Shown piece after piece: positions 1 to 64,000 of a stretch of 64,000 nucleotides of DNA. This DNA comes from Agromyces sp. H17E-10 (lineage in GTDB: Bacteria; Actinomycetota; Actinomycetes; Actinomycetales; Microbacteriaceae). The notes beneath the pieces were generated by a model, which was given only the letters and a program-made list of their open reading frames with translations, searched no databases and was not told the origin of the DNA. Location: positions 2,790,001 to 2,854,000 of the forward strand of contig NZ_CP095042.1 in assembly GCF_022919715.1 (NCBI RefSeq), written 5' to 3'. A program made the position numbers and the translations under genes. Within the stretch, counting starts at the first letter, position 1, and every line of letters begins with the position of its first letter.

Positions 1-1854
1 TCCGGCCTGCAGCGCCCCGCCGTCGCCGCGCCGGCTCGATTCGAGAGCGCCCTCGACGCACTGCACACCGTCTTCGGCTACGAGTCGTTCCGCGGCGAGC
101 AGGCGGCGATCATCGACCAGGTCGCGAACGGCGGCGACGCCGTGGTGCTCATGCCGACCGGCGGCGGCAAGAGCCTCTGCTACCAGGTGCCGGCGCTCCT
201 TCGCGAGGGCACGGGCATCGTCGTGTCGCCCCTGATCGCACTCATGCACGACCAGGTCGACGCGCTCGTGCGCAACGGTGTGCGCGCCGCCTACCTCAAC
301 TCGAGCCAGCAGCCGGGTGAGCGCGCCGCCGTCGAGCGGGCCTACCTCGCTGGCGAGCTCGACCTGCTCTACATCGCTCCCGAGCGGCTCAACACCGAGT
401 CGGCGAAGCAACTGCTCGCGAAGGGCACGGTCGCCCTCTTCGCGATCGACGAGGCGCACTGCGTCGCGCAGTGGGGCCACGACTTCCGCCCCGACTACCT
501 CGCGCTCTCCGAGCTCGCCGAGCGGTGGCCCGACGTGCCGCGCATCGCGCTCACGGCGACGGCGACCGAGCAGACGCACCGCGAGATCACCGAACGGCTG
601 AGCCTCGGTGCCGCGAAGCACTTCGTGTCGAGCTTCGACCGGCCGAACATCCAGTACCGCATCGCCCCGAAGCTCGAGGTGCGCAAGCAGTTGCTCGACT
701 TCGTGCGCAGCGAGGGCGTCGACGCCGACGGCAACGCGGTGCCGGGCATCGTCTACGCGCTGAGCCGCGCGAGCACCGAGAAGATCGCGGCGTTCCTCGC
801 CGCCAACGGCGTCAACGCCCTGCCGTACCATGCGGGCCTCGACCCCGAGCTGCGGCGTTCGACGCAAGACCGGTTCCTTCGCGAAGACGGCATCGTCGTC
901 GTCGCGACGATCGCGTTCGGCATGGGCATCGACAAGCCCGACGTGCGCTTCGTCGCCCACGTCGACCTGCCGAAGTCGGTCGAGGGCTACTACCAGGAGA
1001 CGGGGCGCGCCGGCCGCGACGGTGCGCCCGCGACCGCGTGGCTCGCCTACGGCCTGCAAGACGTCGTGCAGCAGCGGCGCATGATCGACGAGAGTCCCGG
1101 CGACCTCGCGCACCGGCGCCGCATGTCGGCGCACCTCGACGCGATGCTCGCCCTCTGCGAGACGGTGCAGTGCCGCCGGCAGAACCTGCTCGCGTACTTC
1201 GGCGAGCAGTCCGAGCCGTGCGGCAACTGCGATACGTGCCTCGAACCGCCCGCCTCGTGGGACGGCACGGTGCCCGCGCAGAAGCTCATGTCGACGATCG
1301 TTCGGCTCAAGCGCGAGCGGCGCCAGCAGTTCGGTGCCGGTCACCTCGTCGACATCCTGCGCGGCAAAGAGACGCCGCGCGTGCGCCAGTACGGCCACGA
1401 CACGCTCTCGACCTGGGGCCTCGGCCAAGACCTCAGCGAGCAGCAGTGGCGCGGCGTCGTGCGCCAACTGCTCGCGCAGGGCCTGCTCGCCACCCAGGGC
1501 GAGTACGGCACCCTCGCGATCACCGACGCCGCGAGCGAGGTGCTCGCGGGCGGGCGCAGCGTCATGCTCCGCACCGAGGTCGAGCGCGCGCCGCGGTCGC
1601 GGGCGAAGGCTGCGCCGGCCGCGGCCGACCTCGAGCCGGCGCAGGCCGAGCTCTTCGAGCGGCTGCGCACCTGGCGGGCGGGCGAGGCCCGCGAGCAGGG
1701 CGTCCCGGCGTACATCGTCTTCGGCGATGCGACGCTGCGCGCCGTCGCGGTGGCGAAGCCGACCAGCCTCGGCGAGCTCGACGGCATCACCGGCATCGGC
1801 GCCAAGAAGCGCGAGGCCTACGGCGAGGCGCTCATCGCCGTCGTCGGCGGCTGA
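1..1854 (+). CDS. recQ: ATP-dependent DNA helicase RecQ (5' end outside window)
   Basis: The frame is open from base 1, so the N-terminus is missing; the GTG at 142 lies inside the protein. Visible in order: a QAAIIDQV Q-motif region, Walker A MPTGGGKS, the DEAH box IDEAHC followed by [10 protein letters not shown], the helicase C part with [15 protein letters not shown] and [10 protein letters not shown], a zinc-binding region ([10 protein letters not shown] through CGNCDTC), a winged-helix part and a C-terminal HRDC domain. RecQ is a 3'-5' helicase acting in recombinational repair and fork restart. The domain set is complete apart from the first residues. The following double TetR gene is convergent. 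Confidence 0.95.
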
Positions 1855-1858
1855 GCGC

Positions 1859-3160
1859 TCACGAGCGTCGCGCCTCGGGCACGACGAGGTCGTCGAAGTG
1901 CACCCGCAGGTGCTCGCCGACCCCGATCGCCGGGTCGTAGAGCCACTGCACCTGCAGCCCGTCCCACGTCGCCAGGAGCCACGCCGCCTCACGCACCGGA
2001 TCCCGGTCGGGGCGCAGCGCGCCCTCGGCGCGCAGCCGGAGGAACAGGTCGCCGAAGTACCGCCGGCTCTCCCGGAACCGGCGGGCGAAGTAGTCATGGG
2101 CCGGATGCCCCGGGGTCGCCCCCTCGCAGGAGAGCACGGCGTACAGCTCGATGAGCCCGGGTTCCGACCGGGCGGTGCGGTCGGCCGCATCGGCGAGTCG
2201 GTAGAGTCCGTCGACCGCGGTCGCGCCTGCGGGCTCGGGTGAGATCGTCCGCCGGTCGCGCAGTCGCAGCACCGCGGTCAGCAGCTCGTCCTTCGAGGTG
2301 ATGTGGTGCACGAGCGTCGCCTTCGACATGCCGGCGTGCTCGGCCAGTTCGCGCAGGCTGGTGCCGTGGTAGCCGCCCTTGGCGAAGAGCTCGATGGCGC
2401 TCGCCGTGATCTGCGCTCGTCGCTCGCGACCGATGCGACCGGCGTGCTCCGACGCGCCGAGCGGCGGCTCGGGCGGCTCGTCATCGATGATCACCGTCGG
2501 TGGGACCCGTCGTGCCGGCGTCGTCGCCTCGCGCGGTTCGTCGGCGGGGGCGAGCCCGAGCAGCCATCGCTCGTAGTGCGCCAGCTGGTCGACGACGTCG
2601 ATGGCCGGGTCATAGCGCTGCTGCAACTGCAGGCCGTCCCAGGCGGCGACGACGAGCGCCGCGTGCGCCTCGGGCGCGAGGCCCGGTCGCACGGGCGCAG
2701 TCGCGAGCTGTTCGGCGATCGCGGACCGCACGCGGGCGTATCGCTCGCGCAGGTGTTCGTGCGCGGGATGGCTGGGGCTCGTGGCCTCGCCCGACAGGGC
2801 GGTGTAGAGCTCGAGGTAGCCCGGCGTCGTGGCGTTGCGCGCGGCCAGCGCTGCGAAGCCGAGCGAGTCGGGGCCGGGTTCGAGCCGGTCGATCCACTCG
2901 GTGTTCGCCCGGTCGAGCTGCTCGACGACCGCCCCGAGCAGCGTCTCCTTCGAGCTGAAGTGGCGCAGCAGCCCGGGGTGCGTGATGCCGGCCTGCGCGG
3001 CGATGTCCCGCAACGACACCGAGGCGATGCCGCCGGTGACGAACGCCGCGGTCGCGGTGTCGATGATGCGCGAGCGCGTCGCGGTCGATCGCGCCTGACG
3101 CGTGGGTGCCGAAGCGTCGCCGAACGCGGCCGGCGGGCGCTGGGCCGGCCCCGAACTCAT
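1859..3160 (-). CDS. Double TetR-family transcriptional regulator (two fused TetR modules)
   Basis: A protein of 433 aa holding two complete TetR-like modules. The first helix-turn-helix lies around residues 25-75 (AFVTGGIASVSLRDIAAQAG, then GLLRHFSSKETLL) and the second around 230-280 (IELFAKGGYHGTSLRELAEH, then LVHHITSKDELL). Each is followed by its own ligand-binding-like domain with a matching LYTALSGEAT / LYAVLSCEGA stretch, so it probably arose by duplication and fusion. Ordinary TetR proteins are about 200 aa and work as dimers; this one could act as a covalent pseudo-dimer. It is divergent from the phosphatase and GH3 genes, which makes those its likely targets. The ligand is unknown. 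Confidence 0.85.
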   Translation of the reverse strand: MSSGPAQRPPAAFGDASAPTRQARSTATRSRIIDTATAAFVTGGIASVSLRDIAAQAGITHPGLLRHFSSKETLLGAVVEQLDRANTEWIDRLEPGPDSLGFAALAARNATTPGYLELYTALSGEATSPSHPAHEHLRERYARVRSAIAEQLATAPVRPGLAPEAHAALVVAAWDGLQLQQRYDPAIDVVDQLAHYERWLLGLAPADEPREATTPARRVPPTVIIDDEPPEPPLGASEHAGRIGRERRAQITASAIELFAKGGYHGTSLRELAEHAGMSKATLVHHITSKDELLTAVLRLRDRRTISPEPAGATAVDGLYRLADAADRTARSEPGLIELYAVLSCEGATPGHPAHDYFARRFRESRRYFGDLFLRLRAEGALRPDRDPVREAAWLLATWDGLQVQWLYDPAIGVGEHLRVHFDDLVVPEARRS

Positions 3161-3206
3161 CGGGCGCTCCTCATCGCTTCGAGGCTACCCGTGCCCGCGG
3201 CATCCA

Positions 3207-3224
3207 CGATTGTTACCATTCGGT
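3207..3224. promoter_or_regulatory. Candidate TetR operator between the double TetR gene and the phosphatase gene
   Basis: CGATTGTTACCATTCG (3207-3222) matches its own reverse complement at 12 of 16 positions, and a perfect ACC-N4-GGT (3215-3224) overlaps it. A TAGGCT -10-like box follows at 3236 for the plus-strand genes. The site sits in the 142-bp divergent region next to a TetR gene. Its role is inferred from position and symmetry only. Confidence 0.4.
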
Positions 3225-3302
3225 CGAAAATCAGCTAGGCTCTCGCCAACCCGAACGTCGCACCCATCTCTGCACCCGACAACAGACCCCCGAAAGGACT
3301 CG

Positions 3303-4172
3303 ATGACGATGACGTCACGTCGCCTCATCCGCATCGCCGCCGCCGGCACCGTCGCTGTGGCCGCCATGTGCTCGCTCGCCGCCTTCTCGGCGCCGACCGC
3401 CCTCGACACGGCGCAGGCCGCTGCACCGACCAAAATCGACCGCGCGAGTACGGCCGACAAGGCCGGCCAGAAGCCGAAGGGCAAGACCGTCACGATCTAC
3501 CTGACCCGGCACGGCGAGACGATGCTGAACGCTCTCGACCGCGTGCAGGGCTGGTCGGACTCGCCGCTCACCGACGAGGGGCGCGCCGTCGCCGAGCACC
3601 TCGGCGCAGGGCTGGCCGAAGCGGGCGTCGACTTCGAGGCCGCCTACTCGGCCGACATGGTGCGCCACTTCGAGACGGCGTCGATCGCGCTCGGCGAGCT
3701 CGCCTACTCCGGCGACATCGTGCGCGACGAGCGGCTCCGCGAGATCGCGTTCGGCAAGTACGAGGGCGGCGACGGACTCGAGATGTGGAACGACATCGCG
3801 GTCGAGCTCGGCTACGCCGATGTCGGCGAGATGTTCTCCGACGAGGCGTTCGACATGAACGCGGCCCTCGAGGCGATGGCCCGCCTCAACGAGGGCTCGG
3901 GCCTGAAGGCCGAGACGCCCGGCGAGGTCGCCGACCGTGCGCTGGCCGCACTCGACGACATCGCCGCGAAGCAGTCGAAGAAGGGCGGCGACGTGCTCGT
4001 GGTCTCGAGCGGCATCACGATCATCGCCGCGCTCGACGCGCTCGGCGCCGACCTCAGCGAGGTCGTCGAGGGCATCGAGAACGGCGCGGTCTCCGAGCTC
4101 CAGTATCGCGGCGGCGAGTGGAAGGTGCTCACCGTCAACGACCTCGGCTACGTCGAGGCCGGGGCGAACTGA
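3303..4172 (+). CDS. Secreted histidine phosphatase family protein
   Basis: A protein of 289 aa. The ATG at 3303 follows a GAAAGGA ribosome binding site and gives a Sec-type signal peptide (basic start, hydrophobic stretch to about residue 25, then Ala-rich cleavage region). The mature part has the histidine phosphatase RHG motif in LTRHGETMLN, followed by WSDSPLTDEGRAVAEHLG and the conserved Glu/Arg region RLREIAFGKYEGG. Near the C-terminus VVSSGITII stands where the second catalytic His would be expected (usually SHG), so that residue may be replaced. The substrate is unknown, probably an extracytoplasmic phosphoester. The GH3 gene starts 3 nt after its stop, so the two are likely one transcript. 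Confidence 0.85.
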   Translation: MTMTSRRLIRIAAAGTVAVAAMCSLAAFSAPTALDTAQAAAPTKIDRASTADKAGQKPKGKTVTIYLTRHGETMLNALDRVQGWSDSPLTDEGRAVAEHLGAGLAEAGVDFEAAYSADMVRHFETASIALGELAYSGDIVRDERLREIAFGKYEGGDGLEMWNDIAVELGYADVGEMFSDEAFDMNAALEAMARLNEGSGLKAETPGEVADRALAALDDIAAKQSKKGGDVLVVSSGITIIAALDALGADLSEVVEGIENGAVSELQYRGGEWKVLTVNDLGYVEAGAN

Positions 4173-4174
4173 CC

Positions 4175-6052
4175 GTGACCGACCTGACCGTGACCGACCT
4201 GCAGCACACGGCGCCCGCGCTCGTGGACACCCGCTACCTCGACGCGAGCCTGCCCGTCTCCGAGCGCGTCGAGATCCTGCTCGCGCAGATGACGCTCGAG
4301 GAGAAGGCGGGCCTGCTCTTCCAGACGGTGATCGCGATCAACCCCGACGGCACGCTCGTCGAGCCGGCAGCCGGCGACGCCGCCGACACCCCCGCCGCCG
4401 ACACCCCCGCCGCCGACTCGACCGACCACCTCGTCAACGGCCTCCACCTGAACCACTTCAACATCCACCAGGCCCCCACCGACCCGGGCCTGTTCGCCGA
4501 GTGGCACAACCGCCTGCAGGAGGTCGCCGCGGCGACCCGGCTCGGCATCCCGGTGACGATCTCGTCCGACCCGCGCAACTCCTACAGCGACAACCCGCTC
4601 GCCGCGCTCTTCGCCGGCGCGTTCTCGGTGTGGCCCGAGCCCATGGGCCTCGCCGCGATCGGCGACGAGGCGACCGTCGAGCGCTTCGCCGACATCGCCC
4701 GGCAGGAGTACACGGCCGTGGGCATCCGCGTGGCGCTGCACCCGCAGATCGACCTCGCCACCGAGCCGCGCTGGTCGCGTGCACTGCAGACGTTCGGCGA
4801 GGACGTCGAGCTCGCGAGCCGCCTCGGCGCCGCCTACATCCGCGGCTTCCAGGGCGAGACGCTCGGGGCCGACTCGGTCGCGACCATGACCAAGCACTTC
4901 CCGGGCGGCGGGCCGCAGCGAGACGGCGAGGACCCGCACTTCGCGCACGGACGCGAGCAGGTCTACCCGGGCGGCGAGTTCGAGCTGCACCTCAAGCCCT
5001 TCGAGGCGGCGTTCGAGGCCGGCACGAGCCAGATCATGCCGTACTACGGCATGCCCGTCGGCACCGAGTACGAGGAGGTCGGCTTCGGGTTCAACAAGTC
5101 GGTCATCACGGGGCTCCTGCGCGCCCGCTACGGCTTCGACGGCATCGTCTGCACCGACTGGGGGCTCATCAACGACGACGACATCATGGGCGAGCCGTTC
5201 CCGGCGCGCGCGTGGGGCGTCGAGCACCTCAGCCCGCGCGAGCGCGTCAAGAAGGTCATCGACGCCGGCTGCGACCAGTTCGGCGGCGAGGCCTGCCCCG
5301 AGCTCGTCGTCGGGCTCGTGCGCGACGGCGAGATCAGTGAAGAGCGGGTGGATGCCTCGGCCCGACGGCTCCTCCGCGAGAAGTTCGTGCTCGGACTCTT
5401 CGACCGCCGCTTCGTCGACGTCGAGGCCGCACGTCGCGTCGTCGGCTCCGCCGAGTTCGTCGAGGCCGGGCGGGCCGCGCAGCGGGCGGCGATCACCCTG
5501 CTCGTCAACACCGAGCAGGCGGATGCCTCGCCCGCGGCATCCTCGCCGACCCTGCCGATCGCGCGCGGACTGAAGCTCTACGTCGAGGGCATCGAACGCG
5601 ACGTCGCTGCCGAGTACGGCGAGGTCGTCGACACGCCGGCCGAGGCCGAGGTCGCGATCCTGCGCCTCGCCGCCCCGTTCGAGGAGCGGCCGACGTTCTT
5701 CGAGAACTTCTTCCACTCGGGCTCGCTCGACTTCCCGGCCGGGGTGCTCGATCACCTGCGCGAGGTCGCGGCCGCGGTGCCGACCGTCGTCGACGTGTTC
5801 CTCGACCGGCCGGCGATCCTGACCCCGATCGTCGACGAGGTCGCGGCCCTCACCGCGAACTGGGGCGCCGACGCGCACGCCCTCCTCGACGTGCTGACCG
5901 GGGCCGCCGAGCCGCGCGGCAGCCTGCCGTTCGACCTGCCGCGCAGCATGGCCGCGGTCGAGGCGAGCCGTCCCGACGTGCCGTTCGACACGGCCGACCC
6001 GCTGTTCCGGCACGGGCACGGCCTGCGCTACTCGGCGGCGAATCGTCGCTAG
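4175..6052 (+). CDS. Glycoside hydrolase family 3 protein (beta-glucosidase-like)
   Basis: About 625 aa from GTG 4175. The GH3 N-terminal TIM-barrel is visible, with TKHFPGGG followed by a DGEDPHFAHG stretch, and the catalytic nucleophile Asp is in GIVCTDWG (about D328). A C-terminal alpha/beta sandwich domain follows (AAITLLVNTE, LPFDLPRS). There is no signal peptide, so it probably acts in the cytoplasm on an imported glycoside. The first ten codons are a tandem 15-bp duplication (TVTDL repeated), so GTG 4190 is an equally possible start. An Ala/Pro/Asp-rich insertion around residues 65-85 is unusual. Substrate is not predictable. Confidence 0.9.
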   Translation: MTDLTVTDLQHTAPALVDTRYLDASLPVSERVEILLAQMTLEEKAGLLFQTVIAINPDGTLVEPAAGDAADTPAADTPAADSTDHLVNGLHLNHFNIHQAPTDPGLFAEWHNRLQEVAAATRLGIPVTISSDPRNSYSDNPLAALFAGAFSVWPEPMGLAAIGDEATVERFADIARQEYTAVGIRVALHPQIDLATEPRWSRALQTFGEDVELASRLGAAYIRGFQGETLGADSVATMTKHFPGGGPQRDGEDPHFAHGREQVYPGGEFELHLKPFEAAFEAGTSQIMPYYGMPVGTEYEEVGFGFNKSVITGLLRARYGFDGIVCTDWGLINDDDIMGEPFPARAWGVEHLSPRERVKKVIDAGCDQFGGEACPELVVGLVRDGEISEERVDASARRLLREKFVLGLFDRRFVDVEAARRVVGSAEFVEAGRAAQRAAITLLVNTEQADASPAASSPTLPIARGLKLYVEGIERDVAAEYGEVVDTPAEAEVAILRLAAPFEERPTFFENFFHSGSLDFPAGVLDHLREVAAAVPTVVDVFLDRPAILTPIVDEVAALTANWGADAHALLDVLTGAAEPRGSLPFDLPRSMAAVEASRPDVPFDTADPLFRHGHGLRYSAANRR

Positions 6053-6061
6053 CATCGCAGC

Positions 6062-6460
6062 ATGGGAGCCGTGAAACGCCCGGGTGGCGTGACGTTCATC
6101 GCCGTGCTGGTCTGGATCTCGGGGCTGCTCGACATCATCGGCGGCACCATCCTGCTCTTCCAGACGAGCGTCGCCGCGACCGTCGAGTCGTTCGGCGGTG
6201 CGAGCCAGCTCATCGCATCGGCGATCGTGTCGATCCTCATCGGCGTCGTCGTCATGATCGTCGCGGCGGGCCTGCTGCGCGGCAGCTCGGCGGCGCGCCT
6301 CGTCGTGACGATCATCGAGGTGATCTCGATCGCCTCGTCGATCTTCCTCGCGATCGCCTATCCGGCCGGTGCGATCGGCGAGTACCTCAGCGCCGTGATC
6401 TCGGTCATCGTGATCGCGATGCTCTGGACCCGGCGAGCGAGCGCGTTCTTCCGCGACTGA
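6062..6460 (+). CDS. Small four-helix integral membrane protein
   Basis: A protein of 132 aa starting at ATG 6062, 10 nt after the GH3 stop. It has four hydrophobic segments (VTFIAVLVWISGLLDIIGG; a region around residues 45-65 ending VVMIVAAGLL; ARLVVTIIEVISIASSIFLA; LSAVISVIVIAMLW). The composition resembles short DUF7144-type actinobacterial membrane proteins. No catalytic motif is visible and the function is unknown. It may be read through from the GH3 gene. Confidence 0.7.
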   Translation: MGAVKRPGGVTFIAVLVWISGLLDIIGGTILLFQTSVAATVESFGGASQLIASAIVSILIGVVVMIVAAGLLRGSSAARLVVTIIEVISIASSIFLAIAYPAGAIGEYLSAVISVIVIAMLWTRRASAFFRD

Positions 6461-6673
6461 GTGCGATTGTGGATGCCACTGCGTCGGCGTGGCCCCGCTT
6501 TGTAGAGGGCGTACAGTGCCCGTCGGAGGCGTCCGGCGCTCGTTTGTAGGGCGCGAACGCACCGTTTCGGGGTACGGGAGCGCCGTCCTACCGTGGAGAG
6601 AGGTTCAGCGACGCCGGGGGTCCAGCGCCGCCATGTCACGCACACCGACTCCACACGAAGGACGAGACCGACG

Positions 6674-8806
6674 ATGGTTGACACCGCACCACGCACCTCG
6701 AAGGCGCGCGCCGAGCAGGCCGCGCCCGCACGCAACGCCGCCGCCACGAGCGGCGCGGCGCCCGCGAACGGCGCCCGCCCCGCGGCATCCGGCCAGCCGA
6801 GCATCGATGTCGAGCAGCTGGGCCGGCAGTTGCTCGGCACCTGGGCCGACATCCGCATCGCCTCGCGCGAGCGCGCCGCCCGGCCCGACCTGCAGCGCAT
6901 CGAGGGCCAGCCGATGGCGGAGCACCGGGAGCGCGTGCTGGGCCAGCTGAAGCTCCTCGTCGAGGAGGGGGCCGTGCACCGCGCGTTCCCGAAGTCGCTC
7001 GGCGGCCAGGAGGACCACGGCGGCAACATCGCCGCGTTCGAAGAGCTCGTCATGGCCGACCCGAGCCTGCAGATCAAGTCGGGTGTGCAGTGGGGCCTCT
7101 TCGGCGCCGCCGTGCTGCACCTCGGCACGAAGCCGCACCACGACAAGTGGCTGCCCGCGATCATGTCGCTGGAGGTGCCCGGCGCCTTCGCCATGACCGA
7201 GATCGGGCACGGCTCCGACGTCGCCTCGATCGCGACGACGGCGACCTACGACGAGGAGACCGAGGAGTTCGTCATCCACACGCCGTTCCGTGCGGCGTGG
7301 AAGGAGTTCCTCGGCAACGCGGGCCTGCACGGCAAGCACGCGACCGTGTTCGCGCAGCTCATCACCAAGGGCGTCAACCACGGCGTGCACTGCTTCTACG
7401 TGCCGATCCGCGACGACGAGGGCGAGTTCCTGCCGGGCGTCGGCGGCGAGGACGACGGCCTCAAGGGCGGCCTCAACGGCATCGACAACGGGCGCCTGCA
7501 CTTCACGAACGTGCGCATCCCGCGCGAGAACCTGCTCAACCGCTACGGCGACGTCGCCCCCGACGGCACCTATTCGTCGCCGATCGAGAGCCCCGGCCGC
7601 CGCTTCTTCACGATGCTCGGCACGCTCGTGCAGGGCCGTGTCTCGCTCGACGGCGCCTCGACCGTCGCGAGCGCGATGGGCCTCGCGATCGCGATCACCT
7701 ACGGCAACCAGCGCCGCCAGTTCACCGCGTCGAGCGACACCGACGAAGAGGTGCTGCTCGACTACCAGCGTCACCAGCGCCGCCTGCTGCCGCGTCTCGC
7801 GACGACCTACGCCCAGTACTTCGCGCACGACGAGTTCCTCGTGAAGTTCGACGCCGTGTTCAGCGGCAAGGCCGACACCGACGACGACCGCCAGGACCTC
7901 GAGACCATCGCCGCCGCGTTGAAGCCCCTCTCGACGTGGCACGCGCTCGACACCCTGCAGGAGGCGCGCGAGGCCTGCGGCGGCGCCGGCTTCATCGCCG
8001 AGAACCGCATCGTGGGCCTGCGCCAGGACCTCGACATCTACGTGACGTTCGAGGGCGACAACAACGTGCTGCTGCAGCTCGTCGCCAAGCGCCTGCTCAC
8101 CGACTTCTCGAAGCAGTTCAAGAACGCCGACGCCGGGGCCATGGCGCGCTACGTCGTCGCGCAGACCGCCGAGCGCGCGTACCACGGCACGGGCCTGCGC
8201 CGCCTCGGCCAGACGATCGCCGACTTCGGCTCGACCGCCCGCTCGGTGAGCGAGCTGCGCGACGAGGAGACGCAGCGGGAGCTGCTCACCGACCGCGTCG
8301 AGACGATGATCGCCGAGATCGCCGGGCGCCTGCGCGACGCGCGCAAGCTGCCCAAGGCCGACGCGGCCGCGGCGTTCAACCGCAACCAGAACGAGCTCAT
8401 CGAGGCGGCCCGCGCCCACGGCGAGCTGCTGCAGTGGGAGGCCTTCACCCGGGGTCTCGCGCAGACGACCGACCCGGGCACGAAGCAGGTGCTCACGTGG
8501 GTGCGCGACCTGTTCGGCCTCGGCCTGCTCGAGAAGCACCTCGCGTGGTACCTCATCAACGGCCGCCTGTCGCCGCAGCGCGCCCAGGCCGTGACCGCCT
8601 ACATCGACCGGCTCATCGAGCGCCTGCGCCCGCACGCGCAGGACCTGGTCGACGCGTTCGGCTTCAAGCCCGAGCACCTGCGCGCGACGATCGCGACCGG
8701 CATCGAGCAGGAGCGCCAGGACGAGGCGCGCGCCTACTTCGACGCGCAGCGCAAGGCCGGCACCCTGCCGGTGCCCGAGAAGTCGAAGGCCAAGAAGAAG
8801 AAGTAG
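6674..8806 (+). CDS. Acyl-CoA dehydrogenase/oxidase family protein
   Basis: A protein of 710 aa. ATG 6674 is preferred over upstream codons because MVDTAPRTSK begins a low-complexity Ala-rich leader of about 45 residues. The core has FAMTEIGHGSDVASIATTAT (flavin and acyl-CoA binding region), GRVSLDGASTVASAMGLAIA, and TFEGDNNVLLQLVAKRLL, which contains the catalytic Glu position of acyl-CoA oxidases. The extra C-terminal helical domain fits the oxidase branch (about 650-700 aa) rather than the 380-aa dehydrogenases. It ends in a Lys-rich tail KSKAKKKK. It probably performs the first, FAD-dependent step of beta-oxidation. A strong hairpin follows the stop. Confidence 0.88.
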   Translation: MVDTAPRTSKARAEQAAPARNAAATSGAAPANGARPAASGQPSIDVEQLGRQLLGTWADIRIASRERAARPDLQRIEGQPMAEHRERVLGQLKLLVEEGAVHRAFPKSLGGQEDHGGNIAAFEELVMADPSLQIKSGVQWGLFGAAVLHLGTKPHHDKWLPAIMSLEVPGAFAMTEIGHGSDVASIATTATYDEETEEFVIHTPFRAAWKEFLGNAGLHGKHATVFAQLITKGVNHGVHCFYVPIRDDEGEFLPGVGGEDDGLKGGLNGIDNGRLHFTNVRIPRENLLNRYGDVAPDGTYSSPIESPGRRFFTMLGTLVQGRVSLDGASTVASAMGLAIAITYGNQRRQFTASSDTDEEVLLDYQRHQRRLLPRLATTYAQYFAHDEFLVKFDAVFSGKADTDDDRQDLETIAAALKPLSTWHALDTLQEAREACGGAGFIAENRIVGLRQDLDIYVTFEGDNNVLLQLVAKRLLTDFSKQFKNADAGAMARYVVAQTAERAYHGTGLRRLGQTIADFGSTARSVSELRDEETQRELLTDRVETMIAEIAGRLRDARKLPKADAAAAFNRNQNELIEAARAHGELLQWEAFTRGLAQTTDPGTKQVLTWVRDLFGLGLLEKHLAWYLINGRLSPQRAQAVTAYIDRLIERLRPHAQDLVDAFGFKPEHLRATIATGIEQERQDEARAYFDAQRKAGTLPVPEKSKAKKKK

Positions 8807-8824
8807 CGCCGCAGGCGTCGAGCG

Positions 8825-8867
8825 GCGAGGGCCGGGGCATCCATGATCGGGATGCTCCGGCCCTCGC
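8825..8867 (+). terminator. Intrinsic-type hairpin after the acyl-CoA oxidase-like gene
   Basis: An 18-bp stem (8825-8842 with 8850-8867, one G-U pair) closes a 7-nt loop. It lacks a clear U-tract, as is common in high-GC actinobacteria. It lies between the oxidase stop at 8806 and the hydrolase start at 8908. Confidence 0.7.
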
Positions 8868-8907
8868 CCGTTCGCGCCGGGCGGCGTCGGCCCGGCAGAC
8901 TGTGGGC

Positions 8908-9651
8908 ATGGCTCGCTTCCTCCGCATCCTCGCCGCCGTCGTCGCGGTGCTCGCGCTCGTCGTGGTCGTCTTCCTCGTCTACGCGCACACGGTGATGCAG
9001 GGCGAGCGCCCGGCCGCGCTCGAGGCGTGGCGCGACGACGCGGTCGAGATCACGAGCACCGACGTGGGCATCGTGATCGAGCCCGTCGAGGGCGCGACGG
9101 GGGAGGGGCTCGTGTTCATCCCGGGCGCGAAGGTCGACCCGTACGCGTACCTGTACAAGCTGTCGGGCGTGGCCGAGGCGTCGGGGCTGACGGTCGTGAT
9201 CACGAAGCCCACGCTCAACCTCGCGTTCTTCGATCAGCGGCCGCTGTCGACGTTCACCGCCCTCGCACCCGAGGTCGACGAGTGGTACGTCGGCGGGCAC
9301 TCGCTCGGCGGGGTGCGTGCGTGCCAACTCGCGGGCGGCGGGTCGGATGCCGCGGGCGAGCCGTCGGTCGTCGGGCTCGTGCTCTTCGGCTCGTACTGTG
9401 CGAACGACCTCAGCGAGTCCGGACTCGACGTGCTGAGCATCTCGGGGGCGAACGACGGACTGTCGACGCCCGAGAAGATCGCGGCGGCCGCTCCGTTGCT
9501 GCCCGCCGACACCGAGTTCGTCGAGCTCGCGGGCGTGAACCACGCCGACTTCGGCGACTACGGCGCACAGCCCGGCGACGGGGTGTCGACGCGTGACGAC
9601 GCCGAGGTGCGCGCCGAGCTCGGCACGGTCGTCGCCGAGTTCGTCGGCTGA
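8908..9651 (+). CDS. Membrane-anchored alpha/beta hydrolase
   Basis: A protein of 247 aa with an N-terminal membrane anchor or uncleaved signal (FLRILAAVVAVLALVVVVFL). The catalytic triad of a small alpha/beta hydrolase is visible: nucleophile Ser in VGGHSLGGVRA, an Asp in SGANDGLST and His in GVNHADFGDYG. The region GLVFIPGAKVDPYAYLYKLS is typical of the Abhydrolase_5 group. Substrate unknown; the active site should face the outside of the membrane. Start ATG 8908 is the first Met before the hydrophobic segment. Confidence 0.82.
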   Translation: MARFLRILAAVVAVLALVVVVFLVYAHTVMQGERPAALEAWRDDAVEITSTDVGIVIEPVEGATGEGLVFIPGAKVDPYAYLYKLSGVAEASGLTVVITKPTLNLAFFDQRPLSTFTALAPEVDEWYVGGHSLGGVRACQLAGGGSDAAGEPSVVGLVLFGSYCANDLSESGLDVLSISGANDGLSTPEKIAAAAPLLPADTEFVELAGVNHADFGDYGAQPGDGVSTRDDAEVRAELGTVVAEFVG

Positions 9652-9709
9652 GGCCGGCACGCGTCAGTCTGAACACCGTGAGGCGTACGCAGAATGTAGG
9701 CTAGCGCGC

Positions 9710-10477
9710 ATGCCCGCTGATTCCACGGGGCTCGGCGAGCCCGACCTCACCCTGCGACTGCTCTGGCGCGAGCGGCTGGGACGGCCCGTCGGCACCCGCG
9801 GCCCGAAGCAGCGTTCGAGCGTCGACGAGGTCGTCGAGGCCGCTGTGCTGCTCGCCGACGATGAGGGGCTCGAGGCGCTCTCGATGCGCCGCATCGCCGA
9901 CCGGCTCGGCATGAAGCCGATGTCGGTCTACACGTATGTGCCCGGCCGCGCCGAGCTCATCGAGCTCATGGTCGACCACGTCGCGGGCGAGGTGCCGCTG
10001 CCGGTCGCGACCGGGTCGCTGCGCGACCGGTTGGCGCTCATTGCCCGCCTGCAGTGGAACGAGTACCTGCGCCACCCGTGGTTGCTCGCGATCGACACGA
10101 GCCGTCCGCCGCTCGGCCCGCACATCTCGGACCACTGGGAGTGGTGCCTGCGCGCGATCGACGGCTTCGGGTTCGACGACGTCGACCTCGACCGGGTGCT
10201 CACGATGCTGCTCGGCTTCGTCGCCGGCCCCGCCCGTGCGCACCTCGACGCCGAGCGCCTGCAGCGGGCCTCGGCCGAGTCCGACGACGACTGGTGGGAG
10301 CGCAACGCGCCGCTGCTCGACCGCATCATGGATCCCGAGCGCTACCCCGTCTCGGGTCGCGTCGGGCAGGCCGCGGGCGCGATCGACGTCGCGCCGCCGA
10401 CTGAGGCGTTCGAGTTCGCCCTCGCCCGCCTCATCGACGGCATCGAGGCGTACCTCGCGACCACCACCGCTGGTTGA
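9710..10477 (+). CDS. TetR/AcrR-family regulator (TetR_C-type)
   Basis: A protein of 255 aa. The helix-turn-helix around residues 40-85 reads EGLEALSMRRIADRLGMKPM then SVYTYVPGRAELIELMVDHV, close to the tetracycline-repressor subgroup, and the C-terminal part keeps HPWLLAI and RVLTMLLGFVAGPARAHLDA. A TAGGCT -10 box at 9697-9702 lies 7 nt before the ATG, with no Shine-Dalgarno, so the mRNA is probably leaderless. The TGA stop lies inside a palindromic repeat that begins at 10472. The target is unknown, since no transporter is adjacent. Confidence 0.85.
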   Translation: MPADSTGLGEPDLTLRLLWRERLGRPVGTRGPKQRSSVDEVVEAAVLLADDEGLEALSMRRIADRLGMKPMSVYTYVPGRAELIELMVDHVAGEVPLPVATGSLRDRLALIARLQWNEYLRHPWLLAIDTSRPPLGPHISDHWEWCLRAIDGFGFDDVDLDRVLTMLLGFVAGPARAHLDAERLQRASAESDDDWWERNAPLLDRIMDPERYPVSGRVGQAAGAIDVAPPTEAFEFALARLIDGIEAYLATTTAG

Positions 10478-10516
10478 GGAGCGCCGACGCGCAGCGGCGA
10501 CGCGTCTCGAAACCCG
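10472..10516. repeat. Palindromic intergenic repeat (GGTTGAGGAGCG ... CGTCTCGAAACC type)
   Basis: It starts GGTTGAGGAGCGCCGACGCG and ends CGTCTCGAAACC. The same words recur at 53196-53319 in both orientations. This copy supplies the stop codon of the TetR gene and lies before a convergent gene. Confidence 0.7.
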
Positions 10517-10525
10517 CTCGAGAAC

Positions 10526-10708
10526 TCAGCTGTCGGCCGGAGGCTTCATGATGAGGCCGGCGACCGCACCCACGACGAGGCCGGCCGGCAGCCAGAGCCA
10601 GAACGTCGTCCACAGGCTCACGACCACGCCGATGATGAGCCCCACGATGAGGCCCACGATGAGCTGCTTGCGGCGGGCGGCGGGTGACGGGCTGGGGGAT
10701 TCGGCCAT
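10526..10708 (-). CDS. Small two-helix membrane protein
   Basis: A protein of 60 aa. After a short Ser/Pro-rich basic start come two hydrophobic helices with a Gly-zipper look ([20 protein letters not shown] and [17 protein letters not shown]). It lies between the TetR gene (convergent) and mdh (same strand, 29 bp upstream), so it may be cotranscribed with mdh. Function unknown. Confidence 0.6.
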
Positions 10709-10737
10709 GCTCCAAGCCTAGGCGCCGCACGCTCGCG

Positions 10738-11757
<1,020 letters not shown>

Positions 11758-11872
11758 CTAACCGTGTGTCGACCCGCGGCCGCCCTGCGCCGATCGACCG
11801 CCCGTTGTCAACCCGCTGCCCGCTGCGGCGCGGCATCGGCCCGCCGCATCCGCCGATCGCTACCGTTGCCGC

Positions 11873-12946
11873 ATGCGAGAGATGTATCCGGAGATCGAGC
11901 CGCTGGAGACCGGCATGCTCGACGTGGGGGACGGACAGCACATCTACTGGGAGGTGTCGGGCAACCGCCACGGCAAGCCGGTGGTGTTCCTGCACGGCGG
12001 TCCCGGTGGCGGCACGTCGCCGTCGCACCGCCGCCTCTTCGACCCCGAGCGGTACCGCATCGTGCTGTTCGACCAGCGCGGCTGCGGGCTGTCGATCCCG
12101 CACGCCTCCGAGCCCGAGGCCGATCTCTCGGCCAACACGACGTGGCACCTCGTCGCCGATATGGAACGGCTGCGGGCCCACCTCGGCATCGACCGCTGGC
12201 AGGTGTTCGGCGGCTCGTGGGGCAGCGGCCTCGCGCTCGCCTACGCGCAGACCCATCCTGAACGCGTCACCGAGCTCGTGCTGCGCGGCATCTTCACGCT
12301 GCGGCGGTCGGAACTCGACTGGTTCTACGAGGGTGGCGCGTCGGCGCTCTTCCCCGACCTGTGGGAGGAGTTCGTCGCCCCGATCGACCCAGCCGACCGA
12401 GCCCACCTCATCGAGGCGTACGGGCGGCTCCTCGCCGATCCTCGCCCCGAGGTGCACGAGCCCGCGGCCATCGCGTGGTCGCGCTGGGAGTCGTCGACGA
12501 TCACGCTCCTGCCGCAGGCCGAGAACATCGCCCGCTTCACGGCGCCCGAGTACGCCACGGCGTTCGCCCGCATCGAGAACCACTACTTCCGGCACGGCGG
12601 CTGGTGGGAGGAGGGGCAGCTCATCCGCGACGCGACGCGGCTGCGCGACATCCCCGCCGTCATCGTGCAGGGCCGGTACGACGTGTGCACGCCCGTGATG
12701 ACCGCGTGGGACCTGCACCTCGCGTGGCCGGAGGCCGAGTTCATCATCGTCGACGACGCGGGCCACGCGTTCGACGAACCCGGCATCCTCGACGCGCTCA
12801 TCACGGCGACCGACCGGTTCGCCGAGGAGGGCGCCGTGCTGTCGTCGTCGTCCGGCACGGGTGAGGGCGGTGGCGCGCTCGCCGAAGATTATCCGGCGCC
12901 CCCTGAGCCTGTCGATGGGGCAGCGGACGCGCCGGCGTCGGAGTAG
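11873..12946 (+). CDS. pip: Prolyl aminopeptidase (proline iminopeptidase)
   Basis: A protein of 357 aa of the alpha/beta-hydrolase S33 family. It has the oxyanion motif HGGPGGG, FDQRGCGLS, the nucleophile Ser in GGSWGSGLALAYAQ, the acid in QGRYDVCTP and His in DDAGHAFDEP. It releases N-terminal proline from peptides in the cytoplasm. Family members usually end soon after the helix ATDRFA; here about 35 extra residues follow, rich in Ser, Gly and Pro. Part of this tail is encoded by the repeat-like sequence at 12901-12920, so the extension is probably recent and not functional. Confidence 0.92.
   Translation: MREMYPEIEPLETGMLDVGDGQHIYWEVSGNRHGKPVVFLHGGPGGGTSPSHRRLFDPERYRIVLFDQRGCGLSIPHASEPEADLSANTTWHLVADMERLRAHLGIDRWQVFGGSWGSGLALAYAQTHPERVTELVLRGIFTLRRSELDWFYEGGASALFPDLWEEFVAPIDPADRAHLIEAYGRLLADPRPEVHEPAAIAWSRWESSTITLLPQAENIARFTAPEYATAFARIENHYFRHGGWWEEGQLIRDATRLRDIPAVIVQGRYDVCTPVMTAWDLHLAWPEAEFIIVDDAGHAFDEPGILDALITATDRFAEEGAVLSSSSGTGEGGGALAEDYPAPPEPVDGAADAPASE
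12901..12920. repeat. CCCTGAGCCTGTCGA-type repeat inside the pip 3' end
   Basis: CCCTGAGCCTGTCGATGGGG resembles short dispersed intergenic repeats known from many bacteria. A related copy (GCCTGAGCCCGTCGAAGGGG) lies in the tilS 5' end at 53964-53983. Here it encodes part of the atypical C-terminal tail. Confidence 0.5.
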
Positions 12947-12955
12947 CGTCGGCTC

Positions 12956-13849
12956 ATGACGTTCGATCCGAATGCGGACATCTCGCGGGGCAAGGCCTCG
13001 AAGCGGGGGCGCAACACGGGCATCGCCGTCGGCGGCGGCCTCGGCGCGCTCGCACTCGTCGTGATCTCGCAACTGCTCGGCGTCGATCTGACGGGCCTGC
13101 TCGGCAGCGGCGGGGTCGACGCGGGCGGTGGCGGCGGCTCGTCGAGCGACGCGTCGCTCGAGCAGTGCCTCACGGGCGAAGACGCCAACGAGAACGTCGA
13201 GTGCCGCATGAAGGGGGCGTCGGCCTCGCTCGAGGAGTACTGGGAGGGCGAGGCGCAGAAGCTCAGCTTCGACTACGCCGCGCCGTACGATCTCGTCATG
13301 TTCGACACCGCGACCTCGACCGGGTGCGGCAACGCGTCGGCGGCGACCGGGCCGTTCTACTGCCCGCCCGACCAGACGATCTACCTCGACGTGAGCTTCT
13401 TCGACGAGCTGCGCGGCCGGTTCGGGTCGAGCGGCGGACCGCTGGCCGAGATGTACGTCATCGCGCACGAGTGGGGACATCACGTGCAGAACGAGCTCGG
13501 CATCCTCGAGCGCGCGCAGGACGGGCAGACCGGACCGGCCTCGAACTCGGTGCGCGTCGAACTGCAGGCCGACTGCTTCGCCGGTGCTTGGGCGGCGAAC
13601 GCCTCGTCGGTGCCCGACGTGAACGGCGTGCCGTTCCTCCGCCCGATCTCCGAAGCCCAGTACCGCGACGCGTTGAGCGCGGCGGCCGCCGTCGGCGACG
13701 ACCGCATCCAGCAGGCGGCACAGGGCCAGGTGAACCCGCACACCTTCACGCACGGCACGAGCGCGCAGCGCGTCGACTGGTTCCGCACCGGTTTCGAGGA
13801 GGGCGCCGGCGCGTGCGACACGTTCTCGGTGTCGGCCGGGCAGCTCTGA
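12956..13849 (+). CDS. Neutral zinc metallopeptidase (YpfJ family), membrane anchored
   Basis: A protein of 297 aa. After about 20 charged residues comes one membrane segment (IAVGGGLGALALVVISQLLG), a Gly/Ser linker, then the metallopeptidase domain with HEWGHHVQNELG (HExxH zinc ligands plus catalytic Glu) and a downstream Glu in VELQADCFAGAWA. A Cys pair in TGCGNASAATGPFYCPP is typical of the family. It is expected to act outside the membrane; substrates are unknown. The start lies 10 nt after pip, so cotranscription is likely. Confidence 0.88.
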   Translation: MTFDPNADISRGKASKRGRNTGIAVGGGLGALALVVISQLLGVDLTGLLGSGGVDAGGGGGSSSDASLEQCLTGEDANENVECRMKGASASLEEYWEGEAQKLSFDYAAPYDLVMFDTATSTGCGNASAATGPFYCPPDQTIYLDVSFFDELRGRFGSSGGPLAEMYVIAHEWGHHVQNELGILERAQDGQTGPASNSVRVELQADCFAGAWAANASSVPDVNGVPFLRPISEAQYRDALSAAAAVGDDRIQQAAQGQVNPHTFTHGTSAQRVDWFRTGFEEGAGACDTFSVSAGQL

Positions 13850-14003
13850 CCGCGACGGGCGCCTCACTCGATCGGTGCCACTCGCTCGTCTCATGCCGAT
13901 CGCACGACGCACCCGATTCGCGCGACTCGCGTCATGATCTCGGTGGCGGCACGTCTCTCAGGTGACGGGCACCGCACGCGTGCCCCGCAAGGGAGCGGAT
14001 CTC

Positions 14004-14222
14004 ATGCCTCGACGCCGGCGGATTCCAGTGCCGCACCGCGAGTTCTTCCGTGCGGTGACGATCGACGAGACGGTGGTGCTCGCGTGCACCTGTCCGCGAG
14101 GAGTCGACCACTGGTACGCCGAACCGCAGACGATCACTGGTCCGACCGAGGCGGTGGAGACTGCCGATGACACCGAGCCGGGTGCCGATGCCGCCGACGC
14201 ACGCGCCACCCACGACGCCTGA
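14004..14222 (+). CDS. Small hypothetical protein
   Basis: A protein of 72 aa. ATG 14004 has an AGGGAG ribosome binding site at the right distance, whereas the upstream GTG 13962 in the same frame does not, so 14004 was chosen. The N-terminus is very basic (MPRRRRIPVPHREFFRA), the middle has a CTC motif in VVLACTCPRGVDHWYAEP, and the tail is acidic. Function not recognised. Confidence 0.5.
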   Translation: MPRRRRIPVPHREFFRAVTIDETVVLACTCPRGVDHWYAEPQTITGPTEAVETADDTEPGADAADARATHDA

Positions 14223-14240
14223 GGCTGCCGGCGTCGGCCG

Positions 14241-14939
14241 TCAGCTCGACAGGCTCGAGACGATCGCCTGCCCGAGCTGCACGGGCTTCGTGAACTGCGG
14301 CCAGTGACCCGTGGGCAGGTCGATGTAGTCGACCTGCTCGACCTTCGCGAGCTCGCGCACGTACGGCACCTCGCCGGCGATCCACTCGACGAGCATCCCG
14401 CTCGGGAACTCGCACGCGATGATCGTGATCGGCACGCCGTATCGGCGTTCGTCGTGCAGCTCGATCGGGTCGGTCGCGACGCCGACCGGTTCGGGCACCG
14501 ACCGGGCGCGGAACTCTGCCCGAAGCGACTCGTCGAGGTCGACGAGGTCTTCGTCGCCGAACACCTCCCACGCAGGCAACGGGATCTCGCCGTCGACGAT
14601 CGGGAGCTCGTCGTTGATGGGGTCGCCGTCGGCGAGCGGGCCGGCGTCGACGTACACGACGCGGGCGATGCGGTCGGGCCGTGCGTCGGCGACGCCGTGG
14701 GCGATGGCGCCGCCGCCGGAGTGCCCGACGAGCACGACCCGCCCGGGCAGTGCGTCGACCGCGGCGACGACGGCGGCGATGTGGTCGCGCAGGCCGATGC
14801 CCGAGCGGTCGGCGTCGACCGACTCGAGGCCGGGCAGCGTCAGCGGATGCACCGTGTGCCCCGCTTCTTCGATGATCGGCACCACCTCCGACCAGGATGA
14901 CGCGTCGAGCCAGAATCCGGGAATGAGGATGACGTCCAT
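14241..14939 (-). CDS. Alpha/beta hydrolase (esterase-like)
   Basis: A protein of 232 aa of the short EstC/MenH-like hydrolase group. It has LIPGFWLDASSW near the start, the nucleophile Ser in LVGHSGGGAIAHGVAD, VYVDAGPLADG after it, and His in DLPTGHWPQFTKP near the C-terminus. The start ATG at 14939 gives MDVILIPGFW, the usual N-terminus; the frame is open further upstream but only through Arg/Pro-rich repeat sequence. Substrate unknown. It lies just downstream of the DMT transporter gene on the same strand. Confidence 0.82.
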   Translation of the reverse strand: MDVILIPGFWLDASSWSEVVPIIEEAGHTVHPLTLPGLESVDADRSGIGLRDHIAAVVAAVDALPGRVVLVGHSGGGAIAHGVADARPDRIARVVYVDAGPLADGDPINDELPIVDGEIPLPAWEVFGDEDLVDLDESLRAEFRARSVPEPVGVATDPIELHDERRYGVPITIIACEFPSGMLVEWIAGEVPYVRELAKVEQVDYIDLPTGHWPQFTKPVQLGQAIVSSLSS

Positions 14940-14949
14940 ACGCGCGACG

Positions 14950-16023
14950 CTAGTCCGCACCCCCGACACCGGCCGCGCCCGCCCGGGCACCCGCGCCCGC
15001 CCGGGCACCCGCGCCCGCCGGGGCACCCGTGTGAAGGCGCCGGGAAGCCGACCGGTGCGATCGCCGCGACGCACGAGACCCTCCCGCTCCGCCCGCCGCG
15101 AGCACGACGATGCCGCCCGCGAGCACCGCTAGTCCGACCGCCGCGCCGAACGTCAGCTGCTCGCCGAGCAGCGCGACGCCGAGCACGCCGGCGGTGAGCG
15201 GTTCGGCGAGCGTGAGGGTCGACACCGTGGCGGGTGCGAGTCCGCTGAACCCGTACCCGAAGAGCACGTAGGCGAGCGTGATGGTCACGAGCCCCAGCCA
15301 GGCGGCCGTCGCGAGTCCGGCGGGTGTCGCGAGCCACGAGGCATCCGAACCGAGGAGCACCGGAACGCTCGCGACCGCCGCCGTGCCGAACAGGGCGCCC
15401 ATGCTGCCCGTGCCCGTCCAGCCGCGGTCGAGCAGCGCCTTGCCCGCGAGCGTGTAGACGGCGTACGAGGCGCCCGCAGCGATCGAGGCGGCGAGGCCGA
15501 GCGGCCCGGCCGCCGCGCCCGCTCCGCCCGCCGTGCCGGCAGTGCTCGCCGCCAGGATCGCGACGCCGACCGTGGCGATCGTCGTCGCGAGCGCCCAGCG
15601 GTGTCCGGGGTAGCGCCGTCGCAGCATCCAGTCGAGGGCTCCCGTCAGCACGGGAGCCGAGCCGAGGGCGACGACCGTGCCGACGGCGACGCCGTTCGCC
15701 GCTGTGCCCGCGAAGAACGCGGGCTGGTAGGCGAGCACACCGCCCGCGCCGGCGAGCACGACGAGCCACGACGGCACCCGGCGGCGCGCCGCGGGCGCTG
15801 GCGCCAGGCCGGTCGGCGCGGGGCCGGTCGGCGGCACGGCGGGTGTCCCGTCCGCGCCGCGCCGCCGCCGGAGCCAGAGGGCGAGCAGGCCGAGCGCGCC
15901 GCCGCCGATGACGAGCCGGGCGGCGCCGAGCGAGAGCGCGCTCGCGTCGGGTCCGAGCGCCTGGGCGGTGCCCGTGGTGCCGAAGCACACGGCGGCGAGG
16001 AGCACGGCGAACACGAAACGCAT
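14950..16023 (-). CDS. DMT-superfamily (EamA) permease
   Basis: A protein of 357 aa with ten predicted hydrophobic segments in two EamA halves (FVFAVLLAAVCFGTTGTAQA ... ; SYAVYTLAGKALLDRGWTGT ... ; LTLAEPLTAGVLGVALLGEQ). Such proteins export amino acids or metabolites; this substrate is unknown. A Pro/Ala/Arg-rich cytoplasmic loop lies near residues 55-80. The last about 25 residues are Gly-Ala-Arg repeats from three 18-bp tandem units. It is divergent from the P-type ATPase. Confidence 0.85.
   Translation of the reverse strand: MRFVFAVLLAAVCFGTTGTAQALGPDASALSLGAARLVIGGGALGLLALWLRRRRGADGTPAVPPTGPAPTGLAPAPAARRRVPSWLVVLAGAGGVLAYQPAFFAGTAANGVAVGTVVALGSAPVLTGALDWMLRRRYPGHRWALATTIATVGVAILAASTAGTAGGAGAAAGPLGLAASIAAGASYAVYTLAGKALLDRGWTGTGSMGALFGTAAVASVPVLLGSDASWLATPAGLATAAWLGLVTITLAYVLFGYGFSGLAPATVSTLTLAEPLTAGVLGVALLGEQLTFGAAVGLAVLAGGIVVLAAGGAGGSRASRRSHRSASRRLHTGAPAGAGARAGAGARAGAAGVGGAD
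14975..15028. repeat. Three tandem 18-bp repeats in the DMT permease 3' end
   Basis: Units GCGCCCGCCCGGGCACCC at 14975-14992 and 14993-15010 are identical; 15011-15028 differs at one base. They encode Gly-Ala-(Arg/Pro)-Ala-Gly-Ala hexapeptides at the C-terminus of the permease. Unit number could vary between strains. Confidence 0.85.
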
Positions 16024-16129
16024 GAGAGATTGTTACACAATCTGGATGCCGCGGCGAGTGCGCGACGGACGCTCGGCCCGCCACAGCTCGTGTGACAGAC
16101 TCGACCTCGTCACGCCGAACGGGGGTTCG

Positions 16130-18631
16130 ATGGACGACGTGCAGGGCGCAGGCGCGGGTCATCGCGGCGAGGCATCCGCGATCACCGACGTGCACAACGA
16201 GGGACTCACCGCCGACGAGGTCGCCGAGCGCGTGCGCGACGGCCGAGTCAACGTGGCCGACGACGCCTCGAGCCGCAGCATCTGGAGCATCCTGCGGGCC
16301 AACGTCTTCACCCTCTTCAACGGCATCGTCGTCACGGGGTTCCTGCTGCTGCTCGTGCTCGGCCGCTGGCAGGACGCGCTCTTCGGCCTCGCGGCGATCA
16401 CGAACGCCGCGATCGGCGTCGTGCAGGAGTACCGCGCGAAGCGCTCGCTCGACCGGCTCGCGCTCCTGCACGCGCCCCGCGCGCGCGTCGTGCGCGACGG
16501 CGCCGAGCAGGTCATCGCGGTGCGCGAGGTCGTGCAGGACGACCTCGTCGTGCTGCGGGCCGGCGATCAGGTGACGGCCGACGGGCGCGTGCTCGACGGC
16601 GTGCGTCTCGAGGTCGACGAGTCGCTGCTCACGGGGGAGTCCGAGCCGATCGCCAAGGAGGTCGGCGACGACGTGTTGTCGGGCTCGATCGTCGTCGGCG
16701 GCGAGGGCCGGGTGCGCGTGACCGCGGTCGGCGACGACGCGTTCGCGGCCCGGCTCACCGCCGAGGCCAAGCGGTTCTCGCTCGTGAACTCCGAGCTGCG
16801 GGGCTCGATCGACCGGATCCTGAAGTGGATCACGTGGGCGATCTTCCCGATCATGCTCATCGTCGTCAACGCGAACATGCAGGCGGCGGGCGGGTGGCAG
16901 CACGCGATCGAGACGGGTGAATGGCGGGATGCAGCGGTCGCCTCGGTCGCCGCCGTGATCGCCATGATCCCGCTCGGGCTGGTACTCATGACGAGCATCG
17001 CCTTCGCGGTCGGCGCGGTGAAGCTCGGCGCGCGGCAGGTGCTCGTGCAGGAGCTGCCCGCGGTCGAGGGGCTCGCGCGCGTCGACCTCATCTGCCTCGA
17101 CAAGACCGGCACGATCACGACCGGCGACGTGCGGTTCGCGGGGGAGCATCCGCTCGGCGACGCGCAACCCGAGGGGTGGCGCACCGCGCTCGCCTGGAAC
17201 GGCGCGCAGCCCGACGCGAACGCCACCGCCCGTGGTCTCGCCGACGAGTATCCCCTCGGGCACCACCCCGAGGTGATCGCCCGCATCGAGTTCTCGTCCG
17301 ACCGCAAGTGGAGCGCCGTCGCGCTCGGGGCCGGCGCACCCGGCACCTGGGTGCTCGGGGCGCCCGAGTTCGTGCTCGCGGTCGAGGGGCCGAGTGGGGA
17401 TGCCGCGGCCGACGACACCCTCGGCCGTGCGCGCGTGCTCGCCGAGAGCGGGCTGCGCACGCTGCTGCTCGCGCACGTCGCGACCCCGCTGACGGAGGCC
17501 GAGGCCGATGCCGCCCGGCTGCCGGCCGGCCTCCGCCCCGTCGCGCTCGTCACCTTCCGCGAGGCCGTGCGCGACGACGCGGCCGAGACCCTCGAGTACT
17601 TCGCCCGCGAGCAGGTCGCCGTGCGCGTGATCTCGGGCGACGACCCGCGCACGGTCGCGGCGGTCGCCCGCGAGGTCGGGCTCGACGCCGGCGACGGGTT
17701 CGACGCCCGTGACCTGCCCGACGACGAGGGCGCGCTCGGCGAGGTGCTCGAGGCGAACCGCGTGTTCGGCCGCGTGACGCCGACCCAGAAGCGTGCGATG
17801 GTGCGGGCGCTCAAGGCCCGCGGGCACACGGTCGCGATGACGGGCGACGGCGTGAACGACGCGCTCGCGATCAAGGAGGCCGACCTCGGCATCGCGATGG
17901 AGTCGGGCTCCGCCGCGACGAAGGCGGTCTCGCGAATCGTGCTGCTCGACAGCCGCTTCGCCCACCTGCCGGGCGTCGTCGCCGAGGGGCGCCGCGTGAT
18001 CGCGAACATCGAACGCGTCTCGATGCTGTTCCTCTCGAAGACGGCGTACGCGATCGCGATGGCGGTCGTCTTCGGCATCCTGCTCTGGCCCTTCCCCTTC
18101 CTGCCGCGCCAGCTCTCGGTCACCGACGGGCTCACGATCGGCATCCCGGCGTTCCTGCTCGCACTGCTGCCGAACAGCAGGCGCTATGTACCCGGGTTCC
18201 TGCAGCGCTCGCTCTCGTTCGCGATCCCCGCCGGGCTCGTCGTCGCCGCGGCGATCACGGTCGTGTCGGGTCTTGCCCGGGCGCTCGGCGAGCCCGAGGC
18301 GGTGGTGCGCACCGCGTGCACGATCACGCTCGCCCTCGTCGGCCTCTGGATCCTCGCCGTGCTCTCGCGTCCGTTCACGCTCGTCAAGGCGGCGGTGCTC
18401 GCCGCGATGGTCGCGGGCCTCGTACTCGTCCTGACGGTGCCGATCGCCGTCGCGTTCCTCGAGCTGCAGCCGCTGCCCGTCGAGGTGATCGTCGACATCG
18501 CGATCACGGTGCCCATCGCGTGCGTGCTGATCGAGCTCGTCGGCGTCTGGCATCGTCGGCGGTTCGGCACGGCCAGCGAGATCGCGCCGCAGGAGCACCA
18601 CCGCGTCGGGAAGCGGGCCGCGGGCCGGTAG
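16130..18631 (+). CDS. HAD-IC P-type cation-transporting ATPase (CtpE-like)
   Basis: A protein of 833 aa from ATG 16130. P-type ATPase signatures are present: LLTGES in the actuator domain, the phosphorylated Asp in CLDKTGTITTG (D324) and MTGDGVNDALAIKEADLGIAME in the P domain, with about ten membrane helices. Helix M4 reads MIPLGLVLMTS (residues 279-289). The Ca2+ ATPase-like pattern is PEGL, so the ion-binding Glu is Leu at 282. It probably moves a cation across the cytoplasmic membrane, and the exact ion is uncertain. No metal-binding N-terminal domain is seen. Confidence 0.88.
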   Translation: MDDVQGAGAGHRGEASAITDVHNEGLTADEVAERVRDGRVNVADDASSRSIWSILRANVFTLFNGIVVTGFLLLLVLGRWQDALFGLAAITNAAIGVVQEYRAKRSLDRLALLHAPRARVVRDGAEQVIAVREVVQDDLVVLRAGDQVTADGRVLDGVRLEVDESLLTGESEPIAKEVGDDVLSGSIVVGGEGRVRVTAVGDDAFAARLTAEAKRFSLVNSELRGSIDRILKWITWAIFPIMLIVVNANMQAAGGWQHAIETGEWRDAAVASVAAVIAMIPLGLVLMTSIAFAVGAVKLGARQVLVQELPAVEGLARVDLICLDKTGTITTGDVRFAGEHPLGDAQPEGWRTALAWNGAQPDANATARGLADEYPLGHHPEVIARIEFSSDRKWSAVALGAGAPGTWVLGAPEFVLAVEGPSGDAAADDTLGRARVLAESGLRTLLLAHVATPLTEAEADAARLPAGLRPVALVTFREAVRDDAAETLEYFAREQVAVRVISGDDPRTVAAVAREVGLDAGDGFDARDLPDDEGALGEVLEANRVFGRVTPTQKRAMVRALKARGHTVAMTGDGVNDALAIKEADLGIAMESGSAATKAVSRIVLLDSRFAHLPGVVAEGRRVIANIERVSMLFLSKTAYAIAMAVVFGILLWPFPFLPRQLSVTDGLTIGIPAFLLALLPNSRRYVPGFLQRSLSFAIPAGLVVAAAITVVSGLARALGEPEAVVRTACTITLALVGLWILAVLSRPFTLVKAAVLAAMVAGLVLVLTVPIAVAFLELQPLPVEVIVDIAITVPIACVLIELVGVWHRRRFGTASEIAPQEHHRVGKRAAGR

Positions 18632-18728
18632 GCTCACGGATGTCGCGCGCGCGGCGCGGGTGGGGCCGCCGGGTCGAGCGGCGCCCGCCCTCCCGACCCG
18701 ACGGGACCGCAGAACCGAGAGGACCCCC

Positions 18729-19772
18729 GTGCGCGCCGTGCTCTTCGACGAATTCGGAGCCCAGCCTCGCCTCACCGAGGTGCCCGAACCCGCCTGCCCG
18801 CCCCGCGGCGCCGTCATCCGGGTTCGTGCGACGGGCCTCTGCCGCAGCGACTGGCACGCGTGGATGGGGCACGACGACACCGTGAGCCTGCCGCACGTGC
18901 CGGGCCACGAGTTCGCCGGCGAGATCGCCGCACTCGGTTCGGAGGTCTCGGAGGAGAGCGGCTGGAAGGTCGGCGACCGCGTCACCGCGCCGTTCATCTG
19001 CGCGTGCGGACGCTGCGACGAGTGCCTGTCGGGCAACGAGCAGGTGTGCGACCACCAGTCGCAGCCGGGCTTCACGCACTGGGGCTCGTTCGCCGAGCTC
19101 GTCGCGATCGACGAGGCCGAGCTCAACCTCATCCGCCTGCCCGAGTCGCTCGGCTTCGTCGAGGCGGCTTCGCTCGGCTGCCGCTTCGCGACCGCCTACC
19201 GGGCGATCGTGTCGCGCAGCCGACTCGCACCCGGTGAGCAGATCGCGGTGCACGGATGCGGCGGGGTCGGCCTCTCGGCGATCATGATCGCGGTCGCGGC
19301 CGGCGTGAAGGTCTACGGCGTCGACGTCGCCGACGCGGCGCTCGCCGCCGCCGAGTCGCTCGGCGCCGTGCCCATCCAAGGCGGCGACGGGGCCGCCGCG
19401 CGGATCGTCGAGGCCTCGGGCGGCGGCGTCGACGTCTCGGTCGACGCGTTCGGCTCGAGCGAGACGTCGTTCGCCTCCGTGCAGAGCCTGAAGAAGCGCG
19501 GACGCCACGTGCAGATCGGGCTCATGGTCGGCGACTCCGCGCTCGCAGCGATGCCGATGGACGCGGTCATCGCGGGAGAGCTCGAACTGCTCGGCAGCCA
19601 CGGTATGGCCGCGCACGAGTACCCGTCCATGCTCGGCGCGGTCGCGTCCGGCGACTTCCGCCCGATCGAGCTCGTCGGGCGGCGCATCACGCTCGACGAG
19701 GTGCCGGCGGCGCTCGCCGCGATGGGCACGGCAGGGGCCTCCGGCTCGGGCATGACCGTCGTCGAGCTGTAG
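18729..19772 (+). CDS. Zinc-dependent alcohol dehydrogenase family protein
   Basis: A protein of 347 aa; GTG 18729 follows an AGAGAGGA ribosome binding site. It has the catalytic zinc ligands GLCRSDWHAW and GHEFAG, the structural zinc Cys set (CACGRCDECLSGNEQVC) and a Rossmann motif VHGCGGVGLSAIM. It belongs to the MDR family, subgroup with an R-S-D-W-H motif. The probable reaction is NAD(P)+-linked alcohol/aldehyde interconversion; the substrate is unknown. No operon partner is evident, as it lies 97 bp after the ATPase. Confidence 0.9.
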   Translation: MRAVLFDEFGAQPRLTEVPEPACPPRGAVIRVRATGLCRSDWHAWMGHDDTVSLPHVPGHEFAGEIAALGSEVSEESGWKVGDRVTAPFICACGRCDECLSGNEQVCDHQSQPGFTHWGSFAELVAIDEAELNLIRLPESLGFVEAASLGCRFATAYRAIVSRSRLAPGEQIAVHGCGGVGLSAIMIAVAAGVKVYGVDVADAALAAAESLGAVPIQGGDGAAARIVEASGGGVDVSVDAFGSSETSFASVQSLKKRGRHVQIGLMVGDSALAAMPMDAVIAGELELLGSHGMAAHEYPSMLGAVASGDFRPIELVGRRITLDEVPAALAAMGTAGASGSGMTVVEL

Positions 19773-19848
19773 TCGTCGAGTCTCGCCCGGTCCTCGCCGT
19801 GTCACGGTCGTGCCGCCTACGATAGGGCTCGACCCGACTGGAGGAACG

Positions 19849-20601
19849 ATGACGGATCCGCAGCTGCCGCCGCCCGGCTGGTACCCCGAGCCGAGCGGTG
19901 CGGAGGGCCAGCGCTGGTGGGACGGCACCCGGTGGACCGACTACGCGACGCCGCTGGCGCCGCCGCCCCAGCCGGTGCAGCCGCAATACGGGGCGTACGC
20001 GCAGCCGCAGCCGCAGCCGCAGCCTCAGTACGGGGCATATGCGCAGCAGCAGCCGCAGTACGGTGCCTACGCTTCGCCGCAGCAGCCGGCTCCCTACGGC
20101 AGTGCCTCGCAGACCGTGGCGGCCGGCACCCCGACCGACACGGTCTGGATCTGGCTCATCATCTTCCTGCCGCTGCTCGGCGTGCTCCCGCTCTTCTTCT
20201 GGAACTGGCGCGGATACTTCGAGCGCTCGATCTCGCTCGACCCGTCGATGTCGACCATGGAGCAGGCTCTGGGGCCCTACACGGACCCGTGGTACCTCGT
20301 GCTGAGCGTCCTGGGCTACGTCCTGTACGGTGTCGCGGTCTGGTTCGCCTACCTCGATCGGGCCACCCTTGCTCGGCGAGGATTCGGGCGGACGTTCCAC
20401 TGGGCGTGGGCGTTCCTGAGCTCGCTCGTCTACGTCATCGGGCGTTCGGTCGTCGTCAAGCGCCAGGCGGGCCGCGGCAGCGCACCGATGTGGGTCGCGA
20501 TCGCCGTCAGCGCCGTGATGATCGTCCTCGTCGTCGCGTGGGTGTTCGTGATGATGGCCGAGGTCTTCCGCATGGTGATGGAGTCAGTGCCGACCTATTG
20601 A
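19849..20601 (+). CDS. DUF2510-domain membrane protein
   Basis: A protein of 250 aa with a GGAGG ribosome binding site. The N-terminal DUF2510 motif is PPPGWYPEPSGAEGQRWWDG followed by TRWTDY. Then comes a Gln/Pro/Tyr repeat linker (QYGAYAQ units, residues about 45-85) and four membrane segments with a cytoplasmic loop. Such actinobacterial proteins are poorly understood; the DUF2510 part probably mediates an interaction. The linker repeats are encoded by imperfect tandem DNA repeats. Confidence 0.8.
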   Translation: MTDPQLPPPGWYPEPSGAEGQRWWDGTRWTDYATPLAPPPQPVQPQYGAYAQPQPQPQPQYGAYAQQQPQYGAYASPQQPAPYGSASQTVAAGTPTDTVWIWLIIFLPLLGVLPLFFWNWRGYFERSISLDPSMSTMEQALGPYTDPWYLVLSVLGYVLYGVAVWFAYLDRATLARRGFGRTFHWAWAFLSSLVYVIGRSVVVKRQAGRGSAPMWVAIAVSAVMIVLVVAWVFVMMAEVFRMVMESVPTY

Positions 20602-20690
20602 CCTTGCCGGGCGTGGTCAGGTGATTTCGGGCTGTCGCCCGCGCTCCGACGGCACTAGTCTGGCGCCATACGGACAGGGGAGGTCGGCTC

Positions 20691-20900
20691 ATGGATTTCG
20701 GCATCATCGCCATCATCGGCGTCGTGGTCGTCATCATCGCCTCGGCGATCTGGCTCGCACTGCGCGACCGTCGCACCCGATCCCGTCCCGGTGACCCGCA
20801 CGTCGCGCTGTACTCGGGCGATCGCGCGCACAGCGACGCGATGGGCCGGGCGCTCGCCGTCGATGCGGTTCGCGACAACGGCGGCAGCGGCGGAATCTGA
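20691..20900 (+). CDS. Small single-pass membrane protein
   Basis: A protein of 69 aa with a clear AGGGGAGG ribosome binding site. One N-terminal membrane segment (FGIIAIIGVVVVIIASAIWL) is followed by a basic stop-transfer stretch RDRRTRSRP and a short cytoplasmic tail. Function unknown. Confidence 0.65.
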   Translation: MDFGIIAIIGVVVVIIASAIWLALRDRRTRSRPGDPHVALYSGDRAHSDAMGRALAVDAVRDNGGSGGI

Positions 20901-20973
20901 CACACCGACGCGCCGCGGCGCCCGCACCGGTTCGACCGGGCGGGCGCCGCGACGCTGCAACGGGACGTGCCCC

Positions 20974-22434
20974 TCAGACGTCGACGGCGACCGTCGTGTC
21001 CGTCTCAGCCGCCTCGCCTGACGATCGGGCCGAGCCCGCGGCCCCGGTGCGTGCCCCGCGCAGGAGCACCGCGGTCGCGATGAACCCGACGACCGCCACG
21101 ACGCCGGCCCCGAGGAACGCCGCCGAGAAGCCGGCCGTCAGCGCCGGAGCATCCGTGCCGCCCGCCGTGACGGCCGCTCCGACCGCCGTGAGCACGGCGA
21201 GCCCGACGGCCGAGCCGATCTGGTAGCTCGTGTTGACGAGGCCCGAGGCGACGCCCGTCTCCTCGGGGTTCGCCGCGCCGATCGCCGTGCCGAGCGACGG
21301 CACGAACGCGAGCGCCATGCCGAGCGCGGCGACGAGCGAGGCGGGCAGGACGTCGGCGAGGTAGCTGCCGTCTGGCCGAGCGAGCGAGAGCCAGCCGAGG
21401 CCGATCGCGAGCAGCACGAAGCCGGTGACGATGAGCGGCTTGGCGCCGAACCTGGCCTGCAGGCGCGGCGCGAGCGCGACCATGCCGATCACGATGAGGG
21501 CGGTCATCGGCAGCAACGCCGCGCCCGACGCGAATGCGCCGGCCCCGAGCACCTGCTGCAGGTAGAGGTTCAGGAAGAACCACATCGGCACCCAAGCCGC
21601 GCCGAGCAGCAGCTGCGCGAGGTTCGCGGCACCGAGGCGCGGCGCACGGAAGATGCCGAGACGCAGGAGCGGCTGGCGGCTGCGCGCCTGGATCACGAAG
21701 AACAGCGCGAGCAGCACCGCACCGGCCGCGAGCGCGACGATCGTCTCGGCCGAGGCCCACCCGACCTCGGGGGCGCGCACGACCCCGTAGACGACGGCGG
21801 CGAGTCCGAGCGTCGCAGTGATCGCGCCGGCGACGTCGACCGATCCGCGTCCGCGGGGCACGACCGGCAGGGCGAACGGCGTCAGCACGATGACGAGGGC
21901 GGCGATCGGCACGGTCACGTAGAAGACCCACGGCCAGCTCGCGTACTCGGTGAGCACGCCGCCGAGGAAGACGCCCGCGGTGCCGCCGATCGGGGCGGCG
22001 GCGCCGTAGACGGCGAAGGCGCGGGGGAGTTCGGGCGTGCCGCCGAAGAGCACCATGAGCAGCGTGAGCGCGGCCGGCGCGATGAGCGCGGCGCCCGCGC
22101 CCTGGACTGCGCGGCCGGCGATCTCGAGCCAGACGTTCGAGGCGGCGCCCGCGAGCACCGAGCCGGCGGCGAGTACGAGCCATCCGGTGATGAACATGCG
22201 GCGGGCGCCGAACAGGTCGGAGAGCCGGCCGCCGAGCAGCAGCAGCCCGCCGAAGGCGATGACGTACGCGTTGAACACCCACGACAGCGACTCGGGCGTG
22301 AAGCCGAGCTCGGCCTGGATGTCGGGCAGGGCGACGCCGATGATCGACGTGTCCATGATGACGACGAACTGGGCCGCGGCGATGAGCGCGAGCCCGAGCC
22401 ACCGACGTGGTGCGGCGGCTGTGGAGGTGGACAT
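20974..22434 (-). CDS. MFS transporter, DHA2-type drug exporter
   Basis: A protein of 486 aa. ATG 22434 has a GAAGGAG ribosome binding site and gives MSTSTAAAPRRWLGLALIAA. It has 14-helix DHA2 features: FVVIMDTSIIGVALPDIQ in helix 1 and WVFNAYVIAFGGLLLLGGRL followed by SDLFGARR (motif A). It probably exports drugs or other toxic compounds by proton antiport. A strong promoter with a symmetric operator overlaps its start region (22472-22518), so expression is likely repressed until an inducer is present. No regulator gene is adjacent. Confidence 0.9.
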   Translation of the reverse strand: MSTSTAAAPRRWLGLALIAAAQFVVIMDTSIIGVALPDIQAELGFTPESLSWVFNAYVIAFGGLLLLGGRLSDLFGARRMFITGWLVLAAGSVLAGAASNVWLEIAGRAVQGAGAALIAPAALTLLMVLFGGTPELPRAFAVYGAAAPIGGTAGVFLGGVLTEYASWPWVFYVTVPIAALVIVLTPFALPVVPRGRGSVDVAGAITATLGLAAVVYGVVRAPEVGWASAETIVALAAGAVLLALFFVIQARSRQPLLRLGIFRAPRLGAANLAQLLLGAAWVPMWFFLNLYLQQVLGAGAFASGAALLPMTALIVIGMVALAPRLQARFGAKPLIVTGFVLLAIGLGWLSLARPDGSYLADVLPASLVAALGMALAFVPSLGTAIGAANPEETGVASGLVNTSYQIGSAVGLAVLTAVGAAVTAGGTDAPALTAGFSAAFLGAGVVAVVGFIATAVLLRGARTGAAGSARSSGEAAETDTTVAVDV

Positions 22435-22471
22435 GATGTGCGGCTCCTTCGTGATCTGGTTCAGGAATTTA

Positions 22472-22518
22472 ATACCCCTAGGGGGTATAGATATACCGAC
22501 GAATCGGCACGGCGTCAA
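22472..22518 (-). promoter_or_regulatory. MFS promoter with CsoR-like palindromic operator
   Basis: On the minus strand a TTGACG -35 (22513-22518), 17-bp spacer and TATATC -10 (22490-22495) precede the MFS gene. ATACCCCTAGGGGGTAT (22472-22488), with perfect 7-bp arms, lies directly downstream of the -10. Such C4-TA-G4 palindromes are typical of CsoR/RcnR/CstR-family repressors. No CsoR-family gene is in the window, so the regulator is inferred to act from elsewhere. Confidence 0.6.
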
Positions 22519-22553
22519 GCGGGATACACCCGACTCGCGACACAATCGGGGGT

Positions 22554-23570
22554 ATGGATCCCGTGACGGCCCTCGAGGAGATCGCGTTCCTGCTCGAGCG
22601 CGACCGCGCCTCGGCGTACAAGTCGAAGGCCTTTCGCAAGGCGGCCGACGCGATCCGCGACATCTCGCCCGACGAGCTCGCCGCCCGCGCCGCCGACGGC
22701 CGCCTGCGCCGCACCCCCGGCGTCGGCGACTCGACCTTCGCGGTCATCTCGCAGGCGCTCGCCGGCGAGGTGCCCGAGCGGCTCGCCGACCTGCGCGCCA
22801 AGGCCGGCCTCTCGCCCGCGGGTACCGCCGCGACCGGGCTCCGTGCCGAGTTGCGCGGCGACCTGCACGCTCACACCGAGTGGTCCGACGGCACGACGAG
22901 CCTCGCCGTCATGGCGAAGGCCGCAGAGGCGCAGGGGCTCGAGTACCTCGCGATCACCGACCACTCGCCGAGCCTCCGGGTCGCGAACGGACTGAGCGCC
23001 GAGCGGCTCGCCGAGCAGCAGGAACTCCTCGAGGTCGTGCAGGCGGGCATGCCGAACCTGCGCCTGCTCGCGGGCATCGAGGTCGACATCCTCGTCGACG
23101 GTTCGCTCGACCAGACGCCCGAGATGCTCGACCGGCTCGACATCGTGGTCGCGAGCGTGCACTCCAAGCTACGCACCGAGAAGGCCGAGATGACGAAACG
23201 GATGCTCCGGGCCATCGCCGATCCGCACATGAACGTGCTCGGCCACTGCACCGGCCGGCTCGTCGAAGGCTCGCGCGGCACCCGGCCGCAGTCCGAGTTC
23301 GACGCCGAGGCCGTCTTCGCCGCGTGCGCCGAGCACGGCGTCGCGGTCGAGATCAATTCCCGGCCCGAGCGTCAGGATCCGCCCGACGACCTCATCGCGA
23401 TCGCGCTCGAGGCCGGGTGCCTGTTCTCGATCGACAGCGACGCGCACGCGCCGGGTCACCTGTCGTTCCTCGAGCTCGGCGCGGCACGTGCCGAGGCGAA
23501 CGGCGTGCCCGCCGAACGCATCGTCACGACGTGGCCGGCCGACCGCCTGCTCGAGTGGGCGCGCGGATGA
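22554..23570 (+). CDS. PHP-domain phosphoesterase with helix-hairpin-helix N-terminus
   Basis: A protein of 338 aa. Residues 1-85 resemble the polymerase-X 8-kDa/HhH region (AYKSKAFRKAADAIRDIS, RRTPGVGDST). From about 100 there is a PHP domain with metal ligands in GDLHAHTEWSDG, ITDHSP, GIEVDI, SVHSKL, GHCTGR and SDAHAPGHL. The pairing matches the C-terminal half of PolX-type polymerases, but no polymerase domain is present. It may be a DNA-linked phosphatase or nuclease, or a histidinol-phosphatase-like enzyme. It overlaps the next gene by ATGA. Confidence 0.85.
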   Translation: MDPVTALEEIAFLLERDRASAYKSKAFRKAADAIRDISPDELAARAADGRLRRTPGVGDSTFAVISQALAGEVPERLADLRAKAGLSPAGTAATGLRAELRGDLHAHTEWSDGTTSLAVMAKAAEAQGLEYLAITDHSPSLRVANGLSAERLAEQQELLEVVQAGMPNLRLLAGIEVDILVDGSLDQTPEMLDRLDIVVASVHSKLRTEKAEMTKRMLRAIADPHMNVLGHCTGRLVEGSRGTRPQSEFDAEAVFAACAEHGVAVEINSRPERQDPPDDLIAIALEAGCLFSIDSDAHAPGHLSFLELGAARAEANGVPAERIVTTWPADRLLEWARG

Positions 23571-24388
23571 CGGACACGGCGCGCACTCGGATGGCGGCCG
23601 CGACGACGGCACTGCTCGCGCTCGTCGCACTCACGGGTTGCGCCGGAGTCGGCGCCGGTGGTGCGCCGGCATCGTCGGGCGAGCGGACGGCCGAAGCCTC
23701 CACCGCGCCCGGCCGCGAGGCCGCGCTCGACCCCGACACCGTGCTCGACTGCCAGGGCATCGAGCTGACGGCTGGTGCCCTCGTCGAGCGCACACCGGCG
23801 ACGGCGCTGCCTGCCGAGCTCGCAGCGCTTCTCGAGGACTCGCCCGTGGTGCCCATCGATGACCTCGACGACTGGTTCGTCGCCGTCGAACGCGACGACC
23901 ACGTCGTGCTCATGCGCGAAATCGACCCGCCCCTCGACCTCGGCGGCGGCGATGTGCGCGACTTCGACCTGTTCTCGGCGTCCGCCTCGCCCGGGGCGAT
24001 GCCGATCGACGACACCTGGGGCGTCGATGCGTCGACGAGTTGCACGCCTCGAATCGACCTCGGCGGTCGCACGCCCGCGATGCTGGCGCTCGATCCCGAG
24101 GCGCTGCCCCAGCCCGGCGATCGCGAGCTCGAACTGCTCGCAACCGAGTGGACCTGCAACGCCGGCGAACCTGCGACCGGCCGCATCGAGGTGATCGACG
24201 TCGAGGAGACGAGCACGACCGTCGAGCTCGTCGTCGGCGTGGCCCCGAACCCGGGCAACCACGACTGCCCGAGCAACCCGCCGACGCCGTTCACCGTCGA
24301 GCTCGACCACGAGCTCGGCGACCGGGTGATCCTCGATGCCTCCGTCGTGCCGGCGCACGAGCTCGTCGAGTTCGGGGCGATCGGCTGA
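23567..24388 (+). CDS. Putative lipoprotein
   Basis: A protein of 273 aa starting in an ATGA overlap with the PHP gene. A signal peptide ends in the lipobox ALTGCAG with Cys around residue 25, followed by a Ser/Gly/Ala linker. The rest is acidic with four further Cys (LDCQGIEL, STSCTPRID, EWTCNAG, NHDCPSNPP) that could form disulfides outside the cell. No known domain was recognised. Its stop overlaps the next start (TGATG), which suggests a three-gene operon. Confidence 0.75.
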   Translation: MTDTARTRMAAATTALLALVALTGCAGVGAGGAPASSGERTAEASTAPGREAALDPDTVLDCQGIELTAGALVERTPATALPAELAALLEDSPVVPIDDLDDWFVAVERDDHVVLMREIDPPLDLGGGDVRDFDLFSASASPGAMPIDDTWGVDASTSCTPRIDLGGRTPAMLALDPEALPQPGDRELELLATEWTCNAGEPATGRIEVIDVEETSTTVELVVGVAPNPGNHDCPSNPPTPFTVELDHELGDRVILDASVVPAHELVEFGAIG

Positions 24389-25266
24389 TGCGGCCGGGCC
24401 GGGGCGAGTCGCCGAGCGAGACGCGCGGCGAACTGCTCGCTCTCCTGCGCGGGCAGGCCGCCCGCCGCCGTCCCGCCGACCTGATGCGCCAGTATCGCGA
24501 CGACGGGTTCGTCGCGCCGAGCCCGATCGACCAGCGCCTCAGCACCGCGCTCGACCGGCTCGCCCTCAACGCCGCCCCGTTCGCCGAGGCGCTGCTGCTC
24601 TCGCCCGTGACGCCGCTCGGCACCAACTCGGTCGTCGCACCGACCTCGCAGGACCGCACGGTCTCGACGATCCGCACCACCGAGGTCGTCTCCGATCCCA
24701 CGAACGTGCTCGCACTCGAGTGCGCTGCGCGGCTCGCGGACTCACCCGAACCGGTGCACCTCGCGACGGTGCACCAGACGATGCGGGCGCAGTCGCTCAC
24801 GGGCGGCAAGCCGTCCCATTCGCGGCACTTCCGGCTGTTCGCGCTCGCCGCGGCCGGGCGAGCACGGCCCGACGACGGCTTCGAGGTCGACGCCGTCGAG
24901 CGTCAGCTCGGCGCGTTCGACCGCTTCTTCGACGCCTGCGCCGCCGAGCTCGGGCTCGCGTTCCCCGATCGCCGGGCGATCGTGCGCACGGCGCCCGACG
25001 GTCAGGCGCTCGCCGAACGGATCAGCGGGCGCATCGCCGAACGGATGCCGCACGTTGAGACGACGACCGAGACGCTCGAGTCGACCTACTACTGCGGGCT
25101 CCGGGTGGGTTTCGGCGCGCACGATCCGGCCGGCGACTTCGTCGAGATCGCCGACCTCGGCCGGTTCGACTGGGTGGCGCGGTTGCGCAGCGACCGCCGG
25201 CTGCGCTTCGTCGCGAGCGGCCTCGGCATCCAACTCGTGCCGCTGCTGTTCGGCGACGCGCGCTGA
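24388..25266 (+). CDS. Conserved hypothetical protein
   Basis: A protein of 292 aa, translationally coupled to the lipoprotein gene. Notable stretches are LLLSPVTPLGTNSVVAPTSQ, TTEVVSDPTNVLALECAARL and THVE-like metal/acid residues near the C-terminus (TLESTYYCGLRVGFGAHDPA). The layout vaguely recalls a class II aminoacyl-tRNA-synthetase-like fold, but no motif 1-3 could be assigned, so no function is claimed. It has no signal or membrane segment, so it is probably cytoplasmic. Confidence 0.7.
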   Translation: MRPGRGESPSETRGELLALLRGQAARRRPADLMRQYRDDGFVAPSPIDQRLSTALDRLALNAAPFAEALLLSPVTPLGTNSVVAPTSQDRTVSTIRTTEVVSDPTNVLALECAARLADSPEPVHLATVHQTMRAQSLTGGKPSHSRHFRLFALAAAGRARPDDGFEVDAVERQLGAFDRFFDACAAELGLAFPDRRAIVRTAPDGQALAERISGRIAERMPHVETTTETLESTYYCGLRVGFGAHDPAGDFVEIADLGRFDWVARLRSDRRLRFVASGLGIQLVPLLFGDAR

Positions 25267-25286
25267 ACTGCTGCCATCATGGCCAA

Positions 25287-26048
25287 GTGGACGACGAGCC
25301 GACCCTTGCCGCGATTCCGCTGACCGGCGGCAACATGGAGCCGGTGGTGCGCGTCGGCGACACCGTGCGACGCGTCGCGGGGGAGTGGACGCCCGCCGTG
25401 CACGCCCTGCTCGCCGCCGTCCGGGCCGCTGGCGTCGACGAGGTGCCCGAGCCGCTCGGCCTCGACGATTCCGGCCGCGAGATCGTGGGCTTCATCGCGG
25501 GCGGCATGCTCGTCGACGCTCCCGCCCGGGTGCAGTGGTCGACGACGATCGTCGAGCAGGCCGGCCGGTTGCTGCGACAGGTGCACGAGGCATCCGTGCC
25601 GCTCGCGCACGACCCGGGGCGCACCTGGCGTTCGCCGTCCCGGGAGCCGTCCGAGGTCGTGTGCCACAACGACTTCGCGCCGTACAACCTCGTCGTCGAC
25701 GGCGGGCGTCTCGTCGGGGCCATCGACTTCGACTTCGCCTCGCCCGGGCCGCGCCTGCGCGATCTCGCCTATCTCGCGTACCGCATCGCCCCGTTCGCCG
25801 AGGACGCCGAGGGGTTCGACCCCGAGGCGACGTCCGACGGCGAGACGCCCGTCGACCGGGTGCGCCGACTCGTCGCCGCCTATGGCGCCGACTACCCGGT
25901 CGGCGAGGTGCTCGGGGCCGCCGCCGGCTTCCTCGACGAGCTCGCCGCCTTCACCGACGACCGCGCGGCAGCGACCGGGCGGGCCGACTTCGTCGAGCAT
26001 GCGGCCATGTACCGGCGGGATGCCGCGCGCCTGCGTTCGTTCGAGTAA
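25287..26048 (+). CDS. Phosphotransferase (APH family)
   Basis: A protein of 253 aa from GTG 25287. The kinase-like catalytic motifs are VCHNDFAPYNLVVDGGRLV (Brenner motif, catalytic Asp) and AIDFDFASPGPRLRDLAY (metal-binding DFD). The N-terminus has TGGNMEPVVRVGDTVRR in the nucleotide-binding position. The APH/choline-kinase family includes antibiotic and small-molecule kinases. The acceptor is unknown and a resistance function is not supported by context. Confidence 0.85.
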   Translation: MDDEPTLAAIPLTGGNMEPVVRVGDTVRRVAGEWTPAVHALLAAVRAAGVDEVPEPLGLDDSGREIVGFIAGGMLVDAPARVQWSTTIVEQAGRLLRQVHEASVPLAHDPGRTWRSPSREPSEVVCHNDFAPYNLVVDGGRLVGAIDFDFASPGPRLRDLAYLAYRIAPFAEDAEGFDPEATSDGETPVDRVRRLVAAYGADYPVGEVLGAAAGFLDELAAFTDDRAAATGRADFVEHAAMYRRDAARLRSFE

Positions 26049-26103
26049 CCGCCGACCGCTATCGTTGTCTCACCCGCGGCGGCGAGGGGTGCCGCCGGGC
26101 CCG

Positions 26104-26155
26104 AGGAGGAGCCATGATCCGTTACAGCCGTGAGACCGACGGGCGGCGTTCGTGA
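26104..26155 (+). CDS. 13-codon leader ORF overlapping the cardiolipin synthase start
   Basis: A strong AGGAGGA at 26104-26110 stands just before ATG 26114, which opens a 13-codon frame (MIRYSRETDGRRS) ending in TGA at 26153-26155. That stop overlaps the GTG start of the cardiolipin synthase gene at 26152 (GTGA). The arrangement suggests translational coupling: ribosomes load on the leader and reinitiate at GTG, which has no good ribosome binding site of its own. The given span includes the ribosome binding site. The peptide has no membrane or attenuator-type residue run. Confidence 0.45.
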
Positions 26156-27624
26156 ACTTCGATCCGACGGTGTTCTGGACCGTCGTGCTCATCCTCGCGG
26201 ACTGGACCATCCGCATCATCGCGCTCTTCATCGTGCCGAAGGACCGCAAGCCGACCGCGGCGATGGCGTGGTTGCTCGCGATCTTCCTGATCCCGTTCAT
26301 CGGCGTGCTGCTGTACCTCATCATCGGCAACGCGAAGCTGCCGAAGAAGCGACGCGAGCGGCAGAAGGAGGTCGACGCGCTCATCGCCCAGAACGTCGAT
26401 GCCCACGATTACACGGTCGACCGTTCGACGTGGCCGGCGTGGTTCGCCTCGATCGTGAAGCAGAACCGCACCCTCGGCGCGCTGCCCGCCTCCGGCGGCA
26501 ATCGGGCCGAGCTCATCGGCGACTACCAGGGGTCGATCGACCGCATGGCCGCCGAGATCGACACGGCGCAGTCGTGGGTCAACATCGAGTTCTTCATCGT
26601 CGCGTGGGACGACACCACGCGCGAGTTCTTCGCCGCCATGGAGCGCGCGGTGCAGCGCGGCGTCAAGGTGCGCCTGATGATGGACTACATCGCCTCGGCG
26701 AAGGTGCCGATCCACAAGCAGACGATCGCCGAGCTCGACCGCATCGGCGTCGAGTGGAAGTACCTGCTGCCCGTGAAGCCGTTCAAGGGGCAGTTCCAGC
26801 GGCCCGACCTGCGCAATCACCGCAAGCTCGTCGTCGTCGACGGACACGTCGGCTACACCGGCTCGCAGAACCTCATCTCGCGGGACTACGACTCGCCCAA
26901 GAACCAGAAGCGCGGCCTCAAGTGGCAGGAGCTCGTGACCCGCGTCACGGGACCGACGGTCGCGGCGATCAACACCGTCTTCCTCTCCGACTGGTACGCC
27001 GAGACGGGCGAGAACCTCATGCAGACGGCGCACGTGGGGGTGACCGAGCTCGAGTTCGACGAGTCGCCCGACGCGCTCGTCTGCCAGGTCGTGCCGAGCG
27101 GGCCGTCGTTCGACGAGGAGAACAACCTGCGCATGTTCCTCGGCCTCGTGAACGCGGCCCAGGAGAAGGTCATCATCACGAGCCCGTACTTCGTGCCCGA
27201 CGAGGCGATGATGTACGCGATCACCTCGGCGAAGTTCCGCGGCCTCGACGTGCAGTTGTTCGTCTCCGAGATCGGCGACCAGGGCATGGTGTGGCACGCC
27301 CAGCGCTCGTACTACGAGCCGCTGCTGCGCGCGGGCGTCCGCATCTTCATGTACCCGGGCCCGTTCATCCTGCACTCGAAGCACATGACGATCGACGATG
27401 ACACCGCGTTCATCGGGTCGAGCAACATGGACATCCGCTCGTTCCTGCTCAACTTCGAGATCTCGATGGTCGTGCGCGGCGAGTCGTTCGTGCGCGACAT
27501 GCGCGAGGTCGAGGAGGGCTACCGGAAGATCAGCCGCGAGCTCACCCTCGACGACTGGCTGAACGAGCCCACGCGGGCGAAGTTCCTCGACGGCGTGGCG
27601 CGGCTCACCTCGGCGCTCGAGTAG
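26152..27624 (+). CDS. cls: Cardiolipin synthase (phospholipase D superfamily)
   Basis: A protein of 490 aa, the normal Cls length. Two N-terminal membrane segments (FWTVVLILADWTIRIIALFI and AMAWLLAIFLIPFIGVLLYL) are followed by two HKD motifs: HRKLVVVDGHVGYTGSQN and HSKHMTIDDDTAFIGSSNMD. It makes cardiolipin from two phosphatidylglycerols (or PG plus CDP-DAG) at the membrane. The start GTG lies inside the stop of a 13-codon leader. A DUF1697 gene follows 15 nt after the stop. Confidence 0.93.
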   Translation: MNFDPTVFWTVVLILADWTIRIIALFIVPKDRKPTAAMAWLLAIFLIPFIGVLLYLIIGNAKLPKKRRERQKEVDALIAQNVDAHDYTVDRSTWPAWFASIVKQNRTLGALPASGGNRAELIGDYQGSIDRMAAEIDTAQSWVNIEFFIVAWDDTTREFFAAMERAVQRGVKVRLMMDYIASAKVPIHKQTIAELDRIGVEWKYLLPVKPFKGQFQRPDLRNHRKLVVVDGHVGYTGSQNLISRDYDSPKNQKRGLKWQELVTRVTGPTVAAINTVFLSDWYAETGENLMQTAHVGVTELEFDESPDALVCQVVPSGPSFDEENNLRMFLGLVNAAQEKVIITSPYFVPDEAMMYAITSAKFRGLDVQLFVSEIGDQGMVWHAQRSYYEPLLRAGVRIFMYPGPFILHSKHMTIDDDTAFIGSSNMDIRSFLLNFEISMVVRGESFVRDMREVEEGYRKISRELTLDDWLNEPTRAKFLDGVARLTSALE

Positions 27625-27639
27625 GCGGAAGGCCGGCCC

Positions 27640-28182
27640 ATGACGTCGTTCGTCGCCCTCGTGCGCGGCATCAACGTGGGCGGCAAGAACCTCATGTCGA
27701 TGGCCGACCTCGCTGAGGCGTTCAGTGACGCCGGCCACGGCGACGTCAGGACCCACGGGCAGAGCGGCAACGTGTTGTTCGAATCCGGTCGCCGCAGCGG
27801 GCCGGCCCTCGAGCGTGCGCTCGAGGGCGCGCTCGAAGACCGCTTCGGGATGCCGCTGCTGGTCGTGGTGCGATCGAGAGCCGAGCTCGCCGAGACGGTG
27901 GACGCTGCGCCGAGCGACTTCGGATCGGACCGGTATCGCAGCGACTGCTTCTTCCTCAAGCATCCGCTCACGGCCGACGACGTGCTCGCCGAGCTGCCCG
28001 AGTTGAAGGAGGGCGTCGACTCCATCGCGGGTGGCCGGGGAGTGCTCTACTTCTCGCGCGTCGCGAAGCTGGCGACGAAGACGCGCATCCAGCGCTTGTT
28101 CGCGATGCCGGTGTACCAGCAGATGACTGTACGCACGTGGCGCGTCACGACGCGGCTCTTGGAGTTGCTCGACGCTCGCTGA
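27640..28182 (+). CDS. DUF1697 family protein
   Basis: A protein of 180 aa beginning MTSFVALVRGINVGGKNLMS, the hallmark of DUF1697, with THGQSGNVLFES and a C-terminal TVRTWRVTTRLLELL. The family is widespread and uncharacterised. It starts 15 nt after cls with a GGCGGAAGG ribosome binding site, so cotranscription is plausible. Confidence 0.88.
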   Translation: MTSFVALVRGINVGGKNLMSMADLAEAFSDAGHGDVRTHGQSGNVLFESGRRSGPALERALEGALEDRFGMPLLVVVRSRAELAETVDAAPSDFGSDRYRSDCFFLKHPLTADDVLAELPELKEGVDSIAGGRGVLYFSRVAKLATKTRIQRLFAMPVYQQMTVRTWRVTTRLLELLDAR

Positions 28183-28204
28183 GCTGTCGCCGGAAGCACC
28201 GCTC

Positions 28205-28486
28205 TCAGGCGGTCGTGCCGCCCTGCACCGCGCTGAGCACGGCGTCCACGTCGCTCTCGTCGGCGCCGAGCCCGGCATCGGCGAGTCGGTCGCGCACCAT
28301 GCCGCGTGCGTCGTCGACGTGGCCGAGCAGCAGGTCGCCGCGCACCTGGTCGATCACGCCTTCGAGTTGCTCGGCGCGGGTCGCGTCGTCGTGGCCGGCC
28401 TCGACCGGCTCGCTCTGCACGTCGTCGTTCGGCTGGTTGCGGTCGTCGTTCGTGTCCATCGAGCGATGGTCGCAGTTCGCCGGCAT
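28205..28486 (-). CDS. Small acidic hypothetical protein
   Basis: A protein of 93 aa. ATG 28486 follows an AAGGGGG ribosome binding site; ATG 28459 (MDTNDDRNQP) is an alternative. An Asp/Asn-rich N-terminus is followed by a helical C-terminal half (LEGVIDQVRGDLLLGHVDDA and VRDRLADAGLGADESDVDAV). This half looks like a small helical bundle of unknown role. The gene is divergent from the NTF2-like gene and convergent with DUF1697. Confidence 0.6.
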   Translation of the reverse strand: MPANCDHRSMDTNDDRNQPNDDVQSEPVEAGHDDATRAEQLEGVIDQVRGDLLLGHVDDARGMVRDRLADAGLGADESDVDAVLSAVQGGTTA

Positions 28487-28535
28487 GCCGCCAACCCCCT
28501 TCACATTCGGTTCGGAGTGTGCTCGGATCGCCCGC

Positions 28536-28910
28536 ATGAGTGATCTCAGCCTCGACGAACTGCTCGCCCTCGAACACGACGGATGGGCGTCATTGTGCTC
28601 GGGCACCGGCGGCGCCTTCTACGGCGAACTCATGACGGCCGACGGAGTGATGGTGCTCGTCAACGGCATGGTCCTCGACCGCGAGACGATCGCCGGCTCG
28701 CTCGACGACGCGCCACCATGGGCGCGGTACGAACTGAGCGACGCGCGCCTCGTCGACCTCGGCGAGGATGCCGCGGCCCTCGTCTACCACGCCGTCTCGT
28801 CACGCGACGACGGCGGTGAGCCGTTCGAGGCGCTCATGTCGAGCGTCTACCGTCGAGTCGACGGCCGGCCGCGCCTCGCGCTCTACCAGCAGACGACGAT
28901 CACGCACTGA
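28536..28910 (+). CDS. NTF2-like (DUF4440-type) protein
   Basis: A protein of 124 aa with SnoaL/DUF4440 architecture: an N-terminal helix (LDELLALEHDGWASLCSGTG), FYGELMTADGVMVLVNGMVL, then a strand series ending ALMSSVYRRVDGRPRLALYQ. Members are small cone-shaped proteins that bind or process ligands; activity here is unknown. Its 3' end overlaps the convergent membrane gene by 11 nt. Confidence 0.75.
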   Translation: MSDLSLDELLALEHDGWASLCSGTGGAFYGELMTADGVMVLVNGMVLDRETIAGSLDDAPPWARYELSDARLVDLGEDAAALVYHAVSSRDDGGEPFEALMSSVYRRVDGRPRLALYQQTTITH

Positions 28911-29484
28911 GGGTCGCGCTCCGGTGTCCGCTCGACAGAGCTCGGAAGGGGATCGCCGACGCGAGCATCAGCACGATCATGAGTGAGCCGACGAGCGCGG
29001 CGAGCCACGCCCCATCCGGGGTCGCAAGCGACTTCCCGGCGACGATCGGCACGGTCGCGATGAGGCCGGCGAGCATGAGCACGGCGAAGACGCCCGTGAT
29101 CACGCGCAGCCAGAGCCGCAGCCCAGCGAGTGCGTAGCCACCCGCGATGCCTGCGACGGGTACACCGATCGCGCCGCCGCCGATGCCGGTCGTCACGAGG
29201 GCGACCAGCACGCCGGGGAGCGGCAACGTGAACACCGCGAACAGCATCGGCGACGCCGCGATCCAGCGGAGGGTCGAGACTCGCCGCGGAGGCAAGGCCG
29301 CCGCCGACCCGAGCAAGGTGCCCACCAGCACCCCCGGCACGAGGATCGCGACGAAGGTGCCCCACCACGAGAAGGCCGACTCGAAGCCGGCGATGCCGGC
29401 CATGTAGGCGCGCAGCGCGCAAGCCCAAGCCAAACCGCAGACGGCGCCGATGAGTGCCTGTGTCGTCCATGCTCGCGTGCCCAT
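28900..29484 (-). CDS. Multi-pass membrane protein
   Basis: A protein of 194 aa starting at ATG 29484, with GTG one codon upstream as an alternative. Hydrophobic segments lie around residues 10-30, 40-60, 75-95, 100-125, 128-148 and 160-180 (for example FVAILVPGVLVGTLLGSAAA and VFAVLMLAGLIATVPIVAG). No transport motif is seen and the function is unknown. Confidence 0.7.
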   Translation of the reverse strand: MGTRAWTTQALIGAVCGLAWACALRAYMAGIAGFESAFSWWGTFVAILVPGVLVGTLLGSAAALPPRRVSTLRWIAASPMLFAVFTLPLPGVLVALVTTGIGGGAIGVPVAGIAGGYALAGLRLWLRVITGVFAVLMLAGLIATVPIVAGKSLATPDGAWLAALVGSLMIVLMLASAIPFRALSSGHRSATLSA

Positions 29485-29608
29485 CACGGCACCTCTTCTC
29501 CCCGCCCTGCGAGCGGGTCGACTTCATGATAGATCTGTTGACCATCCAACTCGGATGCAGATTCCGGCGCCGATGCCGGGTTCCGAGATTGGCGCCCCCG
29601 GTGATTGC

Positions 29609-30400
29609 TCACCGATCAACTGCACGCAGCTTCACTCCCGGCTGGCGAATCGGCTCAGGCATGTACTCGACGTGGTAGCCGCTTCCCAGCTCGATCTGGA
29701 GCCGCTCTGAGAGTCCACGGCCGGCTGCGACGAATCTTTCGGCGTCGCGTTCGGTTTCGAATCCGCCCTCGACCGGCCAAGCGGACAGCGTGCGCAGATA
29801 GGCCACATCCCACCGAGCGAGGTCGGAACGAAGCTCGTCAGTGAGGCCGAGGGTTGCGGGGTCGATCTCGATGTCGTCGTGTCCCGATGTCTGGGTCAGC
29901 GAGGATCGTCCGGACGCAGCCATGAGCCTGATCCACCGTCGTGGCTCTCGACGCGTGACGAACTCGTGAGCCGCGGCAATGATGGCGGCCTCGATGGCAT
30001 CAACTTGCTCCGGATGGTCGTCGAGCTCTGAGACGAGCCCGACGAATACGCGGAGGTCACCGTTGTCGCTGACATTCAGGTAGGTGTTCCAGAGCTCTCT
30101 TGCCCCGCTCGCACCGCTGAGAGTCCCAGCCACGATCATGCCCGCGACGTGCCGAGCCAACCGCCACTCCGCTGTTTCGGCGTCCGGCAGTTCCACGTCG
30201 AGTTCGCTCAGCGCTAGCCGAAACAGATCGGCTGAGTCCCGCACGTCACTGGGCGATTGTCCGGCGAGTGTGCGGAGCGCGGGACTATCCCACCCGCTCA
30301 CGAGCGCCTCGGTAGCGAGTTCAGGAAGACTCTCGGTGGCGAGGCGACCGACAGCCATCTTCCACGCTGCGATCTCGAGTAGGCCCGTCTCGTCAGCCAT
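29609..30400 (-). CDS. Hypothetical protein
   Basis: A protein of 263 aa. ATG 30400 gives MADETGLLEIAAWKMAVGRL; the frame is open 22 codons further upstream but without a convincing start. It is soluble, rich in Glu, Asp and Arg, and mostly helical by composition (VDAIEAAIIAAAHEFVTRRE). The N-terminal part resembles none of the known families I can name. The G+C content is somewhat lower than in the neighbours. Confidence 0.6.
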   Translation of the reverse strand: MADETGLLEIAAWKMAVGRLATESLPELATEALVSGWDSPALRTLAGQSPSDVRDSADLFRLALSELDVELPDAETAEWRLARHVAGMIVAGTLSGASGARELWNTYLNVSDNGDLRVFVGLVSELDDHPEQVDAIEAAIIAAAHEFVTRREPRRWIRLMAASGRSSLTQTSGHDDIEIDPATLGLTDELRSDLARWDVAYLRTLSAWPVEGGFETERDAERFVAAGRGLSERLQIELGSGYHVEYMPEPIRQPGVKLRAVDR

Positions 30401-30571
30401 TGCCACCCATCGATTTCGACGGAGCCCGCCGGCCGTGCTTCCACGTGACTCCGGGCCCAGGAGCAAGCGCCGGTGGATAGGGGGTCGGTGTTCCGTCCGA
30501 CCGTCTCCCGACTCGTCTCGGGCGCCGTCGATGGAGATCCACGAGCGCTCTGTTTCCCAGCGGGCGGTCGA

Positions 30572-30841
30572 CTACCAGACGGTACCGCCGCCGGCCCCGA
30601 TGCCGGCCCAGGTGAGCGCGATGAAGATCGCGGCGAACACGACGGGCGCGATGCCCTTGCCGCTGCGCGCGAGGCCCTTGAGGAGTGCGATCACGGCGAG
30701 GATCGCAGCGACGATCGAGAGGAGGCCGCCCACGATCAGCCCGATGAACAGTGGAATGGGCATGAGCACGAGGCCCGCAAGTGCGAACCAGAAGGCGGCC
30801 CAGGCGGTCGGATTGGATTGGCGCTCGGCGGAGGAAGACAT
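30572..30841 (-). CDS. DUF4190-like small membrane protein
   Basis: A protein of 89 aa with hydrophobic segments AAFWFALAGLVLMPIPLFIG, GGLLSIVAAILAVIALLKGL and a C-terminal AAIFIALTWAGIGAG. The S-G-K-G-I motif between segments 2 and 3 is typical of DUF4190. The role is unknown. It is divergent from the AraC regulator. Confidence 0.72.
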   Translation of the reverse strand: MSSSAERQSNPTAWAAFWFALAGLVLMPIPLFIGLIVGGLLSIVAAILAVIALLKGLARSGKGIAPVVFAAIFIALTWAGIGAGGGTVW

Positions 30842-30898
30842 GGGCTCATTATGTCGCGTTCCCCGTTCGCGGCCCCGGCTCGATGCGAAGATGTCGGC

Positions 30899-31738
30899 GT
30901 GGAGTATGTGTCCAAGGTGCCCGGCCCGGCGCTGGACCGACTGATCGACGACCTCTACTACTTGGAGGGAACCCCGCCGTACTCCCGGTTGCTGCTGCCG
31001 GCTGCACCCGCGCCCCTGCTCATCGTCAACCTGGGAGCGCCGTTCCTCATCCGCACGAGTGCCGACCTCGACGATGTCGACTACGCCGACGGTTGCGTGG
31101 TCACCACCCCGACCCGTGCCTGGGAGTTCGGCTATCCGACCCCGACCAGGTCGGTGGGTGTGCACTTCAAGCCGTGGGGGCTGGCTCCGTTCCTCCCGAT
31201 GCCCGCGGTCGAGCTGTGCGACCGGCCGGCGACGTTGGAGCACATCTGGGGTGGCCCCGCCCTCGCCGAGTTGCGGGACCGACTGGCCCTGGCGGGCACA
31301 CCTGACGAAGCACTGCAGGTGCTCGAGGAGGAGTTGGTGCGGCGACTGCGCCCGATCGACGGCCTCGACATCGTCCGTCAACTGGCGGGCGAGATCGCGG
31401 AGACCGGCGGAGCGGTGCCGATCAACGAACTCGGCGCCGCAGCCCATGCCAGCAGCACTTACCTGGCGAAGCGGTTCAAGGAGGTCATCGGCGTCACGCC
31501 GAAGCGGCTGGCGCGCAGCTACCGGTTCACCGTCACCGTGCTGGCGCTCGATGTCGCCGCACCGGTCAACTGGGGCGAGGTCGCCGCCGGTGCCGGCTAC
31601 TTCGACCAGCCCCACTTCGTCCGGGAGTTCCGTGAGTTCACCGGGCTCACGCCGACCCGGTACGTCGAAGTGCGGCGACGCTTCCTGCGGGAGCATCCCC
31701 ATCACGCGCTCGAGGGCTGGCCGCTGCCGGCCGATTGA
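30899..31738 (+). CDS. AraC-family transcriptional regulator (DUF6597-type sensor)
   Basis: About 279 aa from GTG 30899; ATG 30851 in the same frame is possible but adds an atypical leader. The N-terminal half starts SKVPGPALDRLIDDLYYLEG, as in DUF6597 regulators. The C-terminal half has two AraC helix-turn-helix motifs (INELGAAAHASSTYLAKRFK and WGEVAAGAGYFDQPHFVREF followed by REFTGLTPTRY). It lies 62 bp before the RibD-like reductase gene, a likely target. Confidence 0.85.
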   Translation: MEYVSKVPGPALDRLIDDLYYLEGTPPYSRLLLPAAPAPLLIVNLGAPFLIRTSADLDDVDYADGCVVTTPTRAWEFGYPTPTRSVGVHFKPWGLAPFLPMPAVELCDRPATLEHIWGGPALAELRDRLALAGTPDEALQVLEEELVRRLRPIDGLDIVRQLAGEIAETGGAVPINELGAAAHASSTYLAKRFKEVIGVTPKRLARSYRFTVTVLALDVAAPVNWGEVAAGAGYFDQPHFVREFREFTGLTPTRYVEVRRRFLREHPHHALEGWPLPAD

Positions 31739-31800
31739 ATTCGTACAAGAGCGACCGCTCGTGAAACGCGAGACTGGGGACCCGAACAGGGGAGGAACCC

Positions 31801-32391
31801 ATGGGGAAAGTGGTCATGAACGCGTCGGTCTCGGTGGACGGCTTCATCGCGGCGGAGAACGACGATCCCGGTCCACTGTTCGAATGGCTGGTCAGCGGTG
31901 ACGTGCCGCTCGACGACAGCGGGGCCCTACAGGTGTCGCAAGCGTCCTATGACCACACTCGGCCGTACTGGGACGAGATCGGGGTGACGATCGCCGGCCG
32001 CCACGTCTTCGACCTGACGGACGGCTGGGACGGGATTCCTCCGAGCGGGGTCGACCACGTCGTCGTCGTGACGCACCGGCCGGCGCCCGAAGGCTGGAAC
32101 CCCGACGCGCCGTTCCACTTCGTCGATGGCATCGAGGCGGCCATGGCCACGGCGAAGGAACTCGCCGGCGACCGCACCGTCGAGGTCGCCGCCGGTGACG
32201 TCGGCGGCCAGATGCTCGCCGCAGGCCTCGTCGACGAGGTGCGCATGGATGTCGCTCCGGTCGTGCTCGGTTCGGGCAAGCGCTACTTCGGTTCCGTCGA
32301 CTCGCAGCACCTGCTGGACGACCCGGACGTGGTCGTTCAGGGCAACCGGGTGCTTCACCTGCGCTACCGGGTACGCCGCCGGCCGAGCTGA
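31801..32391 (+). CDS. Dihydrofolate reductase-like (RibD C-terminal) protein
   Basis: A protein of 196 aa with a GGGGAGGAA ribosome binding site. RibD_C features include MNASVSVDGFIA at the start, GVTIAGRHVFDLTDGWDG, AAGDVGGQMLAAGLVDEVRM and APVVLGSGKRYFG. These are NADPH-dependent reductase-like proteins of unknown substrate, common in actinobacteria as stand-alone accessory genes, often beside AraC or TetR regulators, as here. Confidence 0.88.
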   Translation: MGKVVMNASVSVDGFIAAENDDPGPLFEWLVSGDVPLDDSGALQVSQASYDHTRPYWDEIGVTIAGRHVFDLTDGWDGIPPSGVDHVVVVTHRPAPEGWNPDAPFHFVDGIEAAMATAKELAGDRTVEVAAGDVGGQMLAAGLVDEVRMDVAPVVLGSGKRYFGSVDSQHLLDDPDVVVQGNRVLHLRYRVRRRPS

Positions 32392-32406
32392 GCGGTTGGG
32401 CGCCGA

Positions 32407-33375
32407 TCAGGACAAGGCCGCGGATGGCCGAGCCGACGATCCCACCGATGGCGCCTGCTCGATGTCTTCGTGGACGAGGTCGGTGTTCACGGCGCCGGCG
32501 GTCAGCGTACCGAGGCCGAGTGAGACCGAGACGTTCGCGCGGGGATCGACGACGTCGCCGGTCGCCCATACTCGCGGCACGGAGGTTCGTCCATCCCGGT
32601 CTGCTTCGATCCACGAGCCGAGTGGGCCGTCCGTCGTTGTCGCACCCAGGGAGCGCAGCAGGGCGTCGTTCGGCCTGAGCGCGGGCCCGGTGAAGACCAC
32701 ATCGACCGGCACGGTCCGCTGTTCGAGGTGGACGCCTTCGAGCCGGCCGTTCGCGGTCACGAGACTCACGACGGCACCCCGTTCGACCCGGATGTCGCGA
32801 CGTGCGAGAGCGTCCGCCTCAGGTTCATCGGGTTCACCGACGACGTTGGCGAAGTAGACGACGCGATCGGACCACTGACGAAGCAGTTGCGCCTGCCCGA
32901 CGCTCTGCGATGAGGTGGCGATCACGCCGATCACGTGGCGGCGATGCTCCCAACCGTCGCAGTACGGGCACACCACAGCGCCCGTGCCCCACTGGTCGCG
33001 TAAGCCCGGGATCTCCGGCAACTCGTCGGTCAGACCGGTCGCGACGATGAGATGACGCGCCCGGATGACACCGTCGGCGGTGGTGACCTCGACACCCTGC
33101 TCGTCCGCCCGCGCCGAGATGACGTTCCCGACGATGACACGCACACCATACTTCGCGACCTCGGTGCGGCCCTTCTCGAGCAGTTCGAGGGGTGGAAGCC
33201 CGTCGTGCCCCAGCACACCGTGCATGTGAGGCGCCGTCCGATTCCGAGGTTGCGCCTGATCGACGACGATGACCTGCCGACGGGCACGTCTCAGGGAGAG
33301 CGCGGCGCTGAGGCCGGCCGGGCCGCCGCCGATGATGATCACGTCGGTGTCGACGTTGCGTCGGGTGTCATCCAT
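32407..33375 (-). CDS. NAD(P)/FAD-dependent oxidoreductase, thioredoxin reductase-like
   Basis: A protein of 322 aa. The FAD motif is VIIIGGGPAGLSAALSLRRA. A redox-type CPYC pair stands at VVCPYCDGWEH, where thioredoxin reductases have CxxC, and VWATGDVVDPRANVSVSLGL is near the C-terminus. It lacks the usual thioredoxin-binding features, so thioredoxin may not be the partner. It is divergent from an XRE/cupin regulator with only 70 bp between them, which suggests the regulator controls it. Confidence 0.88.
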   Translation of the reverse strand: MDDTRRNVDTDVIIIGGGPAGLSAALSLRRARRQVIVVDQAQPRNRTAPHMHGVLGHDGLPPLELLEKGRTEVAKYGVRVIVGNVISARADEQGVEVTTADGVIRARHLIVATGLTDELPEIPGLRDQWGTGAVVCPYCDGWEHRRHVIGVIATSSQSVGQAQLLRQWSDRVVYFANVVGEPDEPEADALARRDIRVERGAVVSLVTANGRLEGVHLEQRTVPVDVVFTGPALRPNDALLRSLGATTTDGPLGSWIEADRDGRTSVPRVWATGDVVDPRANVSVSLGLGTLTAGAVNTDLVHEDIEQAPSVGSSARPSAALS

Positions 33376-33445
33376 GGCTTCATCGTGGAGCGAGGCGCGT
33401 AGAGTGACAACAGAATTTGCCAACTCGTCAACACGTGGGGGAGTC

Positions 33446-34012
33446 GTGACCGAGGCGGATGAGCTGACGGGGATCGGGCGTCGGTTGCGGGCCATTCGGG
33501 AGTCGCGCGGTCTCACCCTGCGGGCGGTCAGCGATGCCACCGGTATCGCCGTCAGCACGCTGTCGCGGTTGGAGTCCGGTGCGCGGCGACCGCAACTCGA
33601 CCACCTTCTCCCGCTCGCACGGTTCTACCGTCAGCCGCTCGACAACCTCGTCGGGGCGCCGCCGCTGGGTGATCCGAGGATCCATCCGAAGCCACGAGTT
33701 CGCGACGGTGTCGTCACGCTTCCGCTCTCGGGCGGCGTGGGATCGTGGGAGGCGTTCAAGCAAGTGCTGCCACCCGCGCCCGGCAAGGCCATCCCCCAGT
33801 GGGTGCACCCGGGCTGGGACTGGATCTATGTGATCTCCGGACGAATGCGGCTGCTCCTCGCCGACGACGACCTCATCCTGGAGGCAGGCGAGGCCGCCGA
33901 GTTCGACACGAACGTCCCTCACGGGTTCGGTAACCCGGGACCTGACGTTCTCGAAGTCCTGTGCCTGTTCAACGCGGAAGGTGCGCGCATCCACACCCGA
34001 GCATCCGCGTGA
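33446..34012 (+). CDS. XRE-family regulator with C-terminal cupin
   Basis: A protein of 188 aa from GTG 33446 with a GGGGGA ribosome binding site. Residues 8-65 are an XRE helix-turn-helix (IGRRLRAIRESRGLTLRAVS, TGIAVSTLSRLESGARRPQL), and residues 110-180 a cupin sensor (HPGWDWIYVISGRMRLLLAD, AGEAAEFDTNVPHGFGN). The cupin His residues may bind a metal or small ligand. The probable target is the divergent FAD oxidoreductase. The 70-bp gap holds three spaced GTTG words on the minus strand that might be operator parts. Confidence 0.88.
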   Translation: MTEADELTGIGRRLRAIRESRGLTLRAVSDATGIAVSTLSRLESGARRPQLDHLLPLARFYRQPLDNLVGAPPLGDPRIHPKPRVRDGVVTLPLSGGVGSWEAFKQVLPPAPGKAIPQWVHPGWDWIYVISGRMRLLLADDDLILEAGEAAEFDTNVPHGFGNPGPDVLEVLCLFNAEGARIHTRASA

Positions 34013-34063
34013 AGCTCGCGGGCCGGGCGTGCCCGCGGCCGGCGTTTCGTCCTGCCCCGCGCC

Positions 34064-35038
34064 TCAGCGAGCAGTGAGGCTCGTGATCGCGGCGCTCAAG
34101 TCGGGGTGCACGAACGTGTAGCCCACCTCGGCGAGGGTGCCGGGCACCACCCACCGACTCTTGAGAACGAGCTCCGGCTCCGTTCGGAGCACCCACATGG
34201 CGGGCTCGAGCATCCACCGCCAAGCCGGGAGCCCGATGGGCGCCCCGACGCTGCTGCGGAGGGTCTGCATCAATGTCTGGTTGTCACTCGGATTCGGGCT
34301 GGCGAGGTTCACGGGTCCCGCGATGTCGTCGCGGTCGCGGATGAAACGGATGGCACCGATGACGTCGTCGAGGTGGATCCAGCTGAACTTCTGCCGGCCG
34401 CGGGTGCGGTGCCATTCCAACCGATCGGGGCCGGTCGGGGACGGGCCGATGCCCCGGTAGCGCGTGTGAGGGAACCATGGGCTGTCGATCTGCGGGCCGC
34501 CGAGGCCGAGGCGCGCGAGCGTCACCAGTGACCTCGTCGCCGGTCCAGCCCCCAGCACGATGGCCATGCGGAGTGCGACCCGACGAGTGTGGGGGAGGTC
34601 GCCTGCGAAGAACTCCTGCTCCCAGTTGCGTGCCACGTCGACGGAGAATCCCTCACCGAGTTCGCCGTCTGTTTCGGTGTGCGGGCGATCCATGCTGTGC
34701 CGGTAGATCGTCGCGGTCGACGCGTTGAGCCACACCGCCGGCGGTGCGTCGGCAGTGCGAACCGCCTCCCGAAGCGCACGTGTCGTGTCGACCCTGGACC
34801 GGAGGATCTCGTTTCGGTTCGCGTCGGTGTAACGGCAGTTCACCGATTTGCCGGCCATGTTCACGAGCACGGATGCCCCGTCGACTGCGCGGGCGATCGC
34901 GGCGGGATCATCCCACGTGGTCTCGCCGATCCGTCCGATCCGCCGCACGGCGTAACCGTCGTCGACCAGGGCTCGGGCGAGCGCAGTGCCGACGAAGCCG
35001 CTCGCGCCCGCGACCACTGCTGCGGGCGTGTTCGGCAT
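34064..35038 (-). CDS. TIGR01777-type NAD-dependent epimerase (DUF1731 C-terminus)
   Basis: A protein of 324 aa. The Rossmann motif is VVAGASGFVGTALARALVDD. Downstream are NASTATIYRHSMDRPHTET, in the position of the SDR active site, FSWIHLDDVIGAIRFIRDRD and NLASPNPSDNQTLMQTLR, all typical of the YfcH/TIGR01777 group with its C-terminal DUF1731 region. The substrate is unknown. It is the last chromosomal gene before the left attachment site at 35095. Confidence 0.88.
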   Translation of the reverse strand: MPNTPAAVVAGASGFVGTALARALVDDGYAVRRIGRIGETTWDDPAAIARAVDGASVLVNMAGKSVNCRYTDANRNEILRSRVDTTRALREAVRTADAPPAVWLNASTATIYRHSMDRPHTETDGELGEGFSVDVARNWEQEFFAGDLPHTRRVALRMAIVLGAGPATRSLVTLARLGLGGPQIDSPWFPHTRYRGIGPSPTGPDRLEWHRTRGRQKFSWIHLDDVIGAIRFIRDRDDIAGPVNLASPNPSDNQTLMQTLRSSVGAPIGLPAWRWMLEPAMWVLRTEPELVLKSRWVVPGTLAEVGYTFVHPDLSAAITSLTAR

Positions 35039-35094
35039 GCGACCCCCATCGTCCGGCTCTTTCGACAGCGTACTGGGGTGATCAGCTCCGATCA

Positions 35095-35115
35095 GGTGAC
35101 CTTTCGATTTTCAGT
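35095..35115. repeat. Left attachment site (attL core)
   Basis: The 21 bases from GGTGACCTTTCG to TTTTCAGT are identical to 49946-49966. To the left, CAGCTCCGATCA resembles the tRNA 3' end, but the ten bases that would complete the T-arm are missing. Confidence 0.9.
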
Positions 35116-35368
35116 GAGCCTGGGCGGTTTTCGCTCAATTCTTTTGGTTGCGATATCCCGCTGATCAGGGATTCTTCGAAACGGTCACAGTTGGTTTCAG
35201 ATACTTTTCGCGCATTTAATGGCACATTAATGGCACAGATTTCGGCTGACGGCGGGTCTCGTGGCGCCGGAAGTCCGGCGCCGGATCAAGGCGTGTTGCT
35301 AAAGGGCGCACGGTGAGTGATCTGGCCGTTTGCGGCCGCGCAGCTGGAGCCATTCGAGGGTTTGGTGT
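35116..35368. other. Left end of the element without a gene
   Basis: No coding frame looks real here. The stretch holds the left pair of AATGGCAC words (35216-35238), probably integrase arm sites, in AT-richer sequence than its surroundings. It ends downstream of the convergent desaturase gene. Confidence 0.6.
35216..35238. repeat. Left integrase arm-type repeat
   Basis: Two AATGGCAC words (35218-35225 and 35229-35236) spaced 11 bp apart lie within a 23-bp stretch identical to 49831-49853. It lies 100 bp inside the core. Arm-site function is inferred from symmetry of placement. Confidence 0.65.
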
Positions 35369-36463
35369 CTAGATGCTGGTGCGCTGCATCACGAGCGGGC
35401 ACTCGAAGGGGTCGCGTTCGCCGAGGCCGACCCGGTTGATGTACCGGAAGACGATCACGTACGAGCGCAACAGCGTGGTTCGGGTGTACGGGACCTCGTG
35501 GTCGTGGCAGTACGCCTCGATGATCGGCGCCGCGCGTCGGAGATGCGGACGCGGCATCGATGGGAAGAGATGGTGCTCGATCTGGTAGTTGAGCCCGCCC
35601 ATGACGACGTCGATCACGCGGTTGCCGCGGATGTTGCGGCTCATGAGCACCTGCCGCCGGAGGAAGTCGAGCTTCACGCCCTTCGGCACGAGCGGCATCC
35701 CCTTGTGGTTCGGCGCGAAGGCCATGCCCATGTAGAAGCCGAACAGGCCGAGCTGGACCGCCAGGAACACCACCGCCTTGTCCGGCGACAGGACGAGGAA
35801 CACGAGCGCCAGGAAGCCGATGATGCGTACGGCGAGGAACGCGATCTCCACCGAACGGTGCGGGAGAGGGGCTCTGGCGAACACCCGGTGCACGCTCGAC
35901 GCGTGCAGCGAGAGTCCCTCGAGCAGCAGGATCGGGAAGAAGAAGTAGCCCTGGTGCCCGATGACCCAGCGGAAGATCGCCGCCCGGTCGCGTTCGGCCT
36001 GCTCCGGCGTGAACACGACCACGGGCAGGTCGATGTCGGGATCCACGTCGATCTGGTTGGGGTTCGCATGGTGCCGGGTGTGCTTGTGCTGCCACCACCC
36101 GTAGCTCATGCCGACGAACCCGCCGAGGATGAGGCTGGTCCAGTCGTTCCACTTGCCGGATCGGAAGATCTGCCGGTGCGCGGCGTCATGGCCGAGGAAC
36201 GCGGTTTGCGTGAACAGAACGGCGAAGCCGACGGCGCTCAGCATCTGCCACCAGGTGTCGCCGATCCAGATGAACAGTGCGATAGCGGCCGCATAGGCGA
36301 GTGGCACGCTGATCAGTTTTGTCCAGTAGTAGCCGTATCGTCGGTGCATCAGGCCGGCACCTTTGATGATGCGAGCCAGATCGGTGAACGAGCTGGTGGA
36401 TGACTCCGCGGGCACGCTCGACGGCTTGCGCGTCCTGCGGACTGGGGAGATGTCGGAGGTCAT
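35369..36463 (-). CDS. Acyl-lipid/acyl-CoA fatty acid desaturase
   Basis: A protein of 364 aa. ATG 36463 is preferred (MTSDISPVRR). The three His boxes of membrane desaturases are HDAAH, HKHTRHH and QIEHHLF, with four or more membrane segments between them (LAYAAAIALFIWIGD, FLAVRIIGFLALVFLVLSP). The last box with Gln fits front-end or linoleoyl-CoA-type enzymes. It introduces a double bond into membrane fatty acids using O2 and an electron donor, and may help membrane fluidity in the cold. It is cargo at the left end of the element; no ferredoxin gene is nearby. Confidence 0.92.
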   Translation of the reverse strand: MTSDISPVRRTRKPSSVPAESSTSSFTDLARIIKGAGLMHRRYGYYWTKLISVPLAYAAAIALFIWIGDTWWQMLSAVGFAVLFTQTAFLGHDAAHRQIFRSGKWNDWTSLILGGFVGMSYGWWQHKHTRHHANPNQIDVDPDIDLPVVVFTPEQAERDRAAIFRWVIGHQGYFFFPILLLEGLSLHASSVHRVFARAPLPHRSVEIAFLAVRIIGFLALVFLVLSPDKAVVFLAVQLGLFGFYMGMAFAPNHKGMPLVPKGVKLDFLRRQVLMSRNIRGNRVIDVVMGGLNYQIEHHLFPSMPRPHLRRAAPIIEAYCHDHEVPYTRTTLLRSYVIVFRYINRVGLGERDPFECPLVMQRTSI

Positions 36464-36520
36464 GATGGGGCCGCTCTCTACGACACCGCACGCCAGGCTG
36501 GGCATGCGGTGGCGGCAACG

Positions 36521-36685
36521 CTAGGCGGGAGGCTTCCGTGCGCGTTGACGGATGATGCCGATGATGAGGGTGCCGACGAACAGGACGGAACCGATCATTG
36601 CGAGCCACAGTAGGCCCTCGAAGACGAACCCGACGATCGCCAGGATCGCCCAGACGGCGAGCAACACGATGATCAAGGTCCACAC
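36521..36685 (-). CDS. Small hydrophobic membrane protein
   Basis: A protein of 54 aa from GTG 36685 (WTLIIVLLAVWAILAIVGFV, then LLWLAMIGSVLFVGTLIIGI, ending RQRARKPPA). Two membrane helices and a basic tail match a common actinobacterial small-protein type. A TACTCT -10-like box ends 7 nt upstream, so translation may be leaderless. The frame is open to 36739, but the added residues look like upstream sequence. It lies upstream of the desaturase on the same strand. Confidence 0.6.
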   Translation of the reverse strand: MWTLIIVLLAVWAILAIVGFVFEGLLWLAMIGSVLFVGTLIIGIIRQRARKPPA

Positions 36686-36831
36686 ACTAGAAGAGTACGA
36701 AGAATGGGGCCACGACGAGAGGTCCTTGACAACTCCCACGGCGAGTGATCCATCCCCGTTCGCATTCCGCGTGCAGGCTATGCCGGTGCGAACCTGTGGG
36801 CGCTCACATCCGCGACACCTACTCTAAGAAC

Positions 36832-37011
36832 GTGAACATTTATCAGATTGTGCCGGGTGGCGCGGCAGGCGCTGCGCTTCGGGTCGAGGCATCCATGATC
36901 GCCCGCGCTCACGCGTTCTGGGTGCACTTCGACGGCCATCCGTCGAGCGTGACGCGGTGGGCCGACAGCGTGCGCGCGTCGTGGGTTCCCGCTCGTAAAG
37001 CGGGCATGTGA
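36832..37011 (+). CDS. Small hypothetical protein, first of a three-gene cargo operon
   Basis: A protein of 59 aa from GTG 36832. A TACTCT box at 36820-36825 lies 7 nt before the start, so the mRNA may be leaderless. Text visible: NIYQIVPGGAAGAALRVEAS, ARAHAFWVHFDGHPSSVTRW. Its TGA overlaps the next ATG (TGATG). No family recognised. Coupling to the next gene supports it being real. Confidence 0.5.
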   Translation: MNIYQIVPGGAAGAALRVEASMIARAHAFWVHFDGHPSSVTRWADSVRASWVPARKAGM

Positions 37012-37454
37012 TGACCCCCGACGCCAACGAGGAGTTCGGGGTCAGTCACATCCTCGTGAACGAGTTGCCGGCCGATCTTGGCACGCCAGACGCGGCGGCC
37101 CGGTATGACGTCGCCGCGGTCTTCACGCGACGACCGGACCCGCGTGAGCTCGAACTGCTCGAGCAACCAGCCGTTCACGCGAGGCTGGTCGAAGCGGGCT
37201 ACGCCGATGTCGGATTGCATGTCGCCGACCGTCGGCTGATCATCGAGCGCACGAACCTCGAGGAACTTGCCGACGGGCTTGCGGAGCTGATTGGCCAGAT
37301 CCTTGCGGAGATCGGAGCGCAGGCCGCAGCCGAGAAGGTCCGTCGAGACGAGACCGCGGCCGAGCAGGTGCGCGTAGAGACCAGCAGAGCCGCCGCAGTG
37401 GTCGCTGCCGCAGCGCGGATCGACTTCCGGCCGCATCGATCCACCTATGAGTAG
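37011..37454 (+). CDS. Hypothetical protein with helical C-terminus
   Basis: A protein of 147 aa from ATG 37011, overlapping the previous stop. The first 85 residues include FGVSHILVNELPADLGTPDA and ADVGLHVADRRLIIERTNLE, a compact alpha/beta pattern. Residues 90-135 are Ala/Glu/Arg-rich and probably a long helix or coiled coil (GQILAEIGAQAAAEKVRRDE). Function unknown. It lies between two small genes of the same operon on the element. Confidence 0.55.
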   Translation: MTPDANEEFGVSHILVNELPADLGTPDAAARYDVAAVFTRRPDPRELELLEQPAVHARLVEAGYADVGLHVADRRLIIERTNLEELADGLAELIGQILAEIGAQAAAEKVRRDETAAEQVRVETSRAAAVVAAAARIDFRPHRSTYE

Positions 37455-37469
37455 CGGAGGAATAGGGCT

Positions 37470-37682
37470 ATGTCGAAGCGCACGCGCAAAGAGGGCGCAC
37501 TCGCGGACGAACGTTGGGAGACGGACGGAGGCACGCTCGACGGTGACGCGACCAGCGATGCCGCCGCCGAGAACACGACACCGGCCGAAGAGCGAGCGAA
37601 GCGCTGGAAGGACGCCAACGCCGAGCACTGGCACGGCAGCGGCTCCAGCGACGAGACAAAACGGCGGGCAACGGAGCGCTGA
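37470..37682 (+). CDS. Small hydrophilic hypothetical protein
   Basis: A protein of 70 aa with a GGAGGAA ribosome binding site. It is very hydrophilic, starts MSKRTRKEGALADERWETDG and has ERAKRWKDANAEHWHGSGSS near the end. It is probably disordered. No function recognised. It is the third member of the small cargo operon, 15 nt after the previous gene. Confidence 0.5.
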   Translation: MSKRTRKEGALADERWETDGGTLDGDATSDAAAENTTPAEERAKRWKDANAEHWHGSGSSDETKRRATER

Positions 37683-37719
37683 TCCAGATCTATCTAGGTG
37701 CTGGCCGGCGGCTCGATTT

Positions 37720-37791
37720 GTGGTGATCGGATACGCCCGCGTCTCGACAACCGAACCGGACATCACCGCTCAGCGCAAACGGCCAGGTTGA
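37720..37791 (+). pseudogene. Serine recombinase (resolvase) N-terminal stub
   Basis: Only the first 23 residues remain, VVIGYARVSTTEPDITAQRK and a short aberrant end. IGYARVSTTE with the catalytic Ser is the N-terminal signature of serine resolvases/invertases. The normal continuation is lost at RPG-stop and no further homologous sequence is seen before the relaxase end at 37807. It is a remnant of a former recombinase gene of this or another mobile element. Confidence 0.75.
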
Positions 37792-37806
37792 GCGGCCATC
37801 GGGTGC

Positions 37807-40449
37807 TTATCGGCTGGGCCCAACTTGCGACGCCCGCCTCCGTACGGAGCCGGTCGCGAGCCCCCATACGGAATCGCGAGCAGCCTCAGTCGCCTTCGCG
37901 AGCCCACGGTCGGCACGATCTCGATCCAGCGCGACCACGAACTGCTCGCGTGCCTCATCCACGCCCGCTGCCACCAGGTGCACGCGGTTCAAGTGCCGCC
38001 CGCGAGTCAACCCCACGTAGACGCCCGCCGCCCCCATCGCATCGCTGACCACCGTGTGCGACTCGCCCACCGTCATGCCCTGCACCCCGTGCGCCGTCGC
38101 GGCGTACGCGAGATGCGTGTGCTCGGCGACGTACTCGGCTGGCACTCGCACTGATCGTGGCCGATGGCCGACGACACGCTCCGTCGCCCACACTGAGCCA
38201 TCCTCGTCCACGCGCCGAACAACCCACATCTGCCGGTTCGCCACCCGCACACCCGAGTCGTTCCGCCGAGTCTGAATCACATCACCGCGCCCGATGCTCA
38301 GACCATCGCTCCCGACCACTGTGCGGCCGTCATCCACGTCGCCGACGCGCACTCGCTCCTCGCGAATCCGCGCGTTCAGCTCGCGCGCCTCGTCGTTCGT
38401 TGCAACGGTCATCGCGCAACCCTCGCGCCACTCGCCAGCGAGCGCCTCGAGCTGCGCAGCCGGGCTTTCGTGAATCGAAACGAGTCCGAGCGCGCACAGC
38501 CGATCGAAGACCCCCTCCGGACGATCTCCGCGCCGCATCTGCACGGTGAGCGTGGCGTACTCCGGGTCGACGAATCGGTGCACGGCCGTCATGCGATGCA
38601 CGCGGGGGAGCAGCTGCGCGGACATCTCGAGCACGCCACCGCGGCCGACCGCCGAGAGTTGCGCACGGTCGCCGACCAGGGCGACCGTAGCGCCTGTCTC
38701 ATCGGCGATGATGAGCAACGCGAGCGCGGTGTCCTGATCGAGCATGCCCGCTTCGTCGACGACGATTCGCTCGCTGCGGCGCAGCCGAGCGGATGCCGAA
38801 GGGCCGGCATACGCGGCATCCGTATCGGGGTCGTGGTCGCCGATGGCGAGTCGCGTCCACACGCCGTCGCGATTCCACCGCCACCCGTGCTCGTGCACGA
38901 GCTTGGCGACGCTGTCGGTCGCAACCCCGAGCTCCTGGTGCGCAACGTCGGCCGCCTTCTTCGTCGGCGTGACCACGCGCGTCTTGCGACCCTGCATCGC
39001 CGCCGCCCTGATCGCAGCGGCAAGCATCGTCGTCTTGCCCGCGCCGGCCGCGCCCTCCACGACAACGAGCGATTGAGCGGATGCCACGGCCGCAGCCGCG
39101 CGCGCCTGTGCCGGGTCGAGCCTGAGTCGCTGTGCAATGCTCCGCAGGTCCGGCGTGCGCACCTGCGGCCGCTCGGCACGGGCCGTGAGCAGATCGCGCA
39201 GCCGGGTCTCAACGGCGATGACGTGCACGCTCGTCAGGTGCGCGACGTGCTCAGGACGTGGCCCATCGGGCGGCAGCACCGACACGCAGCCCTCGGTCGC
39301 GAGGTCCGTCGCGAGCATGACGAACTCGCGCAGTGGTGTCGGGTCGGCACGCACACCGGTCTCGGTCACGAGATGCGACACGCGCTCCTGGATGTCATGC
39401 ACCGTCCACGTCGACGCGGCGGCCGCGCATCGATCGAGCGCGCGGGACGCGACATCCTGCACGCTCAGTTCATCGAGCGCGACGGCCCTTTGCGTCCGCA
39501 CGCGGTCGAGATCAGGTCGATAGCCGGATGCCTCGAGCTCGCGTCGCCACGCATCCTCGCTGCCGAGCTGGGTCGGCTTCTTGTGCGGCCGCTCGTGATC
39601 CCACGCCATCGCGGTCAGTCGCGACATCGCGGCGGGTCCGGGTTCTTGGTCCGGATGCTGCGCACGCCAGTCCTTCTCGAAGTGCGCCAGGTTGCGCGCG
39701 ACCTGCTCGGCGCGCTTGCTCATCGCCGCGTTGAACGGCAGCAGTTCGGTGACTTCGGCTGTCACCGGATCGAGCGTCAGGCGATGCGCGTTGAGCGCGG
39801 CCGCGAGCCGCGGGTGCGCCGCGATCACAGCTGTGCCGAGCGCGCGGATCGCGCCTTGCTGCCGGAACAGCGCGGCAGTGTCGAGACCTCGCCACGCGGC
39901 ACCCGCCCAGACCCTCGTGCAGATCTGGAAGTGGATGTGCCGGTGCGGGTCGCCGGCCCGCGAGGTCTTGTGCGAGACCGCGACCGTCTCGAGCTGCTCG
40001 ACCGGCACCACCCGCTGCGACCCGCGCGGGCCGACTCGCGTGACCGAGTGCTGGCCGAGCCAGACGCGGATCTCGGCGACCGCGTCGCGCTGCGCCGCAT
40101 CTAGGGCGTCGGATACCTCGGGGTGAAGTGCCGCGGCGATCGACAGTGACTTCGGCGCGTTGACGACCATCTCGGCGAACCGCGGTGAGCCGTGGCGTGC
40201 GTCGCCGGCGTGGCGGGGCGTTCCCATCGACTCGCCGGTGAGCGGGTTGATCCAGTCGACCCACTGGGCGTACTGGCCGGGTGTGAGCGCGCCCTCGCCG
40301 ATCAGGTCGCCGTTGCCATCGACGACGGAGAACTCGGCCAGCGCCGTGCCGCCCTCGAGGTAGTAGTCGTCGGCGCGGGAGCGATCGGACTCGAGGTACC
40401 GGCGCGCGTCGGCCCCGGAACCCCGGTACAGGATCACTCCACCACGCAT
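37807..40449 (-). CDS. MobF-family relaxase/helicase (TrwC/TraA-like)
   Basis: A protein of 880 aa. ATG 40449 follows a GGAGG ribosome binding site. The N-terminal relaxase domain shows a Tyr pair in ADDYYLEGG near residue 32 and the metal-binding His cluster HRHIHFQI (H169, H171, H173). The C-terminal part is a RecD-like helicase with Walker A GAAGAGKT (466-473), Walker B VVDEAGML (D565) and AHGVQGMTV. It would nick oriT and unwind the strand for transfer. It is shorter than conjugative relaxases (often above 1000 aa). No coupling protein or type IV secretion genes accompany it. Confidence 0.92.
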   Translation of the reverse strand: MRGGVILYRGSGADARRYLESDRSRADDYYLEGGTALAEFSVVDGNGDLIGEGALTPGQYAQWVDWINPLTGESMGTPRHAGDARHGSPRFAEMVVNAPKSLSIAAALHPEVSDALDAAQRDAVAEIRVWLGQHSVTRVGPRGSQRVVPVEQLETVAVSHKTSRAGDPHRHIHFQICTRVWAGAAWRGLDTAALFRQQGAIRALGTAVIAAHPRLAAALNAHRLTLDPVTAEVTELLPFNAAMSKRAEQVARNLAHFEKDWRAQHPDQEPGPAAMSRLTAMAWDHERPHKKPTQLGSEDAWRRELEASGYRPDLDRVRTQRAVALDELSVQDVASRALDRCAAAASTWTVHDIQERVSHLVTETGVRADPTPLREFVMLATDLATEGCVSVLPPDGPRPEHVAHLTSVHVIAVETRLRDLLTARAERPQVRTPDLRSIAQRLRLDPAQARAAAAVASAQSLVVVEGAAGAGKTTMLAAAIRAAAMQGRKTRVVTPTKKAADVAHQELGVATDSVAKLVHEHGWRWNRDGVWTRLAIGDHDPDTDAAYAGPSASARLRRSERIVVDEAGMLDQDTALALLIIADETGATVALVGDRAQLSAVGRGGVLEMSAQLLPRVHRMTAVHRFVDPEYATLTVQMRRGDRPEGVFDRLCALGLVSIHESPAAQLEALAGEWREGCAMTVATNDEARELNARIREERVRVGDVDDGRTVVGSDGLSIGRGDVIQTRRNDSGVRVANRQMWVVRRVDEDGSVWATERVVGHRPRSVRVPAEYVAEHTHLAYAATAHGVQGMTVGESHTVVSDAMGAAGVYVGLTRGRHLNRVHLVAAGVDEAREQFVVALDRDRADRGLAKATEAARDSVWGLATGSVRRRASQVGPSR

Positions 40450-40632
40450 CGCCTTCCTCCGAGCTATCTCAGGTTCTTGCAACTACCTACGGTAGCATAC
40501 GTCCATTCATCCAGTTCCGGGTGGATCTTCCGGTGTGGGCTGTGTGCCCGGGTGGGTGGGCCTGACTAGACTTTGTGAGCACGCTGTCTGGGTAGGTCAG
40601 GGCATGATCATGCATCGGAAGGGGGTCGTATC
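40450..40632. promoter_or_regulatory. Relaxase control region and candidate oriT
   Basis: It holds CAGGTTCTTG (40470-40479), a relative of two operator-like words at 48274 and 48312, and a short palindrome CTACC-TAC-GGTAG (40483-40495) with a TATGCT -10-like box for the relaxase next to it. The stretch between 40500 and 40580 is G/T-rich. MobF oriT sites usually lie next to the relaxase gene, which is why oriT is suggested here. No nic consensus could be assigned. Confidence 0.35.
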
Positions 40633-41631
40633 GTGGCGACGAACGACCAACTGAAGGCGCTGGTTCAGAGCCATGCTGACGGCGATGATCCCCAGTTCTA
40701 CGCGGTAGCGATGCAAGTCGCTGCGAAGGCAGCACGGGCAGGGCAGTCGAAGTTCGCTCAAGATCTTCGGGATCTTGTCGATGAGCTACGAAATCGGAGC
40801 CAGGCGTCGTCGCGTGTTGCGGCGGTCGTACCTGTAACTCAACCTCGCGGCGAGCTGGGGTCACTCCTCACTGTGACTTATCCAGATGCTCGCCTGAGTG
40901 ATCTTGTCCTATCGGATGGTCTCAAGGCTCAGCTCCGGCACGTCTTGTTGGAGCAACGACAGCGCGACACACTAGCGAAGCATGGGCTCTCACCCGCGCG
41001 ACGGATGTTGTTGATCGGTCCTCCCGGCACTGGTAAGACGTCATCAGCTCGAGTGCTCGCCGGCGAACTTGGGCTGCCGCTATTTGCAATCCGGTTGGAC
41101 ACCATAATCACCAAATTCATGGGTGAGACAGCCGCGAAACTGCGCCTGGTCTTCGATGCGCTGGTGGAAACTCGCGGGGTATATCTCTTCGACGAGGTGG
41201 ACGCGCTCGCCGGTGATCGAGCTGCGCCGAACGACGTGGGTGAGATACGAAGAGTCCTGAACTCGTTTCTGCAGTTTCTCGAAGAGGATACGTCCGAGAG
41301 CTTGATTGTGGCGGCGACCAATCATCCCCAGCTGCTCGACAAAGCCCTATATCGTCGATTCGACACAGTAATGAACTTCACTCTCCCGAGTCAGGACAAC
41401 GTGCAGGCAGTAATTCAGAACCGGCTGGCGACGTTCCAGACGAGCAACTTGAGTTGGTCAAGGATTGGGCCGGCTGCGGCAGGGCTTAGTCACGCGGAGA
41501 TCGCAACCGCTGCTGAAAACGCTGCCAAGCGTAGTGTTCTCGCTCATCGGACTCGTGTGTTGACCGATGATCTGATCGCCGCCCTCGTAGAGCGGCAACG
41601 TTCCGCAGGCTCACTCGGCCAGGACGTCTAA
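40633..41631 (+). CDS. ietA: AAA ATPase of a probable IetAS-type defence pair
   Basis: A protein of 332 aa from GTG 40633. It has one AAA module: Walker [15 protein letters not shown] (129-136), Walker B VYLFDEVDALAGDR (186-190) and sensor region LIVAATNHPQLLDKALYRRFD. The first about 75 residues are helical. It lies 5 nt before a subtilase gene. An AAA ATPase plus subtilase pair is the make-up of IetAS, first described as a plasmid stability/exclusion pair in Agrobacterium and later listed among phage-defence systems. The assignment rests on pairing, order and sizes. Codon use is less GC-rich than the chromosome. Confidence 0.8.
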   Translation: MATNDQLKALVQSHADGDDPQFYAVAMQVAAKAARAGQSKFAQDLRDLVDELRNRSQASSRVAAVVPVTQPRGELGSLLTVTYPDARLSDLVLSDGLKAQLRHVLLEQRQRDTLAKHGLSPARRMLLIGPPGTGKTSSARVLAGELGLPLFAIRLDTIITKFMGETAAKLRLVFDALVETRGVYLFDEVDALAGDRAAPNDVGEIRRVLNSFLQFLEEDTSESLIVAATNHPQLLDKALYRRFDTVMNFTLPSQDNVQAVIQNRLATFQTSNLSWSRIGPAAAGLSHAEIATAAENAAKRSVLAHRTRVLTDDLIAALVERQRSAGSLGQDV

Positions 41632-41636
41632 GCGGG

Positions 41637-44177
41637 ATGAGTGAGCGTGATCGCCCGCACATTGTTGTGCCCGGCCGCATGCGGTCTGAGTCCTTCACGA
41701 TTCCCACGGGTGGTGGTGGAAACGAAGGGCGCGCGTTCGAGGGCGACCGACGGGGTCACGGCGCTCGGCTCGTGGGCGAATACGAACAGGTCGTTTCGTC
41801 GGCCTCTGCCATTCCTGAACCGTCTGGCACATACGTGTCGTTCGTGTCGTTTGCGGGTGTCGAGCTTGCAATCGAGAGTCTTGACGTCCAGCGGAGCGGC
41901 GATCAGCCAGAGTTGGTGGCAGTTCGAGAGGTCCAGTCCGAGGACGGTGTGACTCAGATTGCAACCGTCTTCGTTCCTGAGGGCCGCAAACAGTACTTCC
42001 TGCAGCGTCTGCAGAAGTACACCGAAACGGCGGACGCGAAATCGCCGAGCAACGCGACTCTTGTGGAAGGAGTCCAGTCCATCCGTCGAGCGACGATTCG
42101 CGAGCTTTGGACCGACTCTGATTCTGAGTTCCCCGCCTCTTGGACCGAACTAACGTGGTGGGAGGTGTGGTTGCGCAAACGGGATGGCAACGAATTGAAG
42201 CGCCTCACTGGGTTCGCGGACGCTCACGGAATCCGCATGAGCGGCCACTATCTCGGGTTCGGCAGTCGCACAGTCGTCCTGATGCACGCGACTGCCGATC
42301 AGCTCACGGATGCCTTCCGATCGATGGACGATTTCGCTGAGCTCCGGAAGCCGCACGAGATTGCGACGCTCCTAACAGAACTGTCCGCGTCAGAGCAGGC
42401 CGAGTGGGTGGATGACCTGCAAGCACGACTTCGCCCGGCGGCGAGTGGTGCGCCAGTTGTGTGCCTTCTCGACACGGGCATACAGAGTGACCATCCGTTG
42501 CTTGCAGGCTCGATTGATGCCAGCGACCAACACGTCGCCGACCCTTCTTGGCAGCTTCGCCCGGTCCATCGACATGGTACGGAGATGGCCGGGTTGGCGC
42601 TTTACGGCGACCTGCACGGAGCGTTGCTCGATGCAGGCACAGTTGAACTGGCGCATCGACTCGAATCGGTCAAGTTTCTGCCCGACCGTGGAGACAACAA
42701 TAGAGATCTCTATGGTGCCGTTACTGCGCGGGCCATCGATCAGCCAGAGATTCAGGCGGCCGACAGATCACGTGTGTTCATGCTCGCGGTCACGGCCCCC
42801 GGTTCAGCTTCGGGCTCCGGGGCTGCCGGTGAATCCGGAAAGCCAACATCATGGTCGGCCGCCATCGACGCGCTGTCCTTCGGGCGAGCAATCGACGACA
42901 CCGACCCGAAGCTCACATACCTTGATCGAGACGAGCCGCGCAGGCCGAGGCTGTTCGTGGTCTCCGCCGGGAACATTCGCGACATCGATGGTCAGGATGA
43001 CTACCTCGAGCGAAGCGATTTGGAGCCTGTCGAGGATCCTGCTCAATCCTGGAATGCCCTTACGGTTGGGGCCTATGCAGGCAACGACGACATGGCTGGT
43101 GCCGCCGCTGATTTCGCGGGCTACCGCCCGATTGCCCCGCGTGGCGAACTTTCTCCGGTCAGCCGAACGTCCGTCCTCTTCGAGCGGAAGAAGTGGCCGT
43201 TTAAGCCCGATGTCGTGGCGGATGGCGGAAACGTCGCGGTATCTGAGGACGGGTCGCATGTCGATACGCCCGAGAATCTGGCCCTGTTGACCACCAGGTT
43301 CCGGAACCCGGGGGACGGCTTCTTTACGACGACGCGTGACACCTCGGCGGCGACTGCGTCGGTGGCGGCGCTCGCGGCCGATATTTTCGCGGTGTATCCC
43401 GAGCTCCGCCCAGAGACGGTCCGAGCGCTAATAGTCCACTCAGCGGAATGGACGAATGCCATGCGCGCCCGCTTCGATGCCGAATCAACTAAGAGCGCGC
43501 TAGCGAACTTGCTTCGGCGCTACGGGATGGGCGTTCCGAGCGTCGATCGGGCCCTATATAGCGCAGCTGATGCGCTCACTCTGGTCTCCGAAGCGCGCAT
43601 TCATCCGTACGAACGAGATGGCGCAAGCAATGCGGGTCGTACTCGCGAGATGAATCTGCACGAATTGCCGTGGCCGGTTGACGTGCTTGAGGGGCTTGGT
43701 GAGACGAGAGTGAGGATGCGGGTCACGCTTTCCTACTTCGTCGAACCCAACCCCTCAAGTCGCGGTTGGAGCGGTCGATACATCTATCCCTCCCATGGGC
43801 TCCGATTTGCGACTCGCAGGCCTGAGGAGAGCGTTGATTCCTTCCGTCAGCGGATCAACACAAAGGCGCGGATCGAAGGTCGTAAGCCACCGGGTCTGGA
43901 GACTGAATCCGGCTGGCTCTTCGGCACCAACCAACAGCAAGCCGCGGGCTCCCTGCACACGGACATCTGGACAGGCCCTGCAGCCGCCCTAGCGAGCAAG
44001 GGAGCAATTGCTGTGTACCCGGTTGCGGGATGGTGGAAGAACCGTGCACGGGATGACCAGAGCGCTCGGGGCGTTGACTACTCGTTGGTCGTAAGTATTG
44101 AGTCGCCGGAGGTTGAGGCGGACTTGTGGACGCCCGTCAGCCAGCAGGTGCTGACCGCGGTAGCCGTCACAACCTAG
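41637..44177 (+). CDS. ietS: S8 subtilisin-like protease of a probable IetAS-type pair
   Basis: A protein of 846 aa with no signal peptide, so it should be cytoplasmic. The triad is readable: Asp279 in VCLLDTGIQSDHP, His313 in HRHGTEMAGLALYG, and Ser570 in RDTSAATASVAALAA; the oxyanion Asn region is FVVSAGN. About 270 residues precede the protease domain and about 230 follow. The ATPase just upstream presumably controls the protease, which could cut a host protein on infection. All catalytic residues are intact, so the system may be active. Confidence 0.82.
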   Translation: MSERDRPHIVVPGRMRSESFTIPTGGGGNEGRAFEGDRRGHGARLVGEYEQVVSSASAIPEPSGTYVSFVSFAGVELAIESLDVQRSGDQPELVAVREVQSEDGVTQIATVFVPEGRKQYFLQRLQKYTETADAKSPSNATLVEGVQSIRRATIRELWTDSDSEFPASWTELTWWEVWLRKRDGNELKRLTGFADAHGIRMSGHYLGFGSRTVVLMHATADQLTDAFRSMDDFAELRKPHEIATLLTELSASEQAEWVDDLQARLRPAASGAPVVCLLDTGIQSDHPLLAGSIDASDQHVADPSWQLRPVHRHGTEMAGLALYGDLHGALLDAGTVELAHRLESVKFLPDRGDNNRDLYGAVTARAIDQPEIQAADRSRVFMLAVTAPGSASGSGAAGESGKPTSWSAAIDALSFGRAIDDTDPKLTYLDRDEPRRPRLFVVSAGNIRDIDGQDDYLERSDLEPVEDPAQSWNALTVGAYAGNDDMAGAAADFAGYRPIAPRGELSPVSRTSVLFERKKWPFKPDVVADGGNVAVSEDGSHVDTPENLALLTTRFRNPGDGFFTTTRDTSAATASVAALAADIFAVYPELRPETVRALIVHSAEWTNAMRARFDAESTKSALANLLRRYGMGVPSVDRALYSAADALTLVSEARIHPYERDGASNAGRTREMNLHELPWPVDVLEGLGETRVRMRVTLSYFVEPNPSSRGWSGRYIYPSHGLRFATRRPEESVDSFRQRINTKARIEGRKPPGLETESGWLFGTNQQQAAGSLHTDIWTGPAAALASKGAIAVYPVAGWWKNRARDDQSARGVDYSLVVSIESPEVEADLWTPVSQQVLTAVAVTT

Positions 44178-44257
44178 GCTCGCAGACAGTTCTGCGCCAA
44201 GTGTCGGTGCGGTCCCAGTTGCAGGACCCTGGCCGGCGCAGGGGCGGTGTGTGACGG

Positions 44258-44587
44258 CTACCCTGCTCGTCCGCGGCGGCCGGGCGGTAGGAGCCCGCGG
44301 TCGCGCGCCTTCGTGATCCAACCCTGAGCGGTGGAGAGGGCAACGCCGTTGAGCTCCGCCATCGTCGCGCGCGGGTTCCTGTCGCCCTTCCGTGCGAGGT
44401 ATCCGCGCAGGAGATCGACAAGCTCGTAGAAGTCGGGAACCTTCTTCGGGTCACCGAGGGGCTTGAGCAGTGTCGCCCTCGCTGGTCTTCTGACCCACGG
44501 CAGCACGATCTTGCCGCCGGATCTCGTCTCGGTGCGCTTCACCGCGAAGAGGCGCTTGCTGATCGCGGCCTCGATGCGGGCGGTCAC
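44258..44587 (-). pseudogene. Truncated duplicate of the 47540-48250 element gene
   Basis: It encodes about 109 residues closely matching the C-terminal half of the protein at 47540-48250: TARIEAAISKRLFAVKRTET, DPKKVPDFYELV, NGVALSTAQGWITKARDRGL, ending RRGRAG in both. The N-terminal half is absent, and the match stops sharply at the ACCGCCCGCATCGAG junction. Between KIVLP and LLKPL a compensated frameshift changes about eight residues. The two copies have the same orientation and bracket 44588-47539. Confidence 0.82.
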
Positions 44588-44609
44588 CTAGAGCGAGGGT
44601 GAGCAGCTG

Positions 44610-45039
44610 ATGATGGAGCCAGAGGAGCTCGCGCTTCGACAGATCGCGCCGCACATGCTCGTCGACGACGGCAAGATCGCCCCGGCGGCGTTCGGACCCA
44701 ACACCTCAGACGCCCACAAGCCGTCGTACTCGCGATCGTCGCTCGTCACGCCCCAAGCAGGCACGTGACTGGCACTCAGCCAACCCATCGAATCAGTCGC
44801 TCGGCGTGTATGGCGTGAGCGCGGGCGAAGTCGTCGAGTCGGCCCGGTAGGTGGTCGACGACTTGGCTTGCCAGATTCCCGAGGGTAAGACCCGCGCCCC
44901 CGGGCACTGCTTCGTCGACTTCCGCGAGCTTAGCCGTTAGCAGCGACGAGAGCTGCGCGCGAAGTTGTACATGCACGCGACGCGCCGAGGGGAACTCCCG
45001 ACCGAGCCGGCCATGGAAGACGGCCAGCTGTTCACCTGA
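44610..45039 (+). pseudogene. Broken about 143-codon gene of a conserved-looking small protein
   Basis: From ATG 44610 (with AGGGTGAG upstream) the frame reads MMEPEELALRQIAPHMLVDD, AFGPNTSDAHKPSYSRSSLV, and then needs a +1 shift near 44751-44760. After the shift come ARDWHSANPSNQSLGVYGVS, a TAG at 44848, APGHCFVDFRELSR, a TAG at 44938, and LRAKLYMHATRRGELPTEP to TGA 45037. The shifted text is continuous in character (GH-FVDFR-LS), so this is a decayed gene rather than chance. The opposite-strand frame over it is probably a shadow. Function unknown; it may once have belonged to a defence cassette. Confidence 0.6.
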
Positions 45040-45138
45040 TCGATCCATGATGGCACCGTCGCATCGATCCGTAGTCGGGCCGGGCACCCATTTCAAGGGA
45101 TCTAGGTGGGCGACCACAGCCCTTGAGAGCCGTGGGTG

Positions 45139-46518
45139 TCAACCACCCAGGGCCTCGAGAGCTCCGATCGTTCGGAGCCACTCGCTTAGTCGGATTCTGC
45201 TGGCGATCATCGATTCCAGATCGGCACCGGTGACTGGGAAGACAGTTCCGACACCTCGAATCTGAACGGTTTTGAGCCGCCGCTTGAAGGGCTTCGTAAA
45301 ACCGGACATCGAAACAAATACTCCGACACGCGCGGCACCCTTGCGGTCCTCAAGCTTTCCTTCGAAGTCACGCAAGGACTTAACTCCGACTCTCTCCGCC
45401 CAGTTCTTGCACTCGACGAGGATGTACGGGCTGTGGTGCGCTACCCAGAACGCATGGCTCAGCCCATTACTCAGCACAAGGTCGATCTCCTCTTCCTCAG
45501 TACTGAAGTTCTTCTTGAGCAGTTCGAGATCCTCGCCTTCAGCTCGGAGTAGTGCATCGACGAGGCTTTCGAGAGCATCCCCTCGTGCCTTGCGTGTCGC
45601 AGTGGTGCGATCGCCGTTGAGGTCCTTCAACCTCGTTAGTTCGGCGGCGGCGCGACCAAACCAGTAGTTAGACCCAAGTTGATTCTCAAACTGCGCGAGC
45701 GCCCCATACAGGGAACCAAGGCGCTCTGAATAGTCGGCGAGTCCAGCCCCGGCCGACCGCCAGTACTCGTCGAGGTACGCCTTCGCGTCCGCCACGGTGT
45801 TTATGTCGTACTCGCAGAGCTCTTCGGTGAAGACGTACCTAACTTCGGCTTCATCCGGTAAGTGCCGGAGCAGAATGGCGAGCAGGAACGGCCACGCTAT
45901 GGTCGGCGCTTCGCGGAAGAGAAGTGTGACCGCTTCAACTGCACGACCGGCTGGAAGCGGGTCGTCGCCAGCCGCTTGCGCTGCAAAGATCGCCTGACTG
46001 ATGCCAGACGTCGACGGTTCCGGCAAACTGCCGTACCGCAGATCCTTGAACAGCAAGACCTCTCGGTCTGGGTCCGACCAGGCAGAGGCCAGCAGGCGAC
46101 CGAGTGCATCAAGGTCATCCTCTGGTGTGGCGCTTGCGGAGATCTCGATCTCGTGTTCAATAAGCGCACGCGACTCGTCCCACGTGGCGTCTGGATTCTC
46201 CATCATGTGTTTGGCGGTCATCATCCCGGTGAGAAGAGCCCCCGCGACTGCACCACCCCTAAGGCCGCCATACCCACCCACAACAAAGATCCGCCCGAAC
46301 CCGTTCTGCTCGAGCACGTTGCGGACGCCCGCCACCGTTGAGCGGAGCTCCCCGATCACTGGCCAGGGAGTCGTGTCATCGTCGGGATCGCACTCGAGAT
46401 CGCCCCCTTCGATCACGGCGTCCGAGTAGTTGAACAAGAGCCGCGGGAGCCAGCTCGATTGCTTGCGCCACTCAATGGCAGTTCGCCCAGCGACTTCCAA
46501 GTACGTGTCGTACCCCAT
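45139..46518 (-). CDS. PD-(D/E)XK nuclease (Mrr-like) with unfamiliar N-terminal domain
   Basis: A protein of 459 aa. ATG 46518 has a GAGGAGG ribosome binding site. Residues 308-420 form a restriction-endonuclease-like core: E317 in RGDALESLVDALL, D346 in EEEIDLVLS, and E369-x-K371 in ILVECKNWAERVGVKSL, the Mrr_cat pattern. The N-terminus (MGYDTYLEVAGRTAIEWRKQ) weakly recalls the N-terminal domain of HEPN/Toprim-associated defence proteins, and FVVGGYGGLRGGAVAGALL is a Gly-rich stretch. No methylase is adjacent, so it could be a modification-dependent or abortive nuclease. G+C is lower than the chromosome. Confidence 0.78.
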   Translation of the reverse strand: MGYDTYLEVAGRTAIEWRKQSSWLPRLLFNYSDAVIEGGDLECDPDDDTTPWPVIGELRSTVAGVRNVLEQNGFGRIFVVGGYGGLRGGAVAGALLTGMMTAKHMMENPDATWDESRALIEHEIEISASATPEDDLDALGRLLASAWSDPDREVLLFKDLRYGSLPEPSTSGISQAIFAAQAAGDDPLPAGRAVEAVTLLFREAPTIAWPFLLAILLRHLPDEAEVRYVFTEELCEYDINTVADAKAYLDEYWRSAGAGLADYSERLGSLYGALAQFENQLGSNYWFGRAAAELTRLKDLNGDRTTATRKARGDALESLVDALLRAEGEDLELLKKNFSTEEEEIDLVLSNGLSHAFWVAHHSPYILVECKNWAERVGVKSLRDFEGKLEDRKGAARVGVFVSMSGFTKPFKRRLKTVQIRGVGTVFPVTGADLESMIASRIRLSEWLRTIGALEALGG

Positions 46519-46694
46519 ACGTCCTCCTCGCCAATTGCCACGTGCCGTTGCACAGTATCGGATGTGACGAGGCGTCCTACATATCGCGTCGTCGGACTCA
46601 GGAGCTGCTCGAATACGTCGGGGCCGACCCATTTCGTCGGGCGTCCGCGACTGAGTCGCACACCGGCCGAGTGCTTGCTCGAGTTCGGGGTAGT

Positions 46695-47177
46695 GTGCCG
46701 GACGTGGAATTCGTCGAGCCCGGAGTGATTTGGTACGCCCCTAATGAGTTCCTGTCGCACTTTCACCCCTCCGACGACTGCGGATTCGGTGGTCACCAAT
46801 GCCCGGGTGCTTGGCACGTGCTGGAGCGGGTACGGGAGGATGAACGGTACGAAGCGGTGAAGAAGTCGCTCCAGCAACATGGGTGGGTGCGACCGTTGCC
46901 GTGGCGTTGGACAGTCAATCCGCGCAAGTGGGGCGATCTCCGCGTGCGGGAACTCCTTGACGGCCACAACAGGGCCTCGGCGGCAGTCGAAATGGGCCTC
47001 GATCTTCCTCTCGTCGAGGTAATCACGGTTGATGCCATAGCGGATGACTCGGGTCGTTGGAATCCGGGTGATGAGATTCCGCCGACGACGCTGACCGCGA
47101 TGTATAAGTCGAGCCAGATCGCTCACCCTCATCCGTGGGCGGAATCGTGGCCCGACGCCGCCGGCGGCCAAGAATGA
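46695..47177 (+). CDS. ParB-like N-terminal-domain protein
   Basis: About 160 aa if GTG 46695 is the start; the frame is open to 46542, and GTG 46704 is also possible. ELLDGHNRASAAVEMGLDLP followed by VEVITVDA matches the ParB/Srx-like 'DGHHR' motif, with VKKSLQQHGWVRPLPWRW before it in the position of the first ParB box. Chromosome-partitioning ParB features are missing. It is divergent from the nuclease gene (177 bp apart), so the two may form one module. Its role is unknown. Confidence 0.65.
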   Translation: MPDVEFVEPGVIWYAPNEFLSHFHPSDDCGFGGHQCPGAWHVLERVREDERYEAVKKSLQQHGWVRPLPWRWTVNPRKWGDLRVRELLDGHNRASAAVEMGLDLPLVEVITVDAIADDSGRWNPGDEIPPTTLTAMYKSSQIAHPHPWAESWPDAAGGQE

Positions 47178-47539
47178 CTTGCAGGTGTCTCGCTCTCGAT
47201 CACCGCTCCCCACGCCTTCTTGACAGGTCACCGGTCGGCCGGCGATGCGCCGACGGTAGCGTCCTGAGCATGGATCTTCTTCTCGCTGGCGTACCCGGGA
47301 GCGTCCGGTGTCCGAAAGCCGGTCGTTAGCCGTCGGTCGGCCTCGACCGCACGTACCCCCTTAGCGTGCGAGCTGTCGTTTCGTAGACCTCGCCCGGTGA
47401 AGCTGGCCCTTGAGGAGCGCCTACTGCAATGGTGGGCGCCATACGGTAGCGGCGATCGGGTGGGTCTCAGGCGCCGATCCGCTTTGCCTCGTTTCGAAGC
47501 TGCCGCTGAATGCGCGGGCCTCCGACAGCGTCGTGGAGA
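47178..47539. other. Gene-poor stretch of 362 bp
   Basis: No convincing gene was seen. It holds a 19-codon frame at 47271-47330 (MDLLLAGVPGSVRCPKAGR) without a good ribosome binding site, and an Arg-rich frame at 47397-47609 that overlaps the next gene antisense. It may be decayed cargo between the ParB-like gene and the full-length element gene. Confidence 0.4.
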
Positions 47540-48250
47540 TTATCCCGCTCGTCCACGCCGTCCAGGCGGCAGTAGCCCGCGCTCGCGCGCCTTGGTGATC
47601 CAACCTTGAGCGGTAGAGAGGGCTACCCCGTTGATCTCCGCCATCGTCGCGCTCGGGTTCGCGTTGCCCTGCTGCGTGAGCCGGCCGTGCTGCAGCGCGA
47701 CCAGCTCGTAGAAGTCGGGCACCTTCTTCGGGTCGCCGAGGGGTTTGAGCAGGTCGCGCTCGCTGATCTTGTGACCTGAGGGCAGCACGATCTTGCCGCC
47801 GGTGATGGTCTCGGTGCGCTTCATCGCGAAGAGGCGCTTGTTGATCGCGGCCTCGATGCGGGCGGTGGGCAGCTCGCGCAGGAGCTGGCTCGTGATCGGG
47901 TCGCCCGGACGCCAGGGGAGGTAGATCACGCCGGTGATGCGGATCTCCTCGGGCACGGCGAGCGGCTGACGCTGGAGGCGGATCATTATGCGGGTGTGCG
48001 TGGCTTCGTGCTCGAGGTAGCGCCAGCGTCCGTCGATCGTCTCGTTCTCACCGGAGGTGCGCTGGTCTTCGAGCTGTGAGTCGGTCGTGGCGCTGTCGTC
48101 GTAGCCGAGCACCGCGTCGATCTGTGCGCTCGCATCGTCGTCACGCTCACCAGGAAACCGGCTGGGCAGGTACCAGCCCTCGGGAAGGTCGTCTTGGTGC
48201 AGGAGGCCGTCGTGCGACTGGTCGCCTGGGCGGTGCGGGGAGTCCGACAT
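47540..48250 (-). CDS. Element-encoded hypothetical protein with C-terminal helix-turn-helix
   Basis: A protein of 236 aa. The acidic N-terminal half contains RIMIRLQRQPLAVPEEIRIT. The C-terminal half has ARIEAAINKRLFAMKRTETI, DPKKVPDFYELVALQHGRL and a helix-turn-helix-like NGVALSTAQGWITKARERGL, ending in basic RRGRAG. It is divergent from the excisionase-like gene with two CAGGTACTTG words between them. A DNA-binding role is likely, possibly as the element regulator that binds those words. A truncated copy lies at 44258-44587. Confidence 0.72.
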   Translation of the reverse strand: MSDSPHRPGDQSHDGLLHQDDLPEGWYLPSRFPGERDDDASAQIDAVLGYDDSATTDSQLEDQRTSGENETIDGRWRYLEHEATHTRIMIRLQRQPLAVPEEIRITGVIYLPWRPGDPITSQLLRELPTARIEAAINKRLFAMKRTETITGGKIVLPSGHKISERDLLKPLGDPKKVPDFYELVALQHGRLTQQGNANPSATMAEINGVALSTAQGWITKARERGLLPPGRRGRAG

Positions 48251-48273
48251 GCGACGAGTCTAGCCACACAACT

Positions 48274-48324
48274 CAGGTACTTGCCGAAACCCGCGACATA
48301 GGGCATAATCTCAGGTACTTGCAA
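48274..48324. promoter_or_regulatory. Divergent promoter with two CAGGTACTTG operator-like words
   Basis: For the excisionase gene, TTGCCG (48281-48286), a 17-bp spacer and CATAAT (48304-48309). For the minus-strand gene, TTGCAA (48319-48324), 17 bp and CTATGT (48296-48301). CAGGTACTTG at 48274-48283 overlaps the plus -35; the copy at 48312-48321 overlaps the minus -35 and lies just past the plus -10. The word is near-palindromic (8 of 10). A related copy is at 40470. Confidence 0.6.
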
Positions 48325-48390
48325 ATAGCCGCGCATGGGTCGGCATGCACGAGATGCCAGCCGGCGGCCGATGAGTCGAGGGGGAGCGTC

Positions 48391-48588
48391 ATGGCTGACA
48401 CCGCGTGGAGGGTCGATTACCTGAGCCGAGTCGAGGCGGCGGAGCGGTGTCGCATCCCGGTCTCGAGCTTCGACAAGCTGCGCCACGACGGGCTGATCCC
48501 CGAGCCCGACGCTCGCATGGGCAAGCACCTGCTCTGGAGCGCCGACACGATCGACGAGTTGCTCGCGCGGGGTGGAACGGAACACTGA
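48391..48588 (+). CDS. Excisionase-like helix-turn-helix protein
   Basis: A protein of 65 aa with a GAGGGGGAG ribosome binding site. It has a MerR/excisionase-type winged motif: YLSRVEAAERCRIPVSSFDK then LRHDGLIPEPDARMGKHLLW and ADTIDELLA. Its TGA overlaps the integrase ATG by one base. Such proteins steer integrases toward excision or regulate them. It is transcribed from the divergent promoter at 48274-48324. Confidence 0.82.
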   Translation: MADTAWRVDYLSRVEAAERCRIPVSSFDKLRHDGLIPEPDARMGKHLLWSADTIDELLARGGTEH

Positions 48589-49886
48589 TGGCCGGGCGGC
48601 CGACGAGAGACACCCCGTCGCGGGTCGATCCGCGCACGGGTCGGCCGCTGCCCGAAGGCATCCGCTGGCGCGCCGACCGGCAGCGCTACCAGATCCGCGT
48701 CGTCGGCCCCAGCGTCGAAGGCGGCGCCGCCGAACGCTCCCGCACATTCCTCACCCTCGCCGAGGCCAAGCGCGAACTCGCGAAAATGGTCGCCGGGCGC
48801 AACCCGAACGGATCGATGACGCTCGACCAGTGGTACGACAAGTACTGGCCGGCGATCGAGTCATCCATCCGCCCGGCGACGGCCCGCAGCTACGGCGTGG
48901 CCTGGCGACTCCGGGTGAAGCCGAGCCTCGGCCGGCACCGGCTCGACGAGATCACCTCGCCCATGATCGAGTCGGCGATGGTCGCGTGGTCTGGCGCGGC
49001 ATCCGCCAAGAACGACGCCCTTGCGGTGCTCTCGCGCCTGCTCGACGGCGCACGTCGCTCGCGGTTCATCGACTACAACCCGGCCCGCGAGGTGAAGCGG
49101 CCGAGCATGCGCGAGTCGATCTCGCCGGTGTCGCGGGCACTCACCCTCGAGCAGATCAGCGCTCTGCTCGGCCTGATTCCTGACGGCGTCTACCGCCGCT
49201 ACTTCGCCGCACTCGTCTACACGGGCATGCGAGCGGGAGAGGCGACCGCGCTGCGCGTCGGCGACGTCGACTTCGGGCGCGGCATCATCCGCGTCAGTCG
49301 CTCGCTGAGCCCGGGAATCCGCGGCGAGCTCATCGAGCAGTCGCCCAAGAGCCACAAGTCGCGGGATGTGCCGCTGATCGACGCACTGCGCCCGTACGCC
49401 GAAGCTGCCGCGCGCGGCAAGCGGGGGAGCGACCTGCTCTTCGCCGGCCCCGACGGCGGACGCCTCACGAATCACAACGCACACCGCGCGGTGAACTGGG
49501 AGGAGCTGCGCGAGGCCATCGGTCGGCCCGACCTGCGCATCCACGACCTGCGGCACACGTTCGCGACGATCCTGTTCGACGCCGGCGCCACCGCGCCCGA
49601 CGTGCAGGCGACCCTCGGCCACTCGAGCCTGCAGGTCACCGAGCGCTACTCACGCGCTCGCGAGGGCGTCGCGCTCCGGGCCGGCGCCGCGTTGAACGAT
49701 GCGCTCAAGCGAGCCGATGAAAGCACCGACGCGAGCGGAGCCAAGACCGGCGCCAAGACCGCCGCCAACAGTGAAGCCGAGCCGGCCCATCCAGAACCAG
49801 AAATGGCACAACGCCGAACCCGGCGAATAGTTAATGGCACATTAATGGCACAGCCTCACGAGCGCCCTCGAGGAATGTCCCTCTGA
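48588..49886 (+). CDS. int: Tyrosine recombinase/integrase of the element
   Basis: A protein of 432 aa. It has an N-terminal arm-binding part, a core-binding SAM-like domain (residues 75-180), and the catalytic domain with R215 in TGMRAGEA, H319 and R322 in HDLRHTF, H345 in LGHSS and nucleophile Y354 in ERYSRAR. All five residues are intact. The last codons run through the right arm-type repeat (GTLMAQP is encoded by it), so arm sites and the gene end overlap. It sits 59 bp from the tRNA-Phe attachment core and should catalyse integration and excision there. Confidence 0.95.
   Translation: MAGRPTRDTPSRVDPRTGRPLPEGIRWRADRQRYQIRVVGPSVEGGAAERSRTFLTLAEAKRELAKMVAGRNPNGSMTLDQWYDKYWPAIESSIRPATARSYGVAWRLRVKPSLGRHRLDEITSPMIESAMVAWSGAASAKNDALAVLSRLLDGARRSRFIDYNPAREVKRPSMRESISPVSRALTLEQISALLGLIPDGVYRRYFAALVYTGMRAGEATALRVGDVDFGRGIIRVSRSLSPGIRGELIEQSPKSHKSRDVPLIDALRPYAEAAARGKRGSDLLFAGPDGGRLTNHNAHRAVNWEELREAIGRPDLRIHDLRHTFATILFDAGATAPDVQATLGHSSLQVTERYSRAREGVALRAGAALNDALKRADESTDASGAKTGAKTAANSEAEPAHPEPEMAQRRTRRIVNGTLMAQPHERPRGMSL
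49831..49853. repeat. Right integrase arm-type repeat
   Basis: A 23-bp stretch identical and in the same orientation to 35216-35238. It holds AATGGCAC at 49833-49840 and 49844-49851, with a third copy at 49802-49809. It lies inside the integrase 3' coding end, 92 bp from the core. Confidence 0.65.
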
Positions 49887-49890
49887 CACG

Positions 49891-49918
49891 AAAAAACCCC
49901 CGGTCTCCCGGGGGTTTT
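49891..49918 (-). terminator. Intrinsic terminator of the tRNA operon and integrase
   Basis: The stem CCCCCGG/CCGGGGG (49897-49903 with 49908-49914) has a TCTC loop and is flanked by A6 and T4, so it can work on both strands. Read on the minus strand it ends the tRNA-Glu-Asp-Phe transcript just past tRNA-Phe. It lies inside the element. Confidence 0.85.
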
Positions 49919-49923
49919 GACTG

Positions 49924-49996
49924 TGGCTCCGACCGGCATCGATCCGGTGACCTTTCGATTTTCAGTCGAACGCTCTACCAACTGAGCTACAGAGCC
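49924..49996 (-). tRNA. tRNA-Phe (GAA), attachment target of the element
   Basis: The reverse complement starts GGCTCTGTAGCTCAGTTGG, has the anticodon loop CTGAAAATC (GAA) and the T-arm around GATCGATGCCGGTCGG, and ends GGAGCCA. No CCA is encoded. Cloverleaf pairing is intact. The 21-bp attachment core (49946-49966) covers the anticodon arm and variable region, and everything 3' of it comes from the element. Confidence 0.95.
49946..49966. repeat. Right attachment site (attR core) inside tRNA-Phe
   Basis: A perfect 21-bp copy of 35095-35115. On its right the chromosomal 5' half of tRNA-Phe continues. Confidence 0.9.
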
Positions 49997-50067
49997 TCGA
50001 AGCGCTGAAAGCGCCTCGATAAGGAGAAAGCCCCTTCTCTCGTAAGGGAAAGGGCTTGTCGCCTGAG

Positions 50068-50141
50068 CGACCCTGACGGGACTTGAACCCGCGACCTCCG
50101 CCGTGACAGGGCGGCACGCTAACCAACTGCGCCACAGGGCC
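50068..50141 (-). tRNA. tRNA-Asp (GTC)
   Basis: The reverse complement starts GGCCCTGTGGCGCAGTTGG, has anticodon GTC in CCTGTCACGG, the T-loop GGTTCAAGTCC and ends CAGGGTCG. Acceptor and T stems pair fully. It lies between tRNA-Glu and tRNA-Phe on the same strand. Confidence 0.95.
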
Positions 50142-50194
50142 TCGTGTGTGAGAAATCTCACTGAGACTATTCAATTGTAACTTGCCGTATTCAG

Positions 50195-50267
50195 TGACCC
50201 CAACGGGATTCGAACCCGTGCTGCCGCCGTGAAAGGGCGGTGTCCTAGGCCACTAAACGATGGGGCC
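50195..50267 (-). tRNA. tRNA-Glu (TTC)
   Basis: The reverse complement starts GGCCCCATCGTTTAGTGG, has anticodon TTC in CCTTTCACGG, the T-loop GGTTCGAATCC and ends TGGGGTCA. It is the first gene of the three-tRNA operon. Confidence 0.95.
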
Positions 50268-50480
50268 GGAGGTCGTGCCTGGGGCGCGACCGCCGAGAGC
50301 CAAGCATACGTGCTGATTCGCGAGAGTGCAAAACGAGCGGTCGGATGCCGCGTGGCCGGTGTTTCGCGGGGGCTGACGTGCACTCCTCAACGAGGCAGAC
50401 GAGCGTAGCGGCATCCTCGGACATGCCCTCCAAATCCCCGGAATCCGCTCACCCCGTGCCTATCGTGAAGGCTGCTGCCA

Positions 50481-50509
50481 GTGCCTGGAATCGCCGGTGC
50501 CTGGAATCG
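50481..50509. repeat. 13-bp direct repeat before the M23 gene
   Basis: GTGCCTGGAATCG occurs at 50481-50493 and 50497-50509, a 16-bp period, about 50 bp upstream of the M23 start. It could be an activator site or 5' leader element; no function is known. Confidence 0.4.
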
Positions 50510-50558
50510 AGAGAGCGAGGAGCGCGGGGAACCCGAGGCCCGCGTGGACGGGGAAACC

Positions 50559-51857
50559 ATGATCCGCACCACACCACGAACGAGCGCCGTACGACGGCTG
50601 CTGGCCGGCGCCCTGCTCGCCTCGGTCGCCGTCGTGGGAGCCGTCGCGGCACCGCAGGCCGCCATGGCCGCCGACTATCCGACGTGGGACGAGGTCGAGC
50701 AGGCGAAGGCCGACACCGCGGCCGGCGCCGCCGCGGTCGAAGAGATCACGGGACTCATCAGCCAGCTCGAGGTGAACGTCGCCGAGACGAGAGCCGAGGC
50801 CGAGCGGCGCACCGACGAGCTCATGGTCGCGCAGCAGAAGTACGACGACGCGGTCACGAAGGCGAACCGCATCCAGGCCGAGGCCGACGCCTCGAAGAAG
50901 GAGGCCGACGAGGCCGAGCGCAACGCCGGCCAGGTCGCGGCACAGCTCTATCGCAGCGGGGCGGGCGACCTCAGCGTCAACCTCTTCCTCGAGGCGGGCG
51001 ACGCGAAGTCGACCGACGCGCTGCTGTCGAAGCTCGGCAGCATGAACCAGATGGTCGAGCGTTCGAGCGAGGTGTACCGGCTCGCGCAGGAGAAGCAGAA
51101 CGCGGCGGCGTCGCTCGGCGCCCAGGCCGAGGTCGCGAAGGCCGAGCGCGAGAAGCTGCGCGTCGCGGCCGAGGAGGCGCTGCGCGCCGCACAGGAGGCG
51201 CAGGCTGCGGCGGAGGCGGCACTCGCCGAATCCCAGGCGCGCAAGACCGAGCTCGAGGCGCAGCTGAAGTTCCTGAAGGACGCCGAGGCGAAGACGACGA
51301 AGGCGTACGAAGAGGGCGAGCGCAAGCGCAAGGAAGAAGAGGAGCGCCGCCGCAAGGAGGAGGAGCGCAAGCGCCGGGAGGCTGCGGCCGCGGCGGCAGC
51401 CGGCGGCGGGGGCGGCAGCGCCGGCGGTGTCGTCACCTCGGGCTGGGCGCTGCCCGCGTCGGGCTGGATCTCGGGCGACTACGGTCCTCGCGAGGTCATC
51501 TGCGAGAACGGCTACTGCTCGAACTCGTTCCACTACGCGACCGACATCGCGACCGGATGCTGGGCGCCGATCTACGCGGCGAACAGCGGCACGGTCACCT
51601 ACTCGGGCTGGTCGGGCAGCTACGGCAACTTCGTGAAGATCGACCACGGCGGCGGCATCTCGACGGGTTACGCGCACATCGTCGACGGGGGCCTGCTCGT
51701 CGGATACGGCCAATGGGTGTCGGCCGGCCAGCAGATCGCCTGGACCGGCACGACCGGCGCCTCGACCGGGTGTCACCTGCACTTCGAGGTCTACGACGGC
51801 TGGAGCCGCATCGACCCGGTGCCGTTCATGGCTGCACGGGGTGTCTACATTGGCTGA
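50559..51857 (+). CDS. Secreted M23-family peptidoglycan endopeptidase with coiled coil
   Basis: A protein of 432 aa from ATG 50559 with a GGGGAAA ribosome binding site. A signal peptide (RRLLAGALLASVAVVGAVAA, cut before ADYPTW) is followed by a long coiled coil (residues 40-275, Glu/Lys/Ala-rich) and a Gly linker. A LytM/M23 zinc domain follows with H325 and D329 in FHYATDIATGC and H406/H408 in GCHLHFEVYDGW. Coiled-coil M23 proteins open the cell wall during division or are activators of amidases. It overlaps the NlpC/P60 gene by 17 nt and shares its mature N-terminal motif. Confidence 0.9.
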   Translation: MIRTTPRTSAVRRLLAGALLASVAVVGAVAAPQAAMAADYPTWDEVEQAKADTAAGAAAVEEITGLISQLEVNVAETRAEAERRTDELMVAQQKYDDAVTKANRIQAEADASKKEADEAERNAGQVAAQLYRSGAGDLSVNLFLEAGDAKSTDALLSKLGSMNQMVERSSEVYRLAQEKQNAAASLGAQAEVAKAEREKLRVAAEEALRAAQEAQAAAEAALAESQARKTELEAQLKFLKDAEAKTTKAYEEGERKRKEEEERRRKEEERKRREAAAAAAAGGGGGSAGGVVTSGWALPASGWISGDYGPREVICENGYCSNSFHYATDIATGCWAPIYAANSGTVTYSGWSGSYGNFVKIDHGGGISTGYAHIVDGGLLVGYGQWVSAGQQIAWTGTTGASTGCHLHFEVYDGWSRIDPVPFMAARGVYIG

Positions 51858-53187
51858 GCAGCGCACCGGGCCGGTCGCCCGCACCACGGGTGTGGTGCTG
51901 TCGGCGATGGCGGTGACCGCGTCGGTCGGCCTCGTGGGCCAGTCGGCGGCGGCCGACCCCGACTACCCGTCGTGGGGCGAGATCGAGCAGGCCAAGCAGA
52001 ACGAGTCGACGAAGCAGGCCGAGATCGATCGGCTCGGCGGGCTCATCGCCGGGTTGCAGGCGACGGCGGATGCCGCGATCGAGGTCTCGATGAAGGCCGA
52101 CGAGGCGTACCGCCAGGCCGTCGACGCCCGCGACGCGGCGCTCGCGCGCGAGACCTCCCTCGCCCGGCAGGCCGACGAGGCCGAGGCGGTCGCCGAGATC
52201 TCCAAGATGCGTGCGGGGCTCATCGCCGCACACCTCGCCCGTTCGGGCGGCGGCGATCTCACGAGCGAGCTCATGTTCGCACCCGACCGGGCCGACGACC
52301 TGCTGCACCAGCTCGGCACCGCGGCGAAGATCGGCGAGCAGGCGCAGGGGCTCTACGAGCAGGCGCGAGCCGACCGCAACTCGGCGGACTCGCTGCGCGA
52401 GCAGGCGCAGGAGGCGGCCGACGAACGCGAGCGTCTCGCCGGCGTCGCGGAGGCGCGTGCCGACGAGGCCCGCTCGGCCGCCGATGCGGCCACGGCCGCG
52501 GTCGCCGACGCCGAGCAGCGCTCGGTCGAGCTCTACGCGCAGCTCGCCTCGCTCAAGGACACGACCGCGGAGCTCGAGCGCGAGCGCGTGGAGGGGCAGG
52601 CCCGCGAGGCGGCCCAGGCCGCGCTCGAGGCGCAGGAGCGCAAGGACCGTGAGGAGCGCGAGCGCGCGCAGCGAGAGCAGGACGCCCGCGACGATGCGGC
52701 GTCGGGAGGTTCCGGCGGCGGCTCAAGTGGCTCCGGCGGCGGCTCGGGCGGCGGAGCACCCGCACCCGCGCCGCCACCCGCTCCTGCCCCGCCCCCGGCA
52801 CCCGCACCCCCGAACCGCAGCGCGGTCGAGTCGGCCATCTGGTTCGCGAGTCAGCAGCTCGGCGAGCGCTACGTGCTGGGCGGTGCCGGCCCCGACGTAT
52901 GGGACTGCTCGGGCCTCACCAAGGGCGCCTACGCGTACGCGGGCATCGGCATCGGCACGCACTCGGCGACGAACCAGTACTACACGCTCGCGGGGCGCGG
53001 CAAGGCCGTGCCGCTCGGCAGCATCGAGCGCGGCGACCTGCTGTTCTGGGGCTCGGGCGGCGACTACTACCACGTCGCGATCTACCTCGGCGGCGGCCGC
53101 ATCCTCGAGGCGCCCCGAGAGGGCGTGCCCGTGCGCGAGTACTTCATCTGGGGCAGCCCGTCGGCGGCGGCGCGGCCCGCGGGCTGA
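51841..53187 (+). CDS. Secreted NlpC/P60 peptidoglycan hydrolase (RipA-like)
   Basis: A protein of 448 aa from GTG 51841; TTG 51850 is an alternative. A signal peptide precedes PDYPSWGEIEQAKQNE, which mirrors ADYPTWDEVEQAKAD in the upstream M23 protein. A coiled coil (residues 45-275) and a Gly/Ser and Pro/Ala linker follow. The NlpC/P60 domain has C356 in DVWDCSGLTKGAYAY and H411 in DYYHVAIYLGGGRI. RipA-type enzymes cut the gamma-D-Glu/meso-DAP-type stem peptide bond in daughter cell separation. The common N-terminus suggests duplication with a swapped catalytic domain. Confidence 0.9.
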   Translation: MSTLAEQRTGPVARTTGVVLSAMAVTASVGLVGQSAAADPDYPSWGEIEQAKQNESTKQAEIDRLGGLIAGLQATADAAIEVSMKADEAYRQAVDARDAALARETSLARQADEAEAVAEISKMRAGLIAAHLARSGGGDLTSELMFAPDRADDLLHQLGTAAKIGEQAQGLYEQARADRNSADSLREQAQEAADERERLAGVAEARADEARSAADAATAAVADAEQRSVELYAQLASLKDTTAELERERVEGQAREAAQAALEAQERKDREERERAQREQDARDDAASGGSGGGSSGSGGGSGGGAPAPAPPPAPAPPPAPAPPNRSAVESAIWFASQQLGERYVLGGAGPDVWDCSGLTKGAYAYAGIGIGTHSATNQYYTLAGRGKAVPLGSIERGDLLFWGSGGDYYHVAIYLGGGRILEAPREGVPVREYFIWGSPSAAARPAG

Positions 53188-53195
53188 CGTCTGCC

Positions 53196-53319
53196 GTGGG
53201 TTGAGGAGCGACGACGGCGGTGGATTGAGGAGGCGCGCCAGCGCCGTCTCGAAATCAGCGTCTCGAAACCCGGTCATGCGAGGGGTTTCGAGACGTCGCT
53301 GCGCTCCTCCTCAACCCAC
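53196..53319. repeat. Cluster of palindromic repeats (GGTTGAGGAGCG family)
   Basis: Forward units start at 53197 and 53221. GTCTCGAAACCC (53260-53271) pairs perfectly with GGGTTTCGAGAC (53283-53294), and an inverted copy ends CTCCTCCTCAACCCA at 53319. The cluster lies between convergent genes and could fold into a long hairpin. Confidence 0.75.
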
Positions 53320-53329
53320 GTGGTACGCG

Positions 53330-53362
53330 AAAGGGGGGCGAGCCGATGGCTCGCCCCCCTTT
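53330..53362. terminator. Bidirectional terminator between the P60 gene and ppa
   Basis: A perfect 15-bp stem (AAAGGGGGGCGAGCC at 53330-53344 with 53348-53362) and 3-nt loop. It starts with A3 and ends with T3, between convergent genes. Confidence 0.8.
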
Positions 53363-53374
53363 CGAATGCGGTGA

Positions 53375-53860
53375 TCAGTGACCGGGGAAGGCCTCGATCG
53401 CCTTCTGGATGAGCGCCTCGGCCTCGGCCGCGTTCGCCCAGCCCTCGGTCTTGACCCACTTGCCGGGCTCGAGGTCCTTGTAGTGCTCGAAGAAGTGCTC
53501 GATCTCCTTGCGCGTGTACTCGGGGATCGAGTCGACGTCCTGGATGTGGTTCCAGCGCGGGTCGCCCGCGGGCACCGCGATGACCTTGGCGTCGCCGCCG
53601 CCGTCGTCGGTCATGTGGAACACGCCGACCGGGCGCACCTTGACGCCGACACCCGGGAACAGCGGGTACTCGAGCAGCACGAGCACGTCCAGCGGGTCGC
53701 CGTCGTCGCCGAGGGTGTTCTCGAAGAAGCCGTAGTCGGTCGGGTAGACGAACCCGGTGTAGAGCACGCGGTCGAGGAAGACCCGGCCGGTCTCGTGGTC
53801 GACCTCGTACTTGTTGCGGCTCCCCTTGGGGATCTCGATGACGGCGTTGTACTCGCCCAT
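53375..53860 (-). CDS. ppa: Inorganic pyrophosphatase
   Basis: A protein of 161 aa, a normal family I length. It has [18 protein letters not shown], the signature [10 protein letters not shown] with its metal-binding Asp residues, [18 protein letters not shown] and [10 protein letters not shown]. It hydrolyses PPi to two Pi in the cytoplasm and pulls biosynthetic reactions forward. ATG 53860 has an AGGAGAGA ribosome binding site. It is divergent from tilS, as in many relatives. Confidence 0.96.
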
Positions 53861-53940
53861 GCTCTCTCCTTGTGATGAAGTCTGCGCTGTCGCAACAGCT
53901 CGGCCGGGCGCACGGCGCGCGGCGGAATAAGGTTACCCCG

Positions 53941-55026
53941 ATGACTTCAGACGACCACTCGCTGCCTGAGCCCGTCGAAGGGGCCTCGGGCCCACGCCGC
54001 CCCCGACTCACCCCGCCGATCGCCGACGTGCGCCGCGCGGTGCGCGCAACCGTCGGTCGAGTAGCGGAGCGTATCGAGACCACCGGCAACCCGCCCCTCG
54101 TCCTCGTCGCCCTCTCGGGCGGCGCCGACTCGCTCGCGCTCGCCGCGGCGACGGCGTTCGAGGCGCCCCGCTCGGGACTGCGGGCCGGTGCGGTCGTCGT
54201 CGACCACGGTCTGCAGGCGGGGTCGGCGGATGCGGCTGAGCGAGCCGCCCGCGCGGCCCGCGAGCTCGGGCTCGGCCCCGTCGTGGTGCGGCGCGTCGAG
54301 GTGACGGCGGGCGCGGGCCCCGAGGCATCCGCCCGCGAGGCCCGGTACGCCGCGCTCGACGAGGTCGCCCGCGAGACGTCGGCAGCGCTCGTGCTGCTCG
54401 GCCACACGCTCGACGACCAGGCCGAGACGGTGCTGCTCGGGCTCGCCCGTGGAGCGGGAGCGGCGAGCCTGTCGGGCATGGCACCAGTGTCGGGCCGCTA
54501 CGCGCGACCGCTCCTCGGCATCCGCCGGGCGACGACCCGTCAGGCCTGTCTCGACGCCGGACTCGAGCCGTGGGACGACCCGCACAACCTCGATCCCGCG
54601 TACGCGCGCGTGCGGGTGCGCGAGCGGGTGCTGCCCGTGCTCGAGGCCGAGCTCGGGCCCGGCATCGCCGAGGCGCTCGCCCGCACCGCCGACCAGCTGC
54701 GCGAGGACGAGGCGGCGTTCGACGAGCAGATCGAGGAGTTCATCGAGGAGATCTGCGAACCCGCCGAGGCCGGCATCGCCGTGTCGGTCGCCGCGCTCGC
54801 CGCGAACCCGGCGGCGCTCAGGCAGCGCATCATCCGACACGTCGTCGCGAGCGAGTTCGGGGTGTCGCTCAGCCGCGTGCAGACCCTCGAGGTCGCCCGG
54901 CTCGTCACCGACTGGCATGGGCAGGGCCCCATCGACCTGCCCGGGGGAGCGCTCGCGACCCGCGCCGGGCAGCACCTCGTCTTCTCGACGACGGGCTCGA
55001 CCGAGGTGCTGCCGCACGAGCACTGA
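53941..55026 (+). CDS. tilS: tRNA(Ile)-lysidine synthase
   Basis: A protein of 361 aa. The PP-loop motif is VALSGGADSLALAA. LLGHTLDDQAETVLLGLARG and a catalytic-core SGMAPVSGRYARPLLGIRR follow, with a TilS middle domain near residues 270-350. It modifies C34 of the AUA-reading tRNA-Ile. A TAAGGT -10 box at 53928-53933 lies 7 nt before the ATG, so the mRNA is probably leaderless. The N-terminal part is atypical: two dispersed repeats (53964-53983 and 54055-54084) are translated in frame as LPEPVEGASG and GRVAERIETTG. Confidence 0.93.
   Translation: MTSDDHSLPEPVEGASGPRRPRLTPPIADVRRAVRATVGRVAERIETTGNPPLVLVALSGGADSLALAAATAFEAPRSGLRAGAVVVDHGLQAGSADAAERAARAARELGLGPVVVRRVEVTAGAGPEASAREARYAALDEVARETSAALVLLGHTLDDQAETVLLGLARGAGAASLSGMAPVSGRYARPLLGIRRATTRQACLDAGLEPWDDPHNLDPAYARVRVRERVLPVLEAELGPGIAEALARTADQLREDEAAFDEQIEEFIEEICEPAEAGIAVSVAALAANPAALRQRIIRHVVASEFGVSLSRVQTLEVARLVTDWHGQGPIDLPGGALATRAGQHLVFSTTGSTEVLPHEH
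54055..54084. repeat. GGTCGAGTAGCG...TATCGAGACC repeat inside tilS
   Basis: The sequence GGTCGAGTAGCGGAGCGTAT followed by CGAGACCACC is repeated with two changes at 55034-55063 and, in the opposite direction, at 55069-55103 and 60981-61020. It is read as GRVAERIETT in TilS. Confidence 0.75.
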
Positions 55027-55033
55027 ATCGGTC

Positions 55034-55103
55034 GGTCGAGTAGCGAAGCGTATCGAGACCACCGTCGACGTGGTCTCGATACGCGCTTCGCGCTACTCGA
55101 CCG
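55034..55103. repeat. Inverted pair of GGTCGAGTAGCG repeats between tilS and hpt
   Basis: A forward copy (55034-55063) and an inverted copy (55069-55103) face each other with 5-7 bp between, forming a long near-perfect hairpin. It lies between the tilS stop and the hpt start and may act as a terminator or REP-like element. Confidence 0.75.
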
Positions 55104-55126
55104 ACGAGCCGCATAGGATTTACCGC

Positions 55127-55678
55127 ATGGATGCGCGCGAGATTCAGGCCGACCTCACCGAGACCCTCGTCACCGAAGCCGAGATCCACGCGAAACTGGC
55201 CGAGCTCGCCCGGCAGATCGAGGCCGACTACGACGGCAAGGACCTGCTGCTCGTCGGCGTGCTGAAGGGCGCCGTCATGGTGATGGCCGACCTCGCGCGC
55301 GAGCTCAAGGCGCACGTCAACATGGACTGGATGGCGGTCTCGTCGTACGGCGCAGGCACGCAGTCGTCGGGCGTCGTCCGCATCCTGAAAGACCTCGACG
55401 CCGACCTCACGGGCCGCCACGTGCTCATCGTCGAGGACATCATCGACTCGGGTCTCACCCTCAGCTGGCTGCTCGGCAATCTCGAGTCGCGCGGCGCCGA
55501 GTCGGTCGAGATCTGCGCGCTGCTGCGCAAGCCCGACGCGGCCAAGGTCGAGGTCGACGTGAAGTACCTCGGCTTCGACATCCCGAACCAGTTCGTCGTC
55601 GGCTACGGGCTCGACTACGCCGAGCGCTACCGCAACCTGCGCGACGTCGCGATCCTCGCGCCGCACGTCTACAGCTGA
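55127..55678 (+). CDS. hpt: Hypoxanthine phosphoribosyltransferase
   Basis: A protein of 183 aa. It has VGVLKGAVMVMADLAREL (PPi loop), the PRPP-binding motif HVLIVEDIIDSGLTL, and IPNQFVVGYGLDYAERYRNL at the C-terminus. It salvages hypoxanthine and guanine to IMP and GMP with PRPP. A TAGGAT box (55114-55119) ends 7 nt before ATG 55127, so it is likely leaderless. tilS-hpt-ftsH is a conserved actinobacterial and firmicute neighbourhood; here two genes (MFS, DUF2652) lie before ftsH. Confidence 0.95.
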   Translation: MDAREIQADLTETLVTEAEIHAKLAELARQIEADYDGKDLLLVGVLKGAVMVMADLARELKAHVNMDWMAVSSYGAGTQSSGVVRILKDLDADLTGRHVLIVEDIIDSGLTLSWLLGNLESRGAESVEICALLRKPDAAKVEVDVKYLGFDIPNQFVVGYGLDYAERYRNLRDVAILAPHVYS

Positions 55679-55705
55679 GGGCTGCCCACGCCCTAGAGTC
55701 ATCCC

Positions 55706-57469
55706 ATGGGCGAGGGCGGCCGCCGGAGCAGACTGCGTGACGCTGCCGCTGCCTTCGCGTCGAACGCGCGCAACCCGGCGCTGCGCCGGGCCCAGCTGAG
55801 CTTCCTCGGCGCGTGGACCGCCGAGTGGGCGTTCACCGTCGCCCTCGGCATCGTCGCGTACCGCGACGGCGGTGCGGCCGCGCTCGGGCTCGTCGGCTTC
55901 CTCCGCATGGTGCCGTCGGCGATCCTCGCGCCGCTGCTCTCGCCGATCGCCGACCGGGGCAGGCGCGAGCGCGTGCTCATCCTCGTCTCGACCGTGCGCG
56001 GGGCCGCGACCGCCGCGGCCGCGGTCATCGTCGCGGTCGCCGGCCCGCCCGCCGTCGTCTACGTACTCGCGATCGTCTCGACGATCGCCGCGACGCTCTA
56101 CCGGCCGGCGCACTCCGCCCTGCTGCCCTCGCTCTGCCGCACGGGCTACGAGCTCGCGAGCGCGAACATGGTGCGTGGCCTCCTCGACTCGGCCGCGACG
56201 CTCGTCGGCCCCCTCGTCGCCGCCGTGCTGCTGCAGTTCACGGGGGTCGACGTCGTGTTCGCGGTCGCGGCCGCCGCCTCCTTCGCCGCCGCCGGGCTGC
56301 TCGTGGGACTGCGCTACGAGGCGCCGCCGCGACCTGCCGCGCCGAAGCGGCCGAACCTCGCCGTCGAAGCCGTCGAGGGGTTGAAGGCCGCGGCCTCGAA
56401 CCGCGACCTGCTGCTCATCCTCGGACTCGCCGCCGCACAGGCGCTCACGCGGGGGGCCCTCACGGTGCTCTCGGTCGTCGTCGCGATCGAGCTGCTCGGC
56501 ACCGGCGAGCCCGGGGTCGCGGCGATCATGACGGCGGTCGGCATCGGCGCCGTGCTCGGCTCGCTCGCGGCATCCCTGCTCGTCGGCACGGCGCGGCTCG
56601 GCGCCTGGTTCGCGGTCGGCGTCGCGCTCTGGGGGCTGCCGCTCGCGCTCATCGGGCTCGTGCCGCAGCAGGCCGCCGCGCTCGGCCTGATCGCGTTCAT
56701 CGGTGTGGGCAACTCGCTCATCGACCTCGCGGGCTTCACGCTCATCGGCCGGCTCGCGCCCGACGAGGTGCTCGCCCGCGTGTTCGGCGTGCTCGAGAGT
56801 GTCGTCGCCGTGTTCATCGGCATCGGCGCGCTCGTCGCGTCGACCCTCGTCGACCTCGCCGGCATCCAGCCCGCCCTCATCGCGATCGGGCTCGTCTGCC
56901 CCGTGCTCGCGGTCGTCTCGTGGCGGCGCCTCCGCCGGCTCGACCGCACCGTCGACGCGCTCGACGGCGACGTCGCCCTGCTCAGGCGGGTGCCGATGTT
57001 CCGCACGCTGCCGCTGCCCGCGGCCGAGCAGCTCGCCCGCGGGCTCGAGCCGGCGGCGACGTTCGCCGACGGCGACGCCGTGTTCCGGCAGGGCGAGGTG
57101 GGTGACCGCTACTACCTGATCGAGCACGGCGCGGCCGACGTGGTCGGCGACGGGCGGGTGGTCGCGACCCTCGCGCCGGGCGACGGCTTCGGCGAGATCG
57201 CGCTGCTGCGCAGGAGCCGCCGCACCGCGACCGTCGTCGCCGACGGTGCGCTCACGGTGCGGGCGCTGACCTCCGACCGATTCCTGCCCGTCGTGCTCGG
57301 CTACACGCCGAGCGCGCAGCAGGCCGCCGCCGACGTCGACGCGCGCCTCGGGCGCTTCGAGCCGGCCGACGAGGCATCCCCGCCGGACGCGGACGGAGCC
57401 CAAGCATCGGCTGCCGACGGAGCCCAGGCGCCCGACGATCCGCGGGACACCCCCGGTTCGCGGGGTTGA
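55706..57469 (+). CDS. MFS permease fused to a cyclic-nucleotide-binding domain
   Basis: A protein of 587 aa. Residues 1-415 are a 12-helix MFS module (GFLRMVPSAILAPLLSPIAD then RGRRERVL as motif A). Residues about 430-540 are a cNMP-binding/CRP-like beta-roll: MFRTLPLPAAEQLARGLEPA, VFRQGEVGDRYYLIEHGAAD, and the phosphate-binding cassette GDGFGEIALLRRSRRTATVV. The C-terminal tail is Asp/Ala-rich. The fusion suggests transport or a linked output controlled by a cyclic nucleotide. A cyclase-like DUF2652 gene follows 25 nt later. Confidence 0.85.
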   Translation: MGEGGRRSRLRDAAAAFASNARNPALRRAQLSFLGAWTAEWAFTVALGIVAYRDGGAAALGLVGFLRMVPSAILAPLLSPIADRGRRERVLILVSTVRGAATAAAAVIVAVAGPPAVVYVLAIVSTIAATLYRPAHSALLPSLCRTGYELASANMVRGLLDSAATLVGPLVAAVLLQFTGVDVVFAVAAAASFAAAGLLVGLRYEAPPRPAAPKRPNLAVEAVEGLKAAASNRDLLLILGLAAAQALTRGALTVLSVVVAIELLGTGEPGVAAIMTAVGIGAVLGSLAASLLVGTARLGAWFAVGVALWGLPLALIGLVPQQAAALGLIAFIGVGNSLIDLAGFTLIGRLAPDEVLARVFGVLESVVAVFIGIGALVASTLVDLAGIQPALIAIGLVCPVLAVVSWRRLRRLDRTVDALDGDVALLRRVPMFRTLPLPAAEQLARGLEPAATFADGDAVFRQGEVGDRYYLIEHGAADVVGDGRVVATLAPGDGFGEIALLRRSRRTATVVADGALTVRALTSDRFLPVVLGYTPSAQQAAADVDARLGRFEPADEASPPDADGAQASAADGAQAPDDPRDTPGSRG

Positions 57470-57494
57470 TGCCGGCCCTGAAGGATGCGAGCCT

Positions 57495-58208
57495 GTGCAG
57501 ATGGAGTCCGGCAGGGCGGTGCTGCTGATCGCCGACATCGGGGGCTACACCGACTACATGAGCTCCCATCGCTTCAGCCTCGCGCACGCCGAGGTCAACA
57601 CCGCGCGCATGCTCGAGAAGATGATCGACGCGGCCCCCGGCTACGACCTCATCGAGATCGAGGGCGATGCCGCGTTCCTCTCGCGGTCGGCCGACGGACG
57701 CGATCCCGAGGCCGAGGTCGCCGAGATCCTGCGCGTCGCGGTCGCGATGCACCGCGCGTTCCACCTCGAACGCCAGAACGTCGCCGCGAACCTCTGCCCG
57801 TGCGCCGGCTGCAAGGAGGCGGCCGAGCTCAAGCTCAAGTTCGTCGCCCACGTCGGGGATGTCGCGACGCAGACGATCCGCGAGCGCATCAAGCTCGTCG
57901 GCATCGACGTCATCCACGTGCACCGAATGCTCAAGAACCCCGTCGAGATCCCCGAGTACGTGCTGCTGTCGGACGAGCTGCACGCGAGCGGCCCGGGCGC
58001 GCTGACGGTCGACGTGCACGAAATCTCGCAGGACCTCGAGGGCATCGGCACCGTGCGGGCCTACTTCGTCGACGTCGGCGACCTCGACGGCGACCTGCCG
58101 CCGCTGCCTGCGCCGTCGGTGCGGTCGCGTCTCGGGCGCACCTTCGCCGCCGCCGGCCTCGGCATGCCATACCTGCTGGGGATGCGGCGCCCGCGAGCCG
58201 TTCGCTGA
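57495..58208 (+). CDS. DUF2652 protein with nucleotide-cyclase-like fold
   Basis: A protein of 237 aa from GTG 57495 with AAGGA upstream. LLIADIGGYTDYMSSHRFSL and LIEIEGDAAFLSRS align in spacing with class III cyclase metal-binding regions (F-A-D-I-x-G-F and G-D-A). CPCAGCKEAAELKLKFVAHV is a Cys-rich insertion, and a SRPBCC-like text follows (HRMLKNPVEIPEYVLLSDEL). Whether it makes a cyclic nucleotide is unknown. Its position directly after a permease with a cNMP-binding domain makes a signalling pair plausible. Confidence 0.75.
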   Translation: MQMESGRAVLLIADIGGYTDYMSSHRFSLAHAEVNTARMLEKMIDAAPGYDLIEIEGDAAFLSRSADGRDPEAEVAEILRVAVAMHRAFHLERQNVAANLCPCAGCKEAAELKLKFVAHVGDVATQTIRERIKLVGIDVIHVHRMLKNPVEIPEYVLLSDELHASGPGALTVDVHEISQDLEGIGTVRAYFVDVGDLDGDLPPLPAPSVRSRLGRTFAAAGLGMPYLLGMRRPRAVR

Positions 58209-58216
58209 CCGCCGGG

Positions 58217-58279
58217 AGCGCTGCGCGCTTTCAGCGGCAGTGAACAATCGTCCGCTTCAAGCGCTGCGCGCTTTCAGCG
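58217..58279. repeat. 20-bp direct repeat upstream of ftsH
   Basis: AGCGCTGCGCGCTTTCAGCG is present at 58217-58236 and 58260-58279. Each copy contains the internal palindrome GCGCTGCGCGC-like sequence. The pair lies 47-109 bp before the ftsH start. Confidence 0.7.
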
Positions 58280-58325
58280 AACAGGCAGCCGCCGCCCAGC
58301 GGCGCCGGGGTAGCCTTGCAAGATC

Positions 58326-60344
58326 ATGAACATGAAGAAGGTCTTCCGCGGGCCGATCATCTACATCCTGCTCGCGATCGTCGCCGTGTGGATCGGGTCG
58401 AGCCTCATCACCGCCTCCGGTTTCAAAGAGGTGTCGACGCAGAAGGGCCTCGAGCTGCTGAGCGACGGCAAGGTCGCCGCCGTGAAGATCGTCGACGGCG
58501 AGAACCGCGTCGACCTCACCCTCGCCAAAGAAGACGAGAAGCTCGGCAAGCAGGTGCAGTTCTACTACGTGACGCCGCGCGGCACCGACATCGTCAACGC
58601 CGTCGACGACGCGAACCCGAAGGACGGCTACAACGACGAGGTGCCGCAGCCGAACTGGTTCATGTCGATGCTCGGCATCCTCCTGCCGCTGCTGCTCATC
58701 GGCGTCTTCTTCTGGATCATGCTGTCGGGCATGCAGGGCGGCGGCAACCGCGTCATGCAATTCGGCAAGTCGAAGGCGAAGCTCGTCTCGAAGGAGAGCC
58801 CGAAGGTCACGTTCGCCGACGTCGCGGGCGCCGACGAGGCCATCGAGGAGCTGCAGGAGATCAAGGACTTCCTGAAGGAGCCGGCCAAGTTCCAGGCCGT
58901 CGGTGCGCGCATCCCGAAGGGCGTGCTGCTCTACGGCCCTCCTGGCACCGGCAAGACGCTCCTCGCCCGCGCGGTCGCCGGCGAGGCCGGCGTGCCCTTC
59001 TACTCGATCTCGGGCTCCGACTTCGTCGAGATGTTCGTCGGCGTCGGTGCATCCCGCGTGCGCGACCTCTTCGACCAGGCGAAGCAGAACGCCCCGGCCA
59101 TCATCTTCGTCGACGAGATCGACGCGGTCGGCCGTCACCGCGGCGCCGGCATGGGCGGCGGCCACGACGAGCGCGAGCAGACCCTCAACCAGCTGCTCGT
59201 CGAGATGGACGGCTTCGACCCCAAGACGAACGTCATCATGATCGCGGCGACGAACCGCCCCGACATCCTCGACCCGGCCCTGCTGCGCCCCGGCCGCTTC
59301 GACCGCCAGATCGGCGTCGACGCCCCCGACCTCAAGGGCCGCCAGCGCATCCTCGAGGTGCACTCGATGGGCAAGCCGCTCGCGAAGGGCGTCGACCTCG
59401 AGGTGCTCGCGCGCAAGACGCCGGGCTTCACGGGCGCCGACCTCGCGAACGTGCTCAACGAGGCCGCGCTGCTGACGGCGCGCTCGAACGCGCAGCTCAT
59501 CGACAACCGCGCCCTCGACGAGGCGGTCGACCGCGTCATCGCCGGCCCCCAGCGCCGCACCCGCGTCATGAAGGACAAGGAGAAGCTCATCACGGCCTAC
59601 CACGAGGGCGGCCACGCCCTCGCCGCGGCGGCGATGAACTACACCGACCCCGTCACGAAGATCACGATCCTGCCGCGCGGCCGCGCCCTCGGCTACACGA
59701 TGGTCATGCCGCTCGAAGACAAGTACTCGATCACCCGCAACGAGCTGCTCGACCAGCTCACCTACGCCATGGGCGGCCGCGTCGCGGAGGAGATCGTCTT
59801 CCACGACCCGTCGACGGGTGCCTCGAACGACATCGAGAAGGCCACGGGCACCGCCCGCAAGATGGTCACCGAGTACGGCATGTCCGCGAACGTCGGCGCC
59901 GTGAAGCTCGGTCAGTCTTCGGGCGAGATGTTCCTCGGCCGCGACATGGGACACCAGCGCGACTACTCCGAGGGCATCGCCGAGAAGGTCGACGCCGAGG
60001 TGCGCACGCTCATCGAGCAGGCGCACGACGAGGCGTGGCAGGTGCTCAACGACAACCGCGACATCCTCGACAAGCTGGCCGCCGAACTGCTCGAGCACGA
60101 GACGCTCGACCACAACCAGATCGCCGAGATCTTCAAGGACGTCAAGAAGCTCCCCGAGCGCCCGCTCTGGCTCTCGAGCGACAACCGTCCGGTGAGCGAC
60201 CTGCCGCCGATCAGCTTCCCGACCGAGAAGATGCCGATCGACTCGGGCGCCGTCGACGGCGGCGTCGACTCGGGCTCGACCCCGAGCGAGGAGCCGGCAC
60301 CCGTGCGCACGCCGCGCTCGAACCCGCGCCCCGCCACTGCGTGA
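58326..60344 (+). CDS. ftsH: ATP-dependent zinc metalloprotease FtsH
   Basis: A protein of 672 aa. Two membrane helices ([20 protein letters not shown] and [20 protein letters not shown]) flank a periplasmic-type loop. The AAA module has Walker [21 protein letters not shown] (204-211), [10 protein letters not shown], and the SRH region [20 protein letters not shown]. The zinc site is HEGGH (H426), a mild variant of the usual HEAGH, plus the third ligand Asp in [12 protein letters not shown]. The membrane-bound hexamer degrades unstable membrane and regulatory proteins. The C-terminal tail is Pro/Ser-rich. Confidence 0.97.
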
Positions 60345-60384
60345 GCCGGTGCGAGGGCTGAGGCACAGACCCGAAGGGCGGCCC

Positions 60385-60978
60385 ATGGCCGGAGTCGACA
60401 CCGAACGCATCGAGCGGGCCGTGCTCGAGATCCTCCTCGCGATCGGGGAGGATCCGGCGCGTCCCGGCCTCGAACGGACGCCGCAGCGCGTGGCCGAGGC
60501 GTACGCCGAGTTCTTCGGCGGTCTCGACGTCGACCCGCTGTCGCACCTCGCCGACAGCGTGCCGCTCGGGTCGACCGAGGCCGGCGTGCCCGCGACGAGC
60601 GATGCCGTCGTGCTGCGCGACCTCTCGTTCCGCTCGGTGTGCGAGCACCACCTGCTGCCGTTCGTCGGCACCGCGCACGTCGCCTACCTGCCGGGCGACC
60701 GGGTCGTCGGCCTCGGCCGTATCCCCGCGGTCGTCGACACGCTCGCGCACCGCCCGCAGCTGCAGGAGCGGCTCGCCGAGGAGATCGCCGACACGCTCGT
60801 CGCAGGCCTCGACCCGAAGGGCGTGCTCGTCGTGCTCGACGCGCAGCATCGGTGCGTCACGACCCGGGGCTCGCGCCAGGAGCGCAGCTCCACCGTGACG
60901 ATCGCGAGCCGCGGTGCGCTCGCCGAGCCCGTCGCCCGGGCCGAGATCATCGCGTTGATCGGTGCGCGCGATGGGTGA
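60385..60978 (+). CDS. folE: GTP cyclohydrolase I
   Basis: A protein of 197 aa. ATG 60385 has GAAGGGCGG upstream. The zinc ligands are Cys and His in SVCEHHLLPF and Cys in QHRCVTTRG; IPAVVDTLAHRPQLQERLAE and GLGRI are also typical. It converts GTP to 7,8-dihydroneopterin triphosphate, the first step of folate synthesis. It is the first gene of folE-folP-folB-folK and overlaps folP by 8 nt. Confidence 0.97.
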   Translation: MAGVDTERIERAVLEILLAIGEDPARPGLERTPQRVAEAYAEFFGGLDVDPLSHLADSVPLGSTEAGVPATSDAVVLRDLSFRSVCEHHLLPFVGTAHVAYLPGDRVVGLGRIPAVVDTLAHRPQLQERLAEEIADTLVAGLDPKGVLVVLDAQHRCVTTRGSRQERSSTVTIASRGALAEPVARAEIIALIGARDG

Positions 60979-61828
60979 CGGTGGTCTCGATACGGTCGCT
61001 TCGCTCCCTACTCGACCGACCTCTCGCCCGCTGGTCATGGGCGTCGTCAACGTCACGCCCGACTCGTTCAGTGACGGCGGGCGGTGGTTCGACGCGGACG
61101 CGGCGATCGCGCACGGCGTCGAGCTCGCCGAGCAGGGCGCCGACCTCGTCGACGTCGGCGGCGAGTCGACCCGCCCGGGCGCGGCACGGGTCGAACCCGA
61201 CGAGGAGTTGCGCCGCGTCGTGCCCGTGATCCGGGAGCTCACGGCACGCGGCATCCGGGTCAGCGTCGACACGATGCGTGCGGCGACCGCACGGGCCGCC
61301 GTCGAGGCGGGCGCCGAGATCATCAACGACGTGTCGGCGGGCCTCGCCGACGAGGCGATGGCGAGCGTCGCGGCCGAGACCGGCGCACGCTACGTCGCGA
61401 TGCACTGGCGCGGACACTCCGACCGCATGGACTCGCTCGCCGAGTACGGCGACGTCGCGGTCGAGGTGCGCGACGAGCTCGCGGCCCGCGTCGACGCGCT
61501 CGTCGCCGCGGGCGTCGCGGCCGACCGGATCATCCTCGACCCGGGCCTCGGCTTCGCGAAGCGGGGCGAGCAGAACTGGCAGTTGCTCGGACGACTCGAC
61601 GTGCTCGCCGGGCTCGGCCTGCCGATCCTCGTCGGTGCGTCGCGCAAGCGCTTCCTCGGCGCGATGCTTCCAGAGGGGGCATCCGTCGCCGAACGCGACC
61701 TGCCGACCGCGGTCGTGAGCGTGCTCTCGGCGCAGGCCGGCGCGTGGGGGGTGCGGGTGCACGACGTCGTCGCCACGCGCCGCGCGCTCGACGTCCTCGG
61801 GGCGTGGCAGAGTGGACGACGTGGCTGA
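60971..61828 (+). CDS. folP: Dihydropteroate synthase
   Basis: A protein of 285 aa from ATG 60971; GTG 60962 is an alternative. It has VMGVVNVTPDSFSDGG, the pterin-binding VDVGGESTRPGA, IINDVSAG, MHWRGH, DPGLGFAKRGEQN and LVGASRKRFLG. It joins dihydropterin pyrophosphate and p-aminobenzoate; it is the sulfonamide target. The first about 20 residues (GGLDTVASLPTRPTSRP) are encoded by a dispersed palindromic repeat (60981-61020), so the N-terminus differs from normal. Confidence 0.96.
   Translation: MGDGGLDTVASLPTRPTSRPLVMGVVNVTPDSFSDGGRWFDADAAIAHGVELAEQGADLVDVGGESTRPGAARVEPDEELRRVVPVIRELTARGIRVSVDTMRAATARAAVEAGAEIINDVSAGLADEAMASVAAETGARYVAMHWRGHSDRMDSLAEYGDVAVEVRDELAARVDALVAAGVAADRIILDPGLGFAKRGEQNWQLLGRLDVLAGLGLPILVGASRKRFLGAMLPEGASVAERDLPTAVVSVLSAQAGAWGVRVHDVVATRRALDVLGAWQSGRRG
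60981..61020. repeat. Inverse copy of the GGTCGAGTAGCG repeat inside folP
   Basis: GTGGTCTCGATACGGTCGCT and, after a few bases, TACTCGACCGAC match the reverse complement of the repeats at 54055 and 55034. It lies within the first 17 codons of folP. Confidence 0.7.
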
Positions 61829-62195
61829 ACCGCGACCCGACCGAATCACCCTCACGGGGCTGCGCGTGCGCGCCAACCACGGCGTCTTCGAGTTCGAACG
61901 CGTCGAGGGGCAGGAATTCGTGATCGACGTCTCGGTCGCGGTCGACCTCGCCGCCGCGGCGCGGGGCGACGACCTCGCGAGCACCGTGCACTACGGCGAG
62001 CTCGCCGAGCAGGTGGTCGCCGCCGTCGAGCGCGACCCCGTCGACCTCATCGAGACCGTCGCCGAACGCGTCGCGGGCGTCGCGCTCGGCTTCGCCGCCG
62101 TCGACGAGGTCGAGGTCACCGTGCACAAGCCGCAGGCGCCGATCACCGTGCCGTTCGGCGACGTCGCGGTCACGATCACGAGGCGCCGGGCATGA
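61812..62195 (+). CDS. folB: Dihydroneopterin aldolase
   Basis: A protein of 127 aa from GTG 61812, overlapping folP by 17 nt. Conserved text is LTGLRVRANHGVFEFERVEG, VHYGELAEQVVAAVE, LIETVAERVAG and VHKPQAPI. It splits dihydroneopterin to 6-hydroxymethyl-dihydropterin and glycolaldehyde. It is coupled to folK by an ATGA overlap. Confidence 0.95.
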   Translation: MDDVAEPRPDRITLTGLRVRANHGVFEFERVEGQEFVIDVSVAVDLAAAARGDDLASTVHYGELAEQVVAAVERDPVDLIETVAERVAGVALGFAAVDEVEVTVHKPQAPITVPFGDVAVTITRRRA

Positions 62196-62677
62196 GCCGC
62201 GCCGTCGTCGCGTTCGGCGCGAACCTCGGCGACCGGGAGGCGACGATCGACGCCGCGGTGAGGGCGCTCGCCGACGCCGCGGGGGTCGAGCTCATCGCCG
62301 TGTCGCCGCTCTACGAGACGCCCGCGCTCAAGACGACCGGCGTCGACCACGACGCGCCCGGCTACCTCAACGGGGTGCTCGTGGTCGAGACCGTGCTCGA
62401 TCCGCACGCCCTCCTCGACGTGCTGCAGCGCATCGAGCACGAGCAGGGCCGGGTGCGCGCCGAGCGCTGGGGCGACCGCACGCTCGACCTCGACCTCATC
62501 GACTTCGACGGCCTCGAGCTCGCCGACGAGCGACTCGAGCTGCCGCATCCGCGGGCTTGGCAGCGGGCGTTCGTGCTGCAGCCCTGGCTCGACGTCGACC
62601 CCGACGCCGTGCTGGCCGGTCGCGGCCCGGTGTCGGCGCTGCGGGCCGAGACCTCCGACGAGGTGGTGCGGCGATGA
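62192..62677 (+). CDS. folK: 2-amino-4-hydroxy-6-hydroxymethyldihydropteridine diphosphokinase
   Basis: A protein of 161 aa. It has FGANLGDREATIDAAVRAL at the start, SPLYETPALKT, GYLNGVLVVET, the signature RWGDRTLDLDLIDFDG and LPHPRAWQRAFVLQPW. It moves pyrophosphate from ATP to the pterin. It overlaps folB (ATGA) and the DUF3180 gene by 4 nt. Confidence 0.95.
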   Translation: MSRAVVAFGANLGDREATIDAAVRALADAAGVELIAVSPLYETPALKTTGVDHDAPGYLNGVLVVETVLDPHALLDVLQRIEHEQGRVRAERWGDRTLDLDLIDFDGLELADERLELPHPRAWQRAFVLQPWLDVDPDAVLAGRGPVSALRAETSDEVVRR

Positions 62678-63144
62678 GGCGCACCCACTTCTCGACCGTG
62701 CTCGCATTCCTGCTCGGCGGGCTCGTCATCGGCTACCTGGGCGATCTGGCGATCGTGAGTGCGGGGTCGAAGGCACTCGTGCCGCCGATCTCGCTCGCGA
62801 TCACCCTCGTCGGCGTCGCCGCGATCGTGGTCGCCCTCGCATGGCCGATCCGGCGGGCCGTCACGGGCAAGACCGTGCGTCGCATCGATCCGTTCCGCGC
62901 GATGCGCGTCGCCGTGCTCGCGAAGGCGTGCAGCCTGAGCGGTGCGCTCGTGCTCGGCATCGGGCTCGGCATCGCGTTCTTCCTGCTCACCCGCACCGTG
63001 ATGCCGCCCGTGGGAGTCGTCTGGCAGGCGCTCGCGACCGCGATCGGCGCCGCGCTGCTGCTCGCCGGCGGGCTCATCGCCGAGTGGTGCTGCACCCTCC
63101 CGCCCGACGACCCCGACGAGAAGGAAGAGCACGCACATGCCTGA
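62674..63144 (+). CDS. DUF3180 membrane protein
   Basis: A protein of 156 aa with four membrane segments (FSTVLAFLLGGLVIGYLGDL; VPPISLAITLVGVAAIVVAL; LVLGIGLGIAFFLLTR; ALATAIGAALLLAGGLIAEW) and the conserved RRIDPFRAMRVAVLAKACSL between them. It is nearly always found behind folK in actinobacteria; its function is unknown. It overlaps folK by 4 nt and the next gene by 8 nt. Confidence 0.9.
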   Translation: MRRTHFSTVLAFLLGGLVIGYLGDLAIVSAGSKALVPPISLAITLVGVAAIVVALAWPIRRAVTGKTVRRIDPFRAMRVAVLAKACSLSGALVLGIGLGIAFFLLTRTVMPPVGVVWQALATAIGAALLLAGGLIAEWCCTLPPDDPDEKEEHAHA

Positions 63145-63748
63145 GCCCGAGGGTGCACCGGTCGAGGCGCCCGAGCCCGCGGCTCCGGCTGTCCCCGATG
63201 TTCCGGCTGGCGTCGAGGCGGCGCCCGCTGGCACACACGTGCCCGCGCCCGCCGCTGCGCCAGCCCTCGACGCCGCGCACGTGCCCGACGTCGAGTGGCG
63301 TCGCGTGTCGCCGAAGTACATCGTGGTCGAGGTCGTCGGCTCGCTCATCGGCATGGTCGTCTTCGTCGGCGCGCTCGTGGTCGTGCACCTGCTCTGGCAG
63401 CCCTGGTGGGCGCTCTGGGCGGCCGGCGCGGTAGCGCTCGTCTCGCTCATCGGCATCGCGCTCGAACCACGCCGTGTGCGCTCGATCGGGTACCGCCTGC
63501 GTGAGGACGACCTGCTCTTCCGGCGCGGCATCATGTTCCAGCGGCAGGTCGCGGTGCCCTACGGGCGCATGCAGCTCATCGACATCACCCGCGGCCCGGT
63601 GGCCCGTGCGCTCGGGCTCGCCGAGCTCAAGTTCGTCACCGCGGCGGCGTCGACCGCGGTGACGGTTCCCGGCATCCCGATGGAGGAGGCCGACCGGCTG
63701 CGAGACGAGCTCGTCGCCCTCGCCGAGACCCGCCGGGCGGGACTGTGA
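63137..63748 (+). CDS. PH-domain membrane protein (YdbS-like)
   Basis: A protein of 203 aa. A Pro/Ala/Glu-rich N-terminus (about 45 residues) is followed by two membrane helices (VVEVVGSLIGMVVFVGALVV and LWAAGAVALVSLIGIA) and a bacterial PH (bPH2) domain with YRLREDDLLFRRGIMFQRQV and VPYGRMQLIDITRGP. It pairs with the downstream second PH-domain gene as in YdbS-YdbT; a membrane-stress role is known only in distant relatives. Confidence 0.85.
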   Translation: MPEPEGAPVEAPEPAAPAVPDVPAGVEAAPAGTHVPAPAAAPALDAAHVPDVEWRRVSPKYIVVEVVGSLIGMVVFVGALVVVHLLWQPWWALWAAGAVALVSLIGIALEPRRVRSIGYRLREDDLLFRRGIMFQRQVAVPYGRMQLIDITRGPVARALGLAELKFVTAAASTAVTVPGIPMEEADRLRDELVALAETRRAGL

Positions 63749-64000
63749 GCGCACCCGCGCGACCCGCGCCGGTGACGAACCTCGCCGACGGCGAGTGGCA
63801 CCGACTGCACCCCGCCAGTCCCCTCCTGCGCGGCGGGCTCGTGTTCATCGCCGTGCTCGGCTTCGTCATCGCGAACCTCCGCGAGCGCGCGGTCGACCTG
63901 CTGCTCGCGATCTTCGCGCCCGAGGCCGGCGACGAGCTCGGGCCGCGCTACGAGGAGTGGCAGAACGACTGGGCGAACGACCCCGTCGGCGGCATCGTGT
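63745..64000 (+). CDS. PH-domain membrane protein (YdbT-like), 3' end outside window
   Basis: The frame is open from GTG 63745 (GTGA overlap with the preceding stop) to the end of the window, 85 codons so far. It reads GEWHRLHPASPLLRGGLVFI, AVLGFVIANLRERAVDLLLA, then an acidic stretch AGDELGPRYEEWQNDWANDP. HRLHP followed by a membrane helix is the usual start of YdbT-type multi-PH proteins. Confidence 0.78.
   Translation, partial: MSAPARPAPVTNLADGEWHRLHPASPLLRGGLVFIAVLGFVIANLRERAVDLLLAIFAPEAGDELGPRYEEWQNDWANDPVGGIV

Follow-up and report, generated by a model that had tools for sequence, protein, structure and literature searches.

What occupies the tRNA-Phe gene of Agromyces sp. H17E-10, and how would it move? 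The locus lies in a 64,000-nucleotide stretch of contig NZ_CP095042.1 (the window, to which all positions refer unless given in Mb), where a reading of the letters alone had seen a complete mobilizable element with defence-like cargo. We propose a family of mobile integrative and mobilizable elements (IMEs), which combine a fixed transfer kit with two exchangeable, defence-rich bays and would be transferred by helpers. We give this reading a probability of about 0.85.

An integrative element in tRNA-Phe

The element is 14,851 bp long, as set by the 21-bp direct repeat GGTGACCTTTCGATTTTCAGT at 35095-35115 and 49946-49966. Its ends and core genes are listed here.

35072-35094, unstranded: host-side flank of the left att, a degenerate tRNA-Phe 3' half (comparison with the 3' half)
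35095..35115, unstranded: left att core, 21 bp (repeat search, sequence reading, family comparison)
35216..35237, unstranded: left arm-type repeat pair TTAATGGCACATTAATGGCACA (sequence reading, att alignment)
37807..40449, minus: MobF/TrwC relaxase-helicase, ATG at 40449 (PF08751, E 5.8e-42; NF041492 MobF)
47540..48250, minus: conserved HTH-type core protein, 236 aa (homologue search, low-confidence structure model)
48391..48588, plus: xis-like small protein, immediately ahead of int (position, conservation in relatives)
48588..49886, plus: tyrosine integrase, 432 aa, frame opening at 48588 (tyrosine recombinase models)
49831..49852, unstranded: right arm-type repeat pair TTAATGGCACATTAATGGCACA (sequence reading, att alignment)
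49923..49996, minus: tRNA-Phe (GAA), sole full match genome-wide (tRNA scan, whole-genome search)
49946..49966, unstranded: right att core, within tRNA-Phe (repeat search, sequence reading)

The sequence-only reading had placed the integration in tRNA-Phe and fixed both ends by the 21-bp repeat, and this was borne out by the repeat pair, the tRNA scan and the element of genome G018 (G-numbers denote genomes among the 60 compared from the genus). The G018 element agrees with the window element in its ends, repeat and backbone; thus, the repeat is not due to chance. The arm-type repeats reported near both ends were confirmed as well; most aligned relatives carry them, or variants of them, in their att regions.

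Integrase, excisionase and relaxase are present as claimed, the second labelled xis-like from its position and its conservation among relatives only. The relaxase, whose start we chose at ATG 40449 from conservation, scores 116.8 bits against NF041492 (cut-off 100) and carries a fused helicase with an AAA_30 domain match besides PF08751, which places it in the MobF family. The earlier description of a relaxase without coupling or secretion genes agrees with our profile scans and with a genome-wide TraG/TraD search. Pfam and NCBIfam profiles matched no T4SS protein among the element's scanned proteins, so that a T4SS of its own, the mark of an ICE, is missing, and no FtsK/TraB-type translocase domain, expected of an AICE, was among their matches. 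The element thus uses a defined target, at which it has att repeats, and encodes a site-specific integrase and a relaxase besides an oriT predicted by comparison; profile search found no coupling-protein or mating-pore genes (distant homologues and the smallest ORFs lie outside its scope). By gene content it is an IME, which would be capable of excision and of transfer with a helper.

The family spreads horizontally

The relaxase occurs in 20 of the 60 genus genomes and lies on the tRNA-Phe contig in 19 of these, 18 times within 14 kb of the tRNA and once (G027) about 47 kb away; relatives also occur in other Micrococcales. Three conserved blocks (att, int, xis and the HTH gene; leader and relaxase; an att arm) enclose two cargo bays, and at tRNA-Phe, where the sequence-only reading had proposed to look for other cargo, the relatives' elements carry different genes in them.

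Compared with G018, the relaxase-to-attL half is 96.5% identical across 5,422 bp and the chromosomal flank 80.8% across 10,787 bp; such a difference between species indicates that the element moves. The tRNA-to-HTH half is 90.1% identical, no higher than the core gene FtsH (89.8%). Mantel tests, for which genomes lacking one of the genes or holding a broken or partial copy were dropped and 15 remained, correlated FtsH with M23 distances (r 0.70, p 0.0005) and neither of them with relaxase distances (FtsH, r 0.04, p 0.34; M23, r 0.15, p 0.09). Relaxase distances therefore do not follow host distances. Family distribution and horizontal spread, both obtained by sequence comparison, support the mobility that had been claimed.

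Among 57 tRNA-Phe regions, 28 appeared empty, with neither 3'-half repeat nor family gene in the 0.9-15 kb examined, a count in which some may be occupied and which includes G045 and G021, whose 3'-half fragment sits on another contig. An exact empty allele was not found: homologues of the left-flank SDR gene occur in 21 other genomes but never share a contig with tRNA-Phe at a distance of 100 kb or less, and the gene was dropped as an empty-site marker for that reason.

The window copy may be locked in

Our model suggests that the integrase and the xis-like protein would excise the element. It had been called complete, which calls for a reservation about the host site: attL matches the tRNA-Phe 3' half at 32 of 43 positions (21/21 in the core), and with the host side degenerate, excision would not restore tRNA-Phe. 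In simulated excisions, ARAGORN recovered tRNA-Phe in 19 of 20 products, several of which derive from att pairs flanking unrelated elements; the sole failure was the window genome. This copy may thus be locked in.

A possible reading, which we hold tentatively, is that a once-mobile IME is now trapped, the displaced tRNA-Phe 3' half having decayed so far that loss would delete the only tRNA-Phe and the element would have become a fixed defence island. Besides the attL decay and the lone simulation failure, the single full tRNA-Phe match in the genome fits this reading. On the other side, the relaxase, the integrase with its xis-like neighbour, and the att core with its arms appear intact, the half shared at 96.5% with another species' element points to an evolutionarily recent transfer, and transfer could still occur with transient excision or with death of the donor after donation. 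With the window copy one could test whether an element becomes locked in once the tRNA half that it displaced has decayed.

The bays are rich in predicted anti-phage systems

The cargo of the window element is as follows.

35369..36505, minus: fatty acid desaturase, bay 2 (PF00487, E 2.3e-38; 99.7% DNA identity to G018)
36521..36739, minus: 72-aa ORF (no Pfam or NCBIfam family match)
37008..37454, plus: 148-aa ORF accompanying the desaturase (homologues in G018 and G053; no Pfam, PADLOC or NCBIfam match)
37470..37682, plus: 70-aa ORF accompanying the desaturase (homologues in G018 and G053)
40633..41631, plus: IetA-type AAA ATPase, bay 1 (PADLOC IetA, E 1.8e-75; NCBIfam IteA, E 1.9e-63, under cut-off)
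41637..44177, plus: IetS-type S8 protease, divergent, bay 1 (PADLOC IetS, E 1.8e-36; PF00082, E 1.3e-52)
44258..44587, minus: truncated second copy of the HTH gene (last ~330 bp), separating two cargo modules (repeat comparison)
45139..46632, minus: Mrr-type nuclease, bay 1 (PF04471, Mrr_cat, E 5.6e-10; PDC-S02, E 4.7e-7)
46542..47177, plus: ParB-like ORF, weak label, bay 1 (ORF list; one weak PADLOC match)

The AAA ATPase/subtilase pair and the nuclease, both predicted as cargo, could be identified as IetA/IetS and an Mrr_cat nuclease, which may in fact begin at the ATG near 46518. IetAS is an anti-phage system. The two genes are adjacent, as in IetAS, but miss the NCBIfam equivalog cut-offs (IetA 214.8 of 510 bits, IetS 72.6 of 900); we therefore classify the pair, from its profile matches, as a divergent IetAS relative and not a strict equivalog. 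The desaturase had been placed beside this pair, which is wrong: relaxase and small ORFs lie between them, and the desaturase cluster is cargo of the other bay, not evidently defensive. The ParB-like ORF exists, but its label is weak (no Pfam match; single weak PADLOC match, E 3.5e-4). The description as a defence island fits IetAS, the nuclease and the relatives' cargo, though not evidently the desaturase cluster.

The cargo bays have sharp edges. On the leader side, identity across 20 elements, of which two are relics, is 0.93-0.97 inside the conserved block, 0.50 in the five edge bases and 0.26-0.28 beyond; on the HTH side it is 0.75-0.82 before the HTH stop and 0.26-0.30 after it. The truncated HTH copy has a counterpart in G047, where the homology extends further upstream and the copy is frameshifted. 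On these grounds we dropped the idea of a site-specific scar; ordinary recombination is the likelier origin.

When cargo was pooled (111 of 112 ORFs, a second relaxase fragment being excluded), 275 PADLOC models matched, against 5 in 111 neighbouring control ORFs; both figures count matching models rather than proteins, and the 275 is inflated by models related to one another. Among 40 cargo proteins scanned singly, hand-picked and mostly large, 12 match PADLOC at E<=1e-10, spread over 8/14 elements, and 28 have no defence match. The relatives' ORFs come from a simple caller, so their cargo is approximate, and in G024, G026 and G048, which show no attL in the region compared, bay 2 was cut at the end of that region and may include DNA outside the element. 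Melibiase, transposases and sigma factors represent non-defence cargo in other elements' bays. Judged by these matches, the bays are rich in anti-phage systems. CBASS, DRT, Lamassu, Qat and restriction systems share their slots with large proteins that have no defence match, which makes the bays a natural hunting ground for uncharacterised defence genes.

The relaxase leader is probably an oriT

Ahead of the relaxase lies a conserved leader, whose parts, with two related boxes, are listed below.

40450..40510, unstranded: conserved relaxase leader with predicted oriT, operator-like box and RBS; bay 1 edge (alignments, pattern search)
40468..40480, minus: box GCAAGAACCTGAG ahead of the relaxase (box comparison)
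40483..40508, plus: predicted oriT core, with CTACC-TAC-GGTAG hairpin, CATACGTC, predicted nic after 40503, and CATTC (comparison with relatives and plasmids)
48272..48284, minus: box GCAAGTACCTGAG, xis-HTH intergenic region (box comparison)
48310..48322, minus: box GCAAGTACCTGAG, xis-HTH intergenic region (box comparison)

The leader pattern is present in 21/60 genus genomes, at one site apiece (reversed control, 0/60). A similar core precedes MobF relaxases on six other plasmid records; plasmid pNAC3 gave no core match. We placed the predicted nic by the spacing rule given for R388 in PMC4814116, nic lying eight nucleotides 3' of the hairpin, and the leader geometry fits it. Over 14 sites, which are not independent, the hairpin score was 65 (1,000 shuffles: mean 30.6, s.d. 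5.3, maximum 45); taken singly, none of the eight IME sites was significant (P 0.056-0.47), and the stability of the window's own hairpin is not unusual (z -0.33). Each element has one site only, with no oriT scars inside the bays, and no solitary site with the full pattern was found on other genus elements. Thus, the leader is probably the oriT, with its nic predicted at the edge of bay 1.

This edge falls about 4 to 9 bases past the predicted nic in 20/20 aligned elements. A doubtful extension is that the nic sets bay 1, so that defence cargo would form the leading region, and that relaxase strand-joining at oriT, together with recombination at the HTH 3' end, would swap and stack modules. 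Leading regions of plasmids are described as a hot spot of anti-defence genes in PMC11541004, and strand-joining by TrwC at oriT is reported in PMC3264647. If true, the family would be a conjugation-driven cassette exchanger for immunity, its defence DNA entering the recipient first.

Through the shared box, xis/int and the relaxase may be under joint control of the HTH protein, with GCAAGWACCTGAG as candidate target sequence. Of the protein's 579 homologues (E<=1e-3), 120 were listed, all of them unnamed or hypothetical and without Pfam domain. No PDB entry matched its model (mean pLDDT 72.6) at E<=1e-3; the most plausible lead is a DNA-binding domain of DeoR type, with a probability of 0.90 but an E-value of 0.47. 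Could the leader, then, be a promoter or regulator site only? The RBS, the box shared with the region before xis and the HTH gene, and a window hairpin not significant by energy alone would suit such a role. We consider it unlikely, as the core recurs, with hairpins of different sequence, before plasmid MobF relaxases in a collection that yielded no match to the HTH protein, and the geometry fits that described for R388 (PMC4814116).

Transfer would depend on a helper

A TraG/TraD coupling-protein domain was found at one place genome-wide, at 4.04 Mb, outside the element; the region 4.041-4.049 Mb holds this coupling protein and distant T4SS-like genes. Its neighbours were set aside: 7/10 ORFs have no domain, several are evidently on the wrong strand, and the opposite strand carries mostly sugar-metabolism genes. 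VirB4-type PF19044 was found in 0/5 genomes; distant SCO6880-like and ATP-binding matches appeared later despite this. Another MobF relaxase of the genome, near 4.083 Mb, is about 29% identical to that of the element, and a search next to it did not find the oriT core. Across the genus, TraG-type coupling proteins occur in 7/20 relaxase-positive and 16/40 relaxase-negative genomes, and are thus not associated with the relaxase. The plasmid-like predicted oriT makes the question of the helper directly testable.

In our model of a helper-borne IME, the MobF relaxase would nick the oriT just ahead of its own gene, after 40503 on the window plus strand, and the nicked strand would be led through the coupling protein and T4SS of another element. 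Bay 1 (IetA, IetS, nuclease) would enter first, followed by HTH-xis-int, bay 2 (desaturase) and the relaxase gene last. Selection would preserve the core kit while both bays stay replaceable, bay 1 being stackable by recombination at the HTH gene 3' end. It is very improbable that phage packaging, or homologous recombination at tRNA-Phe, is instead the island's sole means of movement and the relaxase a relic. In favour of this, the relaxase is the only recognised conjugation gene, tRNA-Phe is a hot spot for other integrases too and 4/20 genomes hold a broken or partial copy of the relaxase. Against it, the relaxase is unbroken across nearly its full length in 16/20, conserved together with a plasmid-like leader, and no phage structural domain was among the Pfam, PADLOC and NCBIfam matches of the scanned proteins.

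Comparison with known systems

What emerges is a well-bounded family whose members can be compared: a fixed kit of about 5 kb carries interchangeable cargo, much of it for immunity, across Agromyces species; we did not find this family described among the matches listed from open-licence literature. Like the canonical IMEs of Guedon et al. 2017 (PMC5704250), the window element has a tyrosine integrase, a tRNA target and its own relaxase and lacks coupling and mating-pore genes; unlike them, it is MobF and actinobacterial, the known canonical IMEs as counted there encoding MobP, Q, V or C, none MobF, with one IME in Actinobacteria. PMC8627217 describes MobF IMEs from Mesorhizobium, so that the type itself is not new. 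The Mesorhizobium elements share the MobF relaxase, the chromosomal location and tRNA and other att sites, tRNA-Phe included, but belong to another phylum and are described as mostly having a Ti-like traACD locus.

The MobF relaxases of plasmids pMspBDGP8A, Frigoribacterium NBH87 and Arthrobacter pChr15 are 42-45% identical and have a similar leader core; these Micrococcales plasmids differ in carrying coupling-protein and T4SS-type genes, MOB-suite calling pChr15 conjugative and the other two non-mobilizable. Within the cargo, the order of AAA ATPase then S8 protease is that of the PADLOC IetAS models, with a divergent IetS. The defence ICEs and IMEs described from E. coli (PMC10121019) and Vibrio europaeus (PMC12824646) live in other hosts, and we liken them by cargo exchange, not by relaxase type: they too sit integrated at hot spots and carry anti-phage systems that can be exchanged.

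The element and its ends

Both copies of the 21-bp direct repeat taken by the sequence-only reading as the ends of a mobilizable element in tRNA-Phe were located, spaced by 14,851 bp. TTAATGGCACATTAATGGCACA arm-type repeats were present at both ends and, with some variation, also in most aligned relatives' att regions. As the repeat spans the anticodon region, the element provides the 3' part of the tRNA gene. The integrase and the TrwC/MobF relaxase with helicase were also recovered, as were a 236-aa HTH-type protein and cargo; the proposed excisionase stands as a small xis-like protein. The host genome is one contig of 4,250,163 bp, of which the window covers 2,790,001-2,854,000.

35095-35115: left repeat copy (attL)
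40450-40510: leader before the relaxase gene, predicted oriT
47540-48250: HTH-type protein
49946-49966: right repeat copy
49923-49996, minus strand: tRNA-Phe, containing the right copy

Left of the element, within 20116-35094, an additional stretch of about 11.5 kb of variable DNA separates attL from genes found beside tRNA-Phe in other genus genomes (clusters c4, c3 and c13, at about 20116-23570).

A family at tRNA-Phe

We searched 60 genomes of the genus, including the host, and found the relaxase in 20 (E<=1e-60), unbroken across nearly its full length in 16 of them. By coordinates it lies on the tRNA-Phe contig in 19 of the 20, at most 14 kb away in 18 and about 47 kb away in G027; the remaining genome, G017, is fragmented. 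The comparison of related genomes proposed earlier showed a second tRNA 3'-half copy in 20 of 57 tRNA-Phe regions. Nine more had family genes or gene pieces but lacked that copy within the examined stretch (G027 was assigned here from tRNA-Phe and relaxase coordinates), and 28 had neither; cargo differed in the relatives. Because some 3'-half repeats flank islands of other kinds, tRNA-Phe is a general hot spot.

The nearest relaxases among named genomes are mostly from Agromyces. Beyond the genus, 18 of the 299 family genomes drawn (13/85 genera) encode the HTH protein. It represents a strongly conserved, unnamed protein family with 579 homologues found and no match in the plasmid collection. 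Some relaxase relatives (L013-L032; Microbacterium, Compostimonas, Actinotalea and others) are close to a different tRNA gene (tRNA-Leu, Ser, Glu, Pro or Val), and their integrase matches are only distant. In G027 (L105-L107), islands are arrayed in tandem at tRNA-Phe: the tRNA is at 368672, copies of its 3' half lie at 300183 and 330276, and the distal island contains the relaxase. In G053 (L109), the first element's relaxase is interrupted by an internal stop, and past attL an apparent second element shares this tRNA; it has a different integrase and the desaturase/70-aa/148-aa trio in opposite orientation.

Two bays with defence-like cargo

Three blocks are conserved, att-int-xis-HTH, leader-relaxase and the left att arm, leaving bay 1 (HTH stop codon to relaxase leader) and bay 2 (relaxase to left arm). 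Over 20 elements, 2 of them relics, mean pairwise identity where the leader meets bay 1 falls from 0.93-0.97 just within the leader to 0.50 across the five edge bases and 0.26-0.28 beyond them; at the other edge it is 0.75-0.82 before the HTH stop and 0.26-0.30 after it. Two modules occupy bay 1 in the window, ParB-like/nuclease and the ATPase/protease pair IetAS; between them is a 330-bp repeat of the HTH gene 3' end. G047 has a comparable remnant, longer and frameshifted. The simplest reading is that modules would be stacked via recombination at the HTH gene.

The suspicion that the cargo is defence-like was supported by model matches. The window's IetA and IetS match PADLOC at E 1.8e-75 and 1.8e-36, and both fall short of their NCBIfam cut-offs; by eye, D-T-G, H-G-T and T-S-A motifs are retained in IetS, as are the Walker motifs in IetA. 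We did not find IetAS in the other tRNA-Phe regions examined, and strong IetA matches occur in 2 other genus genomes, on contigs different from the tRNA-Phe contig. In 15 relatives, 275 PADLOC models matched among 111 cargo ORFs in a pooled scan (E<=1e-8), versus 5 among 111 control ORFs, a random draw from the 220 of element-free tRNA-Phe regions. In single-protein scans (E<=1e-10), 12 of 40 chosen cargo proteins matched, in 8 of 14 elements, and 28 did not. Pfam also identified non-defence cargo (melibiase, transposases, sigma factors).

Matches in the single-protein scans, by genus genome
G013: AriAB
G016: AbiU, DRT4, type I restriction enzyme
G047: PDC-M02B
G009: LmuB, type II enzyme
G046: Dsr1
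G053: CBASS cyclase with SAVED-TIR
G024: type II enzyme
G048: QatA

The bays of L095, L099, L100, L101, L109, L111 and L112 encode proteins of about 700-1380 aa without a PADLOC match (E<=1e-10); sharing slots with known defence systems, these are candidates for new ones.

Spread between species

The nearest relative, G018, carries a 10.1-kb element with the same backbone. Identity to the window is 96.5% from relaxase to attL (5,422 bp; the desaturase in this half, 99.7%) and 90.1% from tRNA to HTH gene (2,456 bp), and the DNA between these two blocks has nothing in common; on the chromosome to the right of the tRNAs, identity is 80.8% (10,787 bp of flank). As FtsH, inside that flank, is 89.8% identical, only the relaxase-to-attL half is clearly above chromosome identity. 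Across the 15 genomes retained, distances of the host genes FtsH and M23 agreed (r 0.70, p 0.0005), whereas relaxase distances correlated with neither FtsH (r 0.04, p 0.34) nor M23 (r 0.15, p 0.09), nor with HTH (r -0.16, p 0.84), and partly with integrase (r 0.41, p 0.003). These sequence comparisons uphold the mobility proposed earlier and indicate that the element passes between species and that its modules get reshuffled.

When the 5' part of the tRNA was joined to the left-flank sequence, as in excision, ARAGORN recovered a tRNA-Phe in 19 of 20 att pairs. The sole failure was the host genome (62/73 positions match), which has one full tRNA-Phe match. Thus, we predict that excision of the window's copy should be costly or lethal.

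A predicted oriT and operator

The leader is conserved across the 20 aligned elements. In 18 aligned loci, other genera included, ACGTATGCTACC has no more than two substitutions, and conservation does not extend upstream of it. A longer pattern matched 21 of 60 genomes, at one site each (reversed-pattern control, zero): the 19 with the relaxase on the tRNA-Phe contig plus G023 (L144) and G042 (L117), whose tRNA-Phe regions are relics retaining the oriT-like leader and about 90 residues of a truncated relaxase. These relics could be mobilizable in trans.

ATGCACGTATGCTAC precedes the relaxase gene in three plasmids (pMspBDGP8A, Frigoribacterium NBH87, M. hominis; relaxases 44-45% identical), followed by stems of differing sequence. 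ACGTAT and a hairpin are kept in Rhodococcus pLW1 and an M. paraoxydans plasmid (60%; same leader), Arthrobacter pChr15 (relaxase 42%) and Rothia p3 (35%); Bifidobacterium pNAC3 (34%) had no oriT-core match. Summed across 14 sites, the hairpin score is 65 (1,000 shuffles: 30.6, s.d. 5.3, maximum 45). Singly, four plasmid sites and 0/8 IME sites reached P<0.05, and the window's own hairpin is not unusually stable. By analogy with these plasmids, the leader is a predicted oriT. One account of R388 places nic 3' of the hairpin, eight nucleotides away (PMC4814116); this spacing would put nic after 40503, with the bay 1 edge four to nine bases away. Bay 1 would then be the leading part of the transferred strand.

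GCAAGWACCTGAG has exactly three copies in the 64-kb window, one before the relaxase and two between xis and the HTH gene. We infer a shared operator, perhaps bound by the HTH protein.

Helper candidates

No helper was identified among the host coupling and relaxase genes and related plasmids compared. MOB-suite classes pMspBDGP8A and the NBH87 plasmid as non-mobilizable, although both have coupling-protein, ATP-binding, SCO6880 and VirB2-type genes; it classes pChr15 as conjugative, MOBF. At 4.041-4.049 Mb, the host genome has genes distantly homologous (25-31%) to the plasmid coupling-protein, ATP-binding and SCO6880 genes. A second MobF relaxase (1158-aa frame, 29% identical to the element's) lies near 4.083 Mb, about 41 kb past the coupling-protein/SCO6880-like genes, with no oriT core beside it; 4,041,000-4,085,000 (L173, L174, L184) is a possible chromosomal conjugative element. 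Coupling protein and IME relaxase did not preferentially co-occur (7/20 genomes with relaxase vs 16/40 without).

Comparison with known elements

The family was not found in a literature search of open-licence papers. A 2017 review lists no canonical IME with a MobF relaxase and a single IME from Actinobacteria (PMC5704250); a later account describes MobF IMEs in Mesorhizobium (PMC8627217), and ICEs/IMEs with defence cargo are reported from E. coli (PMC10121019) and Vibrio (PMC12824646). The kind of element is thus already known; the family, its two-bay layout, the plasmid-like predicted oriT and the defence load look new.
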